Shown: positions 1-64,000 of the stretch, one piece after another
Position numbering within the stretch: the first letter of the stretch is position 1
Layout of the letters: every line of letters starts with the position of its first letter
From: Martinezella rhizogenes
GTDB lineage: Bacteria > Pseudomonadota > Alphaproteobacteria > Rhizobiales > Rhizobiaceae
Direction of reading: 5' to 3'
NCBI RefSeq assembly: GCF_027460065.1
Contig: NZ_JAPYZZ010000001.1
Location: 702,501-766,500, forward strand
Length of the DNA stretch: 64,000 nucleotides
The notes under the pieces: generated by a model
The model's input: the letters and a program-made list of their open reading frames with translations, nothing else
Told to the model about the DNA's origin: nothing
Database searches by the model: none
Program-made: the position numbers and the translations under genes

Positions 1-656
1 GGGCGATCATTCTCGACGAGACACCCCTGCCCCGACCAGAAGGCGAAAAGGCGGCGCGGGCACTTGCCAATGGCGTCAGGGAATTCGGCCTCGACATTCT
101 TCCGTTTTCGAAAGAAACCCTGCAGCTGCGCGACAGGATCGGCTTTCTGAATGCCAGCATCGGCGAACCCTGGCCTGACGTCAGCAATGCGGCGCTGCTT
201 GCACGGCTGGAGGAATGGTTCGTTCCTTTCCAGAACGGTGCCCGCAGCCTTCAGGACATCCGGCCCGGCAGCCTCTCCGAGGGAATCCAGTCTCTGGTGC
301 CGCATGAGGTGGCACGAGATCTCGGCCGACTGGCGCCGACTCATTTCGAGGCGCCGACGGGCCAGCGGCACCCCATTCGTTACGACGCCAGCGAACCGAC
401 GCTTTCCATTCGCGTACAGGAGCTTTTTGGACTGAAGGCCCACCCCGCCATTGCGCAGGGGCGCTTGCCGCTGCTCTTGGAATTGACCTCGCCGGCGCAC
501 AGGCCGATACAGACGACACGCGATCTTCCCGGTTTCTGGGCGGGTTCGTGGAAGGATGTGCGGGCGGATATGCGCGGGCGATATCCGCGCCATCCCTGGC
601 CGGAGGATCCGGCCTCGGCCTTGCCGACCAGCCGTGCCAAACCGCGCGGGACGTGA
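1..656 (+). CDS. hrpB: ATP-dependent helicase HrpB, C-terminal part (5' end outside window)
   Basis: An open frame enters from the left edge (frame beginning at base 3) and stops at 656, giving about 217 residues. It lacks the helicase motor motifs and matches the C-terminal HrpB-specific region of DEAH-box helicases. Recognisable stretches are VPHEVARDLGRLAPTHFEAP, RVQELFGLKAHP and a terminal SWKDVRADMRGRYPRHPWPEDP, which is a strongly conserved HrpB ending. The family are putative RNA-dependent ATPases of unsettled function. The gene ends 2 bp before the actS start, so actS may be co-transcribed with it. Only the C-terminal third or less is present here. Confidence 0.88.
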   Translation, partial: AIILDETPLPRPEGEKAARALANGVREFGLDILPFSKETLQLRDRIGFLNASIGEPWPDVSNAALLARLEEWFVPFQNGARSLQDIRPGSLSEGIQSLVPHEVARDLGRLAPTHFEAPTGQRHPIRYDASEPTLSIRVQELFGLKAHPAIAQGRLPLLLELTSPAHRPIQTTRDLPGFWAGSWKDVRADMRGRYPRHPWPEDPASALPTSRAKPRGT

Positions 657-658
657 CG

Positions 659-1993
659 ATGATGAAAAGGATGAAGGAGAAGACGGTGGCTGGCCATCCG
701 ATCGAAACCACGAGGCTTGGCCGCGCCAGCCGCAGGATAAGGTTGCAGACCATCATCTGGCTACGCTGGCTGGCGGTGGCCGGACAGACGGCAACGATCC
801 TGTTCGTTGCCTTCGGGCTGAATTTCCCCCTGCCGCTTCTCGCCTGCGGACTTCTCATCGCGGCGCTGGCGCTTGCCAATCTGTTTCTCACCGCCCGTTT
901 TCCCTCCACCTATCGTCTGGAGCCCTGGGAAGCGACATTGCTGCTGGCCTTCGACCTGCTGCAACTGACGGCGCTGATCTATATTACCGGTGGTCTTTCC
1001 AATCCCTTCGCGCCGCTGATCTGCGTGCAGGTCATTATCGCCTTTGCCTCGCAGCCGCTTCGGCACTCGCTCATCCTGCTCGGCTTTGCCGTCATCTGCT
1101 CGACGGCGATCGCCTTTTCGCCCTTTCCTGTTCCCTGGTATCCGGACGAGGTTTTGCCGATCCAGCTTCTGCTGCATGTCGGCACCTGGGTCGCGATCAT
1201 CGCCACAACCTCTTTCGCAGCCTTCTACGCTTATCGCGTTTCGCATGAGGCCAATCAGCTGGCTGATGCGCTAGCGGCAACCGAGCTGGTGTTGGAGCGG
1301 GAAAAACATCTTTCCCAGCTCGACGGGCTGGCGGCGGCGGCGGCGCATGAGCTGGGCACGCCGCTTGCGACAATCAGCGTCGTCGCCAAGGAAATGGAGC
1401 GGGAACTTGGGCATGATGAGAAATATGGCGAAGACATAGCGCTGCTGCGCAGCCAGAGTGAGAGATGCCGCGATATTCTGCGCCGGCTCACCTCGCTTTC
1501 CACTGATGATGAGGAGCATATGAGCCGCCTGCCGCTCTCCTCCCTGATCGAAGAGGTGATGGCGCCGCATCGGGAATTCGGCATTCGTCTGGAACTGGTG
1601 GAAAAGACTGGCCGCGCCGAGGAACCGGTCGGTATCCGCAACGCCGGCATTATCTACGGGCTGGGCAACCTCATCGAAAATGCCGTGGATTATGCGCGTG
1701 AGAAGGTGACCGTGACGGTGGATCACGATGCCCAGAACGTCGCCGTCATCATGGAGGATGACGGGCCTGGTTATGCCCATGACGTTCTTGCCCGTATCGG
1801 CGAGCCCTATGTGACCGAACGTCACAATGATACGCGCGCCGGCGGGCTCGGCCTCGGGCTTTTCATCGCCAAGACCTTGCTGGAGCGTTCCGGCGCGGCT
1901 GTTACCTTTGAAAATCGCGCATCAGGCAAAAGCGGGGCGCGGGTCACAATCGTCTGGCCTCGGGCGCTGATGGACGATAAAAGAAGCCGTTGA
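659..1993 (+). CDS. actS: Redox/acid-tolerance sensor histidine kinase ActS (RegB/PrrB family)
   Basis: This is a membrane sensor kinase of 444 residues with several hydrophobic segments in the first ~190. GGLSNPF at residues 111-117 is the quinone-binding heptapeptide typical of RegB/PrrB. The H-box contains HELGTPL with His230 as the expected phosphorylation site. Cys270 (in ERCRDILRRL) sits where RegB has its redox-active cysteine. The ATP-binding domain ends with GGLGLGLFIAK. The start is one of the tandem ATGs at 659/662; 671 is also possible. The cognate regulator actR follows 73 bp downstream. By family knowledge the pair controls redox- and acid-dependent genes; the signal itself is inferred. 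Confidence 0.93.
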   Translation: MMKRMKEKTVAGHPIETTRLGRASRRIRLQTIIWLRWLAVAGQTATILFVAFGLNFPLPLLACGLLIAALALANLFLTARFPSTYRLEPWEATLLLAFDLLQLTALIYITGGLSNPFAPLICVQVIIAFASQPLRHSLILLGFAVICSTAIAFSPFPVPWYPDEVLPIQLLLHVGTWVAIIATTSFAAFYAYRVSHEANQLADALAATELVLEREKHLSQLDGLAAAAAHELGTPLATISVVAKEMERELGHDEKYGEDIALLRSQSERCRDILRRLTSLSTDDEEHMSRLPLSSLIEEVMAPHREFGIRLELVEKTGRAEEPVGIRNAGIIYGLGNLIENAVDYAREKVTVTVDHDAQNVAVIMEDDGPGYAHDVLARIGEPYVTERHNDTRAGGLGLGLFIAKTLLERSGAAVTFENRASGKSGARVTIVWPRALMDDKRSR

Positions 1994-2066
1994 CTTTACC
2001 ATCCACGTTGAAGCGGCGATAAGAAGAAGAAAATCAAGCCGATGAAGTTGCCGGAAGGCCGGAAAC

Positions 2067-2654
2067 ATGAAGATTGAAGACCAGACCCCAGCCACTAGCG
2101 AACCGGTGGACGATATCGATCCGATCGGACCCGACAGATCGCTGCTGATCGTCGATGATGACGGCCCGTTCCTGCGCCGGCTTGCCCGGGCGATGGAAAC
2201 GCGCGGCTTTGCCGTCGATACTGCCGAGACGGTGAGCGAAGGCATTGCCCGCTCCAAGGCCGCGCCGCCGAAATATGCGGTCGTCGATTTGAGACTTGCT
2301 GACGGCAACGGGCTGGAGGTGATCGAAGCCATCAGGCAGAACCGGGACGACACGCAGATCGTCGTTTTGACCGGCTACGGCAATATCGCCACCGCCGTGA
2401 CTGCCGTGAAGCTTGGGGCGCTGGATTATCTCGCCAAACCCGCCGATGCGGACGATGTCTTTAATGCCCTGACGCAGCGCAAGGGCGAAAAGACCGAGGT
2501 TCCGGAAAACCCGATGTCGGCAGACAGGGTGCGCTGGGAGCATATTCAGCGGGTTTATGAAATGTGCGAGCGCAATGTTTCGGAAACGGCGCGTCGGCTC
2601 AACATGCATCGGCGCACCCTTCAGCGCATTCTCGCGAAACGCGCTCCGAAATGA
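2067..2654 (+). CDS. actR: Response regulator ActR (RegA/PrrA family)
   Basis: A 195-residue regulator with an N-terminal receiver domain (about residues 24-140; acidic residues in IVDDD, phospho-acceptor Asp74 in VVDLRLADGNG, Lys in LAKPAD). It has a short Fis-like helix-turn-helix at the C-terminus (VSETARRLNMHRRTLQRIL, near residues 171-190). This size and the very conserved C-terminal helix-turn-helix are typical of the RegA/PrrA/ActR family. A GGAAGGCCGGAAAC stretch supplies the ribosome binding site before ATG 2067. It lies directly after the kinase gene actS. It converges with mmcB; the 60 bp between them show no strong hairpin. Confidence 0.94.
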   Translation: MKIEDQTPATSEPVDDIDPIGPDRSLLIVDDDGPFLRRLARAMETRGFAVDTAETVSEGIARSKAAPPKYAVVDLRLADGNGLEVIEAIRQNRDDTQIVVLTGYGNIATAVTAVKLGALDYLAKPADADDVFNALTQRKGEKTEVPENPMSADRVRWEHIQRVYEMCERNVSETARRLNMHRRTLQRILAKRAPK

Positions 2655-2714
2655 AGCATTTCCAGTAAAAGTGCGCAGCGTTTTTACGTCCCGACAATGT
2701 GCTGAAACGGAACG

Positions 2715-3200
2715 CTATTCCCCGAAGCTGCGCCCGGTCGTCCATTCGGCTAACATCAGCCGGGTTGCAGCGGTTCTCGAAAAATCCAGCATCACCGATT
2801 TGCGGGTCGCCGGCAGCAATTTGTGCTCCGGCGCATCGCGCAGCATGTGGGCACCATATCCGTCCGACAGGATGAGCCCGCATTCCTCCGGGAATATGTC
2901 GGTCGGAACTTCCGGATGAGTGGCGAAAAACAGCCGGTCGCAATGCAGGCGATAATCCGGCCATTTACGATCGACGCGGAAATCCTCAATCGAGGATTTG
3001 ATTTCGATGATCCAGATTTCACCCTTGGCCGACAGGCTGATGAGATCGGCTCTGCGTCCGCTCGCAAGCGGCAGTTCCGGCAGAACCGAATGGCGCATCT
3101 CATGCAACAGCACCTGTACGCCGCGACGTACCAGCATCGCCTTGTCCGACTGGCGGCCGTCAATTAACGGATTATTGTTGGTAACGGAAAGAATAGTCAT
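2715..3200 (-). CDS. mmcB: MmcB-type DNA repair nuclease
   Basis: A 161-residue protein starting at ATG 3200 (MTILSVTNNNP). A longer frame upstream to 3335 has no family-like sequence and was not used. The core has a PD-(D/E)XK-like arrangement: RRADLISL supplies an Asp and WIIEIKSS supplies the E-x-K pair. This matches the MmcB family of predicted endonucleases, implicated in Caulobacter in tolerance to DNA damage such as mitomycin C. It is convergent with actR and divergent from the L,D-transpeptidase gene. I found no GTTC-N7-GTTC LexA box in the 183 bp between the two starts, so damage induction is not visible here. Confidence 0.8.
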   Translation of the reverse strand: MTILSVTNNNPLIDGRQSDKAMLVRRGVQVLLHEMRHSVLPELPLASGRRADLISLSAKGEIWIIEIKSSIEDFRVDRKWPDYRLHCDRLFFATHPEVPTDIFPEECGLILSDGYGAHMLRDAPEHKLLPATRKSVMLDFSRTAATRLMLAEWTTGRSFGE

Positions 3201-3383
3201 GGATAAAGGCTGCTGAAGCGTTTGGCCTATTGTTGCAAAAAGGCAATCAACCGGCAATTTTAAAGGCGCTGCCGTTTCGCGGCTGCACAATGGCTTGCCA
3301 AGTGCGGCTGAATGGAAAATAACCGATTTATCCAATTAAGCCTACTCCTTCGCACAATTTGGCGAATTTTCCGCGAGAACGAC

Positions 3384-4097
3384 ATGCGCATCCGCACCCC
3401 ATTGACCCTACTCGGTCTGACGGCAGCACTGGCACTGGCCGGCTGCGCCGAGACGACTTCCCAATCCTCCGCTCCGACCTCCGGCAAGATCGCCGCATCT
3501 GTACCGGTTGCTGACCCCGTTCCGGCGAAGGTCGAAACGGTTCAGATTTTCAACGATGTCTACGGTCCTGTGACCGATGCGGGTTATGCGCTGCCGGCCA
3601 TTCCGATCAATCGCGTGAATGAGAAATACCGTCGCCAGATCGTCGAGTTCCAGACATCCGAGCGTCCCGGCACCATCATCGTCAATACGCGCGATCGTTA
3701 CCTCTATTATATCATGTCCGGTAACCGCGCTGTGCGTTACGGCATCGGCGTCGGCAAGGCGGGTTTTGCCTGGGCCGGTGAAGCCTATGTGGCCTGGAAG
3801 CAGGAATGGCCGATGTGGCATCCGCCGAAGGAAATGGCAGACCGCAAGCCGGAAGTGGCAAAATATGTCGAGGCGGGCATGGGCCCGGGCCTTTCCAACC
3901 CACTCGGCGCGCGTGCCATGTATCTCTTCAACGACAAGGGACAGGACACGCTGTTCCGCATTCATGGTTCGCCCGAATGGGCTTCGATCGGCACCGCCGC
4001 CTCTTCCGGCTGCATCCGCATGATCAACCAGGATGTGATCGATCTCTATAGCCGCGTCCGCCCCGGCCGCAGCACCAAGGTCGTCGTGATCCAGTAA
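3384..4097 (+). CDS. L,D-transpeptidase (YkuD) lipoprotein
   Basis: A 237-residue enzyme that acts on the peptidoglycan in the periplasm. Start ATG 3384 gives a clean lipoprotein signal: MRIRTPLTLLGLTAALALAGC, with the lipobox LAGC and Cys at residue 21. The YkuD domain covers about residues 88-237. The catalytic signature is HGSPEWASIGTAASSGCIRM, with His194 and Cys210. By family it forms 3-3 peptide crosslinks or attaches proteins to peptidoglycan; which of these applies cannot be read from sequence. An intrinsic terminator follows 20 bp after the stop. The gene stands alone between the divergent mmcB and the convergent glcB. Confidence 0.9.
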   Translation: MRIRTPLTLLGLTAALALAGCAETTSQSSAPTSGKIAASVPVADPVPAKVETVQIFNDVYGPVTDAGYALPAIPINRVNEKYRRQIVEFQTSERPGTIIVNTRDRYLYYIMSGNRAVRYGIGVGKAGFAWAGEAYVAWKQEWPMWHPPKEMADRKPEVAKYVEAGMGPGLSNPLGARAMYLFNDKGQDTLFRIHGSPEWASIGTAASSGCIRMINQDVIDLYSRVRPGRSTKVVVIQ

Positions 4098-4118
4098 GGG
4101 TTACACCAGATCAAGAAA

Positions 4119-4150
4119 AAGCCGCCGAGGATTTTCCCGGCGGCTTTTTT
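4119..4150 (+). terminator. Rho-independent terminator after the L,D-transpeptidase gene
   Basis: A 7-bp GC stem, GCCGCCG (4121-4127) with CGGCGGC (4138-4144), is followed by TTTTTT. It is preceded by AAAAA, so it can also work for glcB reading leftwards (bidirectional). Confidence 0.85.
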
Positions 4151-4175
4151 GTTATGGAAGCACTGGTTGGCGGCT

Positions 4176-6344
4176 TCACGCCGCCTGCTTCGCCTTCAAC
4201 TCCAGACGGCGGCGATGCAGAACCGGCTCGGTATAGCCGTTCGGCTGTTCACGGCCCTTCAGCACCAGCTCGACAGCAGCCTGGAAAGCCACCGATCCGT
4301 CGAAATCCGATGCCATCGGCAGATAGGCCGGATCGCCGGCATTCTGCGTGTCCACCACCGCGGCCATGCGCTTCATGGTTTCGATGATCTGGGTCTCCGT
4401 CACTACGCCATGACGCAGCCAGTTGGCCATGTGCTGGGCGGAAATGCGAAGCGTCGCGCGATCCTCCATCAGGCCGACATTGTTGATGTCAGGAACCTTG
4501 GAGCAGCCGACGCCCTGATCGACCCAGCGAACGACATAGCCGAGAATACCCTGCGCATTGTTATCAAGTTCCCGCTGGATTTCTTCCGGCGTCCAATTGG
4601 GACGCGGCGCGACCGGCACTGAAAGAATGTCGGAAAGCTTGGCGCGACCGCGGCTTTTCAGGCCTTCCTGAACCGCGGCAACATCGACCTTGTGATAGTG
4701 CGTCGCATGTAGCGTCGCCGCCGTCGGCGACGGTACCCAGGCAGTGTTTGCGCCCGCCCTCGGATGCGCAATCTTCTGCTCCAGCATCGCCGCCATCAGG
4801 TCAGGCATCGCCCACATGCCTTTGCCGATCTGCGCGTGGCCGGAAAGACCGCATTCGAGGCCGATATCGACGTTCCAGTTTTCATAAGCAGCGATCCAAG
4901 CCGCCTGCTTCATGTCGCCCTTGCGGATCATCGGGCCTGCTTCCATCGAGGTGTGGATTTCATCGCCGGTACGATCGAGGAAGCCGGTATTGATGAAGAC
5001 AACACGATCCTTCGCCGCGCGAATGCTTTCCTTGAGGTTAACAGTGGTGCGGCGCTCCTCATCCATGATGCCCATTTTCATGGTGTTCGGCGCCATGCCG
5101 ACAAGCTTTTCGACATGGCTGAAGATTTCGTTGGCGAAGGCCACTTCCTCCGGTCCGTGCATCTTCGGCTTGACGACATACATCGAGCCAGCACGGGAAT
5201 TCTGGCGTCGTCCGGAAGGGCCGACATCGTAAAGCGCGATCAGCGCCGTGACGACGGCGTCCATGATGCCTTCCGGCACCTCGCGGCCATCCCTGTCGAG
5301 GATGGCCGGATTGGTCATGAGATGACCGACATTGCGCACCAGCATCAGGGAACGGCCCGGCAGCGTGAGCGCGGAACCATTGGGACCGGTATAATAACGA
5401 TCCGGGTTGAGGCGGCGGGTGAAGGTGTTGCCGCCCTTGGAGACGGCTTCCGTCAGATCGCCGCGCATCAGGCCAAGCCAGTTACCATAGACCAGCACCT
5501 TGTCTTCGGCATCGACGGCAGCGACCGAATCTTCGCAATCCATGATGGTCGTCAGTGCCGATTCGAGAATGACGTCGGAAATGCCCGCTTTGTCACCTTT
5601 GCCGATTTCGGTCGAGGGATCGATGACGATCTCGGTGTGCAGACCATTCTTGCCGAGCAGGATCGTGGCGGGCTTTGCCGCTTCACCGCTGAAACCCTTG
5701 AATTGGGCTGCATCCTTGAGGCCAGTCGTGGCAGCACCGATGGCAAGCCGCAACAGGCCGTCAACGATATTGAAGCCTGTGACGTCGGACCAGCTTCCTG
5801 TCTCGAGCGGTGCGGATTCATCGAGGAAATTGCGCGCCCAGGCGATGACCTTGTCGCCACGCTTCGGATTGTAACCCCTGCCCTTTTCCGCACCGTCGGC
5901 ATCGGAAATGGCATCCGTGCCGTAAAGCGCGTCATAAAGCGAGCCCCAGCGGGCATTGGCGGCATTCAGCGCATAACGCGCATTCATGACGGGAACAACG
6001 AGCTGCGGTCCGGCGACGACGGCAATTTCCGGGTCGACATTATTGCTTTCCACCTTGAAGCCGGGACCTTCGGGCAGCAGGTAGCCGATCTCCTTCAGGA
6101 AGGCCTCGTAGGCGTCGAAATCCGAGGGAGCGCCGTTATCACGGTACCAGCCGTCGATTTTTTCCTGCAGCGCATCGCGCTTGGCGAGCAGCTCACGGTT
6201 CTTCGGGGAAAGCTCATGGACGATGGCCGAGAAACCTTCAAAGAAGGTCTCGCTGTCCAGACCTGTGCCCGGAAGCACCTCGTCCGTCAAAAAGGCATAT
6301 AGCCGGTCGTCAATGGAAAGACCGAATTTATCCGTGCGGCTCAC
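4176..6344 (-). CDS. glcB: Malate synthase G
   Basis: Condenses glyoxylate with acetyl-CoA to malate (glyoxylate and glycolate use, cytoplasm). The protein has 722 residues, the normal size for the G isoform. Start is GTG 6344 ([10 protein letters not shown]), chosen because AGGAGG lies 5 nt upstream in the mRNA; the longer frame to 6401 has no such site. Typical G-type stretches are [19 protein letters not shown] and [23 protein letters not shown] in the TIM-barrel part, and [16 protein letters not shown] earlier. The gene is monocistronic in appearance. An operator-like inverted repeat lies 75 bp upstream (6419-6445). Confidence 0.96.
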
Positions 6345-6418
6345 ATGCGCCTCCTTATATTCTGAAGGCACAGATTGGACGCTGAGGCGGCCGCTCGTCA
6401 ATTGCAGCAGGCAGCCAA

Positions 6419-6445
6419 ATATTATTTCCGTTTTGGAAACAATAT
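6419..6445. promoter_or_regulatory. Operator-like inverted repeat upstream of glcB
   Basis: ATATT-A-TTTCC, a 5-nt spacer GTTTT, then GGAAA-C-AATAT: two perfectly paired 5-bp arms on each side with a single central mismatch per arm. It sits in the 120-bp gap between the DUF1402 stop and glcB and lacks a T-tract on either strand, so an operator is likelier than a terminator. The binding protein is unknown. Confidence 0.5.
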
Positions 6446-6464
6446 GGCGGATAATCGTCTTTTT

Positions 6465-7430
6465 CTACAAAAGCGCCTGCAGATCCTTGATGCGGTCATT
6501 CACCAGCCAGCCGTAATAATTTTCTTCCGGCAACAGGGGCTGCTCGCCGCCTCCAGCGCGCTGGCGGTTCTTCTGGGCAAGGGCGGCAGCGCGCTGCTGC
6601 GAGCCGCCGACATTATAAAGCGTGGAGGTCACACCCGGATTTTTGGAAATATCCATGTCGGCAATCGATCGGTAGTCATCGATCGACTTGCGGATGGAGG
6701 CTGCCATGAAGGCGAGCGAACGGTCCGGATCCATGATCGCCGTATAAACGGCAGTGGCATCGTTTTCATCCAGCTTTTCGTAACCGGAGGTTCTCGACAC
6801 CATGTCGGACAACATCAGCGCCGTCAGCGGGTTGATCTGGCCGAGGCCGAAGGTCTGGCCGGCATAAAAGGGCTGGAAGAAAACGGCGCTGAAACGGTTG
6901 TTCGGATAGGCCACGCCGTCGACAGTCTTACCACGGAAGCTGTCGTCCCAGACATCTTCGCGGCAGTTCCAGAGGCTGTAGGAATCCTTCTTCGCCTGGC
7001 ATTTGGAAAATTGCGCATGCGTCAGAAACTGCGCAATCGTTTCGTCCTTGTAGCCGAAACGGAAGCTGCTGCCGGCATAAGAGGCCGCCTTGACATAATA
7101 GGACTGCAACCGGTCGTAAGCATCGACATTATAGGTGTGTTCGCCGACGATCGCGCCGATCATATGGATAGGATCGATGCCGTAGCGTCCTGCCGTCGAC
7201 TTGATCTTGGCGATCAGCGCCTTGTCGGAGGACAAAAGGTCGATCACCTTCTGATATTTGCGTTCGAAAGAGCTGTTGGACGCCTTGGTTCTGCGGGCGG
7301 AAGCGCCGGGAACACCCGGCTGTTCGGCATTGCGATTGCCCGGTGGAACAACCGTCGCGGCCTCGACATAAGAAGACGAAACGGCGGAAACCGCCAGAGC
7401 CACGGCAAATGCCAGAAGAGTTTTGCGCAC
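6465..7430 (-). CDS. DUF1402 family exported protein with lysozyme-like motifs
   Basis: A 321-residue protein beginning at a GTG (7430). It has a signal peptide: MRKTLLAFAVALAVSAVSSS then a likely cleavage after VEA near residue 24. The family is DUF1402, common in Rhizobiales, without an assigned function. The motif order resembles lytic transglycosylases of the SLT type: GAIVGEHTYN with Glu97, GLGQINP at 195-201, and YNVGG at 272-276, comparable to the catalytic Glu, GLMQI-P and AYNAG motifs of that fold. This is inference from motif order, not proof. It lies between hslU and glcB on the same strand. Confidence 0.78.
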   Translation of the reverse strand: MRKTLLAFAVALAVSAVSSSYVEAATVVPPGNRNAEQPGVPGASARRTKASNSSFERKYQKVIDLLSSDKALIAKIKSTAGRYGIDPIHMIGAIVGEHTYNVDAYDRLQSYYVKAASYAGSSFRFGYKDETIAQFLTHAQFSKCQAKKDSYSLWNCREDVWDDSFRGKTVDGVAYPNNRFSAVFFQPFYAGQTFGLGQINPLTALMLSDMVSRTSGYEKLDENDATAVYTAIMDPDRSLAFMAASIRKSIDDYRSIADMDISKNPGVTSTLYNVGGSQQRAAALAQKNRQRAGGGEQPLLPEENYYGWLVNDRIKDLQALL

Positions 7431-7572
7431 GAGCGACTGCCTTTTCTCGAACCGGCCATTACCGGCATGACAAGCGGGAAAACCGGATCATTCCACGAAA
7501 GCGGTTCCAACCGGAATGCAGCCCTTCCCATAAACAAAATGCGGGCTGAATGCGAGATGAGGCAGATAAAAT

Positions 7573-7605
7573 AAAAGAGTGCGGCAAATATGGCCGCACT
7601 CTTCT
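7573..7605 (-). terminator. hslU: Terminator of the hslVU operon
   Basis: Inverted repeat AAGAGTGCGGC (7575-7585) and GCCGCACTCTT (7593-7603), a perfect 11-bp stem with a 7-nt loop. Read leftwards from hslU it is followed by TTTATTTTATC. It sits 20 bp after the hslU stop. Confidence 0.85.
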
Positions 7606-7624
7606 TTCGTTGTCCCCGAAGTCT

Positions 7625-8932
7625 TCAGAGAATGTAACGCGACAAATCCGTATCGGCGGCGAGATCGCCGACATGTTTTTTGACGTATTCCTGATCGATC
7701 TTGACGGCAGAGCCACCCCGATCCGGTGCGTTGAACGAAATCTCGTCGAGAACGCGCTCCATCACGGTCTGCAAGCGGCGCGCACCGATGTTTTCGACCG
7801 ACGAGTTGAGATGAACAGCCACATCGGCCAGTGCATCGATGGCATCATCGGTGAAATCGAGATCGAGTTCTTCCGTTGCCATCAGCGCCTTATACTGGCG
7901 GATGAGGCTTGCTTCCGTCTCCGTCAGGATGCGGCGGAAATCCTCCTTGGTCAGCGGCTTCAGCTCGACGCGGATCGGCAGACGGCCCTGAAGCTCCGGC
8001 AGGAGATCCGACGGCTTTGCCACATGGAAGGCGCCCGATGCGATAAAGAGGACATGGTCCGTCTTCACCGGCCCGTACTTCGTCGAAACGGTCGTGCCTT
8101 CAACCAGCGGCAAGAGATCGCGCTGTACGCCTTCGCGGGAGACGCCGGCGCCCATGCCGCCGTCGCGGGCGGCAATCTTGTCGATCTCGTCAAGGAAGAC
8201 GATGCCGTCATTTTCAACGGACTTCACCGCCTCGCGCTGGATCATTTCATTGTCCAGCAGCTTGTCGGATTCGTCGCGGATGAGATCGGCATAGGATTTC
8301 GACACCGTGGTGCGCACCTTCTTGGTGCGCCCGCCCATGGCCTTGCCGAACATTTCCGACAGGTTCAGAACGCCGATATTGGCGCCCGGCATGCCGGGAA
8401 TTTCGAAACCGGGCATGCCCGATCCGCTATCCGCCACTTCGATATCGATTTCCTTGTCGTCCAGCTCGCCGTCGCGCAGCTTCTTGCGGAAGCTTTCGCG
8501 CGTGCCCGGTGACGCGGTTGTGCCAACCAGCGCATCCAGCACCCGTTCCTCGGCGCTCTGATGCGCCTTGGCCTGCACCTCGGCGCGTTTCTTTTCACGC
8601 ACGAGGCCGATGCCGATTTCCACGAGATCGCGGACGATCTGCTCGACATCGCGGCCGACATAACCGACTTCGGTGAATTTGGTCGCCTCGACCTTGATGA
8701 AGGGCGCACCGGCCAGCTTGGCGAGGCGGCGGGAAATCTCCGTCTTGCCGACACCGGTTGGCCCGATCATGAGAATGTTTTTCGGCATGACCTCGTCGCG
8801 CAGGCTCTCATCGAGCTGCTGGCGGCGCCAGCGGTTGCGCAGCGCAATCGCGACCGCACGTTTTGCATCATGCTGGCCGATGATGTGGCGGTCGAGTTCC
8901 GAGACGATCTCCCGGGGAGAAAAAGTGGTCAT
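7625..8932 (-). CDS. hslU: ATP-dependent protease ATPase subunit HslU
   Basis: The AAA+ unfoldase of the HslUV (ClpYQ) protease, cytoplasmic. 435 residues, the normal length. The Walker A motif GPTGVGKT lies at residues 57-64 and a Walker B at [12 protein letters not shown]. The intermediate I-domain lies between them, and the C-terminus ends in DLSRYIL, the HslU tail that docks into HslV. ATG start at 8932. It lies 87 bp downstream of hslV in the same direction, so one operon is likely, with the terminator just after hslU. Confidence 0.97.
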
Positions 8933-9019
8933 TCTATCCTCTCGGCTTTCCTGCTCCGGCCGGCCATTCCGGCCCGGCCCACAGGACCCATTGGTGAGAA
9001 AATCGGGTGAGAAACAGGC

Positions 9020-9544
9020 TTATTCGGCGTCAAGCGTTTCGACGACGAGATTGTGGTTGGTATAAACGCAGATATCGGCGGCGATATCGAGTGACTGGCG
9101 CGCCACGTCTTCGGCCGACTTGTCCGTGTCCATCATGGCGCGGGCGGCAGCAAAAGCATAATTGCCGCCGGAGCCGATGGCGATTGCGCCGTGTTCCGGT
9201 TCCAGCACATCACCATTGCCGGTAATGGCGAGCGTGGTCGATTTATCGGCCACCAGCATCATCGCTTCGAGATTGCGCAGATATTTATCGGTGCGCCAGT
9301 CCTTCGCAAGCTCGACCGCGGCGCGCATAAGCTGGCCGGGATATTGCTCAAGCTTCTTTTCGAGACGGTCGAGCAACGTGAAGGCATCCGCCGTCGCACC
9401 GGCAAAACCGGCAATCACCTCACCCTTGCCGATGCGGCGAACCTTGCGGGCATTGCCTTTCATGACGGTCTGGCCAAGGCTTACCTGCCCGTCGCCAGCC
9501 ATGACGACCTTGCCGCCCTTCCTGACTGTAATAATTGTTGTCAT
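9020..9544 (-). CDS. hslV: ATP-dependent protease proteolytic subunit HslV
   Basis: The peptidase subunit of HslUV, a simplified 20S-proteasome relative. 174 residues from ATG 9544. I rejected the upstream frame to 9673 because mature HslV needs the N-terminal Thr: [12 protein letters not shown] exposes Thr2 after Met removal. Conserved stretches are [16 protein letters not shown] and [15 protein letters not shown]. It is divergent from hisB with a 200-bp shared upstream region. A heat-shock promoter would be expected for the family, but I could not identify a convincing one there. Confidence 0.97.
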
Positions 9545-9744
9545 CAAACACCTGTCTGCCCTCGCGGGCCTGGGGTTAACGGGCCGGGATACGGCCCTCT
9601 GCGGTTCTATGTAAGTTTGCTTTTCACGATTGCAATCTTCGGGGCGACGCACCGTTTTCGGCGCATCAGGCAAGACGATGGAACAACTGGATATTTGTGT
9701 CCCGTGCTGATAAGGAACGGCAACATTTTCACGGAGCGGCCAAA

Positions 9745-10341
9745 ATGGCAGAACGTAAAGGCGAGATTATCCGCAAGACCAACGAAACCTCGGTTTCGGT
9801 GCGCGTGGATATCGACGGCACCGGCAAATCAAAAATTTCCACCGGCGTGGGATTTTTCGACCATATGCTGGACCAGCTCAGCCGCCATTCGCTGATCGAC
9901 ATGGACATCGAAGTTCAGGGCGACCTGCATATCGATGACCACCACACCGTGGAAGATACCGGCATCGCCATCGGCCAGGCAATTGCCAAGGCACTGGGCG
10001 ACCGGCGTGGCATTACCCGTTACGCCTCGCTCGATCTGGCCATGGACGAGACGATGACCAAGGCTGCCGTCGATATTTCCGGCCGGCCCTTCCTTGTGTG
10101 GAACGTCAATTTCTCCGCGCCAAAGATCGGGACTTTCGATACCGAGCTGGTGCGCGAGTTCTTTCAGGCGCTCGCCCAGAATGCCGGCATTACGCTGCAT
10201 ATCCTGAACCATTACGGCGCCAACAACCATCATATCGCCGAAACATGCTTCAAGGCCGTTGCCCGCGTTCTTCGCACGGCAACCGAGATCGACCCCCGGC
10301 AGGCAGGCCGCGTTCCCTCCACAAAGGGCATGCTGGCCTGA
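9745..10341 (+). CDS. hisB: Imidazoleglycerol-phosphate dehydratase
   Basis: Catalyses the sixth step of histidine synthesis. 198 residues from ATG 9745 ([14 protein letters not shown]), monofunctional (no phosphatase domain). Metal-binding His-rich motifs are clear: [29 protein letters not shown] and [13 protein letters not shown]. It is the first gene of the his cluster. A weak purine stretch (CGGAGCGG) precedes the start. Confidence 0.97.
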
Positions 10342-10363
10342 CGCCAAAGCTGTCAGGAAGCCC

Positions 10364-10858
10364 ATGACAAGCTATCTCGTTCTGGAAGCCCCCAACGGGC
10401 CGGACAGGGACCATAAGACGACCCGCTTCATTGCAGACCGTTTCGTCTGGCTGGCACTGCTTGCGCCTTGGTTATGGCTTGCCGTGAACCGGCTGTGGTT
10501 GGCGACCACCATCGTTGTCATCGCGCTCGTTCTTGCCGGGCAGGCCTCGATATTAGCCGGATTCGAACCTGTCGGCATTCTCTGCAATTTCGCCATCGGG
10601 CTTATCACGGCGCTGGAGGGACGCGATTTTCTCGTCCGGCACCTGATCCGCAAAGGCTGGACCCTGACCTCAGTCGTTTCCGCCCCTGATCTTTCGAGCG
10701 CGGAAGACATATATTTCTCCAGTCTCTCCGAAAACGCCGACAAGGCGGAACAGTTGTCCCAGCCGGTCTGGACCACTTCGCCGCAAAAAAGCGGCGGCAA
10801 AAACTTCGTCGACGATCCCGCCGGATCGTTTCTTTTCGACTTGAATGGAAGGCGCTGA
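10364..10858 (+). CDS. DUF2628 family membrane protein
   Basis: A 164-residue protein of unknown function from ATG 10364 ([10 protein letters not shown]). Hydrophobic segments at about residues 26-45 and 46-65, with a third around 70-85, suggest an inner-membrane protein. The C-terminal ~70 residues are hydrophilic. The sequence matches the DUF2628 family. It starts 22 bp after hisB and its stop falls 1 bp before the hisH start, so it is embedded in the histidine operon. No catalytic motif is visible and a role in histidine synthesis is not implied by the sequence. Confidence 0.8.
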
Positions 10859-10859
10859 C

Positions 10860-11510
10860 ATGCGTGTCGCGATTATCGACTACGGTTCGGGCAATTTGCG
10901 TTCGGCCACCAAAGCTTTCGAGCGTGCCGCCCGCGAGGCTGGCATCGACGCAACCATCGATCTGACGGACAGGCCGGATCATGTTGCGTCCGCAGACCGC
11001 ATCGTGCTGCCTGGCGTCGGCGCCTATGCGGATTGCCGCGCCGGTCTAGATGCCGTCCCCGGCATGCATGAGGCGCTTGTCGAAGCCGTGGAGAAAAAAG
11101 CGCACCCCTTTCTCGGCATCTGCGTCGGCATGCAGCTCATGTCCTCGCGCGGGCTGGAAAAGACCGTCAGTACCGGGCTCGGCTGGATCGAAGGTGACGT
11201 TGTTGAAATGACGCCATCCGATCCCAGCCTCAAGATCCCGCAGATCGGCTGGAACACGCTTGAAATTCGCCACGCCCACCCGCTGTTCGACGGCATCAAG
11301 ACCGGCGCGGATGGGCTGCATGCTTATTTCGTGCATTCCTATCATCTGGCGGCCAAGCACTCGACTGACGTCATCGCCACCACCAATTACGGTGGCGCCA
11401 TGACGGCTTTCGTCGGCCGTGACAACATTGCGGGCGCACAGTTCCATCCGGAAAAGAGCCAGACACTCGGCCTCGCCCTGATTTCCAATTTCCTGCGCTG
11501 GAAGCCCTGA
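10860..11510 (+). CDS. hisH: Imidazole glycerol phosphate synthase, glutaminase subunit
   Basis: Supplies ammonia from glutamine to HisF. 216 residues from ATG 10860 ([13 protein letters not shown]). Class I amidotransferase triad: Cys in GICVGMQL, and His and Glu in FHPEKSQ. Upstream GGAAGGCG serves as the ribosome binding site. It is followed directly by hisA (stop 11510, start 11512). Confidence 0.97.
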
Positions 11511-11511
11511 C

Positions 11512-12255
11512 ATGATTCTTTTTCCCGCAATCGATCTCAAGGACGGTGAGTGCGTTCGCCTGAAACTCGGCGATATGGACCAGGCCACCGTATACAACAC
11601 CGACCCCGGCGCGCAGGCGAAGGCCTTCGAGGACCAAGGGTTTGAATGGCTGCATGTGGTTGATCTCAACGGCGCCTTTGCCGGAGAAACGGTCAATGGC
11701 GCGGCGGTCGATGCCATTCTCAAAGCCACGAAAAACCCGGTGCAGCTGGGCGGTGGCATTCGCACGCTCGATCATATCGAGGCCTGGCTGAGCCGCGGGC
11801 TTGCCCGTGTCATTCTCGGCACCGTGGCAGTGCGCGATCCGGTTCTGGTCATCGAAGCCTGCAAGCGTTTTCCCGGCCAGGTCGCCGTCGGCATCGATGC
11901 CAAGGGCGGCAAGGTTGCCGTGGAAGGCTGGGCGGAAGCCTCCGAACTCGGCGTCATCGAACTCGCCGGGCGCTTTGAAGGTGCCGGCGTTGCCGCCATC
12001 ATCTATACCGATATCGATCGTGACGGCATTCTGGCCGGCATCAACTGGGCCTCGACGCTGGAACTGGCCGAAGCCGTGTCGATCCCTGTCATCGCTTCCG
12101 GCGGCCTTGCCTCTATCGATGACATCAAGCGCATGCTCCAGCCAGATGCCGCAAAGCTAGAGGGTGCGATTTCAGGCCGCGCGCTTTATGACGGCCGCAT
12201 CGACCCCGCCGAGGCGCTCGCCCTCATCAAGGCCGCGAAGGAGGTACGCGCATGA
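11512..12255 (+). CDS. hisA: ProFAR isomerase
   Basis: 1-(5-phosphoribosyl)-5-[(5-phosphoribosylamino)methylideneamino]imidazole-4-carboxamide isomerase, 247 residues, a TIM barrel. The N-terminal catalytic Asp is in [15 protein letters not shown]; the second half carries [15 protein letters not shown] and IASGGLAS. It overlaps hisF by 4 bp (ATGA). Confidence 0.97.
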
Positions 12256-13028
12256 CCCTCAAAGCCCGCATTATTCCCTGCCTCGATGTGAAAGACGGAC
12301 GTGTCGTCAAGGGCGTGAACTTCGTCGACCTGATCGATGCCGGTGACCCGGTCGAGGCGGCGAAAGCCTATGATGCGGCGGGAGCGGATGAACTCTGCTT
12401 TCTCGACATCACAGCCTCCTCGGACAATCGCGACACCATTTTCGATGTCGTCTCGCGCACTGCCGATCATTGCTTCATGCCGGTGACGGTCGGTGGCGGG
12501 GTTCGGAGCGTTGCGGATATTCGCAAGCTGCTTCTTTGCGGTGCGGACAAGGTCTCGATCAACTCCGCAGCTGTCAAGGATCCCGATTTCGTTGCGCAGG
12601 CGGCCGACAAGTTCGGCAACCAGTGCATCGTCGTTTCCATCGACGCCAAGCGGGTTTCGAAAGATGGCGAAGCCGGCCGTTGGGAAATCTTCACCCATGG
12701 CGGACGCCAGCCGACCGGCATCGATGCCGTGGAATTCGCCATCAAGATGGTCGAGCGCGGTGCCGGTGAATTGCTCGTCACCTCGATGGATCGTGACGGC
12801 ACCAAAAGCGGATATGATATCGGCCTGACGCGCAGCATTGCCGATCAGGTTCGCGTGCCCGTCATCGCCTCGGGCGGTGTCGGCACGCTTGATGATCTGG
12901 TGGCAGGCGTTCGTGATGGCCATGCGACGGCGGTGCTTGCCGCTTCCATCTTCCACTTCGGCACCTATTCGATCGGCGAAGCCAAGAGCTATATGGCCGA
13001 ACATGGCATCGCCATGCGTCTCGACTGA
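12252..13028 (+). CDS. hisF: Imidazole glycerol phosphate synthase, cyclase subunit
   Basis: 258 residues, a TIM barrel partner of HisH. The N-terminus [19 protein letters not shown] contains the first catalytic Asp; [15 protein letters not shown] contains the second. PVIASGGVG is the phosphate-binding loop. Its start overlaps hisA and hisE follows 15 bp downstream. Confidence 0.98.
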
Positions 13029-13043
13029 TTGCAGGAACATCTC

Positions 13044-13367
13044 ATGAGCGCATTTTCCCTTTCCGATCTGGAATGCATCGTCGCGAAGCGTGCCGCTGCA
13101 TCGCCTGATGAATCCTGGACGGCCAAGCTGGTTGCTGCCGGCCAAGAGCGCGCAGCAAAGAAGCTGGGTGAAGAAGCGGTTGAAGCTGTCATCGCTGCCA
13201 TCGCGCAGGATCATGACGGACTTAAAAATGAAGCGGCCGACCTGCTTTACCATTTGTTGGTGGTGCTGAAGATCGCCGACATTCCCTTGAGCGACGTTTT
13301 TGCCGAACTGGAGCGCCGCACAGGTCAGACCGGCCTTGCGGAAAAGGCGGCGAGGCCGACAGCATGA
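13044..13367 (+). CDS. hisE: Phosphoribosyl-ATP pyrophosphatase
   Basis: 107 residues from ATG 13044 ([16 protein letters not shown]); the upstream in-frame ATG at 13029 lacks a ribosome binding site and family similarity. The all-alpha MazG-type motif [18 protein letters not shown]...[14 protein letters not shown] binds Mg and the substrate. It hydrolyses phosphoribosyl-ATP, the second step of histidine synthesis; HisI is separate and not in this window. Overlaps coaA by 4 bp. Confidence 0.95.
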
Positions 13368-14365
13368 AGATCGAGGCAGGCAGCGGGGAGAGAGGCATGC
13401 CAGGCACACTCGATCATTTCCGACCGGATGAATATTCGCCCTACCACTTCTTCAGCTCAGAAGAATGGGCGAAGTTTCGCGCCGATACGCCACTGACGCT
13501 GTCCGCAGACGAGGTCAAAAGGCTACGTTCGCTGGACGACCCGATCGATCTCGACGAGGTGCGGCGCATCTACCTGTCGTTGTCGCGCCTCCTGTCATCG
13601 CATGTGGAAGCGTCGCAACTGCTGTTCGAACAGCGCAACCGCTTTCTGAATATGGGGGATGTCAACAAGACGCCTTTCGTCATCGGCATTGCCGGATCGG
13701 TTGCCGTTGGCAAATCGACGACAGCGCGTATCCTGAAAGAGCTTCTGGCCCGCTGGCCATCCAGCCCGAAGGTCGATCTCATCACGACAGACGGATTTCT
13801 TTATCCGAACGAAGTGCTGCGGCGCGAAAACCTGATGGAGCGAAAGGGCTTTCCCGAAAGCTACGATATCGGCGCGTTGCTGCGTTTTCTTTCGGCGATC
13901 AAGGCGGGCCAGCCGAATGTGAAGGCGCCGCGTTATTCGCACCTGACCTATGACGTGCTGCCGAACGAATTCACCGTCATCGACCAGCCGGATATCCTGA
14001 TCTTCGAAGGCATCAACGTGCTGCAATCCCGTGACCTTCCGGCGGGCGGGCGCATCGTGCCGATCGTTTCCGACTTCTTCGATTTCTCGATCTATATCGA
14101 TGCCGATGAGGACTTCATTCACAACTGGTATGTGAACCGGTTCATGAATCTGCGGCAAACCGCCTTCCGCGACCCGAATTCATTCTTCAACCGTTATGCG
14201 TCTATCAGTGAAGAGGCGGCGCTCAGCATTGCCGAAGGGCTCTGGCAGAACATTAACCTGAAAAACCTGCGCCAAAACATTGTGCCAACACGCCCGCGTG
14301 CGGATCTTATTCTGCGCAAGGGGGAGAACCACCTGATCGATACGGTGGCGCTCCGCAAATTATAA
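13364..14365 (+). CDS. coaA: Pantothenate kinase (type I)
   Basis: First step of CoA synthesis. 333 residues from ATG 13364, which overlaps the hisE stop (ATGA). ATG 13397 (MPGTLDHF) is a plausible shorter start, as the first 11 residues are not family-like. The P-loop [17 protein letters not shown] and the strings [25 protein letters not shown] and FEGINVLQ identify a bacterial type I enzyme. It closes the his operon and is followed at once by a GC hairpin. Confidence 0.95.
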
Positions 14366-14389
14366 GAGACGCCGCGCAAACGGCGTCTC
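14366..14389. terminator. GC hairpin between convergent coaA and the LysM gene
   Basis: A perfect 9-bp stem, GAGACGCCG (14366-14374) and CGGCGTCTC (14381-14389), with a 6-nt loop, starts at the base after the coaA stop. There is no T-tract on either side, so termination here is plausible but not certain. Confidence 0.5.
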
Positions 14390-14408
14390 ATCGAACCGGT
14401 GAAGTCTG

Positions 14409-14861
14409 TTATTGGGCAAGCTCAGGAATGCGCAGCACCTGGCCGGGATAGATTTTATCGGGATGGGTCAGCATCGGCTTGTTGGCTTCGAAGATAATAT
14501 TGTTCTTCGCGCCATTGGCCTTGCCATATTGGGCTTCCGCAATCTTCCAGAGGTTGTCGCCCTTCTTGACGGTGTAAAGGACGGGTTCCTTTGCCGGCGC
14601 TTCGGCCACTGTCAACTCGCCGGCCTCGACCTTGGAAATGCCCAGCGTATTGCCGACCGCAATCACCGCCTTTTCGAAAATCGACTGATCGGCCACTTCG
14701 CCCTTCAGGACGACCTTGTCGTCCACCACCTCGACCTGAACCTTGTCCGTGCCGAGATCGTGGGAAGCGAGTTCCTTCTTCACCGCTTCGACATCAGGGG
14801 TATCGTCCCCGCCGATACCAAGCTTCTTTCCCGCTTCCTTGATGAAATTGAACAGACCCAT
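14409..14861 (-). CDS. kbp: BON-LysM domain protein (Kbp/YgaU family)
   Basis: 150 residues from ATG 14861, with a strong GGAGGG ribosome binding site. A BON domain spans about residues 22-90 (VEVVDDKVVLKGEVADQS). A C-terminal LysM domain covers 97-148 (YTVKKGDNLWKIAEAQYG...YPGQVLRIPELAQ). There is no signal peptide. The E. coli homologue Kbp/YgaU is a cytoplasmic K+-binding protein, so the LysM part need not mean peptidoglycan binding. It is monocistronic and convergent with coaA. Confidence 0.9.
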   Translation of the reverse strand: MGLFNFIKEAGKKLGIGGDDTPDVEAVKKELASHDLGTDKVQVEVVDDKVVLKGEVADQSIFEKAVIAVGNTLGISKVEAGELTVAEAPAKEPVLYTVKKGDNLWKIAEAQYGKANGAKNNIIFEANKPMLTHPDKIYPGQVLRIPELAQ

Positions 14862-14947
14862 AGCACCCTCCTTGGTTGTAGGGAGAATTACCAGACGATA
14901 TTTGAAGCTCTATGACAAGGGCGAAACATTTCTCGCCAAGCCGGGGC

Positions 14948-15382
14948 CTAATCGCCCGAGGGCTTGCCACGCATTTTCTTGATATCGGAACGACCGGATT
15001 TTGCCTTGAGGCGGCGTTCGACGGATCCCTTGGTGGGTTTGGTGGCCTTTCGCATCGGCGGCGGCGGGGCGGCAGCTTCCAGGATCAGCTCCTTCAGCCG
15101 CTCGCGCGCATCCTCGCGATTGCGCTCCTGACTTCGAAACCGGCTGGCCTCGATCATCAGCACGCCCTCTTTCGAAACGCGCCGACCGCCAAGCCTGATA
15201 GCATTGACCTTTACCCGATCCGAGAGGGACGGTGAATTGGCGATGTCGAAAAACAGCTGAACCGCCGTCGAGACCTTGTTGACGTTCTGGCCGCCCGGTC
15301 CTCCGGCCAGCACGAATTGCTCCGTCAGCTCCCAGCCGGCGATGGTGATACGGTTGCTGATGTAAAGCGGGTCGCTGGCCAT
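14948..15382 (-). CDS. arfB: Peptidyl-tRNA hydrolase ArfB (ribosome rescue)
   Basis: Releases peptides from ribosomes stalled without a stop codon. 144 residues from ATG 15382 (MASDPLYISN), chosen for the GGAGAAAG upstream; the frame extends to 15409. The GGQ motif is at residues 30-32 within LAGGPGGQNVNKVSTAVQL. The C-terminus is a positively charged tail (RKATKPTKGSVERRLKAKSGRSDIKKMRGK) of the kind that enters the mRNA channel in ArfB. The lack of a codon-recognition domain separates it from RF1/RF2. Confidence 0.93.
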   Translation of the reverse strand: MASDPLYISNRITIAGWELTEQFVLAGGPGGQNVNKVSTAVQLFFDIANSPSLSDRVKVNAIRLGGRRVSKEGVLMIEASRFRSQERNREDARERLKELILEAAAPPPPMRKATKPTKGSVERRLKAKSGRSDIKKMRGKPSGD

Positions 15383-15452
15383 GATCTTTCTCCGCGCCGG
15401 TGATGCCACAGAACGCGAAAAATGAAAACAGCGGACAAAATGAAAGAACCCG

Positions 15453-15481
15453 ACAAAAAGAAACCCGGCACTGGGCCGGGT
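15453..15481 (-). terminator. pckA: Terminator of pckA
   Basis: Stem ACCCGGC (15463-15469) with GCCGGGT (15475-15481) and a 5-nt loop. Read leftwards it is followed by TTTCTTTTTG. It lies 29 bp after the pckA stop. Confidence 0.85.
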
Positions 15482-15509
15482 CCCCTCCTCCTCACGAATG
15501 AGGCTTTAA

Positions 15510-17120
15510 TCATTCAGCCGCGAGCAGAAGTCCCGGGGCTGCGTCGCGAACCTTGCTGTCGACGTGATCTTCGAACTTGGTGAAGTTCGAAACGAACATC
15601 GATACCAGCTTCTTCGCCTGCGCGTCGTAAGCTGCGCCATCGGCCCAGGTGGAACGCGGATCGAGGATCGCACCATCGACACCGTCGAGCGACAGCGGCA
15701 CGGCGAAACCGAAATTCGCGTCGGTGCGGAATTGCGCATTCTTCAGATCGCCGGTCAGTGCAGCGGTCAGAAGCGCGCGTGTCGCCTTGATGGGCATGCG
15801 CTTGCCGATGCCATAGGCACCACCGGTCCAGCCGGTATTGACCAGCCAGCAGTCAACGCCGCGCTTGCCGATCAGCTCGCGCAGCAGGTTGCCGTATTCC
15901 GCCGGGTGGCGCGGCATGAAGGGTGCGCCGAAGCAGGTGGAGAAGGTGGCTTCCGGCTCGGTCACGCCCTTTTCCGTGCCGGCAACCTTTGCGGTGTAGC
16001 CGGAGAGGAAGTGGTACATGGCCTGTTCCGGCGTCAGACGCGCGATCGGCGGCAGCACGCCGAAGGCATCCGCCGTCAGCATGATGATCGTCTTCGGATG
16101 GCCGGCAATGCCCGTTTCCGACGCATTCGGAATGAAGTGCAGCGGATAGGCGCTACGGGTGTTTTCCGTCAGCGAATTGTCGTTGAAATCAGGGACGCGG
16201 CTTTCATCCAGCACGACGTTTTCGAGAACCGTGCCGAAACGATTGGTCGCGGCGTAAATTTCCGGCTCGGCCTCGGACGAAAGCTTGATCGCCTTGGCAT
16301 AACAGCCGCCTTCGAAATTGAAGATGCCGTGTTCGCCCCAGCCATGTTCGTCATCGCCGATCAGCGTGCGTGCCGGGTCGGCGGAGAGCGTGGTCTTGCC
16401 GGTGCCGGAGAGGCCGAAGAACACGGCGGAATCACCTTCAGGACCGACATTGGCGGAGCAATGCATCGGCATCACGCCTTTGGCCGGCAGCAGGTAGTTC
16501 AGCACCGTGAAGACCGACTTCTTGTTTTCGCCGGCATAGGACGTGCCGCCGATGAGCACGAGGCCGTTAGTCAGATCGCAGGCAATGACGGTTTCCGAAC
16601 GCACGCCGTGACGGGCCGGATCGGCCTTGAAGCTTGGCAGGTTGATGATGGTGAGCTTCTGGCTGAAGCCCGAAAGCGTCTCCCGCTTCGGCCGGATCAG
16701 CAGATTGCGGATGAACAGCGAATGCCAGGCAAGCTCGGTGACGACGCGGGTCGGCAGCGCATTTTCCTCATCGGCGCCGCCGATCAGGTCCTGCACGTAA
16801 AGCGTCTTGCCGGCGGCATGGGCCAGCATGTCCTGCCGCAGCAGCTCGAAATTTTCCGGCGACAGCGGCTTGTTGTTGTCCCACCAGATTGTGTTCTCGG
16901 TGGAAGCATCACGAACGACGAATTTGTCCTTCGGCGAGCGGCCCGTATGCTGGCCGGTGACGGCACGCAGCGCACCATCGATGGTCAGTTCGGCTTCACC
17001 GTTGCGGATAGCGTGTTCGTATAATTCGCTCTCGTTGAGGTTATAAAAGACGCGGGAGGCCTCGCCCAGTCCGAGTTCCGCAACTCCATTGGCAGGATTA
17101 TGAACCCCAAGCTCGTTCAT
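15510..17120 (-). CDS. pckA: Phosphoenolpyruvate carboxykinase (ATP)
   Basis: Converts oxaloacetate to PEP, the entry step of gluconeogenesis from TCA intermediates. 536 residues from ATG 17120 ([12 protein letters not shown]). The frame to 17195 is not family-like. Kinase motif [13 protein letters not shown], metal and substrate region [23 protein letters not shown], and [11 protein letters not shown] identify the ATP-type enzyme. It is divergent from chvI-chvG across a 338-bp region. In Agrobacterium pckA is known as an acid-induced gene tied to this locus, so shared regulation by ChvI is plausible. Confidence 0.97.
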
Positions 17121-17236
17121 GACGCGTTCCTTGTTAATGACGATAAGGCCGTTGAAATTTTCACGGAAAATACGTGGCAGCTTTTGGAAACGCAAGAGCC
17201 TGACCTTAAAAAACTTAGTGATTTCAATATATTAAT

Positions 17237-17268
17237 CGATTTAAAAGATTTTATTTCTTTTTAAATCG
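17237..17268. repeat. Inverted repeat in the pckA promoter region
   Basis: Arms CGATTTAAAA and TTTTAAATCG are exact reverse complements, 12 bp apart, extended by one wobble and one more pair. It lies about 120 bp upstream of the pckA start and could be an operator or a structured leader. Confidence 0.5.
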
Positions 17269-17314
17269 GTTGAAGACGCATTAAAATCCATCCGCGGCCT
17301 TTTTACGAAATCCT

Positions 17315-17350
17315 CTCGCCACACCCCCGCGATTTCGGGGCGAGTTTTCC
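17315..17350 (+). terminator. Terminator-like hairpin upstream of chvI
   Basis: Inner stem CCCCG (17325-17329) with CGGGG (17336-17340), and outer stem CTCG (17315-17318) with CGAG (17341-17344), then TTTTCCTTT on the plus strand. It is 110 bp before the chvI start, so it could end a short transcript or act as a leader attenuator. Confidence 0.4.
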
Positions 17351-17458
17351 TTTGCCACAATTTGTTCCACCTTTATACTCAAGAGAGTGGCTCGCGGCGC
17401 ACAACCTGGCTGGGTGAATGTCGGGAGTTACGAGAAAATGACGATGGAGACCAACTAC

Positions 17459-18187
17459 ATGCAGACGATCGCGCTTGTCGACGATGACCGGAATATTCTC
17501 ACTTCGGTATCGATCGCGCTCGAAGCCGAAGGCTACCGGGTCGAAACGTATACGGACGGCGCCTCCGCGCTTGACGGGTTGATCGCCCGTCCGCCGCAGC
17601 TCGCCATTTTCGATATTAAGATGCCCCGCATGGACGGCATGGAGCTTTTGCGGCGCCTTCGCCAGAAGTCGGATATTCCCGTTATCTTCCTCACCTCGAA
17701 GGATGAGGAGATCGACGAATTGTTCGGCCTGAAGATGGGTGCCGACGATTTCATCACAAAACCCTTTTCGCAGCGCCTTCTGGTGGAGCGCGTCAAGGCC
17801 ATCCTGCGCCGCGCCAGCAGCCGTGACGCCTCCCCTGTGGCCGGCGGCGGCACGCTGAAACCGACCGCGGACCAGCAGGCGCGCACGCTGGAGCGCGGGC
17901 AACTGGCCATGGACCAGGAACGCCACACCTGCACCTGGAAGGGCGAACCGGTCACGCTCACCGTCACCGAATTCCTCATCCTGCATTCGCTTGCACAGAG
18001 GCCGGGCGTGGTGAAAAGCCGCGACGCGCTGATGGACGCCGCCTATGACGAACAGGTCTATGTGGACGATCGCACCATCGACAGCCACATCAAGCGTCTT
18101 CGCAAGAAGTTCAAACTGGTCGATGGCGACTTCGATATGATTGAAACGCTTTATGGCGTAGGATATCGCTTCCGCGAAGCGGCTTGA
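17459..18187 (+). CDS. chvI: Response regulator ChvI
   Basis: OmpR/PhoB-type regulator, 242 residues from ATG 17459 ([12 protein letters not shown]); ATG 17438 ([11 protein letters not shown]) is an alternative. Receiver domain: Asp8-10 acidic pocket, phospho-acceptor Asp52 in [11 protein letters not shown], and Lys in FITKPF. C-terminal winged helix: [32 protein letters not shown]. With ChvG it controls acid response, envelope and virulence functions in Agrobacterium and is needed for symbiosis in Sinorhizobium (as ChvI/ExoS). chvG follows 56 bp downstream. Confidence 0.96.
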
Positions 18188-18210
18188 AGAAGCCGACTCA
18201 AGCAGAAGGG

Positions 18211-18229
18211 ACCGCCCGAACCGGGCGGT
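18211..18229 (+). other. Strong hairpin between chvI and the chvG ribosome binding site
   Basis: ACCGCCCG and CGGGCGGT form a perfect 8-bp stem with a 3-nt loop, 14 bp before the chvG start and touching its GAGGA ribosome binding site. There is no T-tract, so it is more likely to affect translation or mRNA ends than to terminate. Confidence 0.55.
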
Positions 18230-18243
18230 GAGGAATTTAATAC

Positions 18244-20034
18244 GTGTTGAAGAAAACGCCGGAAACCGTCTCGGACAGTGACGATGCCGAAGAACGCGGC
18301 AGCGAACGCCGCCATCGTATCCATCCGTTGACGATCATCCGGCGTATTTTCGGCAATGCGGTGTTTTCCAGCCTCACGCGCCGTATCCTCTTCTTCAATG
18401 TCGCCGCAACCGTGGTTCTGGTCGGCGGCATTCTCTACCTCAACCAGTTCCGTGAAGGGCTGATCGACGCGCGCGTGGAAAGCCTGTTGACGCAGGGCGA
18501 AATCATCGCCGGCGCGGTCTCCGCTTCCGCGTCGGTCGATACCAACTCGATCACCATCAATCCGGAAAAGCTGCTCGAATTGCAGGCGGGGCAGAGCATC
18601 ACCCCTGCCCCCAACGACGAGGATCTGAGTTTTCCGATTAATCCGGAGCGGGTGGCACCCGTGCTGCGGCGTCTGATTTCGCCGACACGCACCCGCGCGC
18701 GGCTGTTCGATGCCGATGCAAACCTGCTCCTCGATTCCCGCCACCTTTATTCGCGCGGACAGGTTCTGCGCTTTGATCTGCCGCCGGTAACGCCGGAAAC
18801 ACAGACCTGGGGCGACTGGTTCACCAGCATGTTCAACCGCATGCTGCAGCCGAGCAGCCTGCCGCAATACAAGGAAGCGCCCGGTGGTGACGGATCGATC
18901 TATCCGGAAGTGATGAATGCGCTGACGGGTGTTCGCGGTGCAGTCGTGCGCGTGACCGAAAAGGGTGAGTTGATCGTATCGGTCGCCGTGCCTGTCCAGC
19001 GCTTCCGCGCGGTGCTTGGCGTATTGCTGCTCTCCACGCAGGCAGGCGACATCGACAAAATCGTGCATGCGGAGCGCCTTGCCATCATGCGCGTCTTCGG
19101 CATCGCCACGCTGGTCAATATCGTACTGTCACTGCTCTTGTCCTCCACCATCGCCACGCCGCTAAGACGCCTTTCGGCGGCCGCGATCCGCGTGCGCCGC
19201 GGGGCGAGAACGCGTGAGGAAATTCCGGATTTCTCGGCCCGCCAGGATGAGATCGGCAACCTCTCGATTGCGCTTCGTGAAATGACGACGGCGCTTTACG
19301 ACCGTATCGACGCCATCGAAAGTTTTGCCGCCGACGTCAGCCATGAACTCAAGAACCCGCTGACCTCGCTGCGCAGCGCCGTGGAAACCCTGCCCCGCGC
19401 CAAGACCGAAGAGTCCAAACAGCGGCTGACCGAGATCATCTTCCATGACGTTCGGCGCCTCGACCGCCTGATCAGCGATATTTCGGACGCGTCGCGCCTC
19501 GATGCCGAGCTGGCGCGCGCCGATGCTTCGCCGCTCGACCTCGATGTGTTGATGAAGGGTCTGGTGGACATATCCCGCCAGATCAGCACCAAGAAAAAGA
19601 GCGTAGCGATCGATTACGTTGCCGACCGGAAGGCCGGAGCCAAAACCTCTTTCGTGGTGAACGGTCACGATCTTCGTATCGGGCAGATCGTCACCAACCT
19701 CATCGAGAATGCACGTTCTTTCGTGTCAGAAGAAAGCGGCCGCATCACCGTGCGCCTTTCCCGCCACAAGGACCGCTGCATCGTGCAGGTGGAAGACAAC
19801 GGGCCCGGCATTCAGGCGGAAGATATAGACCGGATTTTCGAGCGGTTTTATACCGACCGGCCGGCGAGCGAAGGTTTCGGCCAGAATTCCGGCCTTGGCC
19901 TTTCCATCAGCCGCCAGATCGCCGAGGCCCATGGCGGCAGCCTCCGGGCGGAAAACGTGGTCGATAAATATGGCGTGATATCAGGCGCGCGCTTCACCCT
20001 GTCGCTGCCGGCGGCCGAAACCCATGAACGCTAA
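18244..20034 (+). CDS. chvG: Acid-responsive sensor histidine kinase ChvG
   Basis: 596 residues from GTG 18244, preceded by GAGGA. Membrane segments lie at about residues 45-65 and 278-300, enclosing a ~210-residue periplasmic sensor. A HAMP linker follows (TPLRRLSAAAIRVRRGARTRE). The H-box DVSHELKNPLTSLRSA has His367. The ATP-binding domain includes LIENARSF, VEDNGPGI and NSGLGLSISRQI. In Agrobacterium this kinase is held in check by periplasmic ExoR and activated by low pH (family knowledge). Its end overlaps hprK by 11 bp. Confidence 0.96.
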   Translation: MLKKTPETVSDSDDAEERGSERRHRIHPLTIIRRIFGNAVFSSLTRRILFFNVAATVVLVGGILYLNQFREGLIDARVESLLTQGEIIAGAVSASASVDTNSITINPEKLLELQAGQSITPAPNDEDLSFPINPERVAPVLRRLISPTRTRARLFDADANLLLDSRHLYSRGQVLRFDLPPVTPETQTWGDWFTSMFNRMLQPSSLPQYKEAPGGDGSIYPEVMNALTGVRGAVVRVTEKGELIVSVAVPVQRFRAVLGVLLLSTQAGDIDKIVHAERLAIMRVFGIATLVNIVLSLLLSSTIATPLRRLSAAAIRVRRGARTREEIPDFSARQDEIGNLSIALREMTTALYDRIDAIESFAADVSHELKNPLTSLRSAVETLPRAKTEESKQRLTEIIFHDVRRLDRLISDISDASRLDAELARADASPLDLDVLMKGLVDISRQISTKKKSVAIDYVADRKAGAKTSFVVNGHDLRIGQIVTNLIENARSFVSEESGRITVRLSRHKDRCIVQVEDNGPGIQAEDIDRIFERFYTDRPASEGFGQNSGLGLSISRQIAEAHGGSLRAENVVDKYGVISGARFTLSLPAAETHER

Positions 20035-20488
20035 ACGCTTCAATCTGCATGCGACCGCCATCGTCGTCGACAACACCGGTATCCTGTTCACGGGTCCGTC
20101 AGGGAGCGGCAAGAGCGAGCTCGCCTTCAGCTTCCTGACGGAGGCGAAACGGTGCGGATTGCCGGCGGCGCTGATCGCGGACGATCAGATTTTCGTGTAT
20201 CGCGACGGCAAAAGCATCATCGCCGAACGGCCAGGAGCAATCGCCGGACTACTGGAATTGCGCGGCAGCGGCATTGTTTCTGTCAAGAGCATTGCGCGCG
20301 CACCACTAGATTTCGCCGTCACGACAGTTCTTTCCGCGGAAAATCCAAGACTTCCCGACGATGATGAAATGTTTTTTCTGCCCTGCGGCGGGCATCTCCC
20401 ACTTCTGCGCGTTCCGCTTGCAAGTCTTACGCCCTATGGAAAATTTGCTGCACTTGCTCAGAATCTTTTTAAAACGAATGTGAAGTGA
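20024..20488 (+). CDS. hprK: Short HPr kinase/phosphorylase (C-terminal domain only)
   Basis: Phosphorylates HPr on a serine using ATP. 154 residues, about half the length of Firmicute HprK (~310), with only the catalytic domain left. P-loop GPSGSGKS at residues 24-31, and an acidic LIADDQIFVY. This truncated form is typical of alphaproteobacteria. It overlaps the end of chvG by 11 bp, so translation is probably coupled. The likely substrate, HPr, is encoded 540 bp downstream. Confidence 0.92.
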   Translation: MNAKRFNLHATAIVVDNTGILFTGPSGSGKSELAFSFLTEAKRCGLPAALIADDQIFVYRDGKSIIAERPGAIAGLLELRGSGIVSVKSIARAPLDFAVTTVLSAENPRLPDDDEMFFLPCGGHLPLLRVPLASLTPYGKFAALAQNLFKTNVK

Positions 20489-20613
20489 CCATGATTCAGG
20501 CGATTTTAGGCTTGCGATTCGCATTTTCCTCATCAAGATGAAATCCCACCGATGGACAGGATTGCCGCGTTGCGATAGTCGGCAATGAGAGTGCGTGTGC
20601 AAGGGAGCATTTC

Positions 20614-21015
20614 ATGATCGGACTAGTGCTTGTCACCCATGGCAAGCTGGCTGAGGAGTTTCGCCATGCGTTGGAGCATGTCGTCGGTCCCCAGAAATTG
20701 ATCGAGACGGTCTGTATCGGTCCCGAAGACGACATGGATCAGCGCCGGCAGGATATCATCGACGCGGTCGCACGCGCCAATGACGGCAATGGCGTTATTA
20801 TTCTCACTGATATGTTCGGTGGCACGCCGTCCAATCTCGCGATCTCCGTCATGAATAACGGCAATGTCGAAGTCATCGCCGGAGTAAATCTTCCCATGCT
20901 GATCAAGCTTGCAGGCGTTCGCAGCGAAGATAACATGGACAAGGCCCTTCAGGATGCTTCTGATGCCGGCCGCAAATATATCAACGTCGCCAGCCGCGTT
21001 TTGAGCGGCAAATAA
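20614..21015 (+). CDS. manX: PTS mannose-type EIIA component
   Basis: 133 residues, a single EIIA-Man domain with the phosphorylatable His in VLVTHGKLAEEF (His9). LTDMFGGTPSNLA is the second family signature. No sugar permease genes are near, so this is a regulatory PTS branch, as is usual in alphaproteobacteria with PtsP (EI-Ntr). AGGGAG precedes the start. It is followed 11 bp later by HPr. The 125 bp before it hold no gene. Confidence 0.93.
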   Translation: MIGLVLVTHGKLAEEFRHALEHVVGPQKLIETVCIGPEDDMDQRRQDIIDAVARANDGNGVIILTDMFGGTPSNLAISVMNNGNVEVIAGVNLPMLIKLAGVRSEDNMDKALQDASDAGRKYINVASRVLSGK

Positions 21016-21026
21016 GAAGTCAGCCC

Positions 21027-21302
21027 ATGTCGCCTCACTCCCGGGAATTGCCGATCATCAACAAGCGCGGTCTTCACGCCCGGGCATCCGCGAAGTTCGT
21101 GCAGATGGTCGAGGGGTTCGACGCGACGATCACAGTTTCCAAGGACGGCATGACCGTTGGCGGCACATCCATCATGGGCCTGATGATGCTGGCAGCTAGC
21201 CCCGGCTGCAGCGTCTATGTCGAAGCAAGCGGCAACCAGGCGGAAGAAGCGCTCGCTGCACTTGAGGCGCTGGTGGCCGACCGCTTCGGTGAAGAGGCCT
21301 GA
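21027..21302 (+). CDS. ptsH: Phosphocarrier protein HPr
   Basis: 91 residues. The active His17 lies in RGLHARASAKF, and the regulatory serine, Ser48, in GGTSIMGLMML, matches the HprK target Ser46 of other HPrs. The presence of both sites next to a short HprK suggests control by serine phosphorylation. It is the last gene before an operator-like repeat and ahcY. Confidence 0.95.
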   Translation: MSPHSRELPIINKRGLHARASAKFVQMVEGFDATITVSKDGMTVGGTSIMGLMMLAASPGCSVYVEASGNQAEEALAALEALVADRFGEEA

Positions 21303-21311
21303 GACAGCGCC

Positions 21312-21339
21312 ATATAAAGACATAAAGACTTCTTTATAT
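21312..21339. promoter_or_regulatory. Operator-like inverted repeat upstream of ahcY
   Basis: ATAAAGA-CT-TCTTTAT (21322-21337) is a 7-2-7 inverted repeat. A second copy of the left arm, ATATAAAGA (21312-21320), also pairs exactly with TCTTTATAT (21331-21339). The position, ~90 bp before ahcY, and this architecture suggest a binding site for an ArsR-type SAM/SAH-cycle regulator (SahR/SamR class); the regulator assignment is inference. Confidence 0.5.
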
Positions 21340-21430
21340 CATTATTGCCAGATCGTTCGTGGCCTGCTAAACCGCTGCTACGTTTAAGAGCCGGGCCGTC
21401 AGGCGTGGCGTTTCTGATCTGGAGAACCTT

Positions 21431-22831
21431 ATGAGCCTTGAGAAGGACTACATCGTCGCCGACATCAACCTTGCCGCATTCGGCCGCAAGGAACTGGACA
21501 TCGCCGAAACCGAAATGCCGGGCCTGATGTCCTGCCGTAGTGAGTTCGGTGCAAGCAAGCCGCTGAAGGGCGCACGTATCACCGGTTCTCTTCACATGAC
21601 GATCCAGACCGGCGTCCTCATCGAAACGCTCAAGGAATTGGGCGCGGAAATCCGCTGGGCGTCCTGCAACATCTTCTCGACCCAGGATCATGCGGCAGCA
21701 GCCATCGCAGCAGCCGGCATTCCGGTCTTCGCCGTCAAGGGTGAAAGCCTGACGGAATATTGGGAATATACCGACAGGATCTTCCAGTGGACCGATGGCG
21801 GCCTCTCCAACATGATCCTCGACGATGGCGGTGATGCCACCATGTACATCCTGCTCGGCGCGCGCGCCGAAGCTGGTGAGGATGTGCTTTCCAATCCGGG
21901 TTCGGAAGAAGAGGAAATCCTCTTCGCGCAGATCAATAAGCGCCTCAAGGCTTCGCCCGGCTGGTTCACCAAGCAGCGTGACGCACTGAAGGGCGTGACG
22001 GAAGAAACGACGACAGGCGTTCATCGTCTTTACGACCTCAGCAAGAAGGGCCTGCTGCCCTTCCCTGCCATCAACGTCAACGACAGCGTCACCAAGTCGA
22101 AGTTCGACAACAAATACGGCTGCAAGGAATCGCTCGTCGACGGCATTCGCCGCGCAACCGACGTGATGATGGCCGGCAAGGTTGCCGTCGTTTGCGGTTA
22201 CGGTGACGTGGGCAAGGGTTCCGCGGCCTCGCTGCAGGGCGCCGGCGCCCGCGTGAAGGTCACAGAGATCGACCCGATTTGCGCGCTTCAGGCCGCGATG
22301 GACGGTTTTGAGGTCGTTCGCCTGGAGGATGTGGTTTCCTCTGCCGATATCTTCATCACCACGACAGGCAACAAGGACGTGATCCGCATCGAGCATATGC
22401 GCGAGATGAAGGACATGGCCATCGTCGGCAATATCGGTCACTTCGACAATGAAATTCAGGTCGCATCGCTGCGTAACCTCAAGTGGACGAACATCAAGCC
22501 GCAGGTGGACATGATCGAGTTCCCGAAGGGCAACCGCATCATCCTGCTTTCCGAAGGCCGCCTGCTGAACCTCGGCAATGCCACGGGCCACCCGTCCTTC
22601 GTCATGTCGGCGTCCTTCACCAACCAGGTGCTTGGCCAGATCGAGCTCTTCACCAAGCAGGGCGAATACAAGAACGAAGTTTACGTGCTGCCGAAGCACC
22701 TCGACGAGAAGGTCGCGCGCCTTCACCTTGAGAAGCTCGGTGTGCGGCTAACCGAACTTTCCGACTTGCAGGCAGATTATATCGGCATCTCCAAGGAAGG
22801 TCCATTCAAGGCTGAACACTACAGATATTAA
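21431..22831 (+). CDS. ahcY: Adenosylhomocysteinase
   Basis: Cleaves S-adenosylhomocysteine to adenosine and homocysteine, keeping methylation reactions running. 466 residues, the normal length for the bacterial form. NAD-binding [23 protein letters not shown], active-site region [17 protein letters not shown] and the C-terminal [12 protein letters not shown] are diagnostic. GGAGAACC lies before ATG 21431. A strong terminator follows. It is probably transcribed on its own from a promoter under the upstream inverted repeat. Confidence 0.98.
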
Positions 22832-22868
22832 TATCATAGTTAATATCCACCAAAATTACACAATATCT

Positions 22869-22908
22869 AGATGCCGTGCGCTTGACAAAGCGCGCGGCAT
22901 CTTTTTTG
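22869..22908 (+). terminator. ahcY: Terminator of ahcY
   Basis: AGATGCCGTGCGCTT pairs with AAGCGCGCGGCATCT (one T-G wobble) around a GACA loop, followed by TTTTTT. Confidence 0.9.
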
Positions 22909-23039
22909 CGCGCTCCCTTTCCGCAGATTTATGAAGACGGTATTGTCATCAGACTTGATTCGGACACGCCAAAGGGCGGCGCGGACGAAATGGGATGTCT
23001 TGTCGAAGATGCGGCACATAGGACGGAGACAGACCGGGG

Positions 23040-25625
23040 ATGACGGTTCACAATTCAGCTCTGCGCAAGCAGACAGTTCAGCGCGTTGAAAACACGCATG
23101 CGGGCGTGGCATTGAGCGCGCAGGTGTTGGAGCGTTACCGGCTGGCAATCCGTGCGATCCGGACCGGCTTTTCGCGGGCGCATGTCCTGCTTTCGGGTAC
23201 GGTTCTCACCGGCTCGACGACCGTTGCGATGGCCCAGGATGGCCTTGTGGCAAAGACCAGCGCGCGGCTCTTCTCGTCCGGAGAAACCATCACCTATTCG
23301 CTTTTCGTCGGCATGCTCTCAGCAACGCTGTTTTCCGTCGTCTGGCTGGTGCGCCAGCGCGGCAATATCGAGGCGGAAAGTAGCGAATACCGTCAGGCGC
23401 TTGCGCAATCCCACCACAAGATCGCGAAATACGAGGCGCTGATTTCGGACAGGAGTCGCCGCATCGTCATCTGGGACGGCGCGGACAAACGCCCGGAATT
23501 TCTGGGACAGCTGCCGGCCGAGACCGGCGTGCCGCAGGCGGACCAGGATTTTCTGGCATTCGGCCGCTGGCTTAAACCGGCATCCGCGAGCCAGCTTGAA
23601 AAATCCATCGAAAAACTGCGCAGCCACGCCCAGAGCTTCGATCTGACCATCGAGACGCAGCGCGGTGAAGTCATTGAAGTTCAGGGACGCGTTTCCGGCG
23701 GCAATGCCTTTGCGCGCTTCATCGCGCTCAACAATCTGCGTGCCGAACTCGCCGAATTGCAGGTGGAGCGTGAGCGTCTGCTTGCCTCCGTATCGACATT
23801 TCAGGAACTTCTCGATTCCATCGAACAGCCCGTCTGGCGTCGCAATGGCGAAGGCGAACTCATCTGGGTCAACCACGCTTATGCCCATGCGGTGGATGCG
23901 CGCAATGCCGAGCAGGCCGTTCAGGAGAAGCGCGAACTTCTGAACACCGTCACGCGACAAAAGATACGCGCGGCCGCCACGCCGGAATCGCCCTATCATG
24001 ATCGCATTTCGACAGTCGTTTCCGGCAATCGCAGCTTCTTTGACGTCGTTGATATCAAGACGGCAGGCGGGTCTGCCGGGATCGCCATCGATGCTACCGA
24101 AGCCGAAACCATCAGCGAGGAACTCAAGCGAGTTCTGAAAAGCCACGCCGAAACGCTCGATCATCTGGCAACGCCCGTTGCCATTTTCGATGGCCGGCAG
24201 CGGCTGCAATTCTACAATCAGGCTTTTGCCAGCCTGTGGGGTTTCGATCTGGTTTTCCTGGAATCCGGCCCTGACAATTCCGAGCTTCTGGACAGGCTGC
24301 GCAGTGCCGGCAAATTGCCCGAGCAACTGAACTGGAAGAACTGGAAGGAGACGGCGCTTTCCGTCTACCGTTCGCTCGATACCAAGACGGATCTGTGGCA
24401 TCTGCCCAACGGCCAGACCCTGCGGGTCATCGCCACGGCCCATCCGCAAGGTGGCGCGACCTGGGTTTTCGAGAACCTGACCGAGCAGGTCGACCTGCAG
24501 ATGCGCTACAACACCTTGGTGAAGGTGCAGGGCGAAACCATCGACCATTTGGCCGAAGGTGTCGCCGTGTTCGGCGCAGACGGGCGCATTCGCCTGTCGA
24601 ACCCGGCATTCCGGGCGCTCTGGGGTGTGACCGCCGAACAGGCGGAAACGGGCACGCATATTCGCGCCATCGAAACCGCCTGCGCTCAATCCTATGACGG
24701 GTCGGATGGCTGGCGCGCCTTCAGCCAGTTCATTACCAGCTTCGATGACGAACGGCCGTCGCGACAGGGCACTCTGGAGCTGCTTTCCGGTCTCGTACTT
24801 GATTATGCGATCATTCCGCTGCCCGACGCGCAGACCATGCTGACCTTCGTCAACATGACGGACAGCGTGCGCGCCGAGCGGGCGCTCAAGGAAAAGAACG
24901 ACGCGCTCCTGAAGGCCGATGAGCTGAAGAACGATTTCGTGCAGCATGTGTCCTACGAACTGCGCTCGCCGCTTACCAATATCATCGGCTTCACCGATCT
25001 CCTGAAGACGCCCGGCATCGGCCAATTGACGGAACGGCAGGCGGAATATCTCGACCATATCTCCACCTCCTCTTCGGTTCTCCTGACCATCGTCAACGAC
25101 ATTCTCGATCTCGCTACCGTCGATGCCGGTATCATGCAGCTTAATTATTCGGATAATGATCTAAACGAGCTGCTTGACGACGTTTCGGTGCAGATCGCCG
25201 ACCGGCTGCAGGAAAGCGGCATTTCGCTGGAGATCGTCGCGCCTGCCCATCTCGGCAGTCTCGTCGCTGACCACCAGCGGCTGAAGCAGATCCTTATCAA
25301 GCTCCTGACCAATGCCATCAACTTCGCACCCGAAGGTTCCTCCGTGCAGCTCTCCTGTCAGCGCAGCGAGGGTGACTTTGTGTTCTCCGTTGCGGACAAG
25401 GGACCGGGCATTCCCGAAGACATGCTGAAATCGGTGTTCGACCGCTTTGCGACGCGTGGCAATGGCGGGCGGCGGACCGGTGCGGGGCTTGGCCTTTCCA
25501 TTGTCGAAAGCTTCGTCAGCCTCCATCACGGCACCGTCAGCATCGACAGCCGGCCCGGCAACGGCACCATCGTCACCTGCCGCATTCCTTCCGGCTCACG
25601 GCCGCACTCCATCGCCGCAGAATGA
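23040..25625 (+). CDS. divL: DivL-type PAS sensor pseudo-kinase (Tyr in place of the H-box His)
   Basis: 861 residues. An N-terminal membrane segment lies near residues 82-103. Several PAS-like modules follow between about 250 and 610. DHp and ATPase domains start at ~625. The H-box reads QHVSYELRSPLTN: Tyr639 replaces the phosphorylatable His, the hallmark of DivL, which controls the CckA-CtrA cell cycle relay in alphaproteobacteria. The ATPase part is well kept (VADKGPGIP, RTGAGLGLSIVES). The stop overlaps the next gene by 4 bp. Identification rests on the HVSYELR motif and overall plan. Confidence 0.88.
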   Translation: MTVHNSALRKQTVQRVENTHAGVALSAQVLERYRLAIRAIRTGFSRAHVLLSGTVLTGSTTVAMAQDGLVAKTSARLFSSGETITYSLFVGMLSATLFSVVWLVRQRGNIEAESSEYRQALAQSHHKIAKYEALISDRSRRIVIWDGADKRPEFLGQLPAETGVPQADQDFLAFGRWLKPASASQLEKSIEKLRSHAQSFDLTIETQRGEVIEVQGRVSGGNAFARFIALNNLRAELAELQVERERLLASVSTFQELLDSIEQPVWRRNGEGELIWVNHAYAHAVDARNAEQAVQEKRELLNTVTRQKIRAAATPESPYHDRISTVVSGNRSFFDVVDIKTAGGSAGIAIDATEAETISEELKRVLKSHAETLDHLATPVAIFDGRQRLQFYNQAFASLWGFDLVFLESGPDNSELLDRLRSAGKLPEQLNWKNWKETALSVYRSLDTKTDLWHLPNGQTLRVIATAHPQGGATWVFENLTEQVDLQMRYNTLVKVQGETIDHLAEGVAVFGADGRIRLSNPAFRALWGVTAEQAETGTHIRAIETACAQSYDGSDGWRAFSQFITSFDDERPSRQGTLELLSGLVLDYAIIPLPDAQTMLTFVNMTDSVRAERALKEKNDALLKADELKNDFVQHVSYELRSPLTNIIGFTDLLKTPGIGQLTERQAEYLDHISTSSSVLLTIVNDILDLATVDAGIMQLNYSDNDLNELLDDVSVQIADRLQESGISLEIVAPAHLGSLVADHQRLKQILIKLLTNAINFAPEGSSVQLSCQRSEGDFVFSVADKGPGIPEDMLKSVFDRFATRGNGGRRTGAGLGLSIVESFVSLHHGTVSIDSRPGNGTIVTCRIPSGSRPHSIAAE

Positions 25626-27133
25626 GCGAAGACATCTTGCCGATCACCATTTCGCTCTCGGGAGAAAAGGACACCATAAGGCTCGGTGAAGACCTTGCCC
25701 TGGCCGTGAAACCCGGCGATTGCCTGGCTCTGATCGGCGATCTCGGCGCGGGCAAATCAACGCTCGCCCGCGCCTTCATCCGGGCGATGGCGGATGAGCC
25801 AGATCTTGAGGTTCCAAGCCCCACCTTCACCATCATCCAGACCTATGCCACCCGTATCCCCGTCGCTCATCTCGATCTCTACCGGCTTTCGGATGTTTCG
25901 GAGCTGGACGAACTCGGCATTGACGAGATGCTGGAGGACGGCATCTGCCTGATCGAATGGCCCGACATCGCCGCCGAGGTTCTGCCGGCGGAACAGACGA
26001 TTACCCTGCGGCTGGCGCATTCGGGTGAAGGTCGCGTGGCTACGATAGAGGCTCCCCCACAACAGAAAGCACGGCTTGACCGTGTTTTCGCCATTCGTGA
26101 ATTCCTGGCGAAAAACGGCAGAGGCGATGCGACCCGCCGTTTCCTGAGCGGCGATGCCTCCACACGCGCCTATGAAACGGTTTCCACCGATGGCCCAGAG
26201 CTTATTCTGATGGACTGGCGGCGTCCCATGAAGGGAGCAATCGTTGCGGATGGCAAGACCTATGCGGAGATCGTCCATCTTGCCCAGGATGCGCGCTCCT
26301 TCGTGGCGATCGGCGACTACCTGCGAGACAGCGGCTTCTGCGCGCCGGAGATTTTGGCTGCGGATATCGACCAGGGCATTCTCCTGTTGGAGGACCTTGG
26401 CAACGAAGGCGTTCTCCAGCCAGATGGCGCACCGATTGATGAACGCTACCTGCGGAGCGTCGCCACCCTCGCTGCACTCCACCAGACACCGCGCCCCGCA
26501 TCGCTGCCGATGCGCGATGGCGGCACCTATGAACTCCCCTCATTCGACCGGCAGGCGATGAAGATCGAAGTCTCGCTGCTGGTGGAATGGTATCTGCCCC
26601 ATAAACGCGGCGCACCGCTCACCGATGGCGAGAAACGGGATTTTTTCGCCATCTGGGACGGCCTGATCGATGCGCTCGCCGGCTGCGAAACAGGGCTTCT
26701 GCTGCGCGATTTCCATTCGCCAAACATTCTCTGGCAGGCGCAGAACAGCGGCATCGGCCAAGTCGGCCTGATTGATTTTCAGGACGCGATGATTGGCCCC
26801 ACGGCCTATGATCTCGCTTCCATCGTGCAGGATGCGCGGGTTACCATCTCCCCCGAATTGCAGACACGCCTGCTTTCGCATTATCTCGACAGCAGAAAAA
26901 CCACCCCTGCCTTCGATGAGGCCACATTCCTCAAGGCTTTCGCCATCATGTCGGCGCAGCGCAACTGCAAGCTTGCCGGTATCTGGGTGAGGCTGTTGGA
27001 ACGGGACAAGAAACCCGGTTATATGAAACATATGCCGAGGACGTTCCGTTATCTCGCTGACGCGCTTTCGCATCCCGAACTCGCGCCACTCCGAGAATGG
27101 TGTGTCCGCATGGGCATGGACTTTAACGACTAA
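25622..27133 (+). CDS. TsaE - AmgK fusion: t6A tRNA factor plus cell-wall sugar kinase
   Basis: 503 residues with two domains. Residues 1-~150 are TsaE, the ATPase of the t6A37 tRNA modification complex: P-loop GDLGAGKST (39-47), PSPTFTIIQTY and HLDLYRL. Residues ~165-503 are an aminoglycoside-phosphotransferase-like kinase: catalytic Asp363 and Asn368 in RDFHSPNIL, metal-binding Asp385 in LIDFQDAMIGPTAYD. This half resembles AmgK, the anomeric kinase for MurNAc/GlcNAc in peptidoglycan recycling. The next gene is a MurU-like nucleotidyltransferase, which supports this assignment. The ATG overlaps the divL stop. Confidence 0.9.
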   Translation: MSEDILPITISLSGEKDTIRLGEDLALAVKPGDCLALIGDLGAGKSTLARAFIRAMADEPDLEVPSPTFTIIQTYATRIPVAHLDLYRLSDVSELDELGIDEMLEDGICLIEWPDIAAEVLPAEQTITLRLAHSGEGRVATIEAPPQQKARLDRVFAIREFLAKNGRGDATRRFLSGDASTRAYETVSTDGPELILMDWRRPMKGAIVADGKTYAEIVHLAQDARSFVAIGDYLRDSGFCAPEILAADIDQGILLLEDLGNEGVLQPDGAPIDERYLRSVATLAALHQTPRPASLPMRDGGTYELPSFDRQAMKIEVSLLVEWYLPHKRGAPLTDGEKRDFFAIWDGLIDALAGCETGLLLRDFHSPNILWQAQNSGIGQVGLIDFQDAMIGPTAYDLASIVQDARVTISPELQTRLLSHYLDSRKTTPAFDEATFLKAFAIMSAQRNCKLAGIWVRLLERDKKPGYMKHMPRTFRYLADALSHPELAPLREWCVRMGMDFND

Positions 27134-27147
27134 CACGGTTGACCATA

Positions 27148-27885
27148 ATGACGATCAAAAACGCGATGGTGCTGGCCGCCGGGCTTGGCACGCGGATGCG
27201 CCCGATCACCGACACGATCCCGAAGCCGCTCGTCAAGATCGCCGGCAAGCCGATGATCGATTACGCACTCGACGCCCTTGTCGAAGCCGGGGCTGAGACC
27301 ATCGTCGTCAATGTGCATCACCATGCCGAACAGATGATCGCGCACCTTGGACATCGCACCGATGCGGAAATTCTGATCTCCGATGAACGTACGCAACTGA
27401 TGAATTCCGGTGGCGGGCTCGCCAAAGGCCTGAAGCTTCTGGAGCCCGGCCCGGTCTTCGTCATGAATGCCGATCTTTTCTGGATCGGTGAACAATCGAA
27501 CGCCGTCAGCAATCTGCGCAAGCTTGCGCATTTTTTCGATCCGGCCCGCATGGACATGGCGCTGCTCTGCGTCGACATGGATCGCACCACCGGCCACAAT
27601 GGCAAGAGGGATTTCAACCTCGGGGGTGACGGAAAGTTGGCGCGGTATCGCGACGGTGACGCAAACCCCGTGGTTTATGCCGGCGCCATCGCCATGGATT
27701 CGCGGCTGCTTCGTGATGCGCCGGCAGACGCTTTCAACCTCAATATCTATTTCGACCGCGCCATTGAAAAAGAACGGCTTTTCGGGCTGTCGCTGGATGG
27801 CCACTGGATCACCGTGGGGACACCTGACGCGATTGACGATGCGGAAAGCATCATCCGGCAATTCAGGGAAAAACATTTCGCATGA
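27148..27885 (+). CDS. murU: MurNAc-1-phosphate uridylyltransferase MurU
   Basis: 245 residues from ATG 27148 (MTIKNAMVLAAGLG). The nucleotidyltransferase signature is LAAGLGTRMRPITDTIPKPLVKIAGKPM; FVMNADLFW carries the metal-binding Asp; WITVGTPDAIDDAE closes the domain. Such genes are often annotated as mannose-1-phosphate guanylyltransferase. The partner AmgK-like domain immediately upstream points to MurU, which forms UDP-MurNAc in the recycling route that bypasses de novo, fosfomycin-sensitive synthesis. Overlaps addB by 4 bp. Confidence 0.85.
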   Translation: MTIKNAMVLAAGLGTRMRPITDTIPKPLVKIAGKPMIDYALDALVEAGAETIVVNVHHHAEQMIAHLGHRTDAEILISDERTQLMNSGGGLAKGLKLLEPGPVFVMNADLFWIGEQSNAVSNLRKLAHFFDPARMDMALLCVDMDRTTGHNGKRDFNLGGDGKLARYRDGDANPVVYAGAIAMDSRLLRDAPADAFNLNIYFDRAIEKERLFGLSLDGHWITVGTPDAIDDAESIIRQFREKHFA

Positions 27886-30800
27886 CGCTCACCCACCACG
27901 CAAAGCGCGTCCTGACGATCGCTGCGGGAACACCGTTCCTCAAAACGCTCGCGGAAACGTTGTGTGACGGGCGGCTGACAGCCGGCTATAGATATGATCC
28001 GACCGATCCTCTTTCGCTTGCGAGCGTGACGATCTATGTTCCGACGCGGCGCTCCGCCCGTGTGCTGCGCTCCGAATTCGTCGATCTTCTGGGCGGCCGA
28101 TCCGCCATTCTGCCGCTGATCCGGCCTCTCGGTGAAACGGATGGCGATAGCGGTTTCTTCGATATCGAAAATCCTGAGATCATGGATCTGGCGCCGCCGA
28201 TTTCCGGCACCGGCCGGCAGATCGAACTGGCGCGCCTCATCCTCGCCTGGCGCAACAGCCTGCCCGACGCCATCCGGGCGATCCATTCGGATTCGCCGCT
28301 TGTCGCCCCTGCCAGCCCCGCGGATGCCATCTGGCTCGCGCGTGCGCTCGGCGAGGTGATCGACGCGATGGATACGGAAGAAAAGGACTGGGAAGCGCTT
28401 CAGCATCTCGATACCGGCGAACATGCGCAATGGTGGCAGCTGACGGCGGATTTCCTGAAAATCGCCAGTGTCTTCTGGCCGGCGCGACTTGTCGAACTCA
28501 ACCGTTCCTCCGCGGGCCGGCATCGCAACGCCATCCTGCGGGCGGAGGCGGACCGGCTTGCCAACCTGCCGGATACGGGGCCGATCATCGTGGCAGGTTC
28601 GACCGGCTCCATTCCGGCCGCCGCCGATCTCATCGCCGCCGTTGCCGCCCTGCCGCAGGGTACTGTGGTGCTTCCTGGGCTCGATCTTGCCATGCCGGAA
28701 GAACAATGGCAGGCGATTGCCGAGGACCCCACCGATCCTTCGAGCCGCACCCATTCGCAATATGGGCTTTATATGCTGCTGCAGAAGCTCGGCATGTTCC
28801 GGGACGAGGTGGTTCAGATCGGTGCTCTCGATACTGATCTGGAAAAACGGGCGGCCGTATTTTCGGCCGCACTCGCACCTGCCAAGTCCACAAGCGACTG
28901 GAACCGTTGGCGCGAAGACAGGGATCCCGGCTTTTTCGAAGAGGCTTTCGCGGCGGCTACGTTGATCGAGTCCGCGAACGAGCGTGAAGAGGCGACCGCC
29001 ATCGCGGTAGCGCTCCGGCTGGCACTGGAGGCTCCTGGTCCTGGTCGGCCGTCTCAGGCGGCGCTGATAACACCCGACCGCGGATTGGCGCGGCGGGTGG
29101 CGACAGAGTTGCAACGTTTTGGCATCGAAGCAGACGACTCGGCCGGTACGCCGCTTTCCGCCACGCCGCAGGCAGGGCTGACGCAACTGGCGCTGGAAGC
29201 CATTCTCAGGCCCGGAGACCCGGTGCCAATCATTTCGCTTCTGAAGCATCCCCTCGCCCGCTTCGGGCTTTCCGACGATGCTTTTACCAAGGCCTCGAAA
29301 GCACTGGAGCTGATTGCCCTGCGCGGCGGCCGCGTCGAAACCGAAATAAGCAATCTCGAAGCGGTTCTCGATACGCAGCTTCTGGCCCAGCGCAATGACA
29401 GGCACCCGCCCGCCTGGCGGGTGGCGCTGCCGGAGGGAAGCGTTGATGCGGCCCGCGATCTCGCGCGGCGGATCGCCATTGCCACGGAGCCGCTCGGTTC
29501 CGCCTTCATCCGTCGTGACCGTTCAGGCCGCGCCTTCACCGATAAATTGCCGCTTTCCGATTGGGCGGGGCGGACAGGCCGAGTGATCGAGGCCATCTGC
29601 GCCGACGACAGCAATGATCTGGCGGCATTATGGTCCGGCGAGGCGGGAGACAAACTCTCAAGCCTCTTTGCCGAACTGATGGAGAGCGGCGAGATCCTCG
29701 ACGCGGACGGGCCGCAATGGATCGATATTTTTGCAGCGCTGGTGGCAGGCGAATCGATCAAGCCGCGCTCCATGCGTCATCCGCGCATTTTCATCTTCGG
29801 CGCGCTCGAGGCGCGACTGCAAAGCGTCGACACCGTCGTCATCGGCGGTCTCAATGAAGGGCTCTGGCCGGGCCAGACGGCGAATAATCCGTTTCTGTCC
29901 CGCAGCATGAAGACTGCCATCGGGCTGGAGCCGCCGGAACGGCGCATAGGCCAGCTGGCGCATGATTTCGAGATGGCGAACGGCACCCGGCAGATCTTTT
30001 ACACCCGGGCGCTGAGGCAGGGCTCTACCCCCGCCGTCGCCTCCCGGTGGCTGCAAAGGCTCCTGGCTCTGGGTGGCGAGAATTTCGCCGAACAACTGAG
30101 GAGACGCGGCGAGACCTATCGCCATTGGGCAGGTCTTATGGATGAAAGCATCGATCAGGAGACGGCAAAGCGCCCTGCCCCCAAACCGCCCGCTGATCTG
30201 CAGCCGAAGAGCTACTCCTTCAGTGAAGTGGGGCGGCTGCGGCGGGATCCCTATGCGATCTATGCCCGGCGCATCCTCAAGCTCGACCCGCTCGACCCGT
30301 TCAACCGCGACCCGAACGCTGCCGATCGCGGTACGCTCTATCACAGGATTATCGAGCGCTATTCCCGTGAGGGGCATATTCCCGGCACACCGGCCTCGCT
30401 TGAGGCGATGCAACGCATTCTCGACGACTGTTTCGACGCGGAAAACCTGCCTGTGCATGTGGATGTCATCTGGCGTCCGCGTTTTGCGGCGGTGGCCCGC
30501 GCCTTCATCGATTGGGAGAAGGAACGGCAACCCTCCATCCGCCGCAGCTTTTTCGAAGCACGGGCCGGGCAGGAGATCGCCGAGGCGGGCATACGGCTGA
30601 CCGGCGTCGCCGACCGTATCGACATCAAGACAGGCGGCCAGGCGGATATTATCGACTACAAGACCGGTCTTGCACCATCAGTCAATCAGGCGCGGGCGTT
30701 GCTCGACCCGCAGCTGGCGCTGGAAGCAGCGGCACTGATGCGCGGCGCCTTCCGCGAAACGGGTTCACCCACGCCTGACAATCTCATCTATGTGCGCCTG

Positions 30801-31067
30801 CGGCCCGGCGAGCGTTTTTTTGCCGATCAGGTGAATAACGAACATTCCAGTCGAAGCGGCAAAAGATCGCCGAAATCCGCCATTGAACTGGCGACGGAAT
30901 CGATCGACCAGCTTGCCAAATTCGTGCGCTCGCTGCGCGAAGGTGAAAACGGTTTCGCCTCACGGCTGGTGCCTGAAGAACAGCAGTCCTATGGGGGCGA
31001 ATATGACCACCTCGCCCGAGTTTCGGAATGGTCGACAGCGGAACCGGGAGACGGCGATGACGATTGA
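27882..31067 (+). CDS. addB: Double-strand break repair protein AddB
   Basis: 1061 residues, partner of AddA in the RecBCD-like helicase-nuclease. The N-terminal nucleotide-binding region is degenerate (AAGTPFLKT in place of a normal GKT/S loop). VVIGGLNEGLWPG and FYTRALRQG are family-like. The C-terminal PD-(D/E)XK nuclease has GVADRIDIKT and DIIDYKTG. The alphaproteobacterial AddB is shorter than and diverges from the Bacillus protein, and I see no full four-Cys iron-sulfur set. Overlaps addA by 11 bp. Confidence 0.93.
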   Translation: MTLTHHAKRVLTIAAGTPFLKTLAETLCDGRLTAGYRYDPTDPLSLASVTIYVPTRRSARVLRSEFVDLLGGRSAILPLIRPLGETDGDSGFFDIENPEIMDLAPPISGTGRQIELARLILAWRNSLPDAIRAIHSDSPLVAPASPADAIWLARALGEVIDAMDTEEKDWEALQHLDTGEHAQWWQLTADFLKIASVFWPARLVELNRSSAGRHRNAILRAEADRLANLPDTGPIIVAGSTGSIPAAADLIAAVAALPQGTVVLPGLDLAMPEEQWQAIAEDPTDPSSRTHSQYGLYMLLQKLGMFRDEVVQIGALDTDLEKRAAVFSAALAPAKSTSDWNRWREDRDPGFFEEAFAAATLIESANEREEATAIAVALRLALEAPGPGRPSQAALITPDRGLARRVATELQRFGIEADDSAGTPLSATPQAGLTQLALEAILRPGDPVPIISLLKHPLARFGLSDDAFTKASKALELIALRGGRVETEISNLEAVLDTQLLAQRNDRHPPAWRVALPEGSVDAARDLARRIAIATEPLGSAFIRRDRSGRAFTDKLPLSDWAGRTGRVIEAICADDSNDLAALWSGEAGDKLSSLFAELMESGEILDADGPQWIDIFAALVAGESIKPRSMRHPRIFIFGALEARLQSVDTVVIGGLNEGLWPGQTANNPFLSRSMKTAIGLEPPERRIGQLAHDFEMANGTRQIFYTRALRQGSTPAVASRWLQRLLALGGENFAEQLRRRGETYRHWAGLMDESIDQETAKRPAPKPPADLQPKSYSFSEVGRLRRDPYAIYARRILKLDPLDPFNRDPNAADRGTLYHRIIERYSREGHIPGTPASLEAMQRILDDCFDAENLPVHVDVIWRPRFAAVARAFIDWEKERQPSIRRSFFEARAGQEIAEAGIRLTGVADRIDIKTGGQADIIDYKTGLAPSVNQARALLDPQLALEAAALMRGAFRETGSPTPDNLIYVRLRPGERFFADQVNNEHSSRSGKRSPKSAIELATESIDQLAKFVRSLREGENGFASRLVPEEQQSYGGEYDHLARVSEWSTAEPGDGDDD

Positions 31068-34000
31068 TGCCTTCGACGCCGGACCTGTCGCCGATACGCC
31101 TGAAAGCTGGATCGACTGGACCAGCGCCCGGCAGCGGCTTGCCTCCGATCCCGCAAGTTCCGCCTGGGTGTCGGCCAATGCCGGCTCCGGCAAGACCCAT
31201 GTGCTGACCCAGCGCGTCATTCGCCTGCTTCTGGCCGGGTGCCGCCCCTCGGCGATCCTCTGCCTCACCTATACCAAGGCCGCAGCATCGGAAATGTCGA
31301 GCCGCGTGTTCGACCGGCTGGCGGAATGGGCAACTTTGCCGGATTCCGATCTCAAGGATCGCATCACCGCCATCGAAGGCAAGGTGCCGGATCGCATCAA
31401 GCTCGCCGAAGCACGGCGGCTATTCGCCAAGGCGCTGGAAACCCCGGGCGGGCTGAAAATCCAGACCATTCACGCTTTCTGCGAAGCCCTGCTGCACCAA
31501 TTTCCGTTAGAGGCCAATGTCGCCGGCCATTTCTCGGTTCTCGACGATCGCGCCGCCACTACTCTTCTGGCCGAGGCGCGCCGTTCGCTTCTGACGGCGG
31601 TTTCCACCGAGGGCGACACGGAATTGGCGCAGGCGCTTGCCTATGTGCTCGATCTTGCCGACGAAAGCGGGCTGGAAGCGCTGCTTTCCGCCATCATCGC
31701 CAATCGCAGCGCGCTTCGCACCTTCCTGCACGAGGCAAAACAGTCGGGCGGCCTCGATGTTCGTTTGCGGCAGGAGATGCAGATTGCCGCCGGGGAGACC
31801 GAGGAAACAGCGGCTGAGACCTTCTGGCCCCTGCCCGGTCTTTCCGGGCTTGCGCTAGACACCTACCTCACGCTTGCCGATGAGGTGGGTGGATCACGTG
31901 TCATCGAGGTCGCTTATGCGCTCCGGGAAGCAAAGCGGCAGGTGGACCCGGTGCGGCGGATGGAATTCATCGAGGCCGCGTTGCTGACGGCCAAGGGTGA
32001 GAAAAAATCGGACGCCTATGTCATCAACAAGGGCATGCAGAAATCCGCACCTGATCTCGTTGATGCGCTGACGCTGGCGCGGGACCATGTCGTGGCCTGC
32101 CGCAATCGCTATCGTCTGGTGCGCATGCTGGCGGCAACAAAAAGTGCCCTTGTGCTGGCCGAGCGGTTAATCGGCGATTTCGAAGACCTGAAAAAGCAAC
32201 GTAGCCAGCTTGATTTCGAAGACCTGATCGAACGCGCCGCCAATCTGCTCAATCGCGATACGGCAGGCGCTTGGGTGCACTACAAGCTGGATCAGGGCAT
32301 CGACCATATTCTGGTCGACGAGGCGCAGGATACCAGCCCGGTGCAATGGTCGATCATCCAGTCGCTGGCGGCGGATTTCTTCAACGGTGAAAGCGCCCGC
32401 ATGGGGCGACGCACCCTGTTTGCCGTGGGTGACGAAAAACAGTCGATCTATTCCTTTCAGGGTGCGCGGCCGGAACGGTTCTCGCAGGAGCGCGATGAGA
32501 CAAAAAGGCGTGTCGATCAGGTGGAGCAAGCCTTCCACCGCATCCGCCTGCCACTCTCCTTCCGTTCTACCGAAGATGTGCTGGCTGCCGTCGACCAGGT
32601 CTTTTCGGACCCGAAAAATGCGAGCGGCCTCAGCGCCGACAATGAGCCCGTAGAACACCGCTCCAACCGCGCCGGCCATCCCGGCACCGTGGAAGTGTGG
32701 GATATGGTGGCACCGGAAACAACCGAAGATGAAGAGGACTGGACGGCCCCCTTCGATGCGCTGCGGGAAAGCGCGCCGGCCACCATCGTCGCCCGGCGTA
32801 TCGCCGCACGCATTGCCGATATGATCGGCAATGAAACCATCATTGAAAAGGGCGTGGAGCGCGCCGTCGAGCCCGGCGATATTCTCGTGCTTGTCAGAAA
32901 ACGCGCTGCCTTCGTCAACGCGCTGACCCGGGAGTTGAAGCGGCGCAAGAACATTCCCGTCGCCGGTGCCGACCGCCTCCGCCTGACCGATCACATTGCC
33001 GTACAGGACCTTCTGGCGCTCGGTCGGTTCGTGGTGCTGCCGGAGGATGATCTTTCGCTGGCGGCCCTGCTGAAGAGCCCGCTCTTCAACCTGACGGAAG
33101 ACGATGTCTTCGAGATTGCAGCGACGCGATCCGAGACGGAGAGTGTATGGCAGAGGCTGCAAGTCCTTTCGGGCGAAGAAACCAGCCGTCTATCCATCGT
33201 TACCGACAAACTTCGGCATTTCATTTCACTGTCGAAAACCGCCACGGTGCATGATTTTTTCGCGGCGGTTCTAACCCTGCACGACGGTCGCAAAAAATTC
33301 CTTGGCCGGCTTGGCAACGAGGCGAGCGACGTTCTCGACGAGTTCCTGTCCTTTGCGCTGGATCACGAAAGAACCGGCCTGCCGGGTCTTCAGGCTTTTC
33401 TCTCGGTTCTGGAGACCGATTCACCGGAAGTGAAGCGCGAGCAGGACAAGGATCGCGGCGAAGTGCGCATCATGACCGTGCATGCCTCCAAGGGGCTGGA
33501 AGCACCGGTGGTATTTGTCGTCGATGGCGGCTCGAAAGCCTTCAACCACAGCCATGTGCCGAAACTGCGCTTCATCGAAGCGGACGGCGATGCCTTTCCG
33601 GTCTGGTTGCCCGGCAGTGGTTTTTCCAATCATCTTATCCGCACCGATGAGGAACGTCTGAAGACGGCGGCGGAAGATGAATATCGCCGGCTGCTTTATG
33701 TGGCGATGACGCGTGCCGCCGATCATCTGGTCGTTTGCGGTTATCGTGGCCAGAAAGAAAACCCCGAATGCTGGCATGCTATCGTAAAGGCCGCGCTTAC
33801 GGATAATCAGGATCATTGCCAGCCGCAGCTGTTCAGCGCTGATGGCGAGGAATGGCAGGGGCTTGTCTGGCGTAAGTCCGAAGCACGCTCAGCACCTGCA
33901 CCGCACAAGCCCGCAGAACCCCAGCAGGAAGAAGACCACACGCTTCCGCCCGGCCTCCTCACGCCGCTGCCTGCCCTGCCCTCCCTGCCGAGGCCACTCA

Positions 34001-34614
34001 GCCCTTCGGGCGCCGGCACCATCATTGATGACGGCGCGGATGATTTGGCCGTGCGCTCACCGCTGTTCGGGGAAAAGGCCGAGGTTTCCAGCCTTGCCCT
34101 GCAACGGGGCCGGCTGGTGCATCGCATGCTGCAAGCCCTGCCAGATTTTGCGGAAAGCGAGCGGGAAGAGGCGGCCCGGCGTTATGCCGAGCGCGCAGCG
34201 CGTTTCTGGCCCACAACTGAGCGGGAACATTTGATCCACGCGGTTTTGCGGGTCCTCTCCGAACCGGCGGTACAGCCAGCCTTTTCCGCCAATAGCCGTG
34301 CAGAAGTGTCGATCATGGGCACGATGACCCTCGGCCGGCAGCACTATGCTGTCTCCGGGCGCATCGACCGGCTGGCGGTGGAGGGTGATCGGGTCATCCT
34401 GATCGACTACAAAACGAACCGCGTGCCGCCGCGCGAGGCACGCGAGATTCCCTTCTCGCACGTCGCGCAGCTTGCGATCTATCGCGAAATTCTGGCACCA
34501 CTTTATCCAGGCAAGGAATTTGTCTGCGCGCTGATCTATACGGAAAATGCCGCTTTTGTGCGGGTTGGCGACGATGCCATGGCAGAGGCCCTTGCCGCAA
34601 TAAAGACAAAGTGA
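31057..34614 (+). CDS. addA: Double-strand break repair helicase AddA
   Basis: 1185 residues, UvrD-type helicase with a nuclease domain. Walker [17 protein letters not shown] (residues ~37-50). Motif [19 protein letters not shown]. Motif [19 protein letters not shown]. Motif [20 protein letters not shown] and [14 protein letters not shown]. The C-terminal nuclease has [21 protein letters not shown]. Start ATG 31057 lies inside the end of addB; longer frames into addB are not family-like. It works with AddB to resect double-strand ends for RecA. Confidence 0.97.
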
Positions 34615-34691
34615 GATACCGGGGCATTGAAATTTCGACGCGCCCGCATCACATCGATAGCGGAAAAGATTTACTGAAAGGAGAGCCAGAT

Positions 34692-35012
34692 ATGGCTACC
34701 GTAAAAGTCGATGCCGCCAACTTCCAGTCTGAAGTCCTCGAATCTGCCGAACCCGTCGTGGTGGATTTTTGGGCCGAATGGTGCGGTCCGTGCAAGATGA
34801 TCGCGCCGAGCCTTGAGGAAATTTCCTCCGAGCTCGCCGGCAAGGTCAAGGTTGCGAAGCTCAACATCGACGAAAACCCGGAGCTGGCCGCCCAGTTTGG
34901 CGTTCGCTCGATCCCGACGCTCGCCATTTTCAAGGGCGGCGAAGTGGCTGATATCAAGGTTGGCGCTGCTCCCAAGACAGCGCTTTCCGCCTGGATTTCC
35001 AGCGCCGCCTAA
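34692..35012 (+). CDS. trxA: Thioredoxin
   Basis: 106 residues from ATG 34692, with AGGAGAG 7 nt upstream. Active site [15 protein letters not shown]. Cis-Pro region [13 protein letters not shown]. Cytoplasmic disulfide reductant. It lies 77 bp after addA with its own ribosome binding site and a terminator right after. Confidence 0.98.
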
Positions 35013-35029
35013 AGATCATATGATGGAAT

Positions 35030-35060
35030 GAAAAACCCGGCATCATCGCCGGGTTTTTTT
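35030..35060. terminator. Bidirectional terminator between trxA and folC
   Basis: AAAAACCCGGC (35031-35041) and GCCGGGTTTTTTT (35048-35060) form a long stem with T-tracts in both directions. It overlaps the folC stop codon. Confidence 0.9.
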
Positions 35061-36438
35061 ATTGGGGAACCGTGCCGTTGAAGGCAAGGGCGTTTCCGGC
35101 AAGATAAAGCGATCCGCCGATCAGGATGCGCGGCGGTGGTCCTTCGGGATCCACACGGCGCGACAGCTCCTCCAGCGCATGGGTCAGCGACGATGTGGGC
35201 GCTGCCACCAGACCGGCGTCAAAGGCGGCATGGGCAAGCACGACAGGGTCGATCGCCGCATCTGTGCCGCCGATCGGCACTGTGAAGACATATTCGCCGA
35301 TATCGGCGAATGCCTTGAAATAACCCACCGGATCCTTGGTATTGATCATGCCCGCGATGATGAAGAGCGGGCGCGGCGTCTTTTCCTCAAAACCTGCCAT
35401 GGCCTCGGCAATCACTTCGCCCGCGCCGGGGTTGTGACCACCATCGATCCATATCTCCGCACCCTTCGGGGCGATCTCAGCGATTTTGCCGGTCAGGATG
35501 CGCTGAAGACGGCCGGGCCACTCCACTGAGGTCATGGCCTTTTCGATCATCCGTTCCGTCACCTCAAAACCGGCTGCTTTCACGGCACGGATCGCTGCGG
35601 CAGCATTAGCGAGCTGATGGCGGCCGGGAAGACGCGGCAAAGGCGCATCTGCCAGGCCGAACTCATCCTGATAGACCATGCGGCCGAATTCTTCATGGGC
35701 GGAAAAATCCTGCCCGTAGACGGAGACCGGGCAACCAAGCCGCTCGGCCGTGGCGACGAGCGTTTCGCGCGCCGCATCATATTCCTGATGGCCGATGACG
35801 ACGGGCGAACCCTTTTTCATGATGCCAGCCTTTTCGGCGGCGATCAGCTCCACGCGGTCGCCGAGATAGGCTTCATGGTCGAGCGAAATCGGCATGATAA
35901 TGGAAACGGCAGGGTTATTGATCACATTGGTCGCATCGAAGCGGCCGCCCAATCCAACCTCAACGATCGCGGCATCAGCGGGATGCTCCGAAAAAAGCAG
36001 GAACATGACAGCCGTCAAAATTTCAAAAACGGTGATCTTCTGCCCATCGTTCGCAACTTCGATGCGACGCAGAGCGTCCGCGAAGACAGCGTCTTCAACA
36101 AAGCGGCCCCTCTCGCCGGCAACGCCGAGACGATAGCGCTCATGCCAGTTGACGAGATGCGGCTTGGTATGGACATGAACAGGAAGTCCGGCCGCTTCCA
36201 GCAAAGCCCGGCAAAAGGCACTGACCGAACCCTTGCCATTGGTGCCTGCCACATGGATCACCGGCGGCATTCTGTTTTGCGGATTGCCGAGTTTTTCGAG
36301 AAGACGGGAAATTCTGTCGAGTGAAAGATCAAACCCCTTGGGGTGAAGCTGCATCAGCTCTTCAATGATCTTTTCGGCCTCACCGATCGCGGGCTTCGTC
36401 ATGTCTTCCGTTCGCCTTTCAGGCGTTTTGCTTGCCAT
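35059..36438 (-). CDS. folC: Folylpolyglutamate / dihydrofolate synthase
   Basis: 459 residues from ATG 36438; ATG 36402 (MTKPAIGEAE) is an equally possible start. Adds the glutamate to dihydropteroate and extends folate polyglutamates. P-loop HVAGTNGKGSVSAFCRALLE, Mur-ligase-type VEVGLGGRFDATNVI, and ISLDHEAYLGD are typical. It ends the minus-strand run trpF-trpB-trpA-accD-folC, an arrangement widespread in alphaproteobacteria. Confidence 0.95.
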   Translation of the reverse strand: MASKTPERRTEDMTKPAIGEAEKIIEELMQLHPKGFDLSLDRISRLLEKLGNPQNRMPPVIHVAGTNGKGSVSAFCRALLEAAGLPVHVHTKPHLVNWHERYRLGVAGERGRFVEDAVFADALRRIEVANDGQKITVFEILTAVMFLLFSEHPADAAIVEVGLGGRFDATNVINNPAVSIIMPISLDHEAYLGDRVELIAAEKAGIMKKGSPVVIGHQEYDAARETLVATAERLGCPVSVYGQDFSAHEEFGRMVYQDEFGLADAPLPRLPGRHQLANAAAAIRAVKAAGFEVTERMIEKAMTSVEWPGRLQRILTGKIAEIAPKGAEIWIDGGHNPGAGEVIAEAMAGFEEKTPRPLFIIAGMINTKDPVGYFKAFADIGEYVFTVPIGGTDAAIDPVVLAHAAFDAGLVAAPTSSLTHALEELSRRVDPEGPPPRILIGGSLYLAGNALAFNGTVPQ

Positions 36439-36524
36439 CTGTCCGCCACCCCCACAATTGGATCAGGCAACGTATAGCATCATCCCGAAGGCAGTTTATG
36501 CCTCCGGGCGACATATTTTTTTCC

Positions 36525-37421
36525 TCAGGCCGAAGCGGCGAGCGGAATGACGGCGTTTGCATTGTCAGCAGGCGCTTTGGTCATGATCTTGAGCATATTG
36601 GCCAGCGTGTCTGGGATTTCGCGGCGATCGATGACCATATCCACCATGCCGTGTTCCAGCAGGTATTCCGAGGTCTGGAAGCCTTCTGGCAGCTTTTCGC
36701 GAATGGTCTGCTCGATGACGCGCTTGCCGGCAAAGCAGATTTCCGCGCCCGGTTCGGCAATATGCACGTCGCCCAGCATGGCGTAGGAAGCCGTGACACC
36801 GCCCGTGGTCGGGTTGGTCAGAACCACGATATAGGGCATGCCTGCCTCTTTCAGCATATTCACCGCAACCGTGGTGCGCGGCAGCTGCATCAGCGACAGA
36901 ATACCTTCCTGCATACGGGCGCCGCCCGATGCAGGGAACATGACGAGCGGGCAACGCTCGGAAATGGCGCGCTCGAAAGCCTTGACGATGGCTTCGCCGG
37001 CGGCAATGCCGAGCGAGCCGCCCATGAACTGGAATTCATGCACGACGGCGACGATCTTCAGGCCTTTCAGAAGACCAACGCCGGCAAGGATCGTATCTTC
37101 CTGCTCGGTCTTTGCGCGGCTGTCGCGCAGGCGATCGGTGTATTTCTTGGAATCGCGGAATTTCAGCGGGTCCTGCGCCACTTTCGGCTGCGGCAGTGCC
37201 TCATAGACGCCGCCATCAAAAAGATCGGCAAGGCGTGCCTTGGCCGGCATCTTCATGTGGTAACCGGAAGCCGGGATGACCCACTTGTTGTCTTCCAGAT
37301 CCTTGTGGAAGACCATCTCGCCCGTTTCCGGGCACTTGATCCACAGGTTCTCCGGAACCTCCGGGCGGCGGCCAAGCATGGAATTGATCCGCGGCCGAAC
37401 GTAATTGGTGATCCAGTTCAA
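36525..37421 (-). CDS. accD: Acetyl-CoA carboxylase carboxyltransferase subunit beta, zinc finger lost
   Basis: 298 residues, normal length. The carboxyltransferase crotonase-like fold is intact: [35 protein letters not shown]. The N-terminal segment that holds four zinc-binding cysteines in E. coli AccD reads [13 protein letters not shown]...[18 protein letters not shown] here. Only the first Cys remains; the CxxC partner is Thr and the second pair is replaced by Pro-Ala-Ser. It lies 27 bp downstream of trpA and 86 bp upstream of folC. Together with AccA it forms the carboxyltransferase of fatty acid synthesis. Confidence 0.96.
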
Positions 37422-37448
37422 CTGTCTACTCCTGACTGGGCCGCGCGC

Positions 37449-38288
37449 TTATTCCGCAGCGGCGAGGCGCGATGCACGCACGCCCGTTGAAAGTCCTTTT
37501 ACCAGCGTCGTAACGGCCGGCACAGTGTCGGCGGTCGCCTGCCCGTCTTTGGTCAGGCTGCCCGCAATCTGGTTGACGATGGCGGAACCCACCACCACGC
37601 CATCCGCCACGGCGCCGATCGCCTTCGCATGATCGGCCGTCTTGACGCCAAAACCGACACAGACCGGCAGTTCCGTATGCGCCTTGATACGACCGACAGC
37701 GCCGGAGATCAACGAGGGATCGGGAAGCGCTGAACCGGTGATACCGTTCATCGAGACGTAATACACGAAACCTGAGGTATTTTTAAGGACGGCAGGCAGG
37801 CGCTTGCCATCCGTGGTCGGTGTGGCGAGACGGATGAAATTGACGCCGCGCGCAAGCGCCGGAATGCAGAGTTCATCGTCCATTTCCGGCGGCAGGTCGA
37901 CCACGATCAAGCCATCGATGCCACAGGCAAGCGCGTCGTCCAGGAACTTTTCGACGCCATATATATAGATCGGATTATAATAGCCCATCAGCACGATCGG
38001 CGTTGCATTATCTTGCCTGCGGAACTCGCGTGCGAGATCGAGTGTTGTCTTCAGCGTCTGTCCGCCCTTCAGCGCGCGCTGGCCGGCCAGCTGAATGGCC
38101 GGGCCATCCGCCATGGGGTCGGAAAACGGCATGCCCAGTTCGATAACGTCGGCGCCTGCTTCCGGCAATGCCTTCATGATGCCAAGCGAGGTTTCGAAAT
38201 CCGGGTCGCCGCCCATGAAATAGGTGATCAGGGCCGGGCGATTTTCAGCGCGCAGATCGGCAAAGCGCTTGTCCATACGTGCAGTCAT
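37449..38288 (-). CDS. trpA: Tryptophan synthase alpha chain
   Basis: 279 residues from ATG 38288 ([12 protein letters not shown]). Catalytic Glu in [19 protein letters not shown] and catalytic Asp further on in [11 protein letters not shown]. Phosphate-binding VCVGFGVKT. It starts 4 bp after trpB. Splits indole-glycerol phosphate into indole for TrpB. Confidence 0.98.
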
Positions 38289-38292
38289 GATC

Positions 38293-39513
38293 TTATACAT
38301 CCATTCCTAGGAACTTGCTGACGGTGTGGACATCCTTGTCGCCGCGACCGGAGAGGTTCATAAGGATAATTTCATCCTTGCCCATCTTCGGCGCGCGCTT
38401 GATGACTTCGGCCAGAGCATGGCTTGGCTCCAGCGCCGGAATGATACCTTCGAGGCGGGTCAACATCTGGAAGGCATCCAGCGCCTCATGGTCCATGATC
38501 GGCACATATTCCACGCGGCCGATATCGTTCAGCCAGGAATGCTCAGGCCCGATGCCGGGATAGTCGAGGCCTGCGGAGATCGAATGGCCTTCCTTGATCT
38601 GGCCATCCTCATCCTGCAGCAGATAGGTGCGGTTGCCATGCAGCACGCCCGGCGAACCGGCGGTGATCGAGGCGCAATGCTCGTCTCCCGAAAGACCCTT
38701 GCCGCCGGCTTCGACGCCAACGATGCGGACATTCTTGTCGTCGAGGAAAGGATGGAAGATGCCGATGGCGTTGGAGCCACCGCCAACAGCGGCAACGACC
38801 AGATCCGGCAGGCGACCTTCCGCCTCCAGCATCTGCGCCTTGGCTTCCTCGCCGATGACCGCCTGGAAATCGCGGACCATTTCCGGATAGGGATGCGGGC
38901 CGGCTGCGGTACCGATCAGGTAATAGGTATCCTCGACATTGGTGACCCAGTCGCGCAGCGCCTCGTTCATCGCGTCCTTGAGCGTGCCATGACCAGCCGT
39001 GACCGGCTTTACCTCGGCGCCCAGAAGCTTCATGCGGAATACGTTCGGTGCCTGACGCGCAACGTCTGTCGCGCCCATATAAACGACGCAAGGCAGGCCG
39101 AAGCGCGCAGCAACGGTTGCCGAGGCAACCCCGTGCTGGCCGGCACCGGTCTCGGCGATGATGCGGGTCTTGCCCATGCGCTTGGCAAGCAGGATCTGGC
39201 CGAGGCAATTGTTGATTTTGTGCGAGCCGGTATGGTTCAGCTCTTCGCGCTTGAAATAAATCTTCGCGCCGCCGAGTTCCGCGGTGAGACGCTCCGCGAA
39301 ATAAAGCGGGCTCGGGCGGCCGGTGTAGTGCGCGCCGAGATATTTCAGTTCGGCCTGAAACTCGGGATCGCTCTTGGCCTTGTCCCATTCCGCCTGCAAA
39401 TCCAGAATAAGCGGCATTAGCGTTTCGGCAACGAAGCGTCCTCCGTAAATGCCGAAGCGGCCGTCCTCATCGGGACCAGCACGAAAAGAATTGGGTGTTG
39501 GCGCGTCGTTCAC
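38293..39513 (-). CDS. trpB: Tryptophan synthase beta chain
   Basis: 406 residues from GTG 39513, chosen for the GGGAG 7 nt upstream and because the trpF stop ends at 39515. PLP-binding Lys in [15 protein letters not shown], phosphate loop VGGGSNAIG, and [11 protein letters not shown]. Joins indole and serine to tryptophan in a complex with TrpA. Confidence 0.98.
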
Positions 39514-39514
39514 T

Positions 39515-40177
39515 TCAAGCTCCCTTTGGGCCTTTCGACCAATCATTCACCACATCGAAAAAAGCATCGATCTTGGACAAATCCTTGACGCCCGGCGCGC
39601 TTTCCACACCGGACGACAAATCCAGCCCGCTTGCTCTAGTTTCCGCCAAGGCCTCGGTGACATTATCCTTGTTCAATCCCCCGGAAAGCATGTAATCCAC
39701 GCTGCCGTCAAGTGAGCGCAGGATGGTCCAGTCGAACGAGACGCCGTTGCCACCCGGCAGGTCGGAACCGGCTGGCGCCTTGGCATCCAGCAGGAAACGG
39801 TCGGCTATGCCAATGTAGGGATCGATTTTGGCAAGATCAGCGGCATCGCGAATAGAAATCGCCTTCATCACAGGTAGGCCGTAAAGCGCCTTGATGTTCA
39901 GCAGCCGCTCCGGGCTTTCGCTGCCATGCAGTTGCAGAATATTCGGCCTTAGGAGATCGACGATTTCATCAAGATAATCATTGTCGGCATCGACGGTGAC
40001 GGCGACCACCTTGGCAGCACCGCGGGCGGCTTCCGCCAGCCTGCCGGCGATATCGGGCTCGATGTTGCGCGGGCTTTTCTCAAAGAAAATAAAACCGACA
40101 TGGGACGCGCCACGCCGGACGGCGCGCTCCAGCGCTTCCGGTGTCTTCAATCCGCAAATCTTGATATCCGGTTTCAT
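39515..40177 (-). CDS. trpF: Phosphoribosylanthranilate isomerase
   Basis: 220 residues. [12 protein letters not shown] at the N-terminus holds the catalytic Cys, and the Asp is in FSWTILRS-adjacent FDWTIL and [10 protein letters not shown]. First gene of the minus-strand trpFBA-accD-folC run. A parS-like site lies 63 bp upstream of its start. Confidence 0.97.
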
Positions 40178-40239
40178 ACCCGCGACCTGACATGAAATGC
40201 GACAAGAGTCGAGCCAAATCGCATCCCTTTTTGATGGAA

Positions 40240-40255
40240 TGTTTCACGTGAATCC
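40240..40255 (+). promoter_or_regulatory. parS: parS-like ParB site 1
   Basis: TGTTTCACGTGAATCC: perfect left half GTTTCAC, one change in the right half, which creates GAATC (40250-40254). Located between trpF and the metallopeptidase gene, about 14.4 kb from oriC. Confidence 0.8.
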
Positions 40256-40279
40256 AGATGGCGATGCACGCCGCCGGTT

Positions 40280-41047
40280 TCAATCGAAATCGATAGCGTG
40301 AAGTTTGGAGCCATGGCGTTTCAGCCATTCCTTGACTTCATTGGTGTGCGGGCAGAGCTTTTCACACAGTGCCCAGAATTTCGGGCCGTGGTTCATTTCG
40401 CTGAGATGCGCGACCTCATGAGCGGCGAGATAATCAATGACCCTTTCCGGGGCCATGACGATACGCCAGCAGAAACTCAGGTTTCCATCATGGGAACAGG
40501 AGCCCCAGCGGCTGCGCGTATCCTTCATGCTGATGGACCGCACGGGCCGTCCGGCAGCGTGGGCATGAATGGCAACCAGCCGTTCCAGATCGGCCTTCGC
40601 TTCCTTTTTCAGGAAGGTCGCAATCCGCCGCCTCAGATGCTCCGGCGCACCGCTGACTTTCAGAACAGCCACGCCATCAGCGTCTTTCGCGATGTGGGTC
40701 AGGCCCCTCAGGCTGCCGGTGTGTTCGATGCGGTGGGCGATGCCTCTGATATCGATGGTCGCACCGGGACGCAAACCGTCATCAGGGCTGAACTTCAAAA
40801 GTTTGCCTTCCAGCCAGCCCTGGTGCCTTTCGAGAAAATCATCCACCTGACGGTGATGCAAGCCCGTCGGGATCGTCAGCTTCAGCGCCCGGCCGCCCGG
40901 CTCGATGCGCAAGGTGATGCGCGTGGCCCGCGGGTTTTCCCTGACCGTGATCGGCACCTGTCGGCCCGCAACGGCGACGGTGCGCTGGCTCGGCGCGACC
41001 TTTTTGGGCGCCGGCGACTTCAGGGATTTTCTGAGGAGCGAAAACAT
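40280..41047 (-). CDS. YgjP/DUF45-type metallopeptidase-like protein
   Basis: 255 residues. The zinc motif HEVAHLSEMNHGPKFW (HExxH with a third His eight residues on) and TRSRWGSCSHDGNLSFCWRIVMAP are the signatures of the DUF45 (M48-like, WSS/YgjP) family. No signal peptide; probably cytoplasmic. Substrate unknown. Members have been linked to varied activities, so a protease role is only a family-level guess. The 69-bp gap to phaZ has no hairpin I would call. Confidence 0.85.
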   Translation of the reverse strand: MFSLLRKSLKSPAPKKVAPSQRTVAVAGRQVPITVRENPRATRITLRIEPGGRALKLTIPTGLHHRQVDDFLERHQGWLEGKLLKFSPDDGLRPGATIDIRGIAHRIEHTGSLRGLTHIAKDADGVAVLKVSGAPEHLRRRIATFLKKEAKADLERLVAIHAHAAGRPVRSISMKDTRSRWGSCSHDGNLSFCWRIVMAPERVIDYLAAHEVAHLSEMNHGPKFWALCEKLCPHTNEVKEWLKRHGSKLHAIDFD

Positions 41048-41116
41048 GAAGCCTTCATAACCGATTCGTCCATCCCTTGGCCACGCAAATGCGCGGCCTC
41101 ACCTGCCGTTTCACCC

Positions 41117-42349
41117 TTAGGCCATCCGGTGTTTACCGATGAAATCCAGCATGCGCGGCACGATTTCCTTGCGGAAGCGCGAACCGTTGAAAACGCCATA
41201 GTGCCCCACATCCGGCTGCATGTAATGAGCGCGTTTGTCTTCGGGGATATTCCGGCAGAGATCATGGGCCGCCTTTGTCTGGCCGACGCCAGAAATATCG
41301 TCATTCTCGCCTTCGACCGTGAACAATGCGACACTGCGGATCGCTGCGGGATCAACCGCCCTGCCCCGGTGCAGCATGTTTCCCTTCGGAAGCGCATGGT
41401 CGATGAAGACGGTTTCCACTGTCTGGAGATAGAATTCCGCTGTCAGATCCATCACAGCCAGATATTCATCGTAAAACTCACGATGTTTTTCAGCGGAATC
41501 GCCGTCATTCTTGACGAGGTTTAGGTAAAAATCCTTGTGCGCCGTCATGTGCTTGTCGAGGTTCATGGACATGAAACCCGACAGCTGCAGGAAACCCGGA
41601 TAGACATTACGGCCGAAAGCCGGCTGCGGCCACGGCACCTGCATGACGACATTGTCGCGAAACCATTCGATCGGCTTGGCCTTGGCAAGTCCGTTGACGG
41701 CAGTGGGATTGATACGCGTATCGATCGGCCCACCCATCAGCGTCATGGAGGCCGGCGCAAACTCATCGCGATCTGCCTCCATCAGGGAAACGGCAGCCAG
41801 AACCGGCACGGATGGTTGACAGACGGCAACCACATGGGCGCCGGGGCCGATATGCCGCAACATCTCGATGACATAGTCGATATAATCATCGAGATCGAAG
41901 GTTCCTTCCGTTGCCGGCACCATACGGGCATCGGCCCAATCGGTGATGTAAATATCGGCCGAGGGCAACAATGCTTCCACGGTGCCGCGCAGCAGGGTTG
42001 CATAGTGGCCGGACATCGGCGCTACCAGCAGCACTTTCGGGTCGGACTGGCGGGCCGGATCGAGTTCCTTTTTGAAATGAACGAGGTTGCAGAACGGGCG
42101 CGACCAGACGGTCTCCTCCGTGACAGCAACAGCCTGGCCATCAACGACCGTGGAGCCGAGGCCAAATTCCGGCTTGATGTAACGGCGCGTCAGGCGTTCG
42201 AAAACCTCGAAGCCTGCGTCGAGACTTCTGCCGAAAGCCGTGCTGGACAACGGATTGAGAGGATTGTTGCAGGCCTGGCGCATCATATCGGCGCCGGCAC
42301 GCAGCGGCGCCATGGCCGCATGGTTCATTTCATAGAGGTGGTAGAACAC
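41117..42349 (-). CDS. phaZ: Intracellular polyhydroxyalkanoate depolymerase
   Basis: 410 residues. Start GTG 42349 (VFYHLYEMNHAAMAP), chosen for the GGGAGG 8 nt upstream and because the family begins with FY-L-E-NHA. The nucleophile motif is a Cys variant of the lipase box, VVAVCQPSVPVLAA, as usual for intracellular PhaZ. The C-terminus ends PDVGHYGVFNGSRFRKEIVPRM with the catalytic His. It breaks down stored polyhydroxybutyrate granules; no other PHA genes are in the window. Confidence 0.94.
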   Translation of the reverse strand: MFYHLYEMNHAAMAPLRAGADMMRQACNNPLNPLSSTAFGRSLDAGFEVFERLTRRYIKPEFGLGSTVVDGQAVAVTEETVWSRPFCNLVHFKKELDPARQSDPKVLLVAPMSGHYATLLRGTVEALLPSADIYITDWADARMVPATEGTFDLDDYIDYVIEMLRHIGPGAHVVAVCQPSVPVLAAVSLMEADRDEFAPASMTLMGGPIDTRINPTAVNGLAKAKPIEWFRDNVVMQVPWPQPAFGRNVYPGFLQLSGFMSMNLDKHMTAHKDFYLNLVKNDGDSAEKHREFYDEYLAVMDLTAEFYLQTVETVFIDHALPKGNMLHRGRAVDPAAIRSVALFTVEGENDDISGVGQTKAAHDLCRNIPEDKRAHYMQPDVGHYGVFNGSRFRKEIVPRMLDFIGKHRMA

Positions 42350-42412
42350 TGATGACGCCTCCCTCGCGATCACGCTCTTTTTTTGACCATAGCAGCTTTT
42401 CGCAGGTGCACA

Positions 42413-42448
42413 AAATTTAAGGCGCCAGCGGTCTCCCGCCAGCGCCTC
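42413..42448 (-). terminator. Terminator-like hairpin after the FAH-family gene
   Basis: GGCGCCAGCGG (42421-42431) and CCGCCAGCGCC (42436-42446) pair except for two central positions, around a TCTC loop. Read leftwards it is followed by TTAAATTTTG. Confidence 0.65.
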
Positions 42449-42474
42449 ACTTTTCGTTGAATGCCTGCTGGCGA

Positions 42475-43317
42475 TCAGATGTCGGCGACGAAAGTCTGTT
42501 TCTGGGAACCGAGGCCCTCGATGCCGAGTTCCACGACGTCACCAGCCTTCAGGTAACGCGGCGGCTTCTGACCCATGCCGACGCCGGGAGGGGTGCCGGT
42601 GGAGATGACATCGCCGGGGTGCAGCGACATGAACTGGCTGAGGTAGGAGACAACGTGGGCGACGCCGTAAACCATGGTTTTGCTGGAACCGTCCTGCATG
42701 GTCTGGCCATTGACCTTCAGCCACATGCCGAGGTTCTGCGGATCGGCGATTTCTTCCTTCGTCACCAGCCAGGGGCCGATGGGGCCGAAAGTGTCGCAGG
42801 ACTTGCCCTTTGTCCACTGACCGGCACGTTCCGTCTGGAAGGCGCGTTCGGAAACGTCGTGCGAAACGCAATAACCGGCGACATAATCGAGCGCGTCCGC
42901 TTCGGAGACATATTTCGCGGTCTTGCCAATAACGACGCCAAGCTCGACTTCCCAGTCGGTCTTTTCCGAGCTGCGCGGAATGGTGACGTTATCGTTCGGA
43001 CCGACGATGGCCGAGGTCGCCTTCATGAAAATGACCGGTTCCGGCGGTACGGTGGCACCCGTTTCGGCGGCATGGTCGGAGAAGTTGAGGCCGATGCAGA
43101 TGAATTTTCCGGTACCGGCAACGCAGGCACCGATGCGCTCTTCGCTCAACACCGGCAGGGTGGCGGGGTCGATCGCGGCGACCTTCTTGAGACCCTCGGG
43201 AGAAATCGCGTCACCGCCGATATCTTTCACATGGGCGGACAGATCGCGGATTTTTCCTTCCGCGTCGAGGATTGCTGGTTTTTCCTGGCCGGGTTGGCCA
43301 ACACGCATCAACTTCAT
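42475..43317 (-). CDS. Fumarylacetoacetate hydrolase family protein
   Basis: 280 residues. The FAH fold covers ~70-280: ICIGLNFSDHAAETG, metal-binding acidic residues in TDWEVELGVVIGK and SHDVSERAFQ, and DVISTGTPPGVGMG. This subgroup includes ureidoglycolate lyase-like and 2,4-diketo-3-deoxy-sugar acid hydrolases, and annotation often confuses them. Nothing nearby decides the substrate. Divergent from the nitroreductase gene with 128 bp between starts. Confidence 0.88.
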   Translation of the reverse strand: MKLMRVGQPGQEKPAILDAEGKIRDLSAHVKDIGGDAISPEGLKKVAAIDPATLPVLSEERIGACVAGTGKFICIGLNFSDHAAETGATVPPEPVIFMKATSAIVGPNDNVTIPRSSEKTDWEVELGVVIGKTAKYVSEADALDYVAGYCVSHDVSERAFQTERAGQWTKGKSCDTFGPIGPWLVTKEEIADPQNLGMWLKVNGQTMQDGSSKTMVYGVAHVVSYLSQFMSLHPGDVISTGTPPGVGMGQKPPRYLKAGDVVELGIEGLGSQKQTFVADI

Positions 43318-43445
43318 GGAACTCTCTCCCGGTTGTCAGACAAGGTGATGCATATATGAACGATGCATTCATACTTGTCACCCCTTGACTGCGCCAAGTT
43401 TCGAAAAATACCTTTTCCTTCCCGGCAATCAAAAGGACATGGCCC

Positions 43446-44048
43446 GTGACGAACAGCAATTCCCGGCAATCAGAATATCCCGTCGATCCCCTCTTTCTGG
43501 ATCGCTGGTCTCCGCGTGCCTTTGATGGCAGTGCCATATCGCAGGAACATCTGCTGACCATTCTGGATGCGGCCCACTGGGCGCCTTCGGCATCCAACCT
43601 GCAGCCATGGCGATTTGTCTATGCCCATAAGGACAGCGAAGACTGGCCACTCTTCGTGGAGCTGCTGATGGAGGGAAACCAGCGTTGGGCAAAAAATGCC
43701 TCGGTGCTGCTGTTCGTCGTTTCCCGGGGCTACAATATCTCCCGCGAAGGCGAGAAAAAACCTTCCGCGACCCATTCATTCGACGCCGGAGCCGCCTGGT
43801 TTTCACTCGCGATGCAGGCGCATCTGCTCGGGTATCACGCCCACGGCATGGGCGGCATCCTGAAGGACAGGATCGTTGAAGCGCTGGATATTCCTGAAGG
43901 CTACAAGGTAGAAGCCGGCATCGCTATCGGCACGCTGACCGACAAGTCGGTTCTTCCCGACGATCTGGCGGAACGGGAAGTGCCAAGCAAGCGCCTGCCG
44001 CTTGCGGAAGTGGTTTTCGAAGGTCGCTTTACCGGCAAGGTCGATTGA
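43446..44048 (+). CDS. Nitroreductase family protein
   Basis: 200 residues from GTG 43446; AAAAGGA lies upstream. FMN-binding signatures: RWSPRAFDGSAIS, HWAPSASNLQPWRFVY, and HGMGGILKDRIVEALDIPEGYKVEAGIAIG. Cytoplasmic NAD(P)H-dependent flavoenzyme of unknown substrate. It ends at a strong bidirectional terminator shared with gyrB. Confidence 0.9.
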   Translation: MTNSNSRQSEYPVDPLFLDRWSPRAFDGSAISQEHLLTILDAAHWAPSASNLQPWRFVYAHKDSEDWPLFVELLMEGNQRWAKNASVLLFVVSRGYNISREGEKKPSATHSFDAGAAWFSLAMQAHLLGYHAHGMGGILKDRIVEALDIPEGYKVEAGIAIGTLTDKSVLPDDLAEREVPSKRLPLAEVVFEGRFTGKVD

Positions 44049-44069
44049 TCTCAGGCAATCAAGATACAC

Positions 44070-44104
44070 AAAAGGCCCGGCGATCAATAATCGCCGGGCC
44101 TTTT
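44070..44104. terminator. Bidirectional terminator between the nitroreductase gene and gyrB
   Basis: AAAAGGCCCGGCGAT (44070-44084) pairs perfectly with ATCGCCGGGCCTTTT (44090-44104) around CAATA: a 15-bp stem with A/T tracts on both sides. Confidence 0.92.
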
Positions 44105-44114
44105 GTTAAAGTTT

Positions 44115-44130
44115 CGTTTCACGTGAATCG
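44115..44130 (+). promoter_or_regulatory. parS: parS-like ParB site 2
   Basis: CGTTTCACGTGAATCG: left half intact, right half changed to contain GAATC (44125-44129). It sits between the terminator and the gyrB stop codon, about 10.5 kb from oriC. Confidence 0.75.
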
Positions 44131-44151
44131 TTACGTGTGGCACCCCACAGA

Positions 44152-46623
<2,472 letters not shown>

Positions 46624-46745
46624 TCAGTGAGAAGGCCTGAAGCCAGCGAATCACTCAAATCCGACATGCGACTATAGAAATTCTACACCCAATCCCAAAG
46701 GCCGCATGCTTCGGGATGCTGAATAAAGCAGGGGATAGAGGGGTT

Positions 46746-47111
46746 TCAATCGCAAGAACGGCTTTTTTGCAGCACGGCTGACAGTTCCTCTACCACACTC
46801 GGCGACAGCTTGCGAATATCCCGTGCGAGACGGTTAGCGAAAGCCGTATATTGCGGCGGCAGGCCCACCGTATCGATCACCACCTTCGGGTCTGACGAAC
46901 CGGCCAGAAAGAACAATTCTTCCGCCTCGTCCCAGATGATGTTGAAATAGCCGGCAATGCGCTGCAGCAGATCGAAGCTCGGCTTGCCGCGCTTGCCATG
47001 CTCCAGCGCCGAAAGATAGGCCGGCGATACACCGATTGCCGCAGCCATTTCCTTCTGCGTCACGCCTTTGCGTTCACGAAGCTGCCGCACGGCTTCCGCA
47101 AAAGGCGTCAT
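46746..47111 (-). CDS. XRE-family helix-turn-helix regulator
   Basis: 121 residues. A Cro/C1-type helix-turn-helix covers residues 5-62 (LRERKGVTQKEMAAAIGVSPAYLSALEHGKRGKPSFDLLQRI). The C-terminal ~55 residues are alpha-helical without a known ligand-binding domain. Its start overlaps the Smr gene stop by 4 bp, so it is the last gene of a four-gene operon. Target unknown; autoregulation of the operon is possible. Confidence 0.85.
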   Translation of the reverse strand: MTPFAEAVRQLRERKGVTQKEMAAAIGVSPAYLSALEHGKRGKPSFDLLQRIAGYFNIIWDEAEELFFLAGSSDPKVVIDTVGLPPQYTAFANRLARDIRKLSPSVVEELSAVLQKSRSCD

Positions 47112-47680
47112 GATTTTTCACCGCGCCGCCGCGAAAGCCGCACATAAAGCGCGCCGTCACCGCCATGATTGGCCGAGGCGTCTTCATAGGACGAGATCAG
47201 GTAGCGATATTCCGGTTTGGAGAACCACATAGGAACCGCTCTTTTTAAAGCACCATCGCTACCGATCGAGCGCCCCTTGCCGGTGATAACCAGCACATGG
47301 CGAAGGCCTCGTTCATGCGCCCGCAGCAGGAAATCCAGGAGCACCGCATGGGCTTCGCTCTGGAACATGCCGTGCAGATCGATCCGCCCTTCCAGCGGCA
47401 GCCGACCACGGGTGAGCTTGCGCTTGACCGGTTTTTCCATCGGCTGATGGGTTTTCGGCTTTTTATCCGGTGTCGCAGCAGGCGGTGCTTCCGCCGCCTC
47501 TACAAGCATGCGCGGAAATGCACTTTTGCCGGTTTGCGGAACGGTAGGTTCCAGTGCGGGTTCTTCTATGTCGTCGAAAGCCAGCAAATCTTCCAGCCTG
47601 CCGGAAATCGGCCGCGTGGTTTTTGCGACCCTTCCCCACAATATGCGTTCTTCCTTGCCGAGCTTACGACTGCCTTTCAT
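47108..47680 (-). CDS. Smr domain protein
   Basis: 190 residues. The C-terminal Smr (small MutS-related) domain lies at ~95-185: RIDLHGMFQSEAHAVLLDFLLRAHERGLRHVLVITGKG, with the DLHG and TGKG motifs typical of Smr nucleases. The N-terminal half is low-complexity and charged. Function in bacteria is unclear (E. coli SmrA/SmrB relatives act as RNA endonucleases; SmrB cuts mRNA between collided ribosomes). Overlaps both neighbours by 4 bp. Confidence 0.88.
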   Translation of the reverse strand: MKGSRKLGKEERILWGRVAKTTRPISGRLEDLLAFDDIEEPALEPTVPQTGKSAFPRMLVEAAEAPPAATPDKKPKTHQPMEKPVKRKLTRGRLPLEGRIDLHGMFQSEAHAVLLDFLLRAHERGLRHVLVITGKGRSIGSDGALKRAVPMWFSKPEYRYLISSYEDASANHGGDGALYVRLSRRRGEKS

Positions 47681-48789
47681 CGCCGATACCTCTCCGCAGC
47701 AACCCGCGGCAGCAATATATAAAAATCGGCCTCGTTGCGCACCGTGCCGGCGAGCTCTCCCGCTTCGAAACCGGAGCCGGTGAAAATATCGCCGCGTGCC
47801 GGGCCGATGATGGCCGAGCCCGTATCCAGCGCCAGCATCAGCCGGGCGAAGGGCTTCCCATCGTCCAGATGGGTCAGTGTGGGCGCGTGGATGAAGAACG
47901 GCAGGCCGAAGGTGTGGATCAGCCTATCCACCGCAAGCGCACGGCCCGCAACCAGCGGCACCTTGGCAGCGGCAATCGGCCCCATATCCAGACCGGCGAC
48001 ATCCGCCTCCCGGAAAAAAATATAGGAGCGGTTGTGCCACAGCACCCCGTCCACCTCATCCGGATGATCGGCGAGCCACTTGCGGATCGTCTGCATCGAG
48101 ATTGTTTTCGGATCGAGCTCGCCGCGATCGAGAAGCAGCCGGCCAATCGGCGAAAAGGCTTGCCCAGCCTTGGCTGCGTAGGTGATGCGCTTTATCGCGC
48201 CATCCGGAAACACCAGACGCGCCGCACCCTGCACATGGACGAAGAAGAGGTCGACCTTCGATCTTGCCCAAGCGATCTCGAGACCCCTGCCCTGCAGACA
48301 CCCCTCATCGATGGCGCGGCGATCGGGAAAATAGGAAATGCCGTTTTCATCCGCCTTGCCGAAAGCATAGGACGGATCGAAACCATCAGGCCGGTTGGCG
48401 TCGTCAATATCCACCAGCTCGGGCGGCCGACGGTAGATCGGGTAACGCCAGACATCGTCAGGCGCTACGGAGACTTCCAGCTCGGGCTCGTAAAAAGCAG
48501 TTACGAAACCGCTTTTTCCCTGGGCCGGGGAAATCCTGAAAGGCACACAATGGCTTTCGAAAAACTGGCGCGCCTGTTCCGGGCTGTTAACCTGGCTGCT
48601 CTCGGCGAACTCCAGCAGCGAAACGAGTTCCGCGGCCGTTATACCGAGTGCACCGGTCCTGTAGGGTTTAGCATTGCGAAGATGCAACAGGATCGTTGCC
48701 ATCGCCGGAAAAAGCTTACTGGGATCGTCTTCCCGCCATCCGGGTAGATCGCCGAACGAGACTTCATCGATCGAAAAGGGCGTATTCAT
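47677..48789 (-). CDS. mltA: MltA-type lytic murein transglycosylase without signal peptide
   Basis: 370 residues. MltA domain (~100-260): GFVTAFYEPELEVS, DMGPIAAAKVPLVAGRALAVD. C-terminal 3D domain with the catalytic-type LDTGSAIIGPARGDIFTGSG. Unlike E. coli MltA there is no lipobox or signal sequence: the protein begins MNTPFSIDEVSFGDLPGWRED. In the same frame a stop lies 13 codons upstream, so no missed leader is possible. The start overlaps the Tim44-like gene by 4 bp. Confidence 0.93.
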   Translation of the reverse strand: MNTPFSIDEVSFGDLPGWREDDPSKLFPAMATILLHLRNAKPYRTGALGITAAELVSLLEFAESSQVNSPEQARQFFESHCVPFRISPAQGKSGFVTAFYEPELEVSVAPDDVWRYPIYRRPPELVDIDDANRPDGFDPSYAFGKADENGISYFPDRRAIDEGCLQGRGLEIAWARSKVDLFFVHVQGAARLVFPDGAIKRITYAAKAGQAFSPIGRLLLDRGELDPKTISMQTIRKWLADHPDEVDGVLWHNRSYIFFREADVAGLDMGPIAAAKVPLVAGRALAVDRLIHTFGLPFFIHAPTLTHLDDGKPFARLMLALDTGSAIIGPARGDIFTGSGFEAGELAGTVRNEADFYILLPRVAAERYRR

Positions 48790-49484
48790 TGCTCGGATTC
48801 GGTGGCGATCAGCTTCCAGTTCGGGTCACGCGAGCGGATGTCGCGCGAGAAGGTCCAGATGTCATCCACCTCCGCAACCGCTTCCGGATCTCCATCCACC
48901 AGCTTGCCGTCCTTGTCATAGGTTGCCGAAATCAGCTGGCTGACAATCCTCAGCGTCACCTGCACTTCGGAATCGCGCACGCCGGCCTGGGTGATGTCAG
49001 CTTTCTCGATACCAACAAAGGTGGATTTTACCACTTCGCCACGGCTTTCACGCTCGGAAATCGCCGCCTCGAAACCGTCGAAGACCTCTTTCGACAGAAG
49101 GTTCTTCAGCGTCTTGCGATCGCCATCGGCAAAACCCATGACGATCATTTCGTAAGCCATGCGGGCGCCGTTCAGGAATTCCTTGGGCCTGAAGGACGGA
49201 TCCTTGGTCATCACATCGCGCAGCGATGCATTTAGCGGGGTATCGGCAGGCGCGAGCGCATCTGCCTCTGCAAAACGGTTCTCGTCTTCCGCCTCACTGC
49301 GCTTCGGCAAGGTCACGACCTTGTTATCGTCAGCGGCGGGGCCCTTTGCCACATCACGGGGGCTATAGGGGTCGAATGGTGGCTTTTCATTGCCTGTGCG
49401 ACGGCCGAGGACACTGCGCAGCTGAAAGAAGATCAGCACCGCTGCAACGAGAAAAAACAATGTGATAAAGTCGCTAAAGCCCAT
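48786..49484 (-). CDS. Tim44/TimA-like membrane-anchored protein
   Basis: 232 residues. One membrane segment at residues 4-24 (SDFITLFFLVAAVLIFFQLRS), a linker (~25-90) rich in charged residues, then a Tim44-like domain at ~90-232 (FLNGARMAYEMIVMGFADGDRKTLKNLLS). In mitochondria Tim44 tethers the import motor; in alphaproteobacteria TimA-like proteins are membrane proteins of uncertain role. First gene of the operon with mltA, smr and xre, divergent from fxsA across 140 bp. Confidence 0.88.
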   Translation of the reverse strand: MGFSDFITLFFLVAAVLIFFQLRSVLGRRTGNEKPPFDPYSPRDVAKGPAADDNKVVTLPKRSEAEDENRFAEADALAPADTPLNASLRDVMTKDPSFRPKEFLNGARMAYEMIVMGFADGDRKTLKNLLSKEVFDGFEAAISERESRGEVVKSTFVGIEKADITQAGVRDSEVQVTLRIVSQLISATYDKDGKLVDGDPEAVAEVDDIWTFSRDIRSRDPNWKLIATESEQ

Positions 49485-49624
49485 GTTTTACCAAAACCGC
49501 CATTTAAAATCAAAAACCACACCATCATATAGTCTGCATCTTATCATCATTCAAATGTGCAGATTCAATCATCGGTGTCCCGGGAACCGGCAATCTGCCA
49601 GAGATGCACACGCAAGGCTAGAAG

Positions 49625-50161
49625 ATGCGTTTTTCCTTTCTCCCCATCGTCATCCTGATGATGCCCATTCTCGAAATTGCCGGCTTTATCATCGTCGGCA
49701 AGGCGATCGGTCTGTGGCTGACATTGGCGCTCGTCCTGTTCACGTCATTCCTGGGGTTGCTCATATTGCGCCTCGGCGGCATCGGCATGGTGCGAAATCT
49801 TCAGGCCGCGGGCCGCACTGGCGCGCAGCCGGCGGATGAGCTCGTCAATGGGGCCATGCGCGTCGTGGCAGGCATCCTGCTCATCATTCCCGGTTTCATC
49901 ACTGACATTCTCGGCCTCCTGCTTCTGTCGCCGACCATTCGCCAGTTTTTCTGGAAAGCCTTCGGCCCGCGCGTCGTCGTTTCTGGCTCATTCAGGCAGT
50001 CCGGGCCCCAGCAGGATGATTATTCCGGATTTCGCAATGGCCCGGGACCCGCGGGCAATTCGAAGGTGGTGGATCTGGACGAAGAAGAGTTTCACCGCGA
50101 GGGCCCGAAGGACTCTCCCTGGTCGAACAGGCCTGGTGATCGCGACCTGCCCAAACCCTGA
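49625..50161 (+). CDS. fxsA: FxsA family membrane protein
   Basis: 178 residues with membrane segments at ~5-25, 28-48 and 75-98; the C-terminal tail of ~70 residues is hydrophilic. Motifs MMPILEIAGFIIVGKAIG and GILLIIPGFITDILGLLLLSP define FxsA. E. coli FxsA blocks phage T7 exclusion when overproduced; the natural role is unknown. It precedes secB in the same direction by 103 bp. Confidence 0.9.
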   Translation: MRFSFLPIVILMMPILEIAGFIIVGKAIGLWLTLALVLFTSFLGLLILRLGGIGMVRNLQAAGRTGAQPADELVNGAMRVVAGILLIIPGFITDILGLLLLSPTIRQFFWKAFGPRVVVSGSFRQSGPQQDDYSGFRNGPGPAGNSKVVDLDEEEFHREGPKDSPWSNRPGDRDLPKP

Positions 50162-50264
50162 CCGCCACATGGAATCGATGGCGATGACGCGATCACGAAG
50201 GGTTGTAAGCCCCGGGTCGAAATGATAGACCGCCTTCCACGAATTCACGCCGCGAGGAACCGTA

Positions 50265-50747
50265 ATGACCGCTGAAAATGGCGCACAGGGCGCAGTTAGC
50301 CCTTCTCTCAATATTCTTGCCCAGTACATCAAGGATCTCTCTTTCGAAAATCCGGGTGCTCCTCGTTCGCTGCAGGGCCGTGAGAATGCGCCGGCGATCA
50401 ACATCAACGTCAATGTCAACGCAAACCCGATCTCCGGTTCGGATTTCGACGTTGTTCTGACGCTGAACGCGGAAGCCAAGGACGGCGACAAGATCCTGTT
50501 CGCGGCCGAGCTGGTTTATGGCGGCGTGTTCCGCATTGCCGGCTTCCCGCAGGAACACATGCTGCCGGTCCTCTTCATCGAGTGCCCGCGCCTGCTCTTC
50601 CCCTTCGCCCGCCAGATCATTGCCGATGTCACGCGTAATGGCGGTTTCCCGCCGCTGATGATCGACCCGATCGATTTCTCGCAGATGTTTGCGCAGCGCG
50701 TTGCCGAGGAACAGGCCAAGGCCCAGGTTCAGGCTGTCCCGAACTAA
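50265..50747 (+). CDS. secB: Protein-export chaperone SecB
   Basis: 160 residues. SecB signatures: [50 protein letters not shown] and [39 protein letters not shown] precedes ATG 50265. Keeps preproteins unfolded and hands them to SecA. An intrinsic terminator follows. Confidence 0.98.
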
Positions 50748-50779
50748 ACGGCACGCACCGCTTTTCATTGCAGACAAAA

Positions 50780-50808
50780 CAAAACCCGGGTTCTTCGCCC
50801 GGGTTTTT
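50780..50808. terminator. Terminator between secB and dnaQ
   Basis: AAACCCGGG (50782-50790) and CCCGGGTTT (50798-50806) around TTCTTCG, with AAAACA before and TTTTTCTTT after; works for both convergent genes. Confidence 0.9.
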
Positions 50809-50845
50809 CTTTGGCCGATTTGCCATTTCAAAGTCTGGGCGGGCT

Positions 50846-51544
50846 TTAGTTCTGGTAGCGGTTCCAGATCGCCTTGTCGCCCATGCCGAGAACGAGTTTG
50901 CCGTGGGCCGCGACCGTTTCCGCATCCAGCCTCGAGGGCAGAGCGCTTGGCCGTTGCAATGGCTCAAGGGGCACTTCTTCTTCAACGACAATCGTTTCCT
51001 GCCTGGCGGCAGAGCCAAAACCGAGCGCCGTCTGGCGACCACCGATCATTTCAATATAGACTTCGGCCAGAAGCTCGGAATCGAGCAGCGCGCCGTGTTT
51101 GGTGCGGTGGGAATTGTCGATACCGTAACGGCGGCAAAGAGCATCCAGCGAATTCGGCCCCATCGGGTTCTTGCGACGGGCGAGTGAAAGCGTGTCCGTC
51201 ACCAGCTCGGCGGAAACCGGCTCGATGCCAAGACGCGCGAATTCCGCATTGATGAAGCCCATGTCGAAGGTCGCATTATGCGCCACCCAGCGCGCGCCAT
51301 CGAAGAAGTCACGGATCTGGTCGACGACTTCTGCAAATTTCGGTTTGTCCTTCAGAAATTCATCGGTGATGCCGTGAACGGCAAGCGCGTCCGGATGAAC
51401 CTTGCGATCCTCCGGGCTGATATAAAGATGCAGCGTGCGGCCAGTGGGAAAATGATTGATCAGTTCGATGCCGCCGATTTCGATCACGCGGTCCAGCTTC
51501 GATTCGAGGCCCGTAGTTTCCGTATCGAAAATGATCTCACGCAT
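50846..51544 (-). CDS. dnaQ: DNA polymerase III subunit epsilon (proofreading exonuclease)
   Basis: 232 residues. DEDDh exonuclease motifs: ExoI EIIFDTETTGL, ExoII WVAHNATFDMGFIN, ExoIII HRTKHGALLDSELLAEVY. The C-terminal ~55 residues are the less conserved region that binds the alpha subunit. Last gene of the leftward run ppsR-maf-aroE-coaE-dnaQ that begins at oriC; 20 bp after coaE. Confidence 0.96.
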   Translation of the reverse strand: MREIIFDTETTGLESKLDRVIEIGGIELINHFPTGRTLHLYISPEDRKVHPDALAVHGITDEFLKDKPKFAEVVDQIRDFFDGARWVAHNATFDMGFINAEFARLGIEPVSAELVTDTLSLARRKNPMGPNSLDALCRRYGIDNSHRTKHGALLDSELLAEVYIEMIGGRQTALGFGSAARQETIVVEEEVPLEPLQRPSALPSRLDAETVAAHGKLVLGMGDKAIWNRYQN

Positions 51545-51564
51545 TCATCTCTCCGCGGCGCGAC

Positions 51565-52146
51565 TCAAGCGCCCAGTTTCTCCAGGATTGCTTTTACCTG
51601 ATCCCGTGCCGCTTCGACACCATTTCCCGAATCGACGACAAAATCGGCACGCCGGCGCTTTTCCACATCCGGCATCTGCCGGGCAAGGATCATTTCAAAT
51701 TTCTCTTCCGTCATGCCGGGCCGGGATAAAACCCGCTCGCGCTGGATCTCCGGCGCGCAGCTCACCACCACGACTTTATCGACGCGGCCTTCCGCCCCCG
51801 TTTCGAACAGCAAGGGTATGTCGAGCAGAGCAAAAGGCAGATCCTCTTTCTCTGCTTCAGCCAGAAAGGCCTGCTGCCTTTTACGGACCAGCGGATGAAC
51901 GATCTCTTCCAGCCTCGTGAAATTAGCCGGATTCTGCCGCAACATATCGCCAAGCTTCTGCCGGTCTACCATGCCGGAGATGGTAGTGCCGGGAAAGTCG
52001 GCCTCGATCAAGGGAACAGCTTCCGCACGATAAAGCCCGTGGACGACCTCATCGGAATCGAGAACCGGAACACCCTCTTCGGCGAAGAGCTTCGCCGTCG
52101 TGGTTTTTCCCATTCCAATCGAGCCGGTGAGACCGATGACGATCAT
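51565..52146 (-). CDS. coaE: Dephospho-CoA kinase
   Basis: 193 residues from ATG 52146 ([25 protein letters not shown] with the P-loop); a TTG three bases earlier is in frame but the ATG is more likely. The start shares one base with the aroE stop (TGATG), so translation is probably coupled. Last step of CoA synthesis; the first step, coaA, is also in this window. VHPLVRKRQQAFL is the second family motif. Confidence 0.96.
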   Translation of the reverse strand: MIVIGLTGSIGMGKTTTAKLFAEEGVPVLDSDEVVHGLYRAEAVPLIEADFPGTTISGMVDRQKLGDMLRQNPANFTRLEEIVHPLVRKRQQAFLAEAEKEDLPFALLDIPLLFETGAEGRVDKVVVVSCAPEIQRERVLSRPGMTEEKFEMILARQMPDVEKRRRADFVVDSGNGVEAARDQVKAILEKLGA

Positions 52147-53006
52147 CAATGTTTCTCCATATCCGCGATGATCAGGGAACGAAGGGTTTCATCCACCTCA
52201 GGCATCCCGCCAAACCATCGCTTGAAACCCGGTTTTGCCTGATGAAGCAACATGCCGAGCCCGTCGACGGTTGCCATGCCCTGCTCTTGCGCCATGGTGA
52301 GGATCGGCGTTTTCAACGGCACGTAGACGATATCGGTCACGACCGCATTGGCAGCGAGCTGTGAAAAATCGAGATACGGCGCTTCGGTTCCATCCATTCC
52401 GAGCGATGTCGTATTCACGAACAGCCCGGCACCCTGCATGACCTCCTGAAGCGCCGCCTGGGGATGGGAAAAGACCCGTGGGCCAAAACGGTCCGCCAGT
52501 TCGCGGGCACGCTCGACCGTGCGGTTCAGGACGTGGATTTCCGCAATACCCCGGTCACGTAGCGACTGAATGACGGCCCGGCTTGCGCCGCCGGCACCGA
52601 AAACTACCGCCCGGTCGGTCTTATCCCAGCCGGGATGCCGCTCATCCAGGTTCGAGACGAAACCGTAACCATCCGTATTGGTAGCGTGGAGTTTACCCTC
52701 CTCCATCCAGATGGTGTTGGCCGCACCGAGTTCTTCCGCCAGGGCATCGGGACGATCCGCCAGCCGGTAAGCCGCTTCCTTGTGCGGAATGGTGACGTTG
52801 CCGCCCACCGCCACACCCGGCTTGCCTTCCTTCAGCGTTGCAATGAAATTCGAGAAATTGTCCGGAGAGACCTCAACGGACTTATAGGAACCGGCGATAC
52901 CAAATTTTTTGAGCCAATAGGAATGGATGATCGGCGACCGGGAATGCTTGATCGGGTAACCGACAACGAAGGCATTTATAGTTAATGTTTCACGTGAATC
53001 AGCCAT
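52146..53006 (-). CDS. aroE: Shikimate dehydrogenase
   Basis: 286 residues from ATG 53006 ([13 protein letters not shown]). The frame runs to 53189 inside maf but is not family-like. Substrate site [16 protein letters not shown], catalytic Lys in [16 protein letters not shown]-binding [16 protein letters not shown] and NRT. The first codons contain a parS-like site (52986-53001) whose translation is the DSRET of the N-terminus. The start overlaps the end of maf by 8 bp. Confidence 0.96.
52986..53001 (+). promoter_or_regulatory. parS: parS-like ParB site 3, inside aroE
   Basis: TGTTTCACGTGAATCA: left half intact, changed right half contains GAATC (52996-53000). It lies in codons 2-8 of aroE, about 1.6 kb from oriC, and is the exact reverse complement of site 4. 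Confidence 0.82.
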
Positions 53007-53598
53007 CGATGACATCCATGTCTCGCAATTTCGATAAAAGAGGCAGAAGCGGCAGGCCGAGGATCGTGAAATAATCACCCTCGATGGAAGTGAATAGCTG
53101 GATTCCTTCGCCCTCAAGCTGGTAAGCACCGACGCTGCTAAGGGCCTTTTCCCCCACTCGCTGCAGGTGGCGGGAGACAAACTCAGCACTCAGAGTCCGA
53201 ACGGCAAGCTCGGCGCTGGAAACGGTTTGCCATACCACCTTACCCTTCCGAACAAGGACGGCCGCGCTATTCAGGCGGTGGACCTTATCTGACAATGACA
53301 GCAGATGCGCTTGCGCCTCCGCCATGGTTTTTGGCTTGTGATAAACGCGTGTGCCGAGCGCCATGGTCTGGTCGCAGCCGAGAACCAGTGCTTCCGGATG
53401 GAGCGCACTGACAGAAATAGCCTTGGCGCGGGCGAGTTCCAATGCAACCTCTTCTGGGCTGGCGCCGTCTCGTTCCAGTTGCTCGTCAAGCGCACGCTCG
53501 TCAATATCAGCGGGTATTGCCGAAAATGTCAGCCCCGCATTGCGCATCAGCATCTGTCGGGATGCACTGGACGAGGCGAGGATAAAGTCTTGTTTCAT
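52999..53598 (-). CDS. maf: Maf-like nucleotide pyrophosphatase
   Basis: 199 residues from ATG 53598 ([15 protein letters not shown]). Maf motif [18 protein letters not shown], catalytic region [12 protein letters not shown], and [28 protein letters not shown]. The family removes non-canonical or modified nucleotides (dTTP/UTP or m7GTP types); the subtype cannot be fixed here. It lies 31 bp after ppsR and overlaps aroE by 8 bp. Confidence 0.94.
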
Positions 53599-53629
53599 CG
53601 ACTGTCTGCTCCTGATGGTACGACCGGGA

Positions 53630-54451
53630 TTATCGTGTCCTCGGGCGAAGGGCAAGGATCGCCGCCGCCGTTTCCTCGATAGAACGGTGTGTGACATCTA
53701 TCAGAGGCCAGTTGTTGCGGGCGCAGAGAGCGCGCGCATATTTAAGCTCTTCCATGATCGTGGCTCGATCCGTGTAACGGCCACTGTCAAATCCGCCGGT
53801 TGCGCCTAGCTCCCTGTTTTCACGGACCTGCGATATTCGATCCGAAGTCGCAACGAGACCGACGATCAGAGGCCGGGTAGCGGCATAGAGGCTGTCGGGC
53901 AAAGGCACATTGGGAACAACCGGAATGTTCGCGGTCTTTATGCCCCTGTTGGCGAGATAGATGCTGGTGGGTGTTTTCGACGTGCGGCTGATGCCGATGA
54001 TGACGACATCGGCTTCATCGTAGGTCTCCGGCATCTGCCCGTCATCATGGTCCATGGCGAAATTGAGGGCTTCGATCCGCGCAAAATAATCGGCATTCAG
54101 GGCGTGTTGCGCGCCGACCCGCCTTCTCGACGGCGCACCGAGATAGGTCTGGAAGATGCCGATAATGGGTTCGAGAACGTTGACGCAGGGCACACCGATT
54201 GCATGGCAGCGCAGATCCAGGAATTCGGCCAGTTGCTGATCAACGATCGTATAAAGAACAATGCCGGGTTCCTTGTCGATGAGATCAATGACCTGCGCGA
54301 GCTGTTTCTGGTTGCGGATCAGAGGATACACATGTTCCACCGGCATGGAGGCATGGAACTGCGCCGAAACGGCGCGGCCGGCCGACATCAGAGTCTCTCC
54401 CGTCGAGTCCGAAATCAGGTGCAGATGGAAGAAGCTTTTTTTGTTCTCCAC
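53630..54451 (-). CDS. ppsR: Pyruvate, phosphate dikinase (or PEP synthase) regulatory protein
   Basis: 273 residues. Start GTG 54451 ([20 protein letters not shown]), with GGGGAG upstream; the frame to 54568 enters the origin region and is not family-like. P-loop-type [15 protein letters not shown] and [15 protein letters not shown] are signatures of the DUF299/PSRP family, bifunctional kinase-phosphotransferases acting on PPDK or PpsA. This is the gene called RP001 next to the Caulobacter origin. Confidence 0.93.
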
Positions 54452-54535
54452 GCTGTTTTTCTCCCCCTGTTGATAAACTTGGACAACTTTCTGAATTGCC
54501 CGACGGACGGAACCGCGAGGTGAATAAAGTGGTGT

Positions 54536-54544
54536 TTTTCCACA
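54536..54544 (+). promoter_or_regulatory. DnaA box, one mismatch
   Basis: TTTTCCACA, differing from TTATCCACA at the third base. Confidence 0.6.
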
Positions 54545-54624
54545 ATCCGCAAGTGGCGCATCTCGCATTCACGGCGCCTGTGAATTAGTGGAATAGTGCG
54601 GAACTGTTCAGAATTTTCCCCAGA

Positions 54625-54633
54625 TTATCCACA
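54625..54633 (+). promoter_or_regulatory. Consensus DnaA box
   Basis: TTATCCACA, identical to the consensus, the strongest DnaA box in the origin region. Confidence 0.85.
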
Positions 54634-54859
54634 GAGATGAGATTCATTGCCATGGAAACAAGTATTTGAAATTATTTAAATAATTCCAGTTTTCCCAATT
54701 ACCTCTAAACACTCACACGATCAATATCCGCAGGCACTGTTGAGATTTCGCTGCTGCGGCATTTCGACTGGACTGATTTTAATCCTTGCTACCCACAGAC
54801 TCTAAGAAATAGAAAATCTTTTAAATCTCTTTGTTTTTATTTTTTAGAAGCTGGGTGCC

Positions 54860-55894
54860 ATGAGCGAACGCAAGGTTATGACTGTTTTGAGTGGGAAGAC
54901 GGTTACGCCGCCGCCCATATGGCTTATGCGTCAGGCTGGCCGTTATCTTCCGGAGTATCGGGAAACGCGTAAGAGTGCCGGAAGTTTCCTGGATCTCTGT
55001 TATAATCCCGAGCTGGCGAGCGAAGTGACCCTTCAGCCCATTCGCCGGTTCGGGCTGGATGCAGCCATTCTTTTTTCCGACATTCTGGTGATACCCGATG
55101 CGCTTCATCGCAACGTATCCTTCAGCGAAGGCAAGGGTCCGGCCATGGATCCGATCGATGTGAGCGGTATCGAGAAGCTCGATGCGTCCGATGTCATGGC
55201 GCATCTTTCGCCCGTTTTCGAAACGGTGTCGCGTCTGCGCACCTCATTGCCGGGTGAAACGACGCTTCTCGGCTTTTGCGGCGCGCCCTGGACGGTTGCG
55301 ACCTATATGATCGCTGGGCACGGAACGCCGGATCAAGCGCCGGCGCGGCTGTTCGGTTATCAGGAGCCGGCCGCCATGGAAAAGCTGCTGGCTTTCCTCG
55401 CCGACGTCTCCGCCGATTATCTGGTGGCGCAGATCGATGCCGGGGCCGATGCGGTTCAGATCTTCGATTCCTGGGCCGGCGTGCTCGGCGAAAAGGAATT
55501 TGAGGAATATGCGATCAAGCCGGTCGCTCGCATTATTGCCTCGGTACGCGCCCGCCGGCCTTCGGCAAAGATCATCGCTTTCGCCAAGGGCGCCGGTTAT
55601 CTGCTGAAGGATTATCGTCGCAAGACGGGTGCTGACGCCATTGGCCTCGATTGGTCCGTGCCGTTGAGTTTCGCCCGGGATTTGCAGAAGGAGGGCGCGG
55701 TGCAGGGCAATCTCGACCCGATGCTGATGGTGGCCGGTGGCAAGGCCTTGCAGGATGGCATCGATGCCGTGCTGCAGGCGCTTGGGCAGGGTCCGCTGAT
55801 CTTCAATCTCGGCCACGGCATCACCCCGCAGGCGGATCCCGAAAACGTCACCCGGCTGGTGCAGCGGGTTCGCTCGGTTGGGGGTGCTGGATGA
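54860..55894 (+). CDS. hemE: Uroporphyrinogen decarboxylase
   Basis: 344 residues. [17 protein letters not shown] at the N-terminus and [16 protein letters not shown] are the two family signatures; QIFDSWAG follows. Converts uroporphyrinogen III to coproporphyrinogen III in heme synthesis. It starts right at the A+T-rich edge of oriC, so its promoter lies inside the origin. Overlaps hemJ by 4 bp (ATGA). Confidence 0.97.
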
Positions 55895-56436
55895 GTAACG
55901 AAAAACAGACCTCGGGGCGCTCCGGAAACAAAGCGGCTTTGCGCGCCGGCGTCGCGCTCGGTGTCTTTGCCGCCTTCATTGCGCTAGTTTTTTACGCCGA
56001 TCCAGCCGATCTCTATCTCTGGATCAAGGCACTGCATATCATCGCCGTGATCTCGTGGATGGCGGCGATTTTCTACCTGCCGCGGCTTTTTATCTATCAC
56101 ACCGATGCACCTGCCGGTTCGCAGCAATCTGAAACCTTCAAGGTGATGGAACAGCGGCTGATCAGGGTGATCATGAACCCGGCGATGATGATATCCTGGG
56201 TATTGGGGCTTTATCTCGCATGGTCGGTTTATGGTTTTTCCGGTGGCTGGCTGCATGCGAAGATCGGGCTGGTCGTGCTTCTGACCGCCACCCATGTTTA
56301 TTTCAGCCGCAGCGCGAAACGTTTTGCGCGGGATGAAAATACAAGACCGGCCCGTCACTGGCGGTTGATGAACGAAGTTCCGACCGTTCTGATGATCCTG
56401 ATTGTCATACTTGTGGTTGTGAAACCCTTTGGTTAA
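55891..56436 (+). CDS. hemJ: Protoporphyrinogen oxidase HemJ
   Basis: 181 residues, integral membrane protein with about four membrane segments. [30 protein letters not shown] holds the conserved His and is the HemJ signature; the C-terminal [26 protein letters not shown] is also typical. Oxidises protoporphyrinogen IX. Co-transcribed with hemE, two steps earlier in the same pathway. Confidence 0.95.
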
Positions 56437-56622
56437 GACGGTGCGACGATAAATTTCGCGGAATTCGTGCTTTCCTCTTGCAGCGGCCGTGTTCAATCGC
56501 TATTTTCAATCCACTCATCTTCGTGGCATGTGAATTATTCAGTCATCTGCGGTATCTCCCACAGCATCTGATTCGCGAACACGCCCTCCCCCGACATTAC
56601 ATTATCAAACGGTCTTCCCTTC
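56437..56622 (+). promoter_or_regulatory. C-rich leader of rho
   Basis: 186 bp between hemJ and rho. In the last 72 bases before the ATG I count 28 C and 10 G, and there is no purine-rich ribosome binding site (GGTCTTCCCTTC precedes the ATG). This composition fits a Rho-utilisation region and autoregulation of rho, as known for other bacteria. Confidence 0.5.
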
Positions 56623-57888
56623 ATGGCTGAAATGAAGCTTCAGGAACTTAAGAGCAAATCGCCTACCGACTTGCTGACTTTTGCCGAATCCCTGGAAGTT
56701 GAAAATGCGAGCACCATGCGCAAGCAGGAGCTTATGTTCGCAATCCTCAAGGTTCTCGCGAGCCAGGACATCGAAATCATCGGCGAAGGCGTCGTTGAAG
56801 TCCTGCAGGACGGGTTCGGGTTCCTGCGTTCTGCAAACGCAAACTACCTGCCCGGTCCAGACGACATCTATATTTCGCCCTCGCAGATCCGCCGTTTCTC
56901 GCTGAAGACCGGTGACACTGTTGAAGGGCCGATCCGTGGTCCAAAGGAAGGCGAACGGTATTTCGCGCTGCTCAAGGTCAATACGATCAATTTTGACGAC
57001 CCGGAAAAGATTCGTCACAAGGTTCACTTCGATAATCTGACGCCGCTTTACCCGAATGAGCGCTTCAAGATGGAACTGGAAGTTCCAACATCGAAGGATC
57101 TGTCGTCGCGCGTCATCGATCTCGTCGCGCCGCTCGGCAAGGGCCAGCGCGGATTGATCGTGGCGCCGCCGCGCACCGGTAAAACGGTTCTGCTGCAGAA
57201 CATCGCCCATTCCATCACGGCAAACCATCCGGAATGTTATCTGATTGTTCTTCTGATCGACGAGCGTCCGGAAGAAGTGACCGACATGCAGCGTTCGGTA
57301 AAGGGTGAGGTTGTGTCCTCTACCTTTGACGAACCGGCTGTGCGCCACGTGCAGGTCGCCGAAATGGTCATCGAAAAAGCGAAGCGCCTGGTCGAGCATG
57401 GACGTGACGTCGTCATCCTGCTTGACTCCATCACGCGTCTTGGCCGCGCCTACAACACCGTTGTTCCCTCCTCCGGCAAGGTTCTGACCGGTGGTGTGGA
57501 TGCCAACGCGCTGCAGCGGCCGAAGCGTTTCTTTGGAGCTGCGCGTAACATCGAAGAGGGCGGTTCGCTGACGATCATTGCGACTGCGCTTATCGATACG
57601 GGCAGCCGCATGGATGAAGTCATCTTCGAAGAGTTCAAGGGTACTGGCAACTCGGAAATCGTGCTTGATCGCAAGGTTGCCGACAAGCGTATCTTCCCTG
57701 CACTGGATATTCTTAAATCCGGTACGCGCAAGGAAGACTTGCTGGTGCCACGTCAGGACCTGCAGAAGATCTTCGTTCTGCGCCGTATTCTCGCACCGAT
57801 GGGAACGATGGACGCCATCGAATTCTTGATCGACAAGCTGAAGCAGACCAAGACCAATTCGGATTTCTTCGAATCAATGAATACCTGA
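56623..57888 (+). CDS. rho: Transcription termination factor Rho
   Basis: 421 residues. N-terminal RNA-binding domain with [37 protein letters not shown] and the cold-shock-type GFGFLRS. Walker [25 protein letters not shown]. Walker B region: [17 protein letters not shown] loops: [33 protein letters not shown]. Compact form without the long insertion seen in actinobacteria. The leader has no clear ribosome binding site. Confidence 0.98.
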
Positions 57889-57923
57889 TCCGAACTTTAG
57901 CCGGATTCATCATAAGAGCTTTA

Positions 57924-57963
57924 AAGCCGTATCCGTTCATTCGGGTGCGGCTTGACTGTTTTA
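57924..57963 (+). terminator. Terminator-like hairpin between rho and mnmE
   Basis: AAGCCGTATCCG (57924-57935) pairs with CGGGTGCGGCTT (57942-57953), with two G-T wobbles, around TTCATT; GACTGTTTTAG follows. It ends 15 bp before the mnmE start. Confidence 0.65.
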
Positions 57964-57977
57964 GACCGAGGTGAACG

Positions 57978-59306
57978 ATGTCAGCTTCCGCCGATACGAT
58001 TTATGCGCTGTCCAGCGGTGCCCTGCCGGCAGGCGTCGCTGTTCTCAGAATCAGCGGTGTGAGGGCTTTTGATGCCTTGAAGATGCTCACAGGCCGGGAC
58101 CTTCCTTCACCGCGAAGAACAAGCCTTTGTTCGATTCGGAATCGAAACAATGAGATCATCGACCAGGCCCTGGTGATTGTCTTTCCGGCCCCGAATTCCT
58201 TTACGGGTGAAAATTGTGTTGAAATTCACAGCCACGGCAGCCGTGCGGTCATGGCTTCCATTTTTACCGAGCTCGAAAGCCTTGAAGGACTGCGGCCCGC
58301 AGAGGCCGGTGAGTTTTCTCGCAGAGCTTTTGAGAACGGCAAGATGGACCTGCTCGAGGTCGAAGGTCTCGCCGATCTCTTACAGGCGGAAACGGAGATG
58401 CAACGGCGTCTGGCGGTCGAGCAAAGCAGTGGGCAATTATCGGCTCTCTATGATGGCTGGGCCAATCGCCTGACCCGCGCCCGCGCCCTGATCGAGGCGG
58501 AACTGGATTTTGCCGATGAAGAGGATGTGCCTGACTCTGTTGCTGCTCGAGTTTGGGAAGCGATGGTGGAGCTGAAGGGTGAAATCAGCAATCACCTTCG
58601 GGCGGGCGGAAGCGGCGAAATCATTCGTGATGGTTTTAAAGTAGCGCTTGTGGGCGAACCGAATGCGGGTAAATCAACACTACTTAACGCGTTGAGCGGT
58701 CGTGATGTGGCGATTGTCACTGACATTGCAGGTACGACCAGAGACGTTTTAAGCGTCGACATCAATCTGGACGGATATCTGGTGCGGGTATTCGATACGG
58801 CAGGAATTCGGGAAACACAGGATGTGGTGGAACAGGAAGGTGTGCGGCGCGCAGTTCTGACCGCGAAAACCGCAGATCTCATTCTACTGCTGCAGGACAA
58901 TGATTCGACCCCGAAACAATCTATCGATTCATTCGATAACCAGAGCTTCTTGCGTGTAAGAACAAAAACCGCGCTTCGCGTGCGCGTGCCTGATGATGAG
59001 TTTGATTTGTCGGTCTCTGCAAAAGAAGGGTTGGGCCTTGATGAATTGCGCTCAGCGCTCAAGCGAGAGATAGAAAAGCGGGTCGGTTCGGGCCAGACCC
59101 TGGTTCCCGCTCGTGCCCGTCATAAAAAACGGCTTGAAGAGACGCTGAACTATGTTAGTGATGCGCTCGATTCCGAGACCCTGGACCTTGCTATAAGGTC
59201 AGAATATCTAAGGCTCGCCGCAACATCGCTCGGACGGATCACCGGCCGTGTTGATGTGGAAGATTTGCTGGGCGTGATCTTCTCGGAATTCTGCATAGGA
59301 AAATGA
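57978..59306 (+). CDS. mnmE: tRNA modification GTPase MnmE
   Basis: 442 residues. N-terminal folate-binding domain (IYALSSGALPAGVAVLRISG), helical domain, inserted G domain with VGEPNAGKSTLLNALSGRDVAIVTDIAGTTRD, DTAGIRE, and the diagnostic C-terminal CIGK with the catalytic Cys. With MnmG it forms the cmnm5 group on U34 of tRNAs. The G-domain NKxD motif is not obvious (RVRTKTALRV). GAGGTGAACG is the ribosome binding site. Confidence 0.97.
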   Translation: MSASADTIYALSSGALPAGVAVLRISGVRAFDALKMLTGRDLPSPRRTSLCSIRNRNNEIIDQALVIVFPAPNSFTGENCVEIHSHGSRAVMASIFTELESLEGLRPAEAGEFSRRAFENGKMDLLEVEGLADLLQAETEMQRRLAVEQSSGQLSALYDGWANRLTRARALIEAELDFADEEDVPDSVAARVWEAMVELKGEISNHLRAGGSGEIIRDGFKVALVGEPNAGKSTLLNALSGRDVAIVTDIAGTTRDVLSVDINLDGYLVRVFDTAGIRETQDVVEQEGVRRAVLTAKTADLILLLQDNDSTPKQSIDSFDNQSFLRVRTKTALRVRVPDDEFDLSVSAKEGLGLDELRSALKREIEKRVGSGQTLVPARARHKKRLEETLNYVSDALDSETLDLAIRSEYLRLAATSLGRITGRVDVEDLLGVIFSEFCIGK

Positions 59307-59320
59307 TTCACGTGAAACAT
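59305..59320 (-). promoter_or_regulatory. parS: parS-like ParB site 4
   Basis: TGATTCACGTGAAACA: right half intact, changed left half contains GATTC (59306-59310). It begins inside the mnmE stop codon and lies about 4.7 kb to the right of oriC. It is the exact reverse complement of the site in aroE. Confidence 0.82.
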
Positions 59321-59368
59321 CGGCACCCTCCATGGTGAGGTCGATGAATTAGAACAGGGCGCAGGGAT

Positions 59369-61249
59369 ATGCACCAGTCATTCGATGTCATTATTATAGG
59401 TGGTGGTCATGCCGGCAGTGAAGCTGCTGCAGCTGCCGCAAGGCATGGTGCAAAAACCGCTCTTGTTACCCATAAGCGCGAAACGATCGGGGTCATGTCC
59501 TGTAACCCTGCTATCGGTGGCCTGGGAAAGGGTCATCTCGTCCGTGAGATCGATGCGCTGGACGGATTGATGGGCAGGGTTGCGGACGCCGCGGGCATTC
59601 AGTTCCGCATGCTCAACCGTAAGAAGGGTCCGGCGGTTCGTGGTCCGCGCACGCAAGCTGATCGCCGGCTTTATCGTGAGGCGATGCAGCGGGAAATCAA
59701 TGCAATCGACAATCTGACAATTATCGAAGACGATGCTTTCGATATTGAAATGGACAATGATCGGGTTACCGCCGTTACCATGAAAAACGGTAGCCGGATT
59801 CCCTGTGGCGCCGTGGTGCTCACCAGCGGGACTTTTCTGCGTGGCCTTATCCATATCGGCTCCGAAAAGATTCCGGCGGGTCGCGTTGGCGAAATGCCCT
59901 CTCTCGGCCTTTCCGACACGCTGTTGCGGCTTGGTCTCGCCATGGGCCGGCTCAAAACCGGCACGCCCGCCCGTTTGGATGGCCGTACCATCGACTGGAA
60001 TGCGGTGGATCGGCAGGCTGCTGATGAGGATCCTGTCCCGTTCTCATTTATGACTGACCACATCCTCAATCCGCAAATCGAATGTGGTGTGACCCGCACG
60101 ACCCCAGCAGGCCACAAAATCATCCAGGACAATATTCACCTCTCTGCCATGTATTCCGGGCAGATCGAAGGGGTTGGCCCGCGTTATTGCCCATCTATCG
60201 AGGACAAGATTACTCGTTTCGGCGAACGAGACGGCCACCAGATATTTCTGGAGCCGGAGGGTCTCGATGATCATACCATTTATCCCAATGGTATTTCTAC
60301 CTCCCTGCCCGCCTCCGTACAGGAGCAATTTATCCGGACGATACCAGGCCTTGAACGGGTTACGATTCTTCAGCCGGGTTATGCGATCGAATATGATTAT
60401 GTCGATCCCCGGGAACTGAAACCCTCTCTCGAGTGCCGCAAAATACCGGGGCTGTTTCTGGCTGGCCAGATCAACGGCACGACGGGTTATGAAGAAGCTG
60501 GCGCTCAGGGTCTTGTTGCTGGTCTGAATGCCTCGCTTTACGCCCGCAACGCCCATCCGCTTCATTTTAGCCGGACGGAATCTTATATTGGCGTGATGAT
60601 CGACGACCTGACATCCAAGGGTGTCAGCGAACCCTATCGCATGTTTACGTCGAGGGCGGAGTATCGTCTTTCACTGCGTGTGGATAATGCGGATCTCCGG
60701 CTTACACCCGTGGCCCAGGCGACGGGTATTCTCGGTCGAGAGCGTCAACAGCGCTTTACAAATTTTATTTCGGATATTGATCGCGGCCGTGCGCTGATGA
60801 AGGAGCTCTCCATCAGCCCTTCGCAGGCGGCCAAGCAAGGCCTCAAACTCAATCAGGATGGTCAGCGTCGATCCGTCTATGAGCTGCTTGCTTATCCTGA
60901 CATGACGTTACAAACGCTGGCAGAACACTGGCCCGAACTCAACATGCTTAATTCTAAGGTCGCTGAGGTCCTGCAGATTGAAGCGAGTTACGCCGTCTAT
61001 ATGCAACGGCAGAGCGCTGATATCGTCGATATTAAACGGGATGAGGACAGGAAAATCCCTGACGATTTCGATTTTCAGAGTTTGTCAGGTCTCTCCAACG
61101 AACTTAAACAAAAACTGGAAAAAGCCCGTCCGGAGAATATTGCACAGGCCGCTCGTGTTGACGGCATGACGCCGGCTGCGATATCGCTGCTGCTCGCACT
61201 TCTGCGGAAAAGTACCGCCACGCGAAGTGAACAATTGCTCATGCACTAA
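59369..61249 (+). CDS. mnmG: tRNA uridine 5-carboxymethylaminomethyl modification enzyme MnmG
   Basis: 626 residues (GidA, long form). FAD-binding [77 protein letters not shown]. Works with MnmE, its upstream neighbour. A parS-like site lies in the 62-bp gap between the two. Confidence 0.98.
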
Positions 61250-61263
61250 TAGCGAGTCGGATT

Positions 61264-61881
61264 ATGAAGATAAACGGCCAGAGTGTTTCACGTGAAACAC
61301 AGGAGAGGCTCGAGCATTTTGTCGAGCTTTTCAAGAAGTGGAACAAGACCACGAATCTGGTAGCGCCTTCCACGCTCACGGAGCTTTGGAGCCGGCACGT
61401 TGCCGATAGTGCCCAAATCTTCCAGCTTTTTCCTCAGCCAAAAAAATGGATCGATCTTGGCAGCGGTGGTGGTTTCCCCGGTGTCGTCACGGCGATTTTT
61501 CTGGCGGAACTTGGCGACGGCTGGGTGGATTTGGTCGAAAGCAATAATAAAAAGGCCGCCTTTCTGCGAATCGCGCTGAAGGAAACCGGCGCCAGAGGTG
61601 CAGTTCACCCGGTCAGGATCGAGACAGCCTCTGAAATCGTAAAAACTTGTGATGCTGTTTCCGCTCGTGCCCTTGCCGAGTTGGATTTGCTTTTTGAATA
61701 CATTCATCCCTGGGCGCAGAATAATCCCGATCTCAAGGCCTATTTTAATAAAGGCCGGGATTATGATTCCGAAGTGCAGAAAGCACATGGTCGCTGGCAG
61801 TTTGATCTGGTAAAACATCGGAGTGCCATTGAGGCAGATTCCGTTGTTCTTGAAATCAGCAACCTCGTTTTGAGGCGCTGA
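61264..61881 (+). CDS. rsmG: 16S rRNA (guanine527-N7)-methyltransferase RsmG
   Basis: 205 residues (GidB). SAM-binding [21 protein letters not shown] and [19 protein letters not shown]. The N-terminus [19 protein letters not shown] includes the VSRET segment encoded by the perfect parS palindrome. Begins 14 bp after mnmG, ends 19 bp before parA. Loss of RsmG in other bacteria gives low-level streptomycin resistance (family knowledge). Confidence 0.97.
61284..61299. promoter_or_regulatory. parS: Perfect parS ParB site 5, inside rsmG
   Basis: TGTTTCACGTGAAACA, the 16-bp consensus parS palindrome with no mismatch, in codons 7-12 of rsmG, 6.7 kb right of oriC and about 600 bp before parA. Confidence 0.93.
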
Positions 61882-61900
61882 TAAGCTGGCCAGGTGCGGC

Positions 61901-62695
61901 ATGACCTTTGAAAAAAACCGAATTATCGCAGTTGCGAACCAGAAAGGCGGCGTTGGCAAGACAACAACCGCCATCAATCTGGCGACCGCGCTGGCGGCTA
62001 TTGGTGAGCGTGTGCTGATCGTGGACCTGGACCCGCAGGGTAACGCGAGTACTGGGCTTGGTATTGACCGCAAAGAGCGCAAGCTTTCGTCTTATGATCT
62101 TCTGGTAGGAGAACATGGGGTTGCGGAAGTTGCTGTTCCCACCGCGGTCCCCAATCTCGATATCGTCCCTTCAACAATGGATTTGTTGGGTTTTGAGATG
62201 CAGGTCGCGAATGTTGCAAACCGCGTTTTCCTGTTGCGTGCGGCAATGGAAACGCAGGAAGCCAAGGGCTACTCCTACATTCTCGTTGATTGCCCGCCCT
62301 CCTTCAATCTTTTGACGATGAATGCGATGACGGCGGCTCATTCGGTGTTGGTGCCGCTGCAATGCGAATTCTTCGCCCTGGAAGGGCTCAGCCAGTTGCT
62401 GGATACGGTCAGCCAGATTCGTGGGTCGGTTAACCCGCAGCTTGATATACAGGGCATCGTTTTGACGATGTTTGATGCGCGTAACAATCTTGCGCAACAG
62501 GTTGTGTCGGACGTGCGTAGCCATCTTGGTGAGAAGGTTTACCATACCCTCATCCCGCGCAATGTTCGTGTTTCGGAAGCGCCGTCCTATGGTAAACCGG
62601 CAATCCTTTACGATTTGAAATGCGCTGGCAGTCAGGCCTATTTGCAGCTGGCATCCGAAGTGATCCAGAGAGAGCGCCTGCGCAAAGCTGCCTGA
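61901..62695 (+). CDS. parA: Chromosome partitioning ATPase ParA
   Basis: 264 residues. Deviant Walker A: VANQKGGVGKTTTAINLATALA (signature Lys15). VDLDPQGNASTGLG, LVDCPPSFNLLTMNAMTAA. Small chromosomal (Soj-type) ParA without an N-terminal helix-turn-helix. It moves the ParB-parS complex near oriC to the cell pole. 29 bp before parB. Confidence 0.98.
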   Translation: MTFEKNRIIAVANQKGGVGKTTTAINLATALAAIGERVLIVDLDPQGNASTGLGIDRKERKLSSYDLLVGEHGVAEVAVPTAVPNLDIVPSTMDLLGFEMQVANVANRVFLLRAAMETQEAKGYSYILVDCPPSFNLLTMNAMTAAHSVLVPLQCEFFALEGLSQLLDTVSQIRGSVNPQLDIQGIVLTMFDARNNLAQQVVSDVRSHLGEKVYHTLIPRNVRVSEAPSYGKPAILYDLKCAGSQAYLQLASEVIQRERLRKAA

Positions 62696-62724
62696 CATTT
62701 GCGGACTGTATGGAGTAATATCTT

Positions 62725-63606
62725 ATGAGTGATGATCTTTCCAAGCGTCGATTGGGGCGCGGTCTTGCCGCATTGATCGGTGAAATGGATCAGCCCGTAC
62801 CGGTCGGCGAGCCTCAGCGCGCGGTTAACGCCGATCGCACCATTCCGATTGAATTCATCGCTCGCAGCCAGAGAAACCCGCGGCGCCATTTTGATGAAAA
62901 CGAGCTGCAGGACCTTGCTGCCTCCATCCGTCAGCATGGAATTGTTCAGCCAGTGGTGGTGAGAACGGTAGGAGTCAACCGCTACGAGATTATCGCCGGT
63001 GAGCGCCGCTGGCGCGCGGCGCAGCTGGCCGGCTTTACCGATGTGCCCGTTATCGTTCGCGATGTGGATGACCGCACAGCGCTGGAACTCGCCATCGTTG
63101 AAAACGTGCAGCGTTCCGATCTCAATCCGCTTGAAGAGGCGATGGGGTATGAACAGCTGATCGCCGAACACGGCTATACGCAGAACGACCTCGGCGAAAT
63201 CATCGGAAAAAGCCGAAGCCATGTTGCCAATAGTCTGCGCCTTCTCAAGCTGCCCGATCCGGTGCGGGATATGCTGGCGGATGGTTCGCTTTCCGCCGGC
63301 CACGCACGCGCGCTGGTCTCCACTTCCGATCCGGCGACCTTGGCGCGTACGATTGTGTCCAAGGGGCTTTCGGTGCGCGATGCCGAGCGTCTGGCGCAAA
63401 ACGATATCAAATCCCAGGGCGAGATTGCTGAAAAGCGTCCGGTTGGGGAAAAGGATTCGGATACGGTCGCGCTCGAACGCAGCCTTTCCGATGCTCTCGG
63501 CCTAGATGTGAAAATCAGCCATAAGGGTGGATCGGGGCAAATTCGTATCGGTTACCGCACGCTTGAACAGCTTGAGGCCGTCTGCCGGTTGCTAGAGCAG
63601 AAATAA
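62725..63606 (+). CDS. parB: Chromosome partitioning protein ParB
   Basis: 293 residues. N-terminal CTP-binding part with RNPRRHFDE, RQHGIVQPVVVR and GERRWRAAQLAG; central helix-turn-helix YTQNDLGEIIGKSRSHVANSLRLLKLP binding parS; C-terminal dimer domain (GSGQIRIGYRTLEQLEAVCRLL). Its five likely target sites are all in this window. A terminator follows. Confidence 0.98.
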   Translation: MSDDLSKRRLGRGLAALIGEMDQPVPVGEPQRAVNADRTIPIEFIARSQRNPRRHFDENELQDLAASIRQHGIVQPVVVRTVGVNRYEIIAGERRWRAAQLAGFTDVPVIVRDVDDRTALELAIVENVQRSDLNPLEEAMGYEQLIAEHGYTQNDLGEIIGKSRSHVANSLRLLKLPDPVRDMLADGSLSAGHARALVSTSDPATLARTIVSKGLSVRDAERLAQNDIKSQGEIAEKRPVGEKDSDTVALERSLSDALGLDVKISHKGGSGQIRIGYRTLEQLEAVCRLLEQK

Positions 63607-63629
63607 TTAAATATCTGTTTTAATTAATG

Positions 63630-63660
63630 AATACCCGCCGTTGGCGGGTATTCTCGTTTT
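63630..63660 (+). terminator. parB: Terminator of parB
   Basis: AATACCCGCC (63630-63639) and GGCGGGTATT (63643-63652) with a 3-nt loop, followed by CTCGTTTT. Confidence 0.8.
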
Positions 63661-63667
63661 GTGACTC

Positions 63668-63880
63668 TCAAAAATCGATAGCGCGGCCTTTTATTTCGTA
63701 GTCACCGAAACGAACGGGTTCCGCGCCGCCGCGACCGCCTGTCTCCGGCGGCAATTGTAGTTCCGCCTGCTGCCGGCGCCGTTCTTCCGCTTCATTCAGT
63801 GCCCGCTGCGCTGCGGGTGAAAGTCGCTTCACCCGTTCGGTGCCCTCTTCCGCACCATTGTCATTATCCGCATTCTGCAT
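63668..63880 (-). CDS. DUF1674 protein (SDHAF4-like succinate dehydrogenase assembly factor)
   Basis: 70 residues from ATG 63880, with GGAGGATTTC upstream; the longer frame to 63961 lacks a ribosome binding site. The conserved C-terminus EPVRFGDYEIKGRAIDF matches the DUF1674/SDHAF4 motif RFGDWE-KGR--DF. The N-terminus is acidic and disordered-looking, the middle a charged helix (LSPAAQRALNEAEERRRQQ). Mitochondrial SDHAF4 helps flavinylated SdhA join the complex; the role in bacteria is inferred. Confidence 0.82.
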   Translation of the reverse strand: MQNADNDNGAEEGTERVKRLSPAAQRALNEAEERRRQQAELQLPPETGGRGGAEPVRFGDYEIKGRAIDF

Positions 63881-64000
63881 GAAATCCTCCCAATGACGGG
63901 ATATTGAAATATGTTTGCTGCTTCCCAGATTATATAATCGAACGGGCTTTATAAACCCCACAATATTTCCGGCGAGTGAGAAGGAGAGTTCAACGGATGA
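63881..64000 (+). other. Upstream region and possible first codon of the next gene
   Basis: Divergent promoter region. AGATTATATAATCG near 63927 is A+T rich and palindromic. AAGGAGAG at about 63981-63988 precedes an ATG at 63997-63999, probably the start of a plus-strand gene beyond the window; its identity cannot be seen. Confidence 0.5.

Follow-up and report, generated by a model that had tools for sequence, protein, structure and literature searches.

The four degenerate parS sites around oriC of Martinezella rhizogenes are, with a probability of about 0.7, ordinary ParABS sites in which ParB would tolerate a change of T to A at position 3 of one arm, and whose common direction would result from overlapping stop codons, the loss of a partner site beside gyrB, and chance. 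In each of them, one arm is perfect and the other would be weakened by the change. The excess of A over C or G at this position in Hyphomicrobiales is outside the reach of stop codons and tolerance as explanations, and is treated separately below.

parS sites around oriC

The window analyzed here is a whole stretch of 64,000 nt of the forward strand of assembly GCF_027460065.1 (contig NZ_JAPYZZ010000001.1, positions 702,501-766,500). With up to two mismatches allowed, it holds five parS matches, whereas 100 shuffles gave 0.20 on average and never more than 2. Four of the five carry the A at position 3 of one arm, and the fifth is perfect. The features concerned are as follows, gene names having been assigned from the sequence.

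40241-40254, minus strand: parS, GTTTCACGTGAATC, one perfect arm; changed arm GATTC toward oriC; flanked by trpF and a DUF45 gene; no stop overlap
44116-44129, minus strand: parS, GTTTCACGTGAATC, one perfect arm; 22 bases after the stop codon of gyrB; inverted pair in relatives
44152-46602, minus strand: gyrB, upstream of the parS at 44116
52987-53000, minus strand: parS, GTTTCACGTGAATC, one perfect arm; TGA at 52999-53001 (minus strand) is the maf stop codon
52999-53697, minus strand: maf, stop codon inside the parS at 52987
54569-54859, no strand: oriC region, flanked by the PPRP gene and hemE; presumed DnaA box at 54625; located from gene context and GC skew
57978-59306, plus strand: mnmE, stop codon inside the parS at 59305
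59305-59318, plus strand: parS, GATTCACGTGAAAC, one perfect arm; TGA at 59304-59306 is the mnmE stop codon
61264-61881, plus strand: rsmG, containing the perfect parS
61285-61298, no strand: perfect parS, GTTTCACGTGAAAC, inside rsmG at codons V-S-R-E-T
61901-62695, plus strand: parA
62725-63606, plus strand: parB (TIGR00180, E 8.9e-54)

These sequences match exactly what the sequence-only reading had described, namely four sites in which one arm is perfect and the A of the other creates GANTC, and a perfect parS that lacks GANTC. All five are palindromes of 14-16 bases with at most one change from GTTTCACGTGAAAC, and a ParB with a TIGR00180 domain is encoded beside them. A genome-wide search with the pattern GNTTCACGTGAANC returned five sites, all near oriC and parAB. 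The ten-base core TTCACGTGAA is absent elsewhere in the 64-kb window and has two further copies on other contigs of the genome, neither of which fits GNTTCACGTGAANC. The sites resemble the canonical chromosomal parS of ParABS systems, TGTTTCACGTGAAACA, in their core, their clustering near oriC and the neighborhood of parAB and rsmG, and differ from it at position 3 of one arm in four of five cases. The exact strings GATTCACGTGAAAC and GTTTCACGTGAATC had no match in the literature.

The GC skew switches sign between the PPRP gene and hemE, and TTATCCACA, which we take to be a DnaA box, occurs at 54625 and at one other place in the window, 60679. With oriC lying between these two genes, the changed arm points toward oriC at all four sites, as had been proposed from the sequence. 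Such an outcome has a chance of 1 in 16, and the evidence that a single genome provides through direction alone is therefore weak.

Stop codons and inverted pairs

The TGA of TGATTCAC doubles as a stop codon at two of the sites, that of mnmE at 59305 and that of maf at 52987. Both genes point away from oriC, and for this reason the changed arm can only face oriC there; the sequence-only reading is silent on the stop codons that form two of its four changed arms. Where the first three bases of a site are an in-frame stop, as read for mnmE (47 loci), maf (60) and coaE (3), the arm that holds the stop is necessarily the A arm. In one of these maf sites, that of L169, the other arm is changed too. 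Sites that lie within 150 bases after the mnmE stop and are clear of it include 62 perfect ones, 12 with the A arm in the direction of the gene, 16 with the opposite direction and 2 with other changes; in one additional case, a perfect site overlaps the stop of mnmE in a different way. The A of the sites at mnmE and maf would be fixed because it turns TGT into the stop codon TGA.

Near gyrB, inverted pairs of sites 25 to 42 bases apart are present in 19 of 67 named loci. In these relatives, the partner site is inverted and faces away from oriC, whereas in the present genome, as in Agrobacterium, it has decayed. Judging from the remnant, the member of the pair that faces oriC would be the one retained in this genus. 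The direction of the fourth site, at 40241, may be a free coin toss. Taken together, the shared direction would be owed mostly to overlapping stop codons and lost neighbors, a simple trap in which the stop codons of genes running with replication can dictate the direction of a motif around oriC.

Direction in related genomes

Two sets of relatives were compared. The first comprises 84 stretches of the order from 82 genomes, of which 79 were chosen for family spread among the matches listed of 210 and were completed by G028, G029 (three pieces) and G025; the second comprises the 67 named loci, nearly all from Rhizobiaceae. A site of the form used occurs in 73 of these stretches and in 66 of these loci. 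All site counts contain homologous sites between genomes and are not independent, and the direction counts leave out four sites with both arms changed.

In the named loci, 160 of 179 A-variant sites point toward oriC and 19 do not. Together with the four out of four in the present genome, this is what would be expected if the orientation of the weak arm determined which way ParB loads or slides with respect to oriC. However, 99 of those facing oriC coincide with the stop codon of mnmE or maf, and 54 of the remainder, along with all 19 exceptions, come from a single homologous region between gyrB and a nitroreductase gene. Across the 84 stretches there is no general direction: 39 A-variant sites point toward oriC and 43 away, or 31 and 43 when the eight verified stop overlaps are removed (binomial p 0.20; verification covered the stops of 17 reference genes), and close pairs are direct in nine cases, convergent in four and divergent in four. 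Direction as a general rule is thus rejected, and the idea of a fixed orientation in related genomes fails outside close relatives. A role of polarity in ParB loading or sliding, contradicted as a general rule by these counts, is accordingly very improbable. KOPS-like motifs are polar and oriented with respect to the origin; the direction of the A-variant sites relative to oriC is inconsistent across genomes. In rsmG, an A variant at the VSRET codons lies the opposite way in six of six loci, giving VSRES (L168-L170, L182, L184 and L205), and L187 has an A variant elsewhere in rsmG that points toward oriC.

Bias toward A and binding by ParB

The A-only change is real and order-wide. Among one-arm variants at position 3 in the 84 stretches, 82 carry A, two C and one G (n = 85), and the change of T to A accounts for 82 of the 105 sites with a single mismatch. 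A change of T to C is the easier mutation. Both arms carried the A in none of the sites of the 84 stretches, as compared to 8.4 expected, and in one site of the named loci, as compared to 31.9 expected, both expectations assuming independent arms and taken over sites that are not independent. Stop codons as the sole cause of the A are rejected, because 74 of the 82 A variants from the stretches do not coincide with a verified stop.

Experimental work on a canonical parS, in the portion of the report available, showed that one-arm T3A and T3C variants are bound by ParB like the wild type, whereas symmetric changes, except those at positions 1-16 and 5-12, reduce binding to background; the authors suggested that ParB may keep its hold through the intact arm (PMC5450999). 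The same source describes parS12J of Ralstonia pickettii, which likewise retains a natural asymmetry with one favored arm and differs from the present sites in being of another parS type and sequence, with five repeats beside a plasmid-type parAB. By extension from the ParB of another species, ParB of this genus would tolerate the T3A change given a perfect second arm, and would bind the one-arm variant TGATTCACGTGAAACA. In Caulobacter crescentus, according to the accessible text, the parS sites have one conserved half in common and a degenerate other one, five bind ParB at low nM concentrations and sites 1 and 6 bind weakly; unlike here, the sites are clustered on the left arm, some 8 kb away from ori, and the available part gives no position-3 rule in favor of A (PMC5815017). 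For A. tumefaciens, enrichment of ParB1 at its own parS1 sites is described in the part of the report available (PMC9239152).

Tolerance alone predicts neither the excess of A, which outnumbers C by 82 to 2 although the published ParB accepts T3C too, nor the fact that further changes in A arms fall chiefly on the N of GANTC. One explanation, possible if still doubtful, is that the arm preference of ParB is altered in this order in such a way that A is accepted at position 3, as is a pyrimidine at position 4, whereas C or G at position 3 is rejected, with no role for methylation. It agrees with the published tolerance of one changed arm and with the concentration of the variant in the order, 33 genomes of which have 41 A-variant and 72 perfect sites, whereas 40 genomes from elsewhere in the class have 0 and 75. 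On the other hand, inspection by eye of the aligned DNA-binding region revealed no ParB residue separating A-rich from A-free families, and additive binding fails to explain why position 4 changes with A3 and position 5 with T3, barring a lineage-specific ParB.

GANTC and methylation

The sequence-only reading had also linked the changed arm to CcrM through GANTC, and this link stood in part. The pattern extends well beyond the present genome (82 of 85 variants) and further changes mostly keep GANTC, whereas its distribution does not follow CcrM. With 90 copies as against 351 in shuffles, GANTC is depleted about four-fold in the window, and the pattern occurs despite this avoidance of the motif. 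In 397 genomes of the order, A arms have further changes at position 4, the N of GANTC, in 36 cases (34 GACTC and two GAATC) and at position 5 in 11, whereas T arms have 15 and 90, respectively, an odds ratio of 19.6 by site, 7.2 by genus (p 0.0007) and 4.5 by family (p 0.03), the genus and family tallies having been made by hand. Of the arms next to a fixed ACGTGAAAC, 17 have exactly two changes; several of these are homologous, and every one is GACTC, which keeps GANTC. This contrast between positions 4 and 5 favors a role of methylation, namely that GANTC in one arm would be selected in Hyphomicrobiales, with CcrM methylation, or the hemimethylated state left by the passing fork, tuning ParB nucleation or a neighboring process irrespective of direction. 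The present genome has both GANTC in the arm and a gene of the CcrM type, as judged by the RAMA domain used as a proxy, which occurs in 199 of 199 genomes of the order, so that none of these could serve as a RAMA-less control.

Selection of this kind is nevertheless somewhat unlikely. The A variant does not track CcrM across taxa: it is absent from the 40 other alphaproteobacterial genomes, 38 of which are RAMA-positive, and presence of CcrM is thus rejected as a predictor across the class, while 7 of 146 genomes of other classes carry the variant with no RAMA match, two of them (L195 and L199) in a clear parS context. Within the order, 13 of 30 families with a site show no A variant in the stretch read. 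The lack of GANTC in perfect parS sites, GATCC arms (5 sites) and the 15 T arms changed at position 4 also speak against it. A bolder version, in which parS arms of Hyphomicrobiales are of two types, GTTTC and GANTC, the second kept by selection so that ParB nucleation at some of the sites could read the methylation state whatever the direction, is unlikely. It would describe a centromere with one arm as a CcrM target, its state set by the passage of the fork and late CcrM action, and methylation, if it were the reason, would link a cell-cycle methylase directly to the centromere. The available parts of the literature on parS, GANTC, CcrM and ParB, including PMC7383237, PMC8367383 and PMC7022226, contain no report of GANTC within a parS arm. 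The repABC origin and parS regions are GANTC-rich and share with the present sites the proximity of GANTC to parS in Alphaproteobacteria; in the accessible text, the motif lies near parS or in promoters rather than within the parS arm (PMC11514494, PMC9040568). The near-exclusive A at position 3 in this order, with further changes that tend to keep GANTC, poses a sharp and testable question.

A one-letter bias in the parS arm

Five parS sites surround oriC in the window, four of which combine one perfect arm with one in which T3 is replaced by A to give GATTC (positions 1 to 8 of an arm are those of TGTTTCAC), and the earlier observation of four one-armed sites with a GANTC-making change stands. 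The position of oriC, in the stretch that separates the PPRP gene from hemE, was assigned from the surrounding genes, the GC skew and a DnaA box. Among the named loci, those of Agrobacterium are closest, with up to 99 percent identity in the PPRP gene, which makes Agrobacterium the very probable genus. GANTC as such is depleted about four-fold across the window (90 versus 351 in shuffles).

Across 84 stretches, drawn from 82 genomes within the order (Hyphomicrobiales), there are 112 perfect and 105 one-mismatch parS sites, the latter dominated by T3 to A (82), with T3 to C (2), T3 to G (1), T5 to C (9), C8 to T (4), G2 to A (4) and A7 to C (3), against at most 0.2 per class in shuffles. In the 67 named loci, which are nearly all from Rhizobiaceae, 179 one-mismatch sites carry T3 to A and the only other one G2 to A. 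The A bias at position 3 is a real, order-wide feature. Sites with A in both arms number 0 in the 84 stretches, where independent arms would give 8.4, and 1 in the named loci (31.9 expected). This scarcity agrees with binding data for Burkholderia cenocepacia ParB on canonical parS: one-arm T3A or T3C variants bind like wild type, and symmetric changes, except at positions 1-16 and 5-12, reduce binding to background (PMC5450999). That one weak arm is tolerated is therefore expected; that A should outnumber C does not follow from it. Most likely, these would be ordinary one-armed parS sites, with ParB tolerating the changed arm.

Direction relative to oriC

The sequence-only reading held that the changed arm faces oriC at all four sites of the window. 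A variants in the 67 named loci do so in 160 cases and not in 19, a count that rests on few homologous places, as the mnmE and maf stop codons account for 99 of the 160 and the gyrB-nitroreductase region for 54 more together with all 19 exceptions. As a rule for the order this fails, with 39 facing oriC and 43 away in the 84 stretches, 31 versus 43 once 8 verified stops are removed (p 0.20), and 27 versus 39 outside the window's own family, also with verified stops excluded.

The last codons of mnmE are GGA AAA TGA, with TTCACGTGAAACA coming next, and maf has the same kind of ending on the opposite strand; at two of the four one-armed sites in the window the changed arm is thus a stop codon, where a perfect parS would put TGT. 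Over the loci read, the first three bases of parS are an in-frame stop 47 times for mnmE, 60 for maf and 3 for coaE; the genetic code makes any such stop arm an A arm, so the informative part is the number of sites covered. Because the genes adjacent to oriC point away from it, the stop-codon arm necessarily faces oriC. Sites within 150 bases past the mnmE stop and clear of it comprise 62 perfect parS, 2 with other changes, and A variants with the A arm in the gene direction (12) or against it (16).

At gyrB, two A variants in opposite directions lie 25 to 42 bases apart in 19 of the 67 named loci (Rhizobium, Neorhizobium, Allorhizobium and others), and one member faces away from oriC because the two oppose each other. 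The gyrB-side member is absent from Agrobacterium loci, where, judged by eye, L038 holds an apparent remnant and L084 an intermediate; the single direction of the window's gyrB site is therefore most likely the remainder of a pair. In L071, L074, L076, L086 and other loci the pair directly follows gyrB, mostly 25 to 28 bases apart. Judged by eye it could form a transcript hairpin of about 15 base pairs, and is perhaps a candidate terminator besides a centromere.

In all 6 loci that have an A variant at the VSRET codons of rsmG, it is reversed, away from oriC, and the codons read VSRES; one lying deeper within rsmG in L187 faces oriC, with the reading DSRET. The shared direction is therefore ordinary, set by local coding constraints and by history and not by oriC.

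GANTC retention and CcrM

The proposed tie between GANTC and the methyltransferase CcrM fared unevenly. In its favour, every arm in the loci that carries exactly two changes next to a fixed ACGTGAAAC (17 in number) reads GACTC, and A arms further changed at position 4 in 397 genomes of the order number 36 (34 GACTC, 2 GAATC, 0 GAGTC), the effect being that GANTC is preserved. A arms changed at position 5 number 11, near background because the reversed-pattern control totals 16 (4 for the position-4 search); T arms were changed 15 times at position 4 and 90 at position 5. The association persists when these four counts (36, 11, 15, 90) are collapsed to genera (14, 9, 8, 37; p 0.0007) or families (10, 7, 7, 22; p 0.03). 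Lineage differences in ParB could produce it, and families f27, f16 and f30 have their change at position 5 and no A variant within the stretches read. Counter-examples are GATCC in five genomes (G577, G209, G028, G537, G255) and GTCTC in family f26. For the methylation idea the association is suggestive, not proof.

Against the tie stands a survey of 219 Pseudomonadota genomes, with the RAMA domain as proxy for a CcrM-type gene, other GANTC methylases being possible. The 33 order members hold 41 A-variant sites in 18 genomes, besides 1 C variant, 2 G variants and 72 perfect sites. The 40 other Alphaproteobacteria hold 75 perfect sites, 2 C variants and no A variant, despite RAMA in 38. Among 146 genomes of other classes, 7 carry one A-variant site each, none with a RAMA match, and 4 others a C variant. 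Two of these seven sites lie clearly in parS context (L195, mnmG-mnmE interval; L199, parA-parB interval), three within about 5 kb of mnmE (L193, L194, L197), and two in stretches with no reference gene (L196, L198). Genomes with CcrM therefore do not all have the A variant, and some without CcrM do. A role for methylation at one-armed parS sites is possible but unlikely, at about one chance in four or five.

Other parS-like sequences

Inside the oriC interval, GACTCACGTGAAAC occurs in four loci of family f26 (L131, L132 and L134 near 10600; L135 near 9169) and GATTCACGTGAAACC in L130, both resembling ParB sites within the origin. At three places four parS-like sites form an array, with spacings of 34 to 49 bases and mostly GATTC or GACTC arms:

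Genome G266, contig C3, 17768-17897: array of four parS-like sites
Genome G250, contig C40, 13437-13567: array of four parS-like sites
Locus L148, 16029-16168: array of four parS-like sites in the mnmE-mnmG interval

Genome G029 (L185-L187) holds 13 parS-like sites, 11 of them across about 51 kb of one contig, with a GATTC arm in nearly all.
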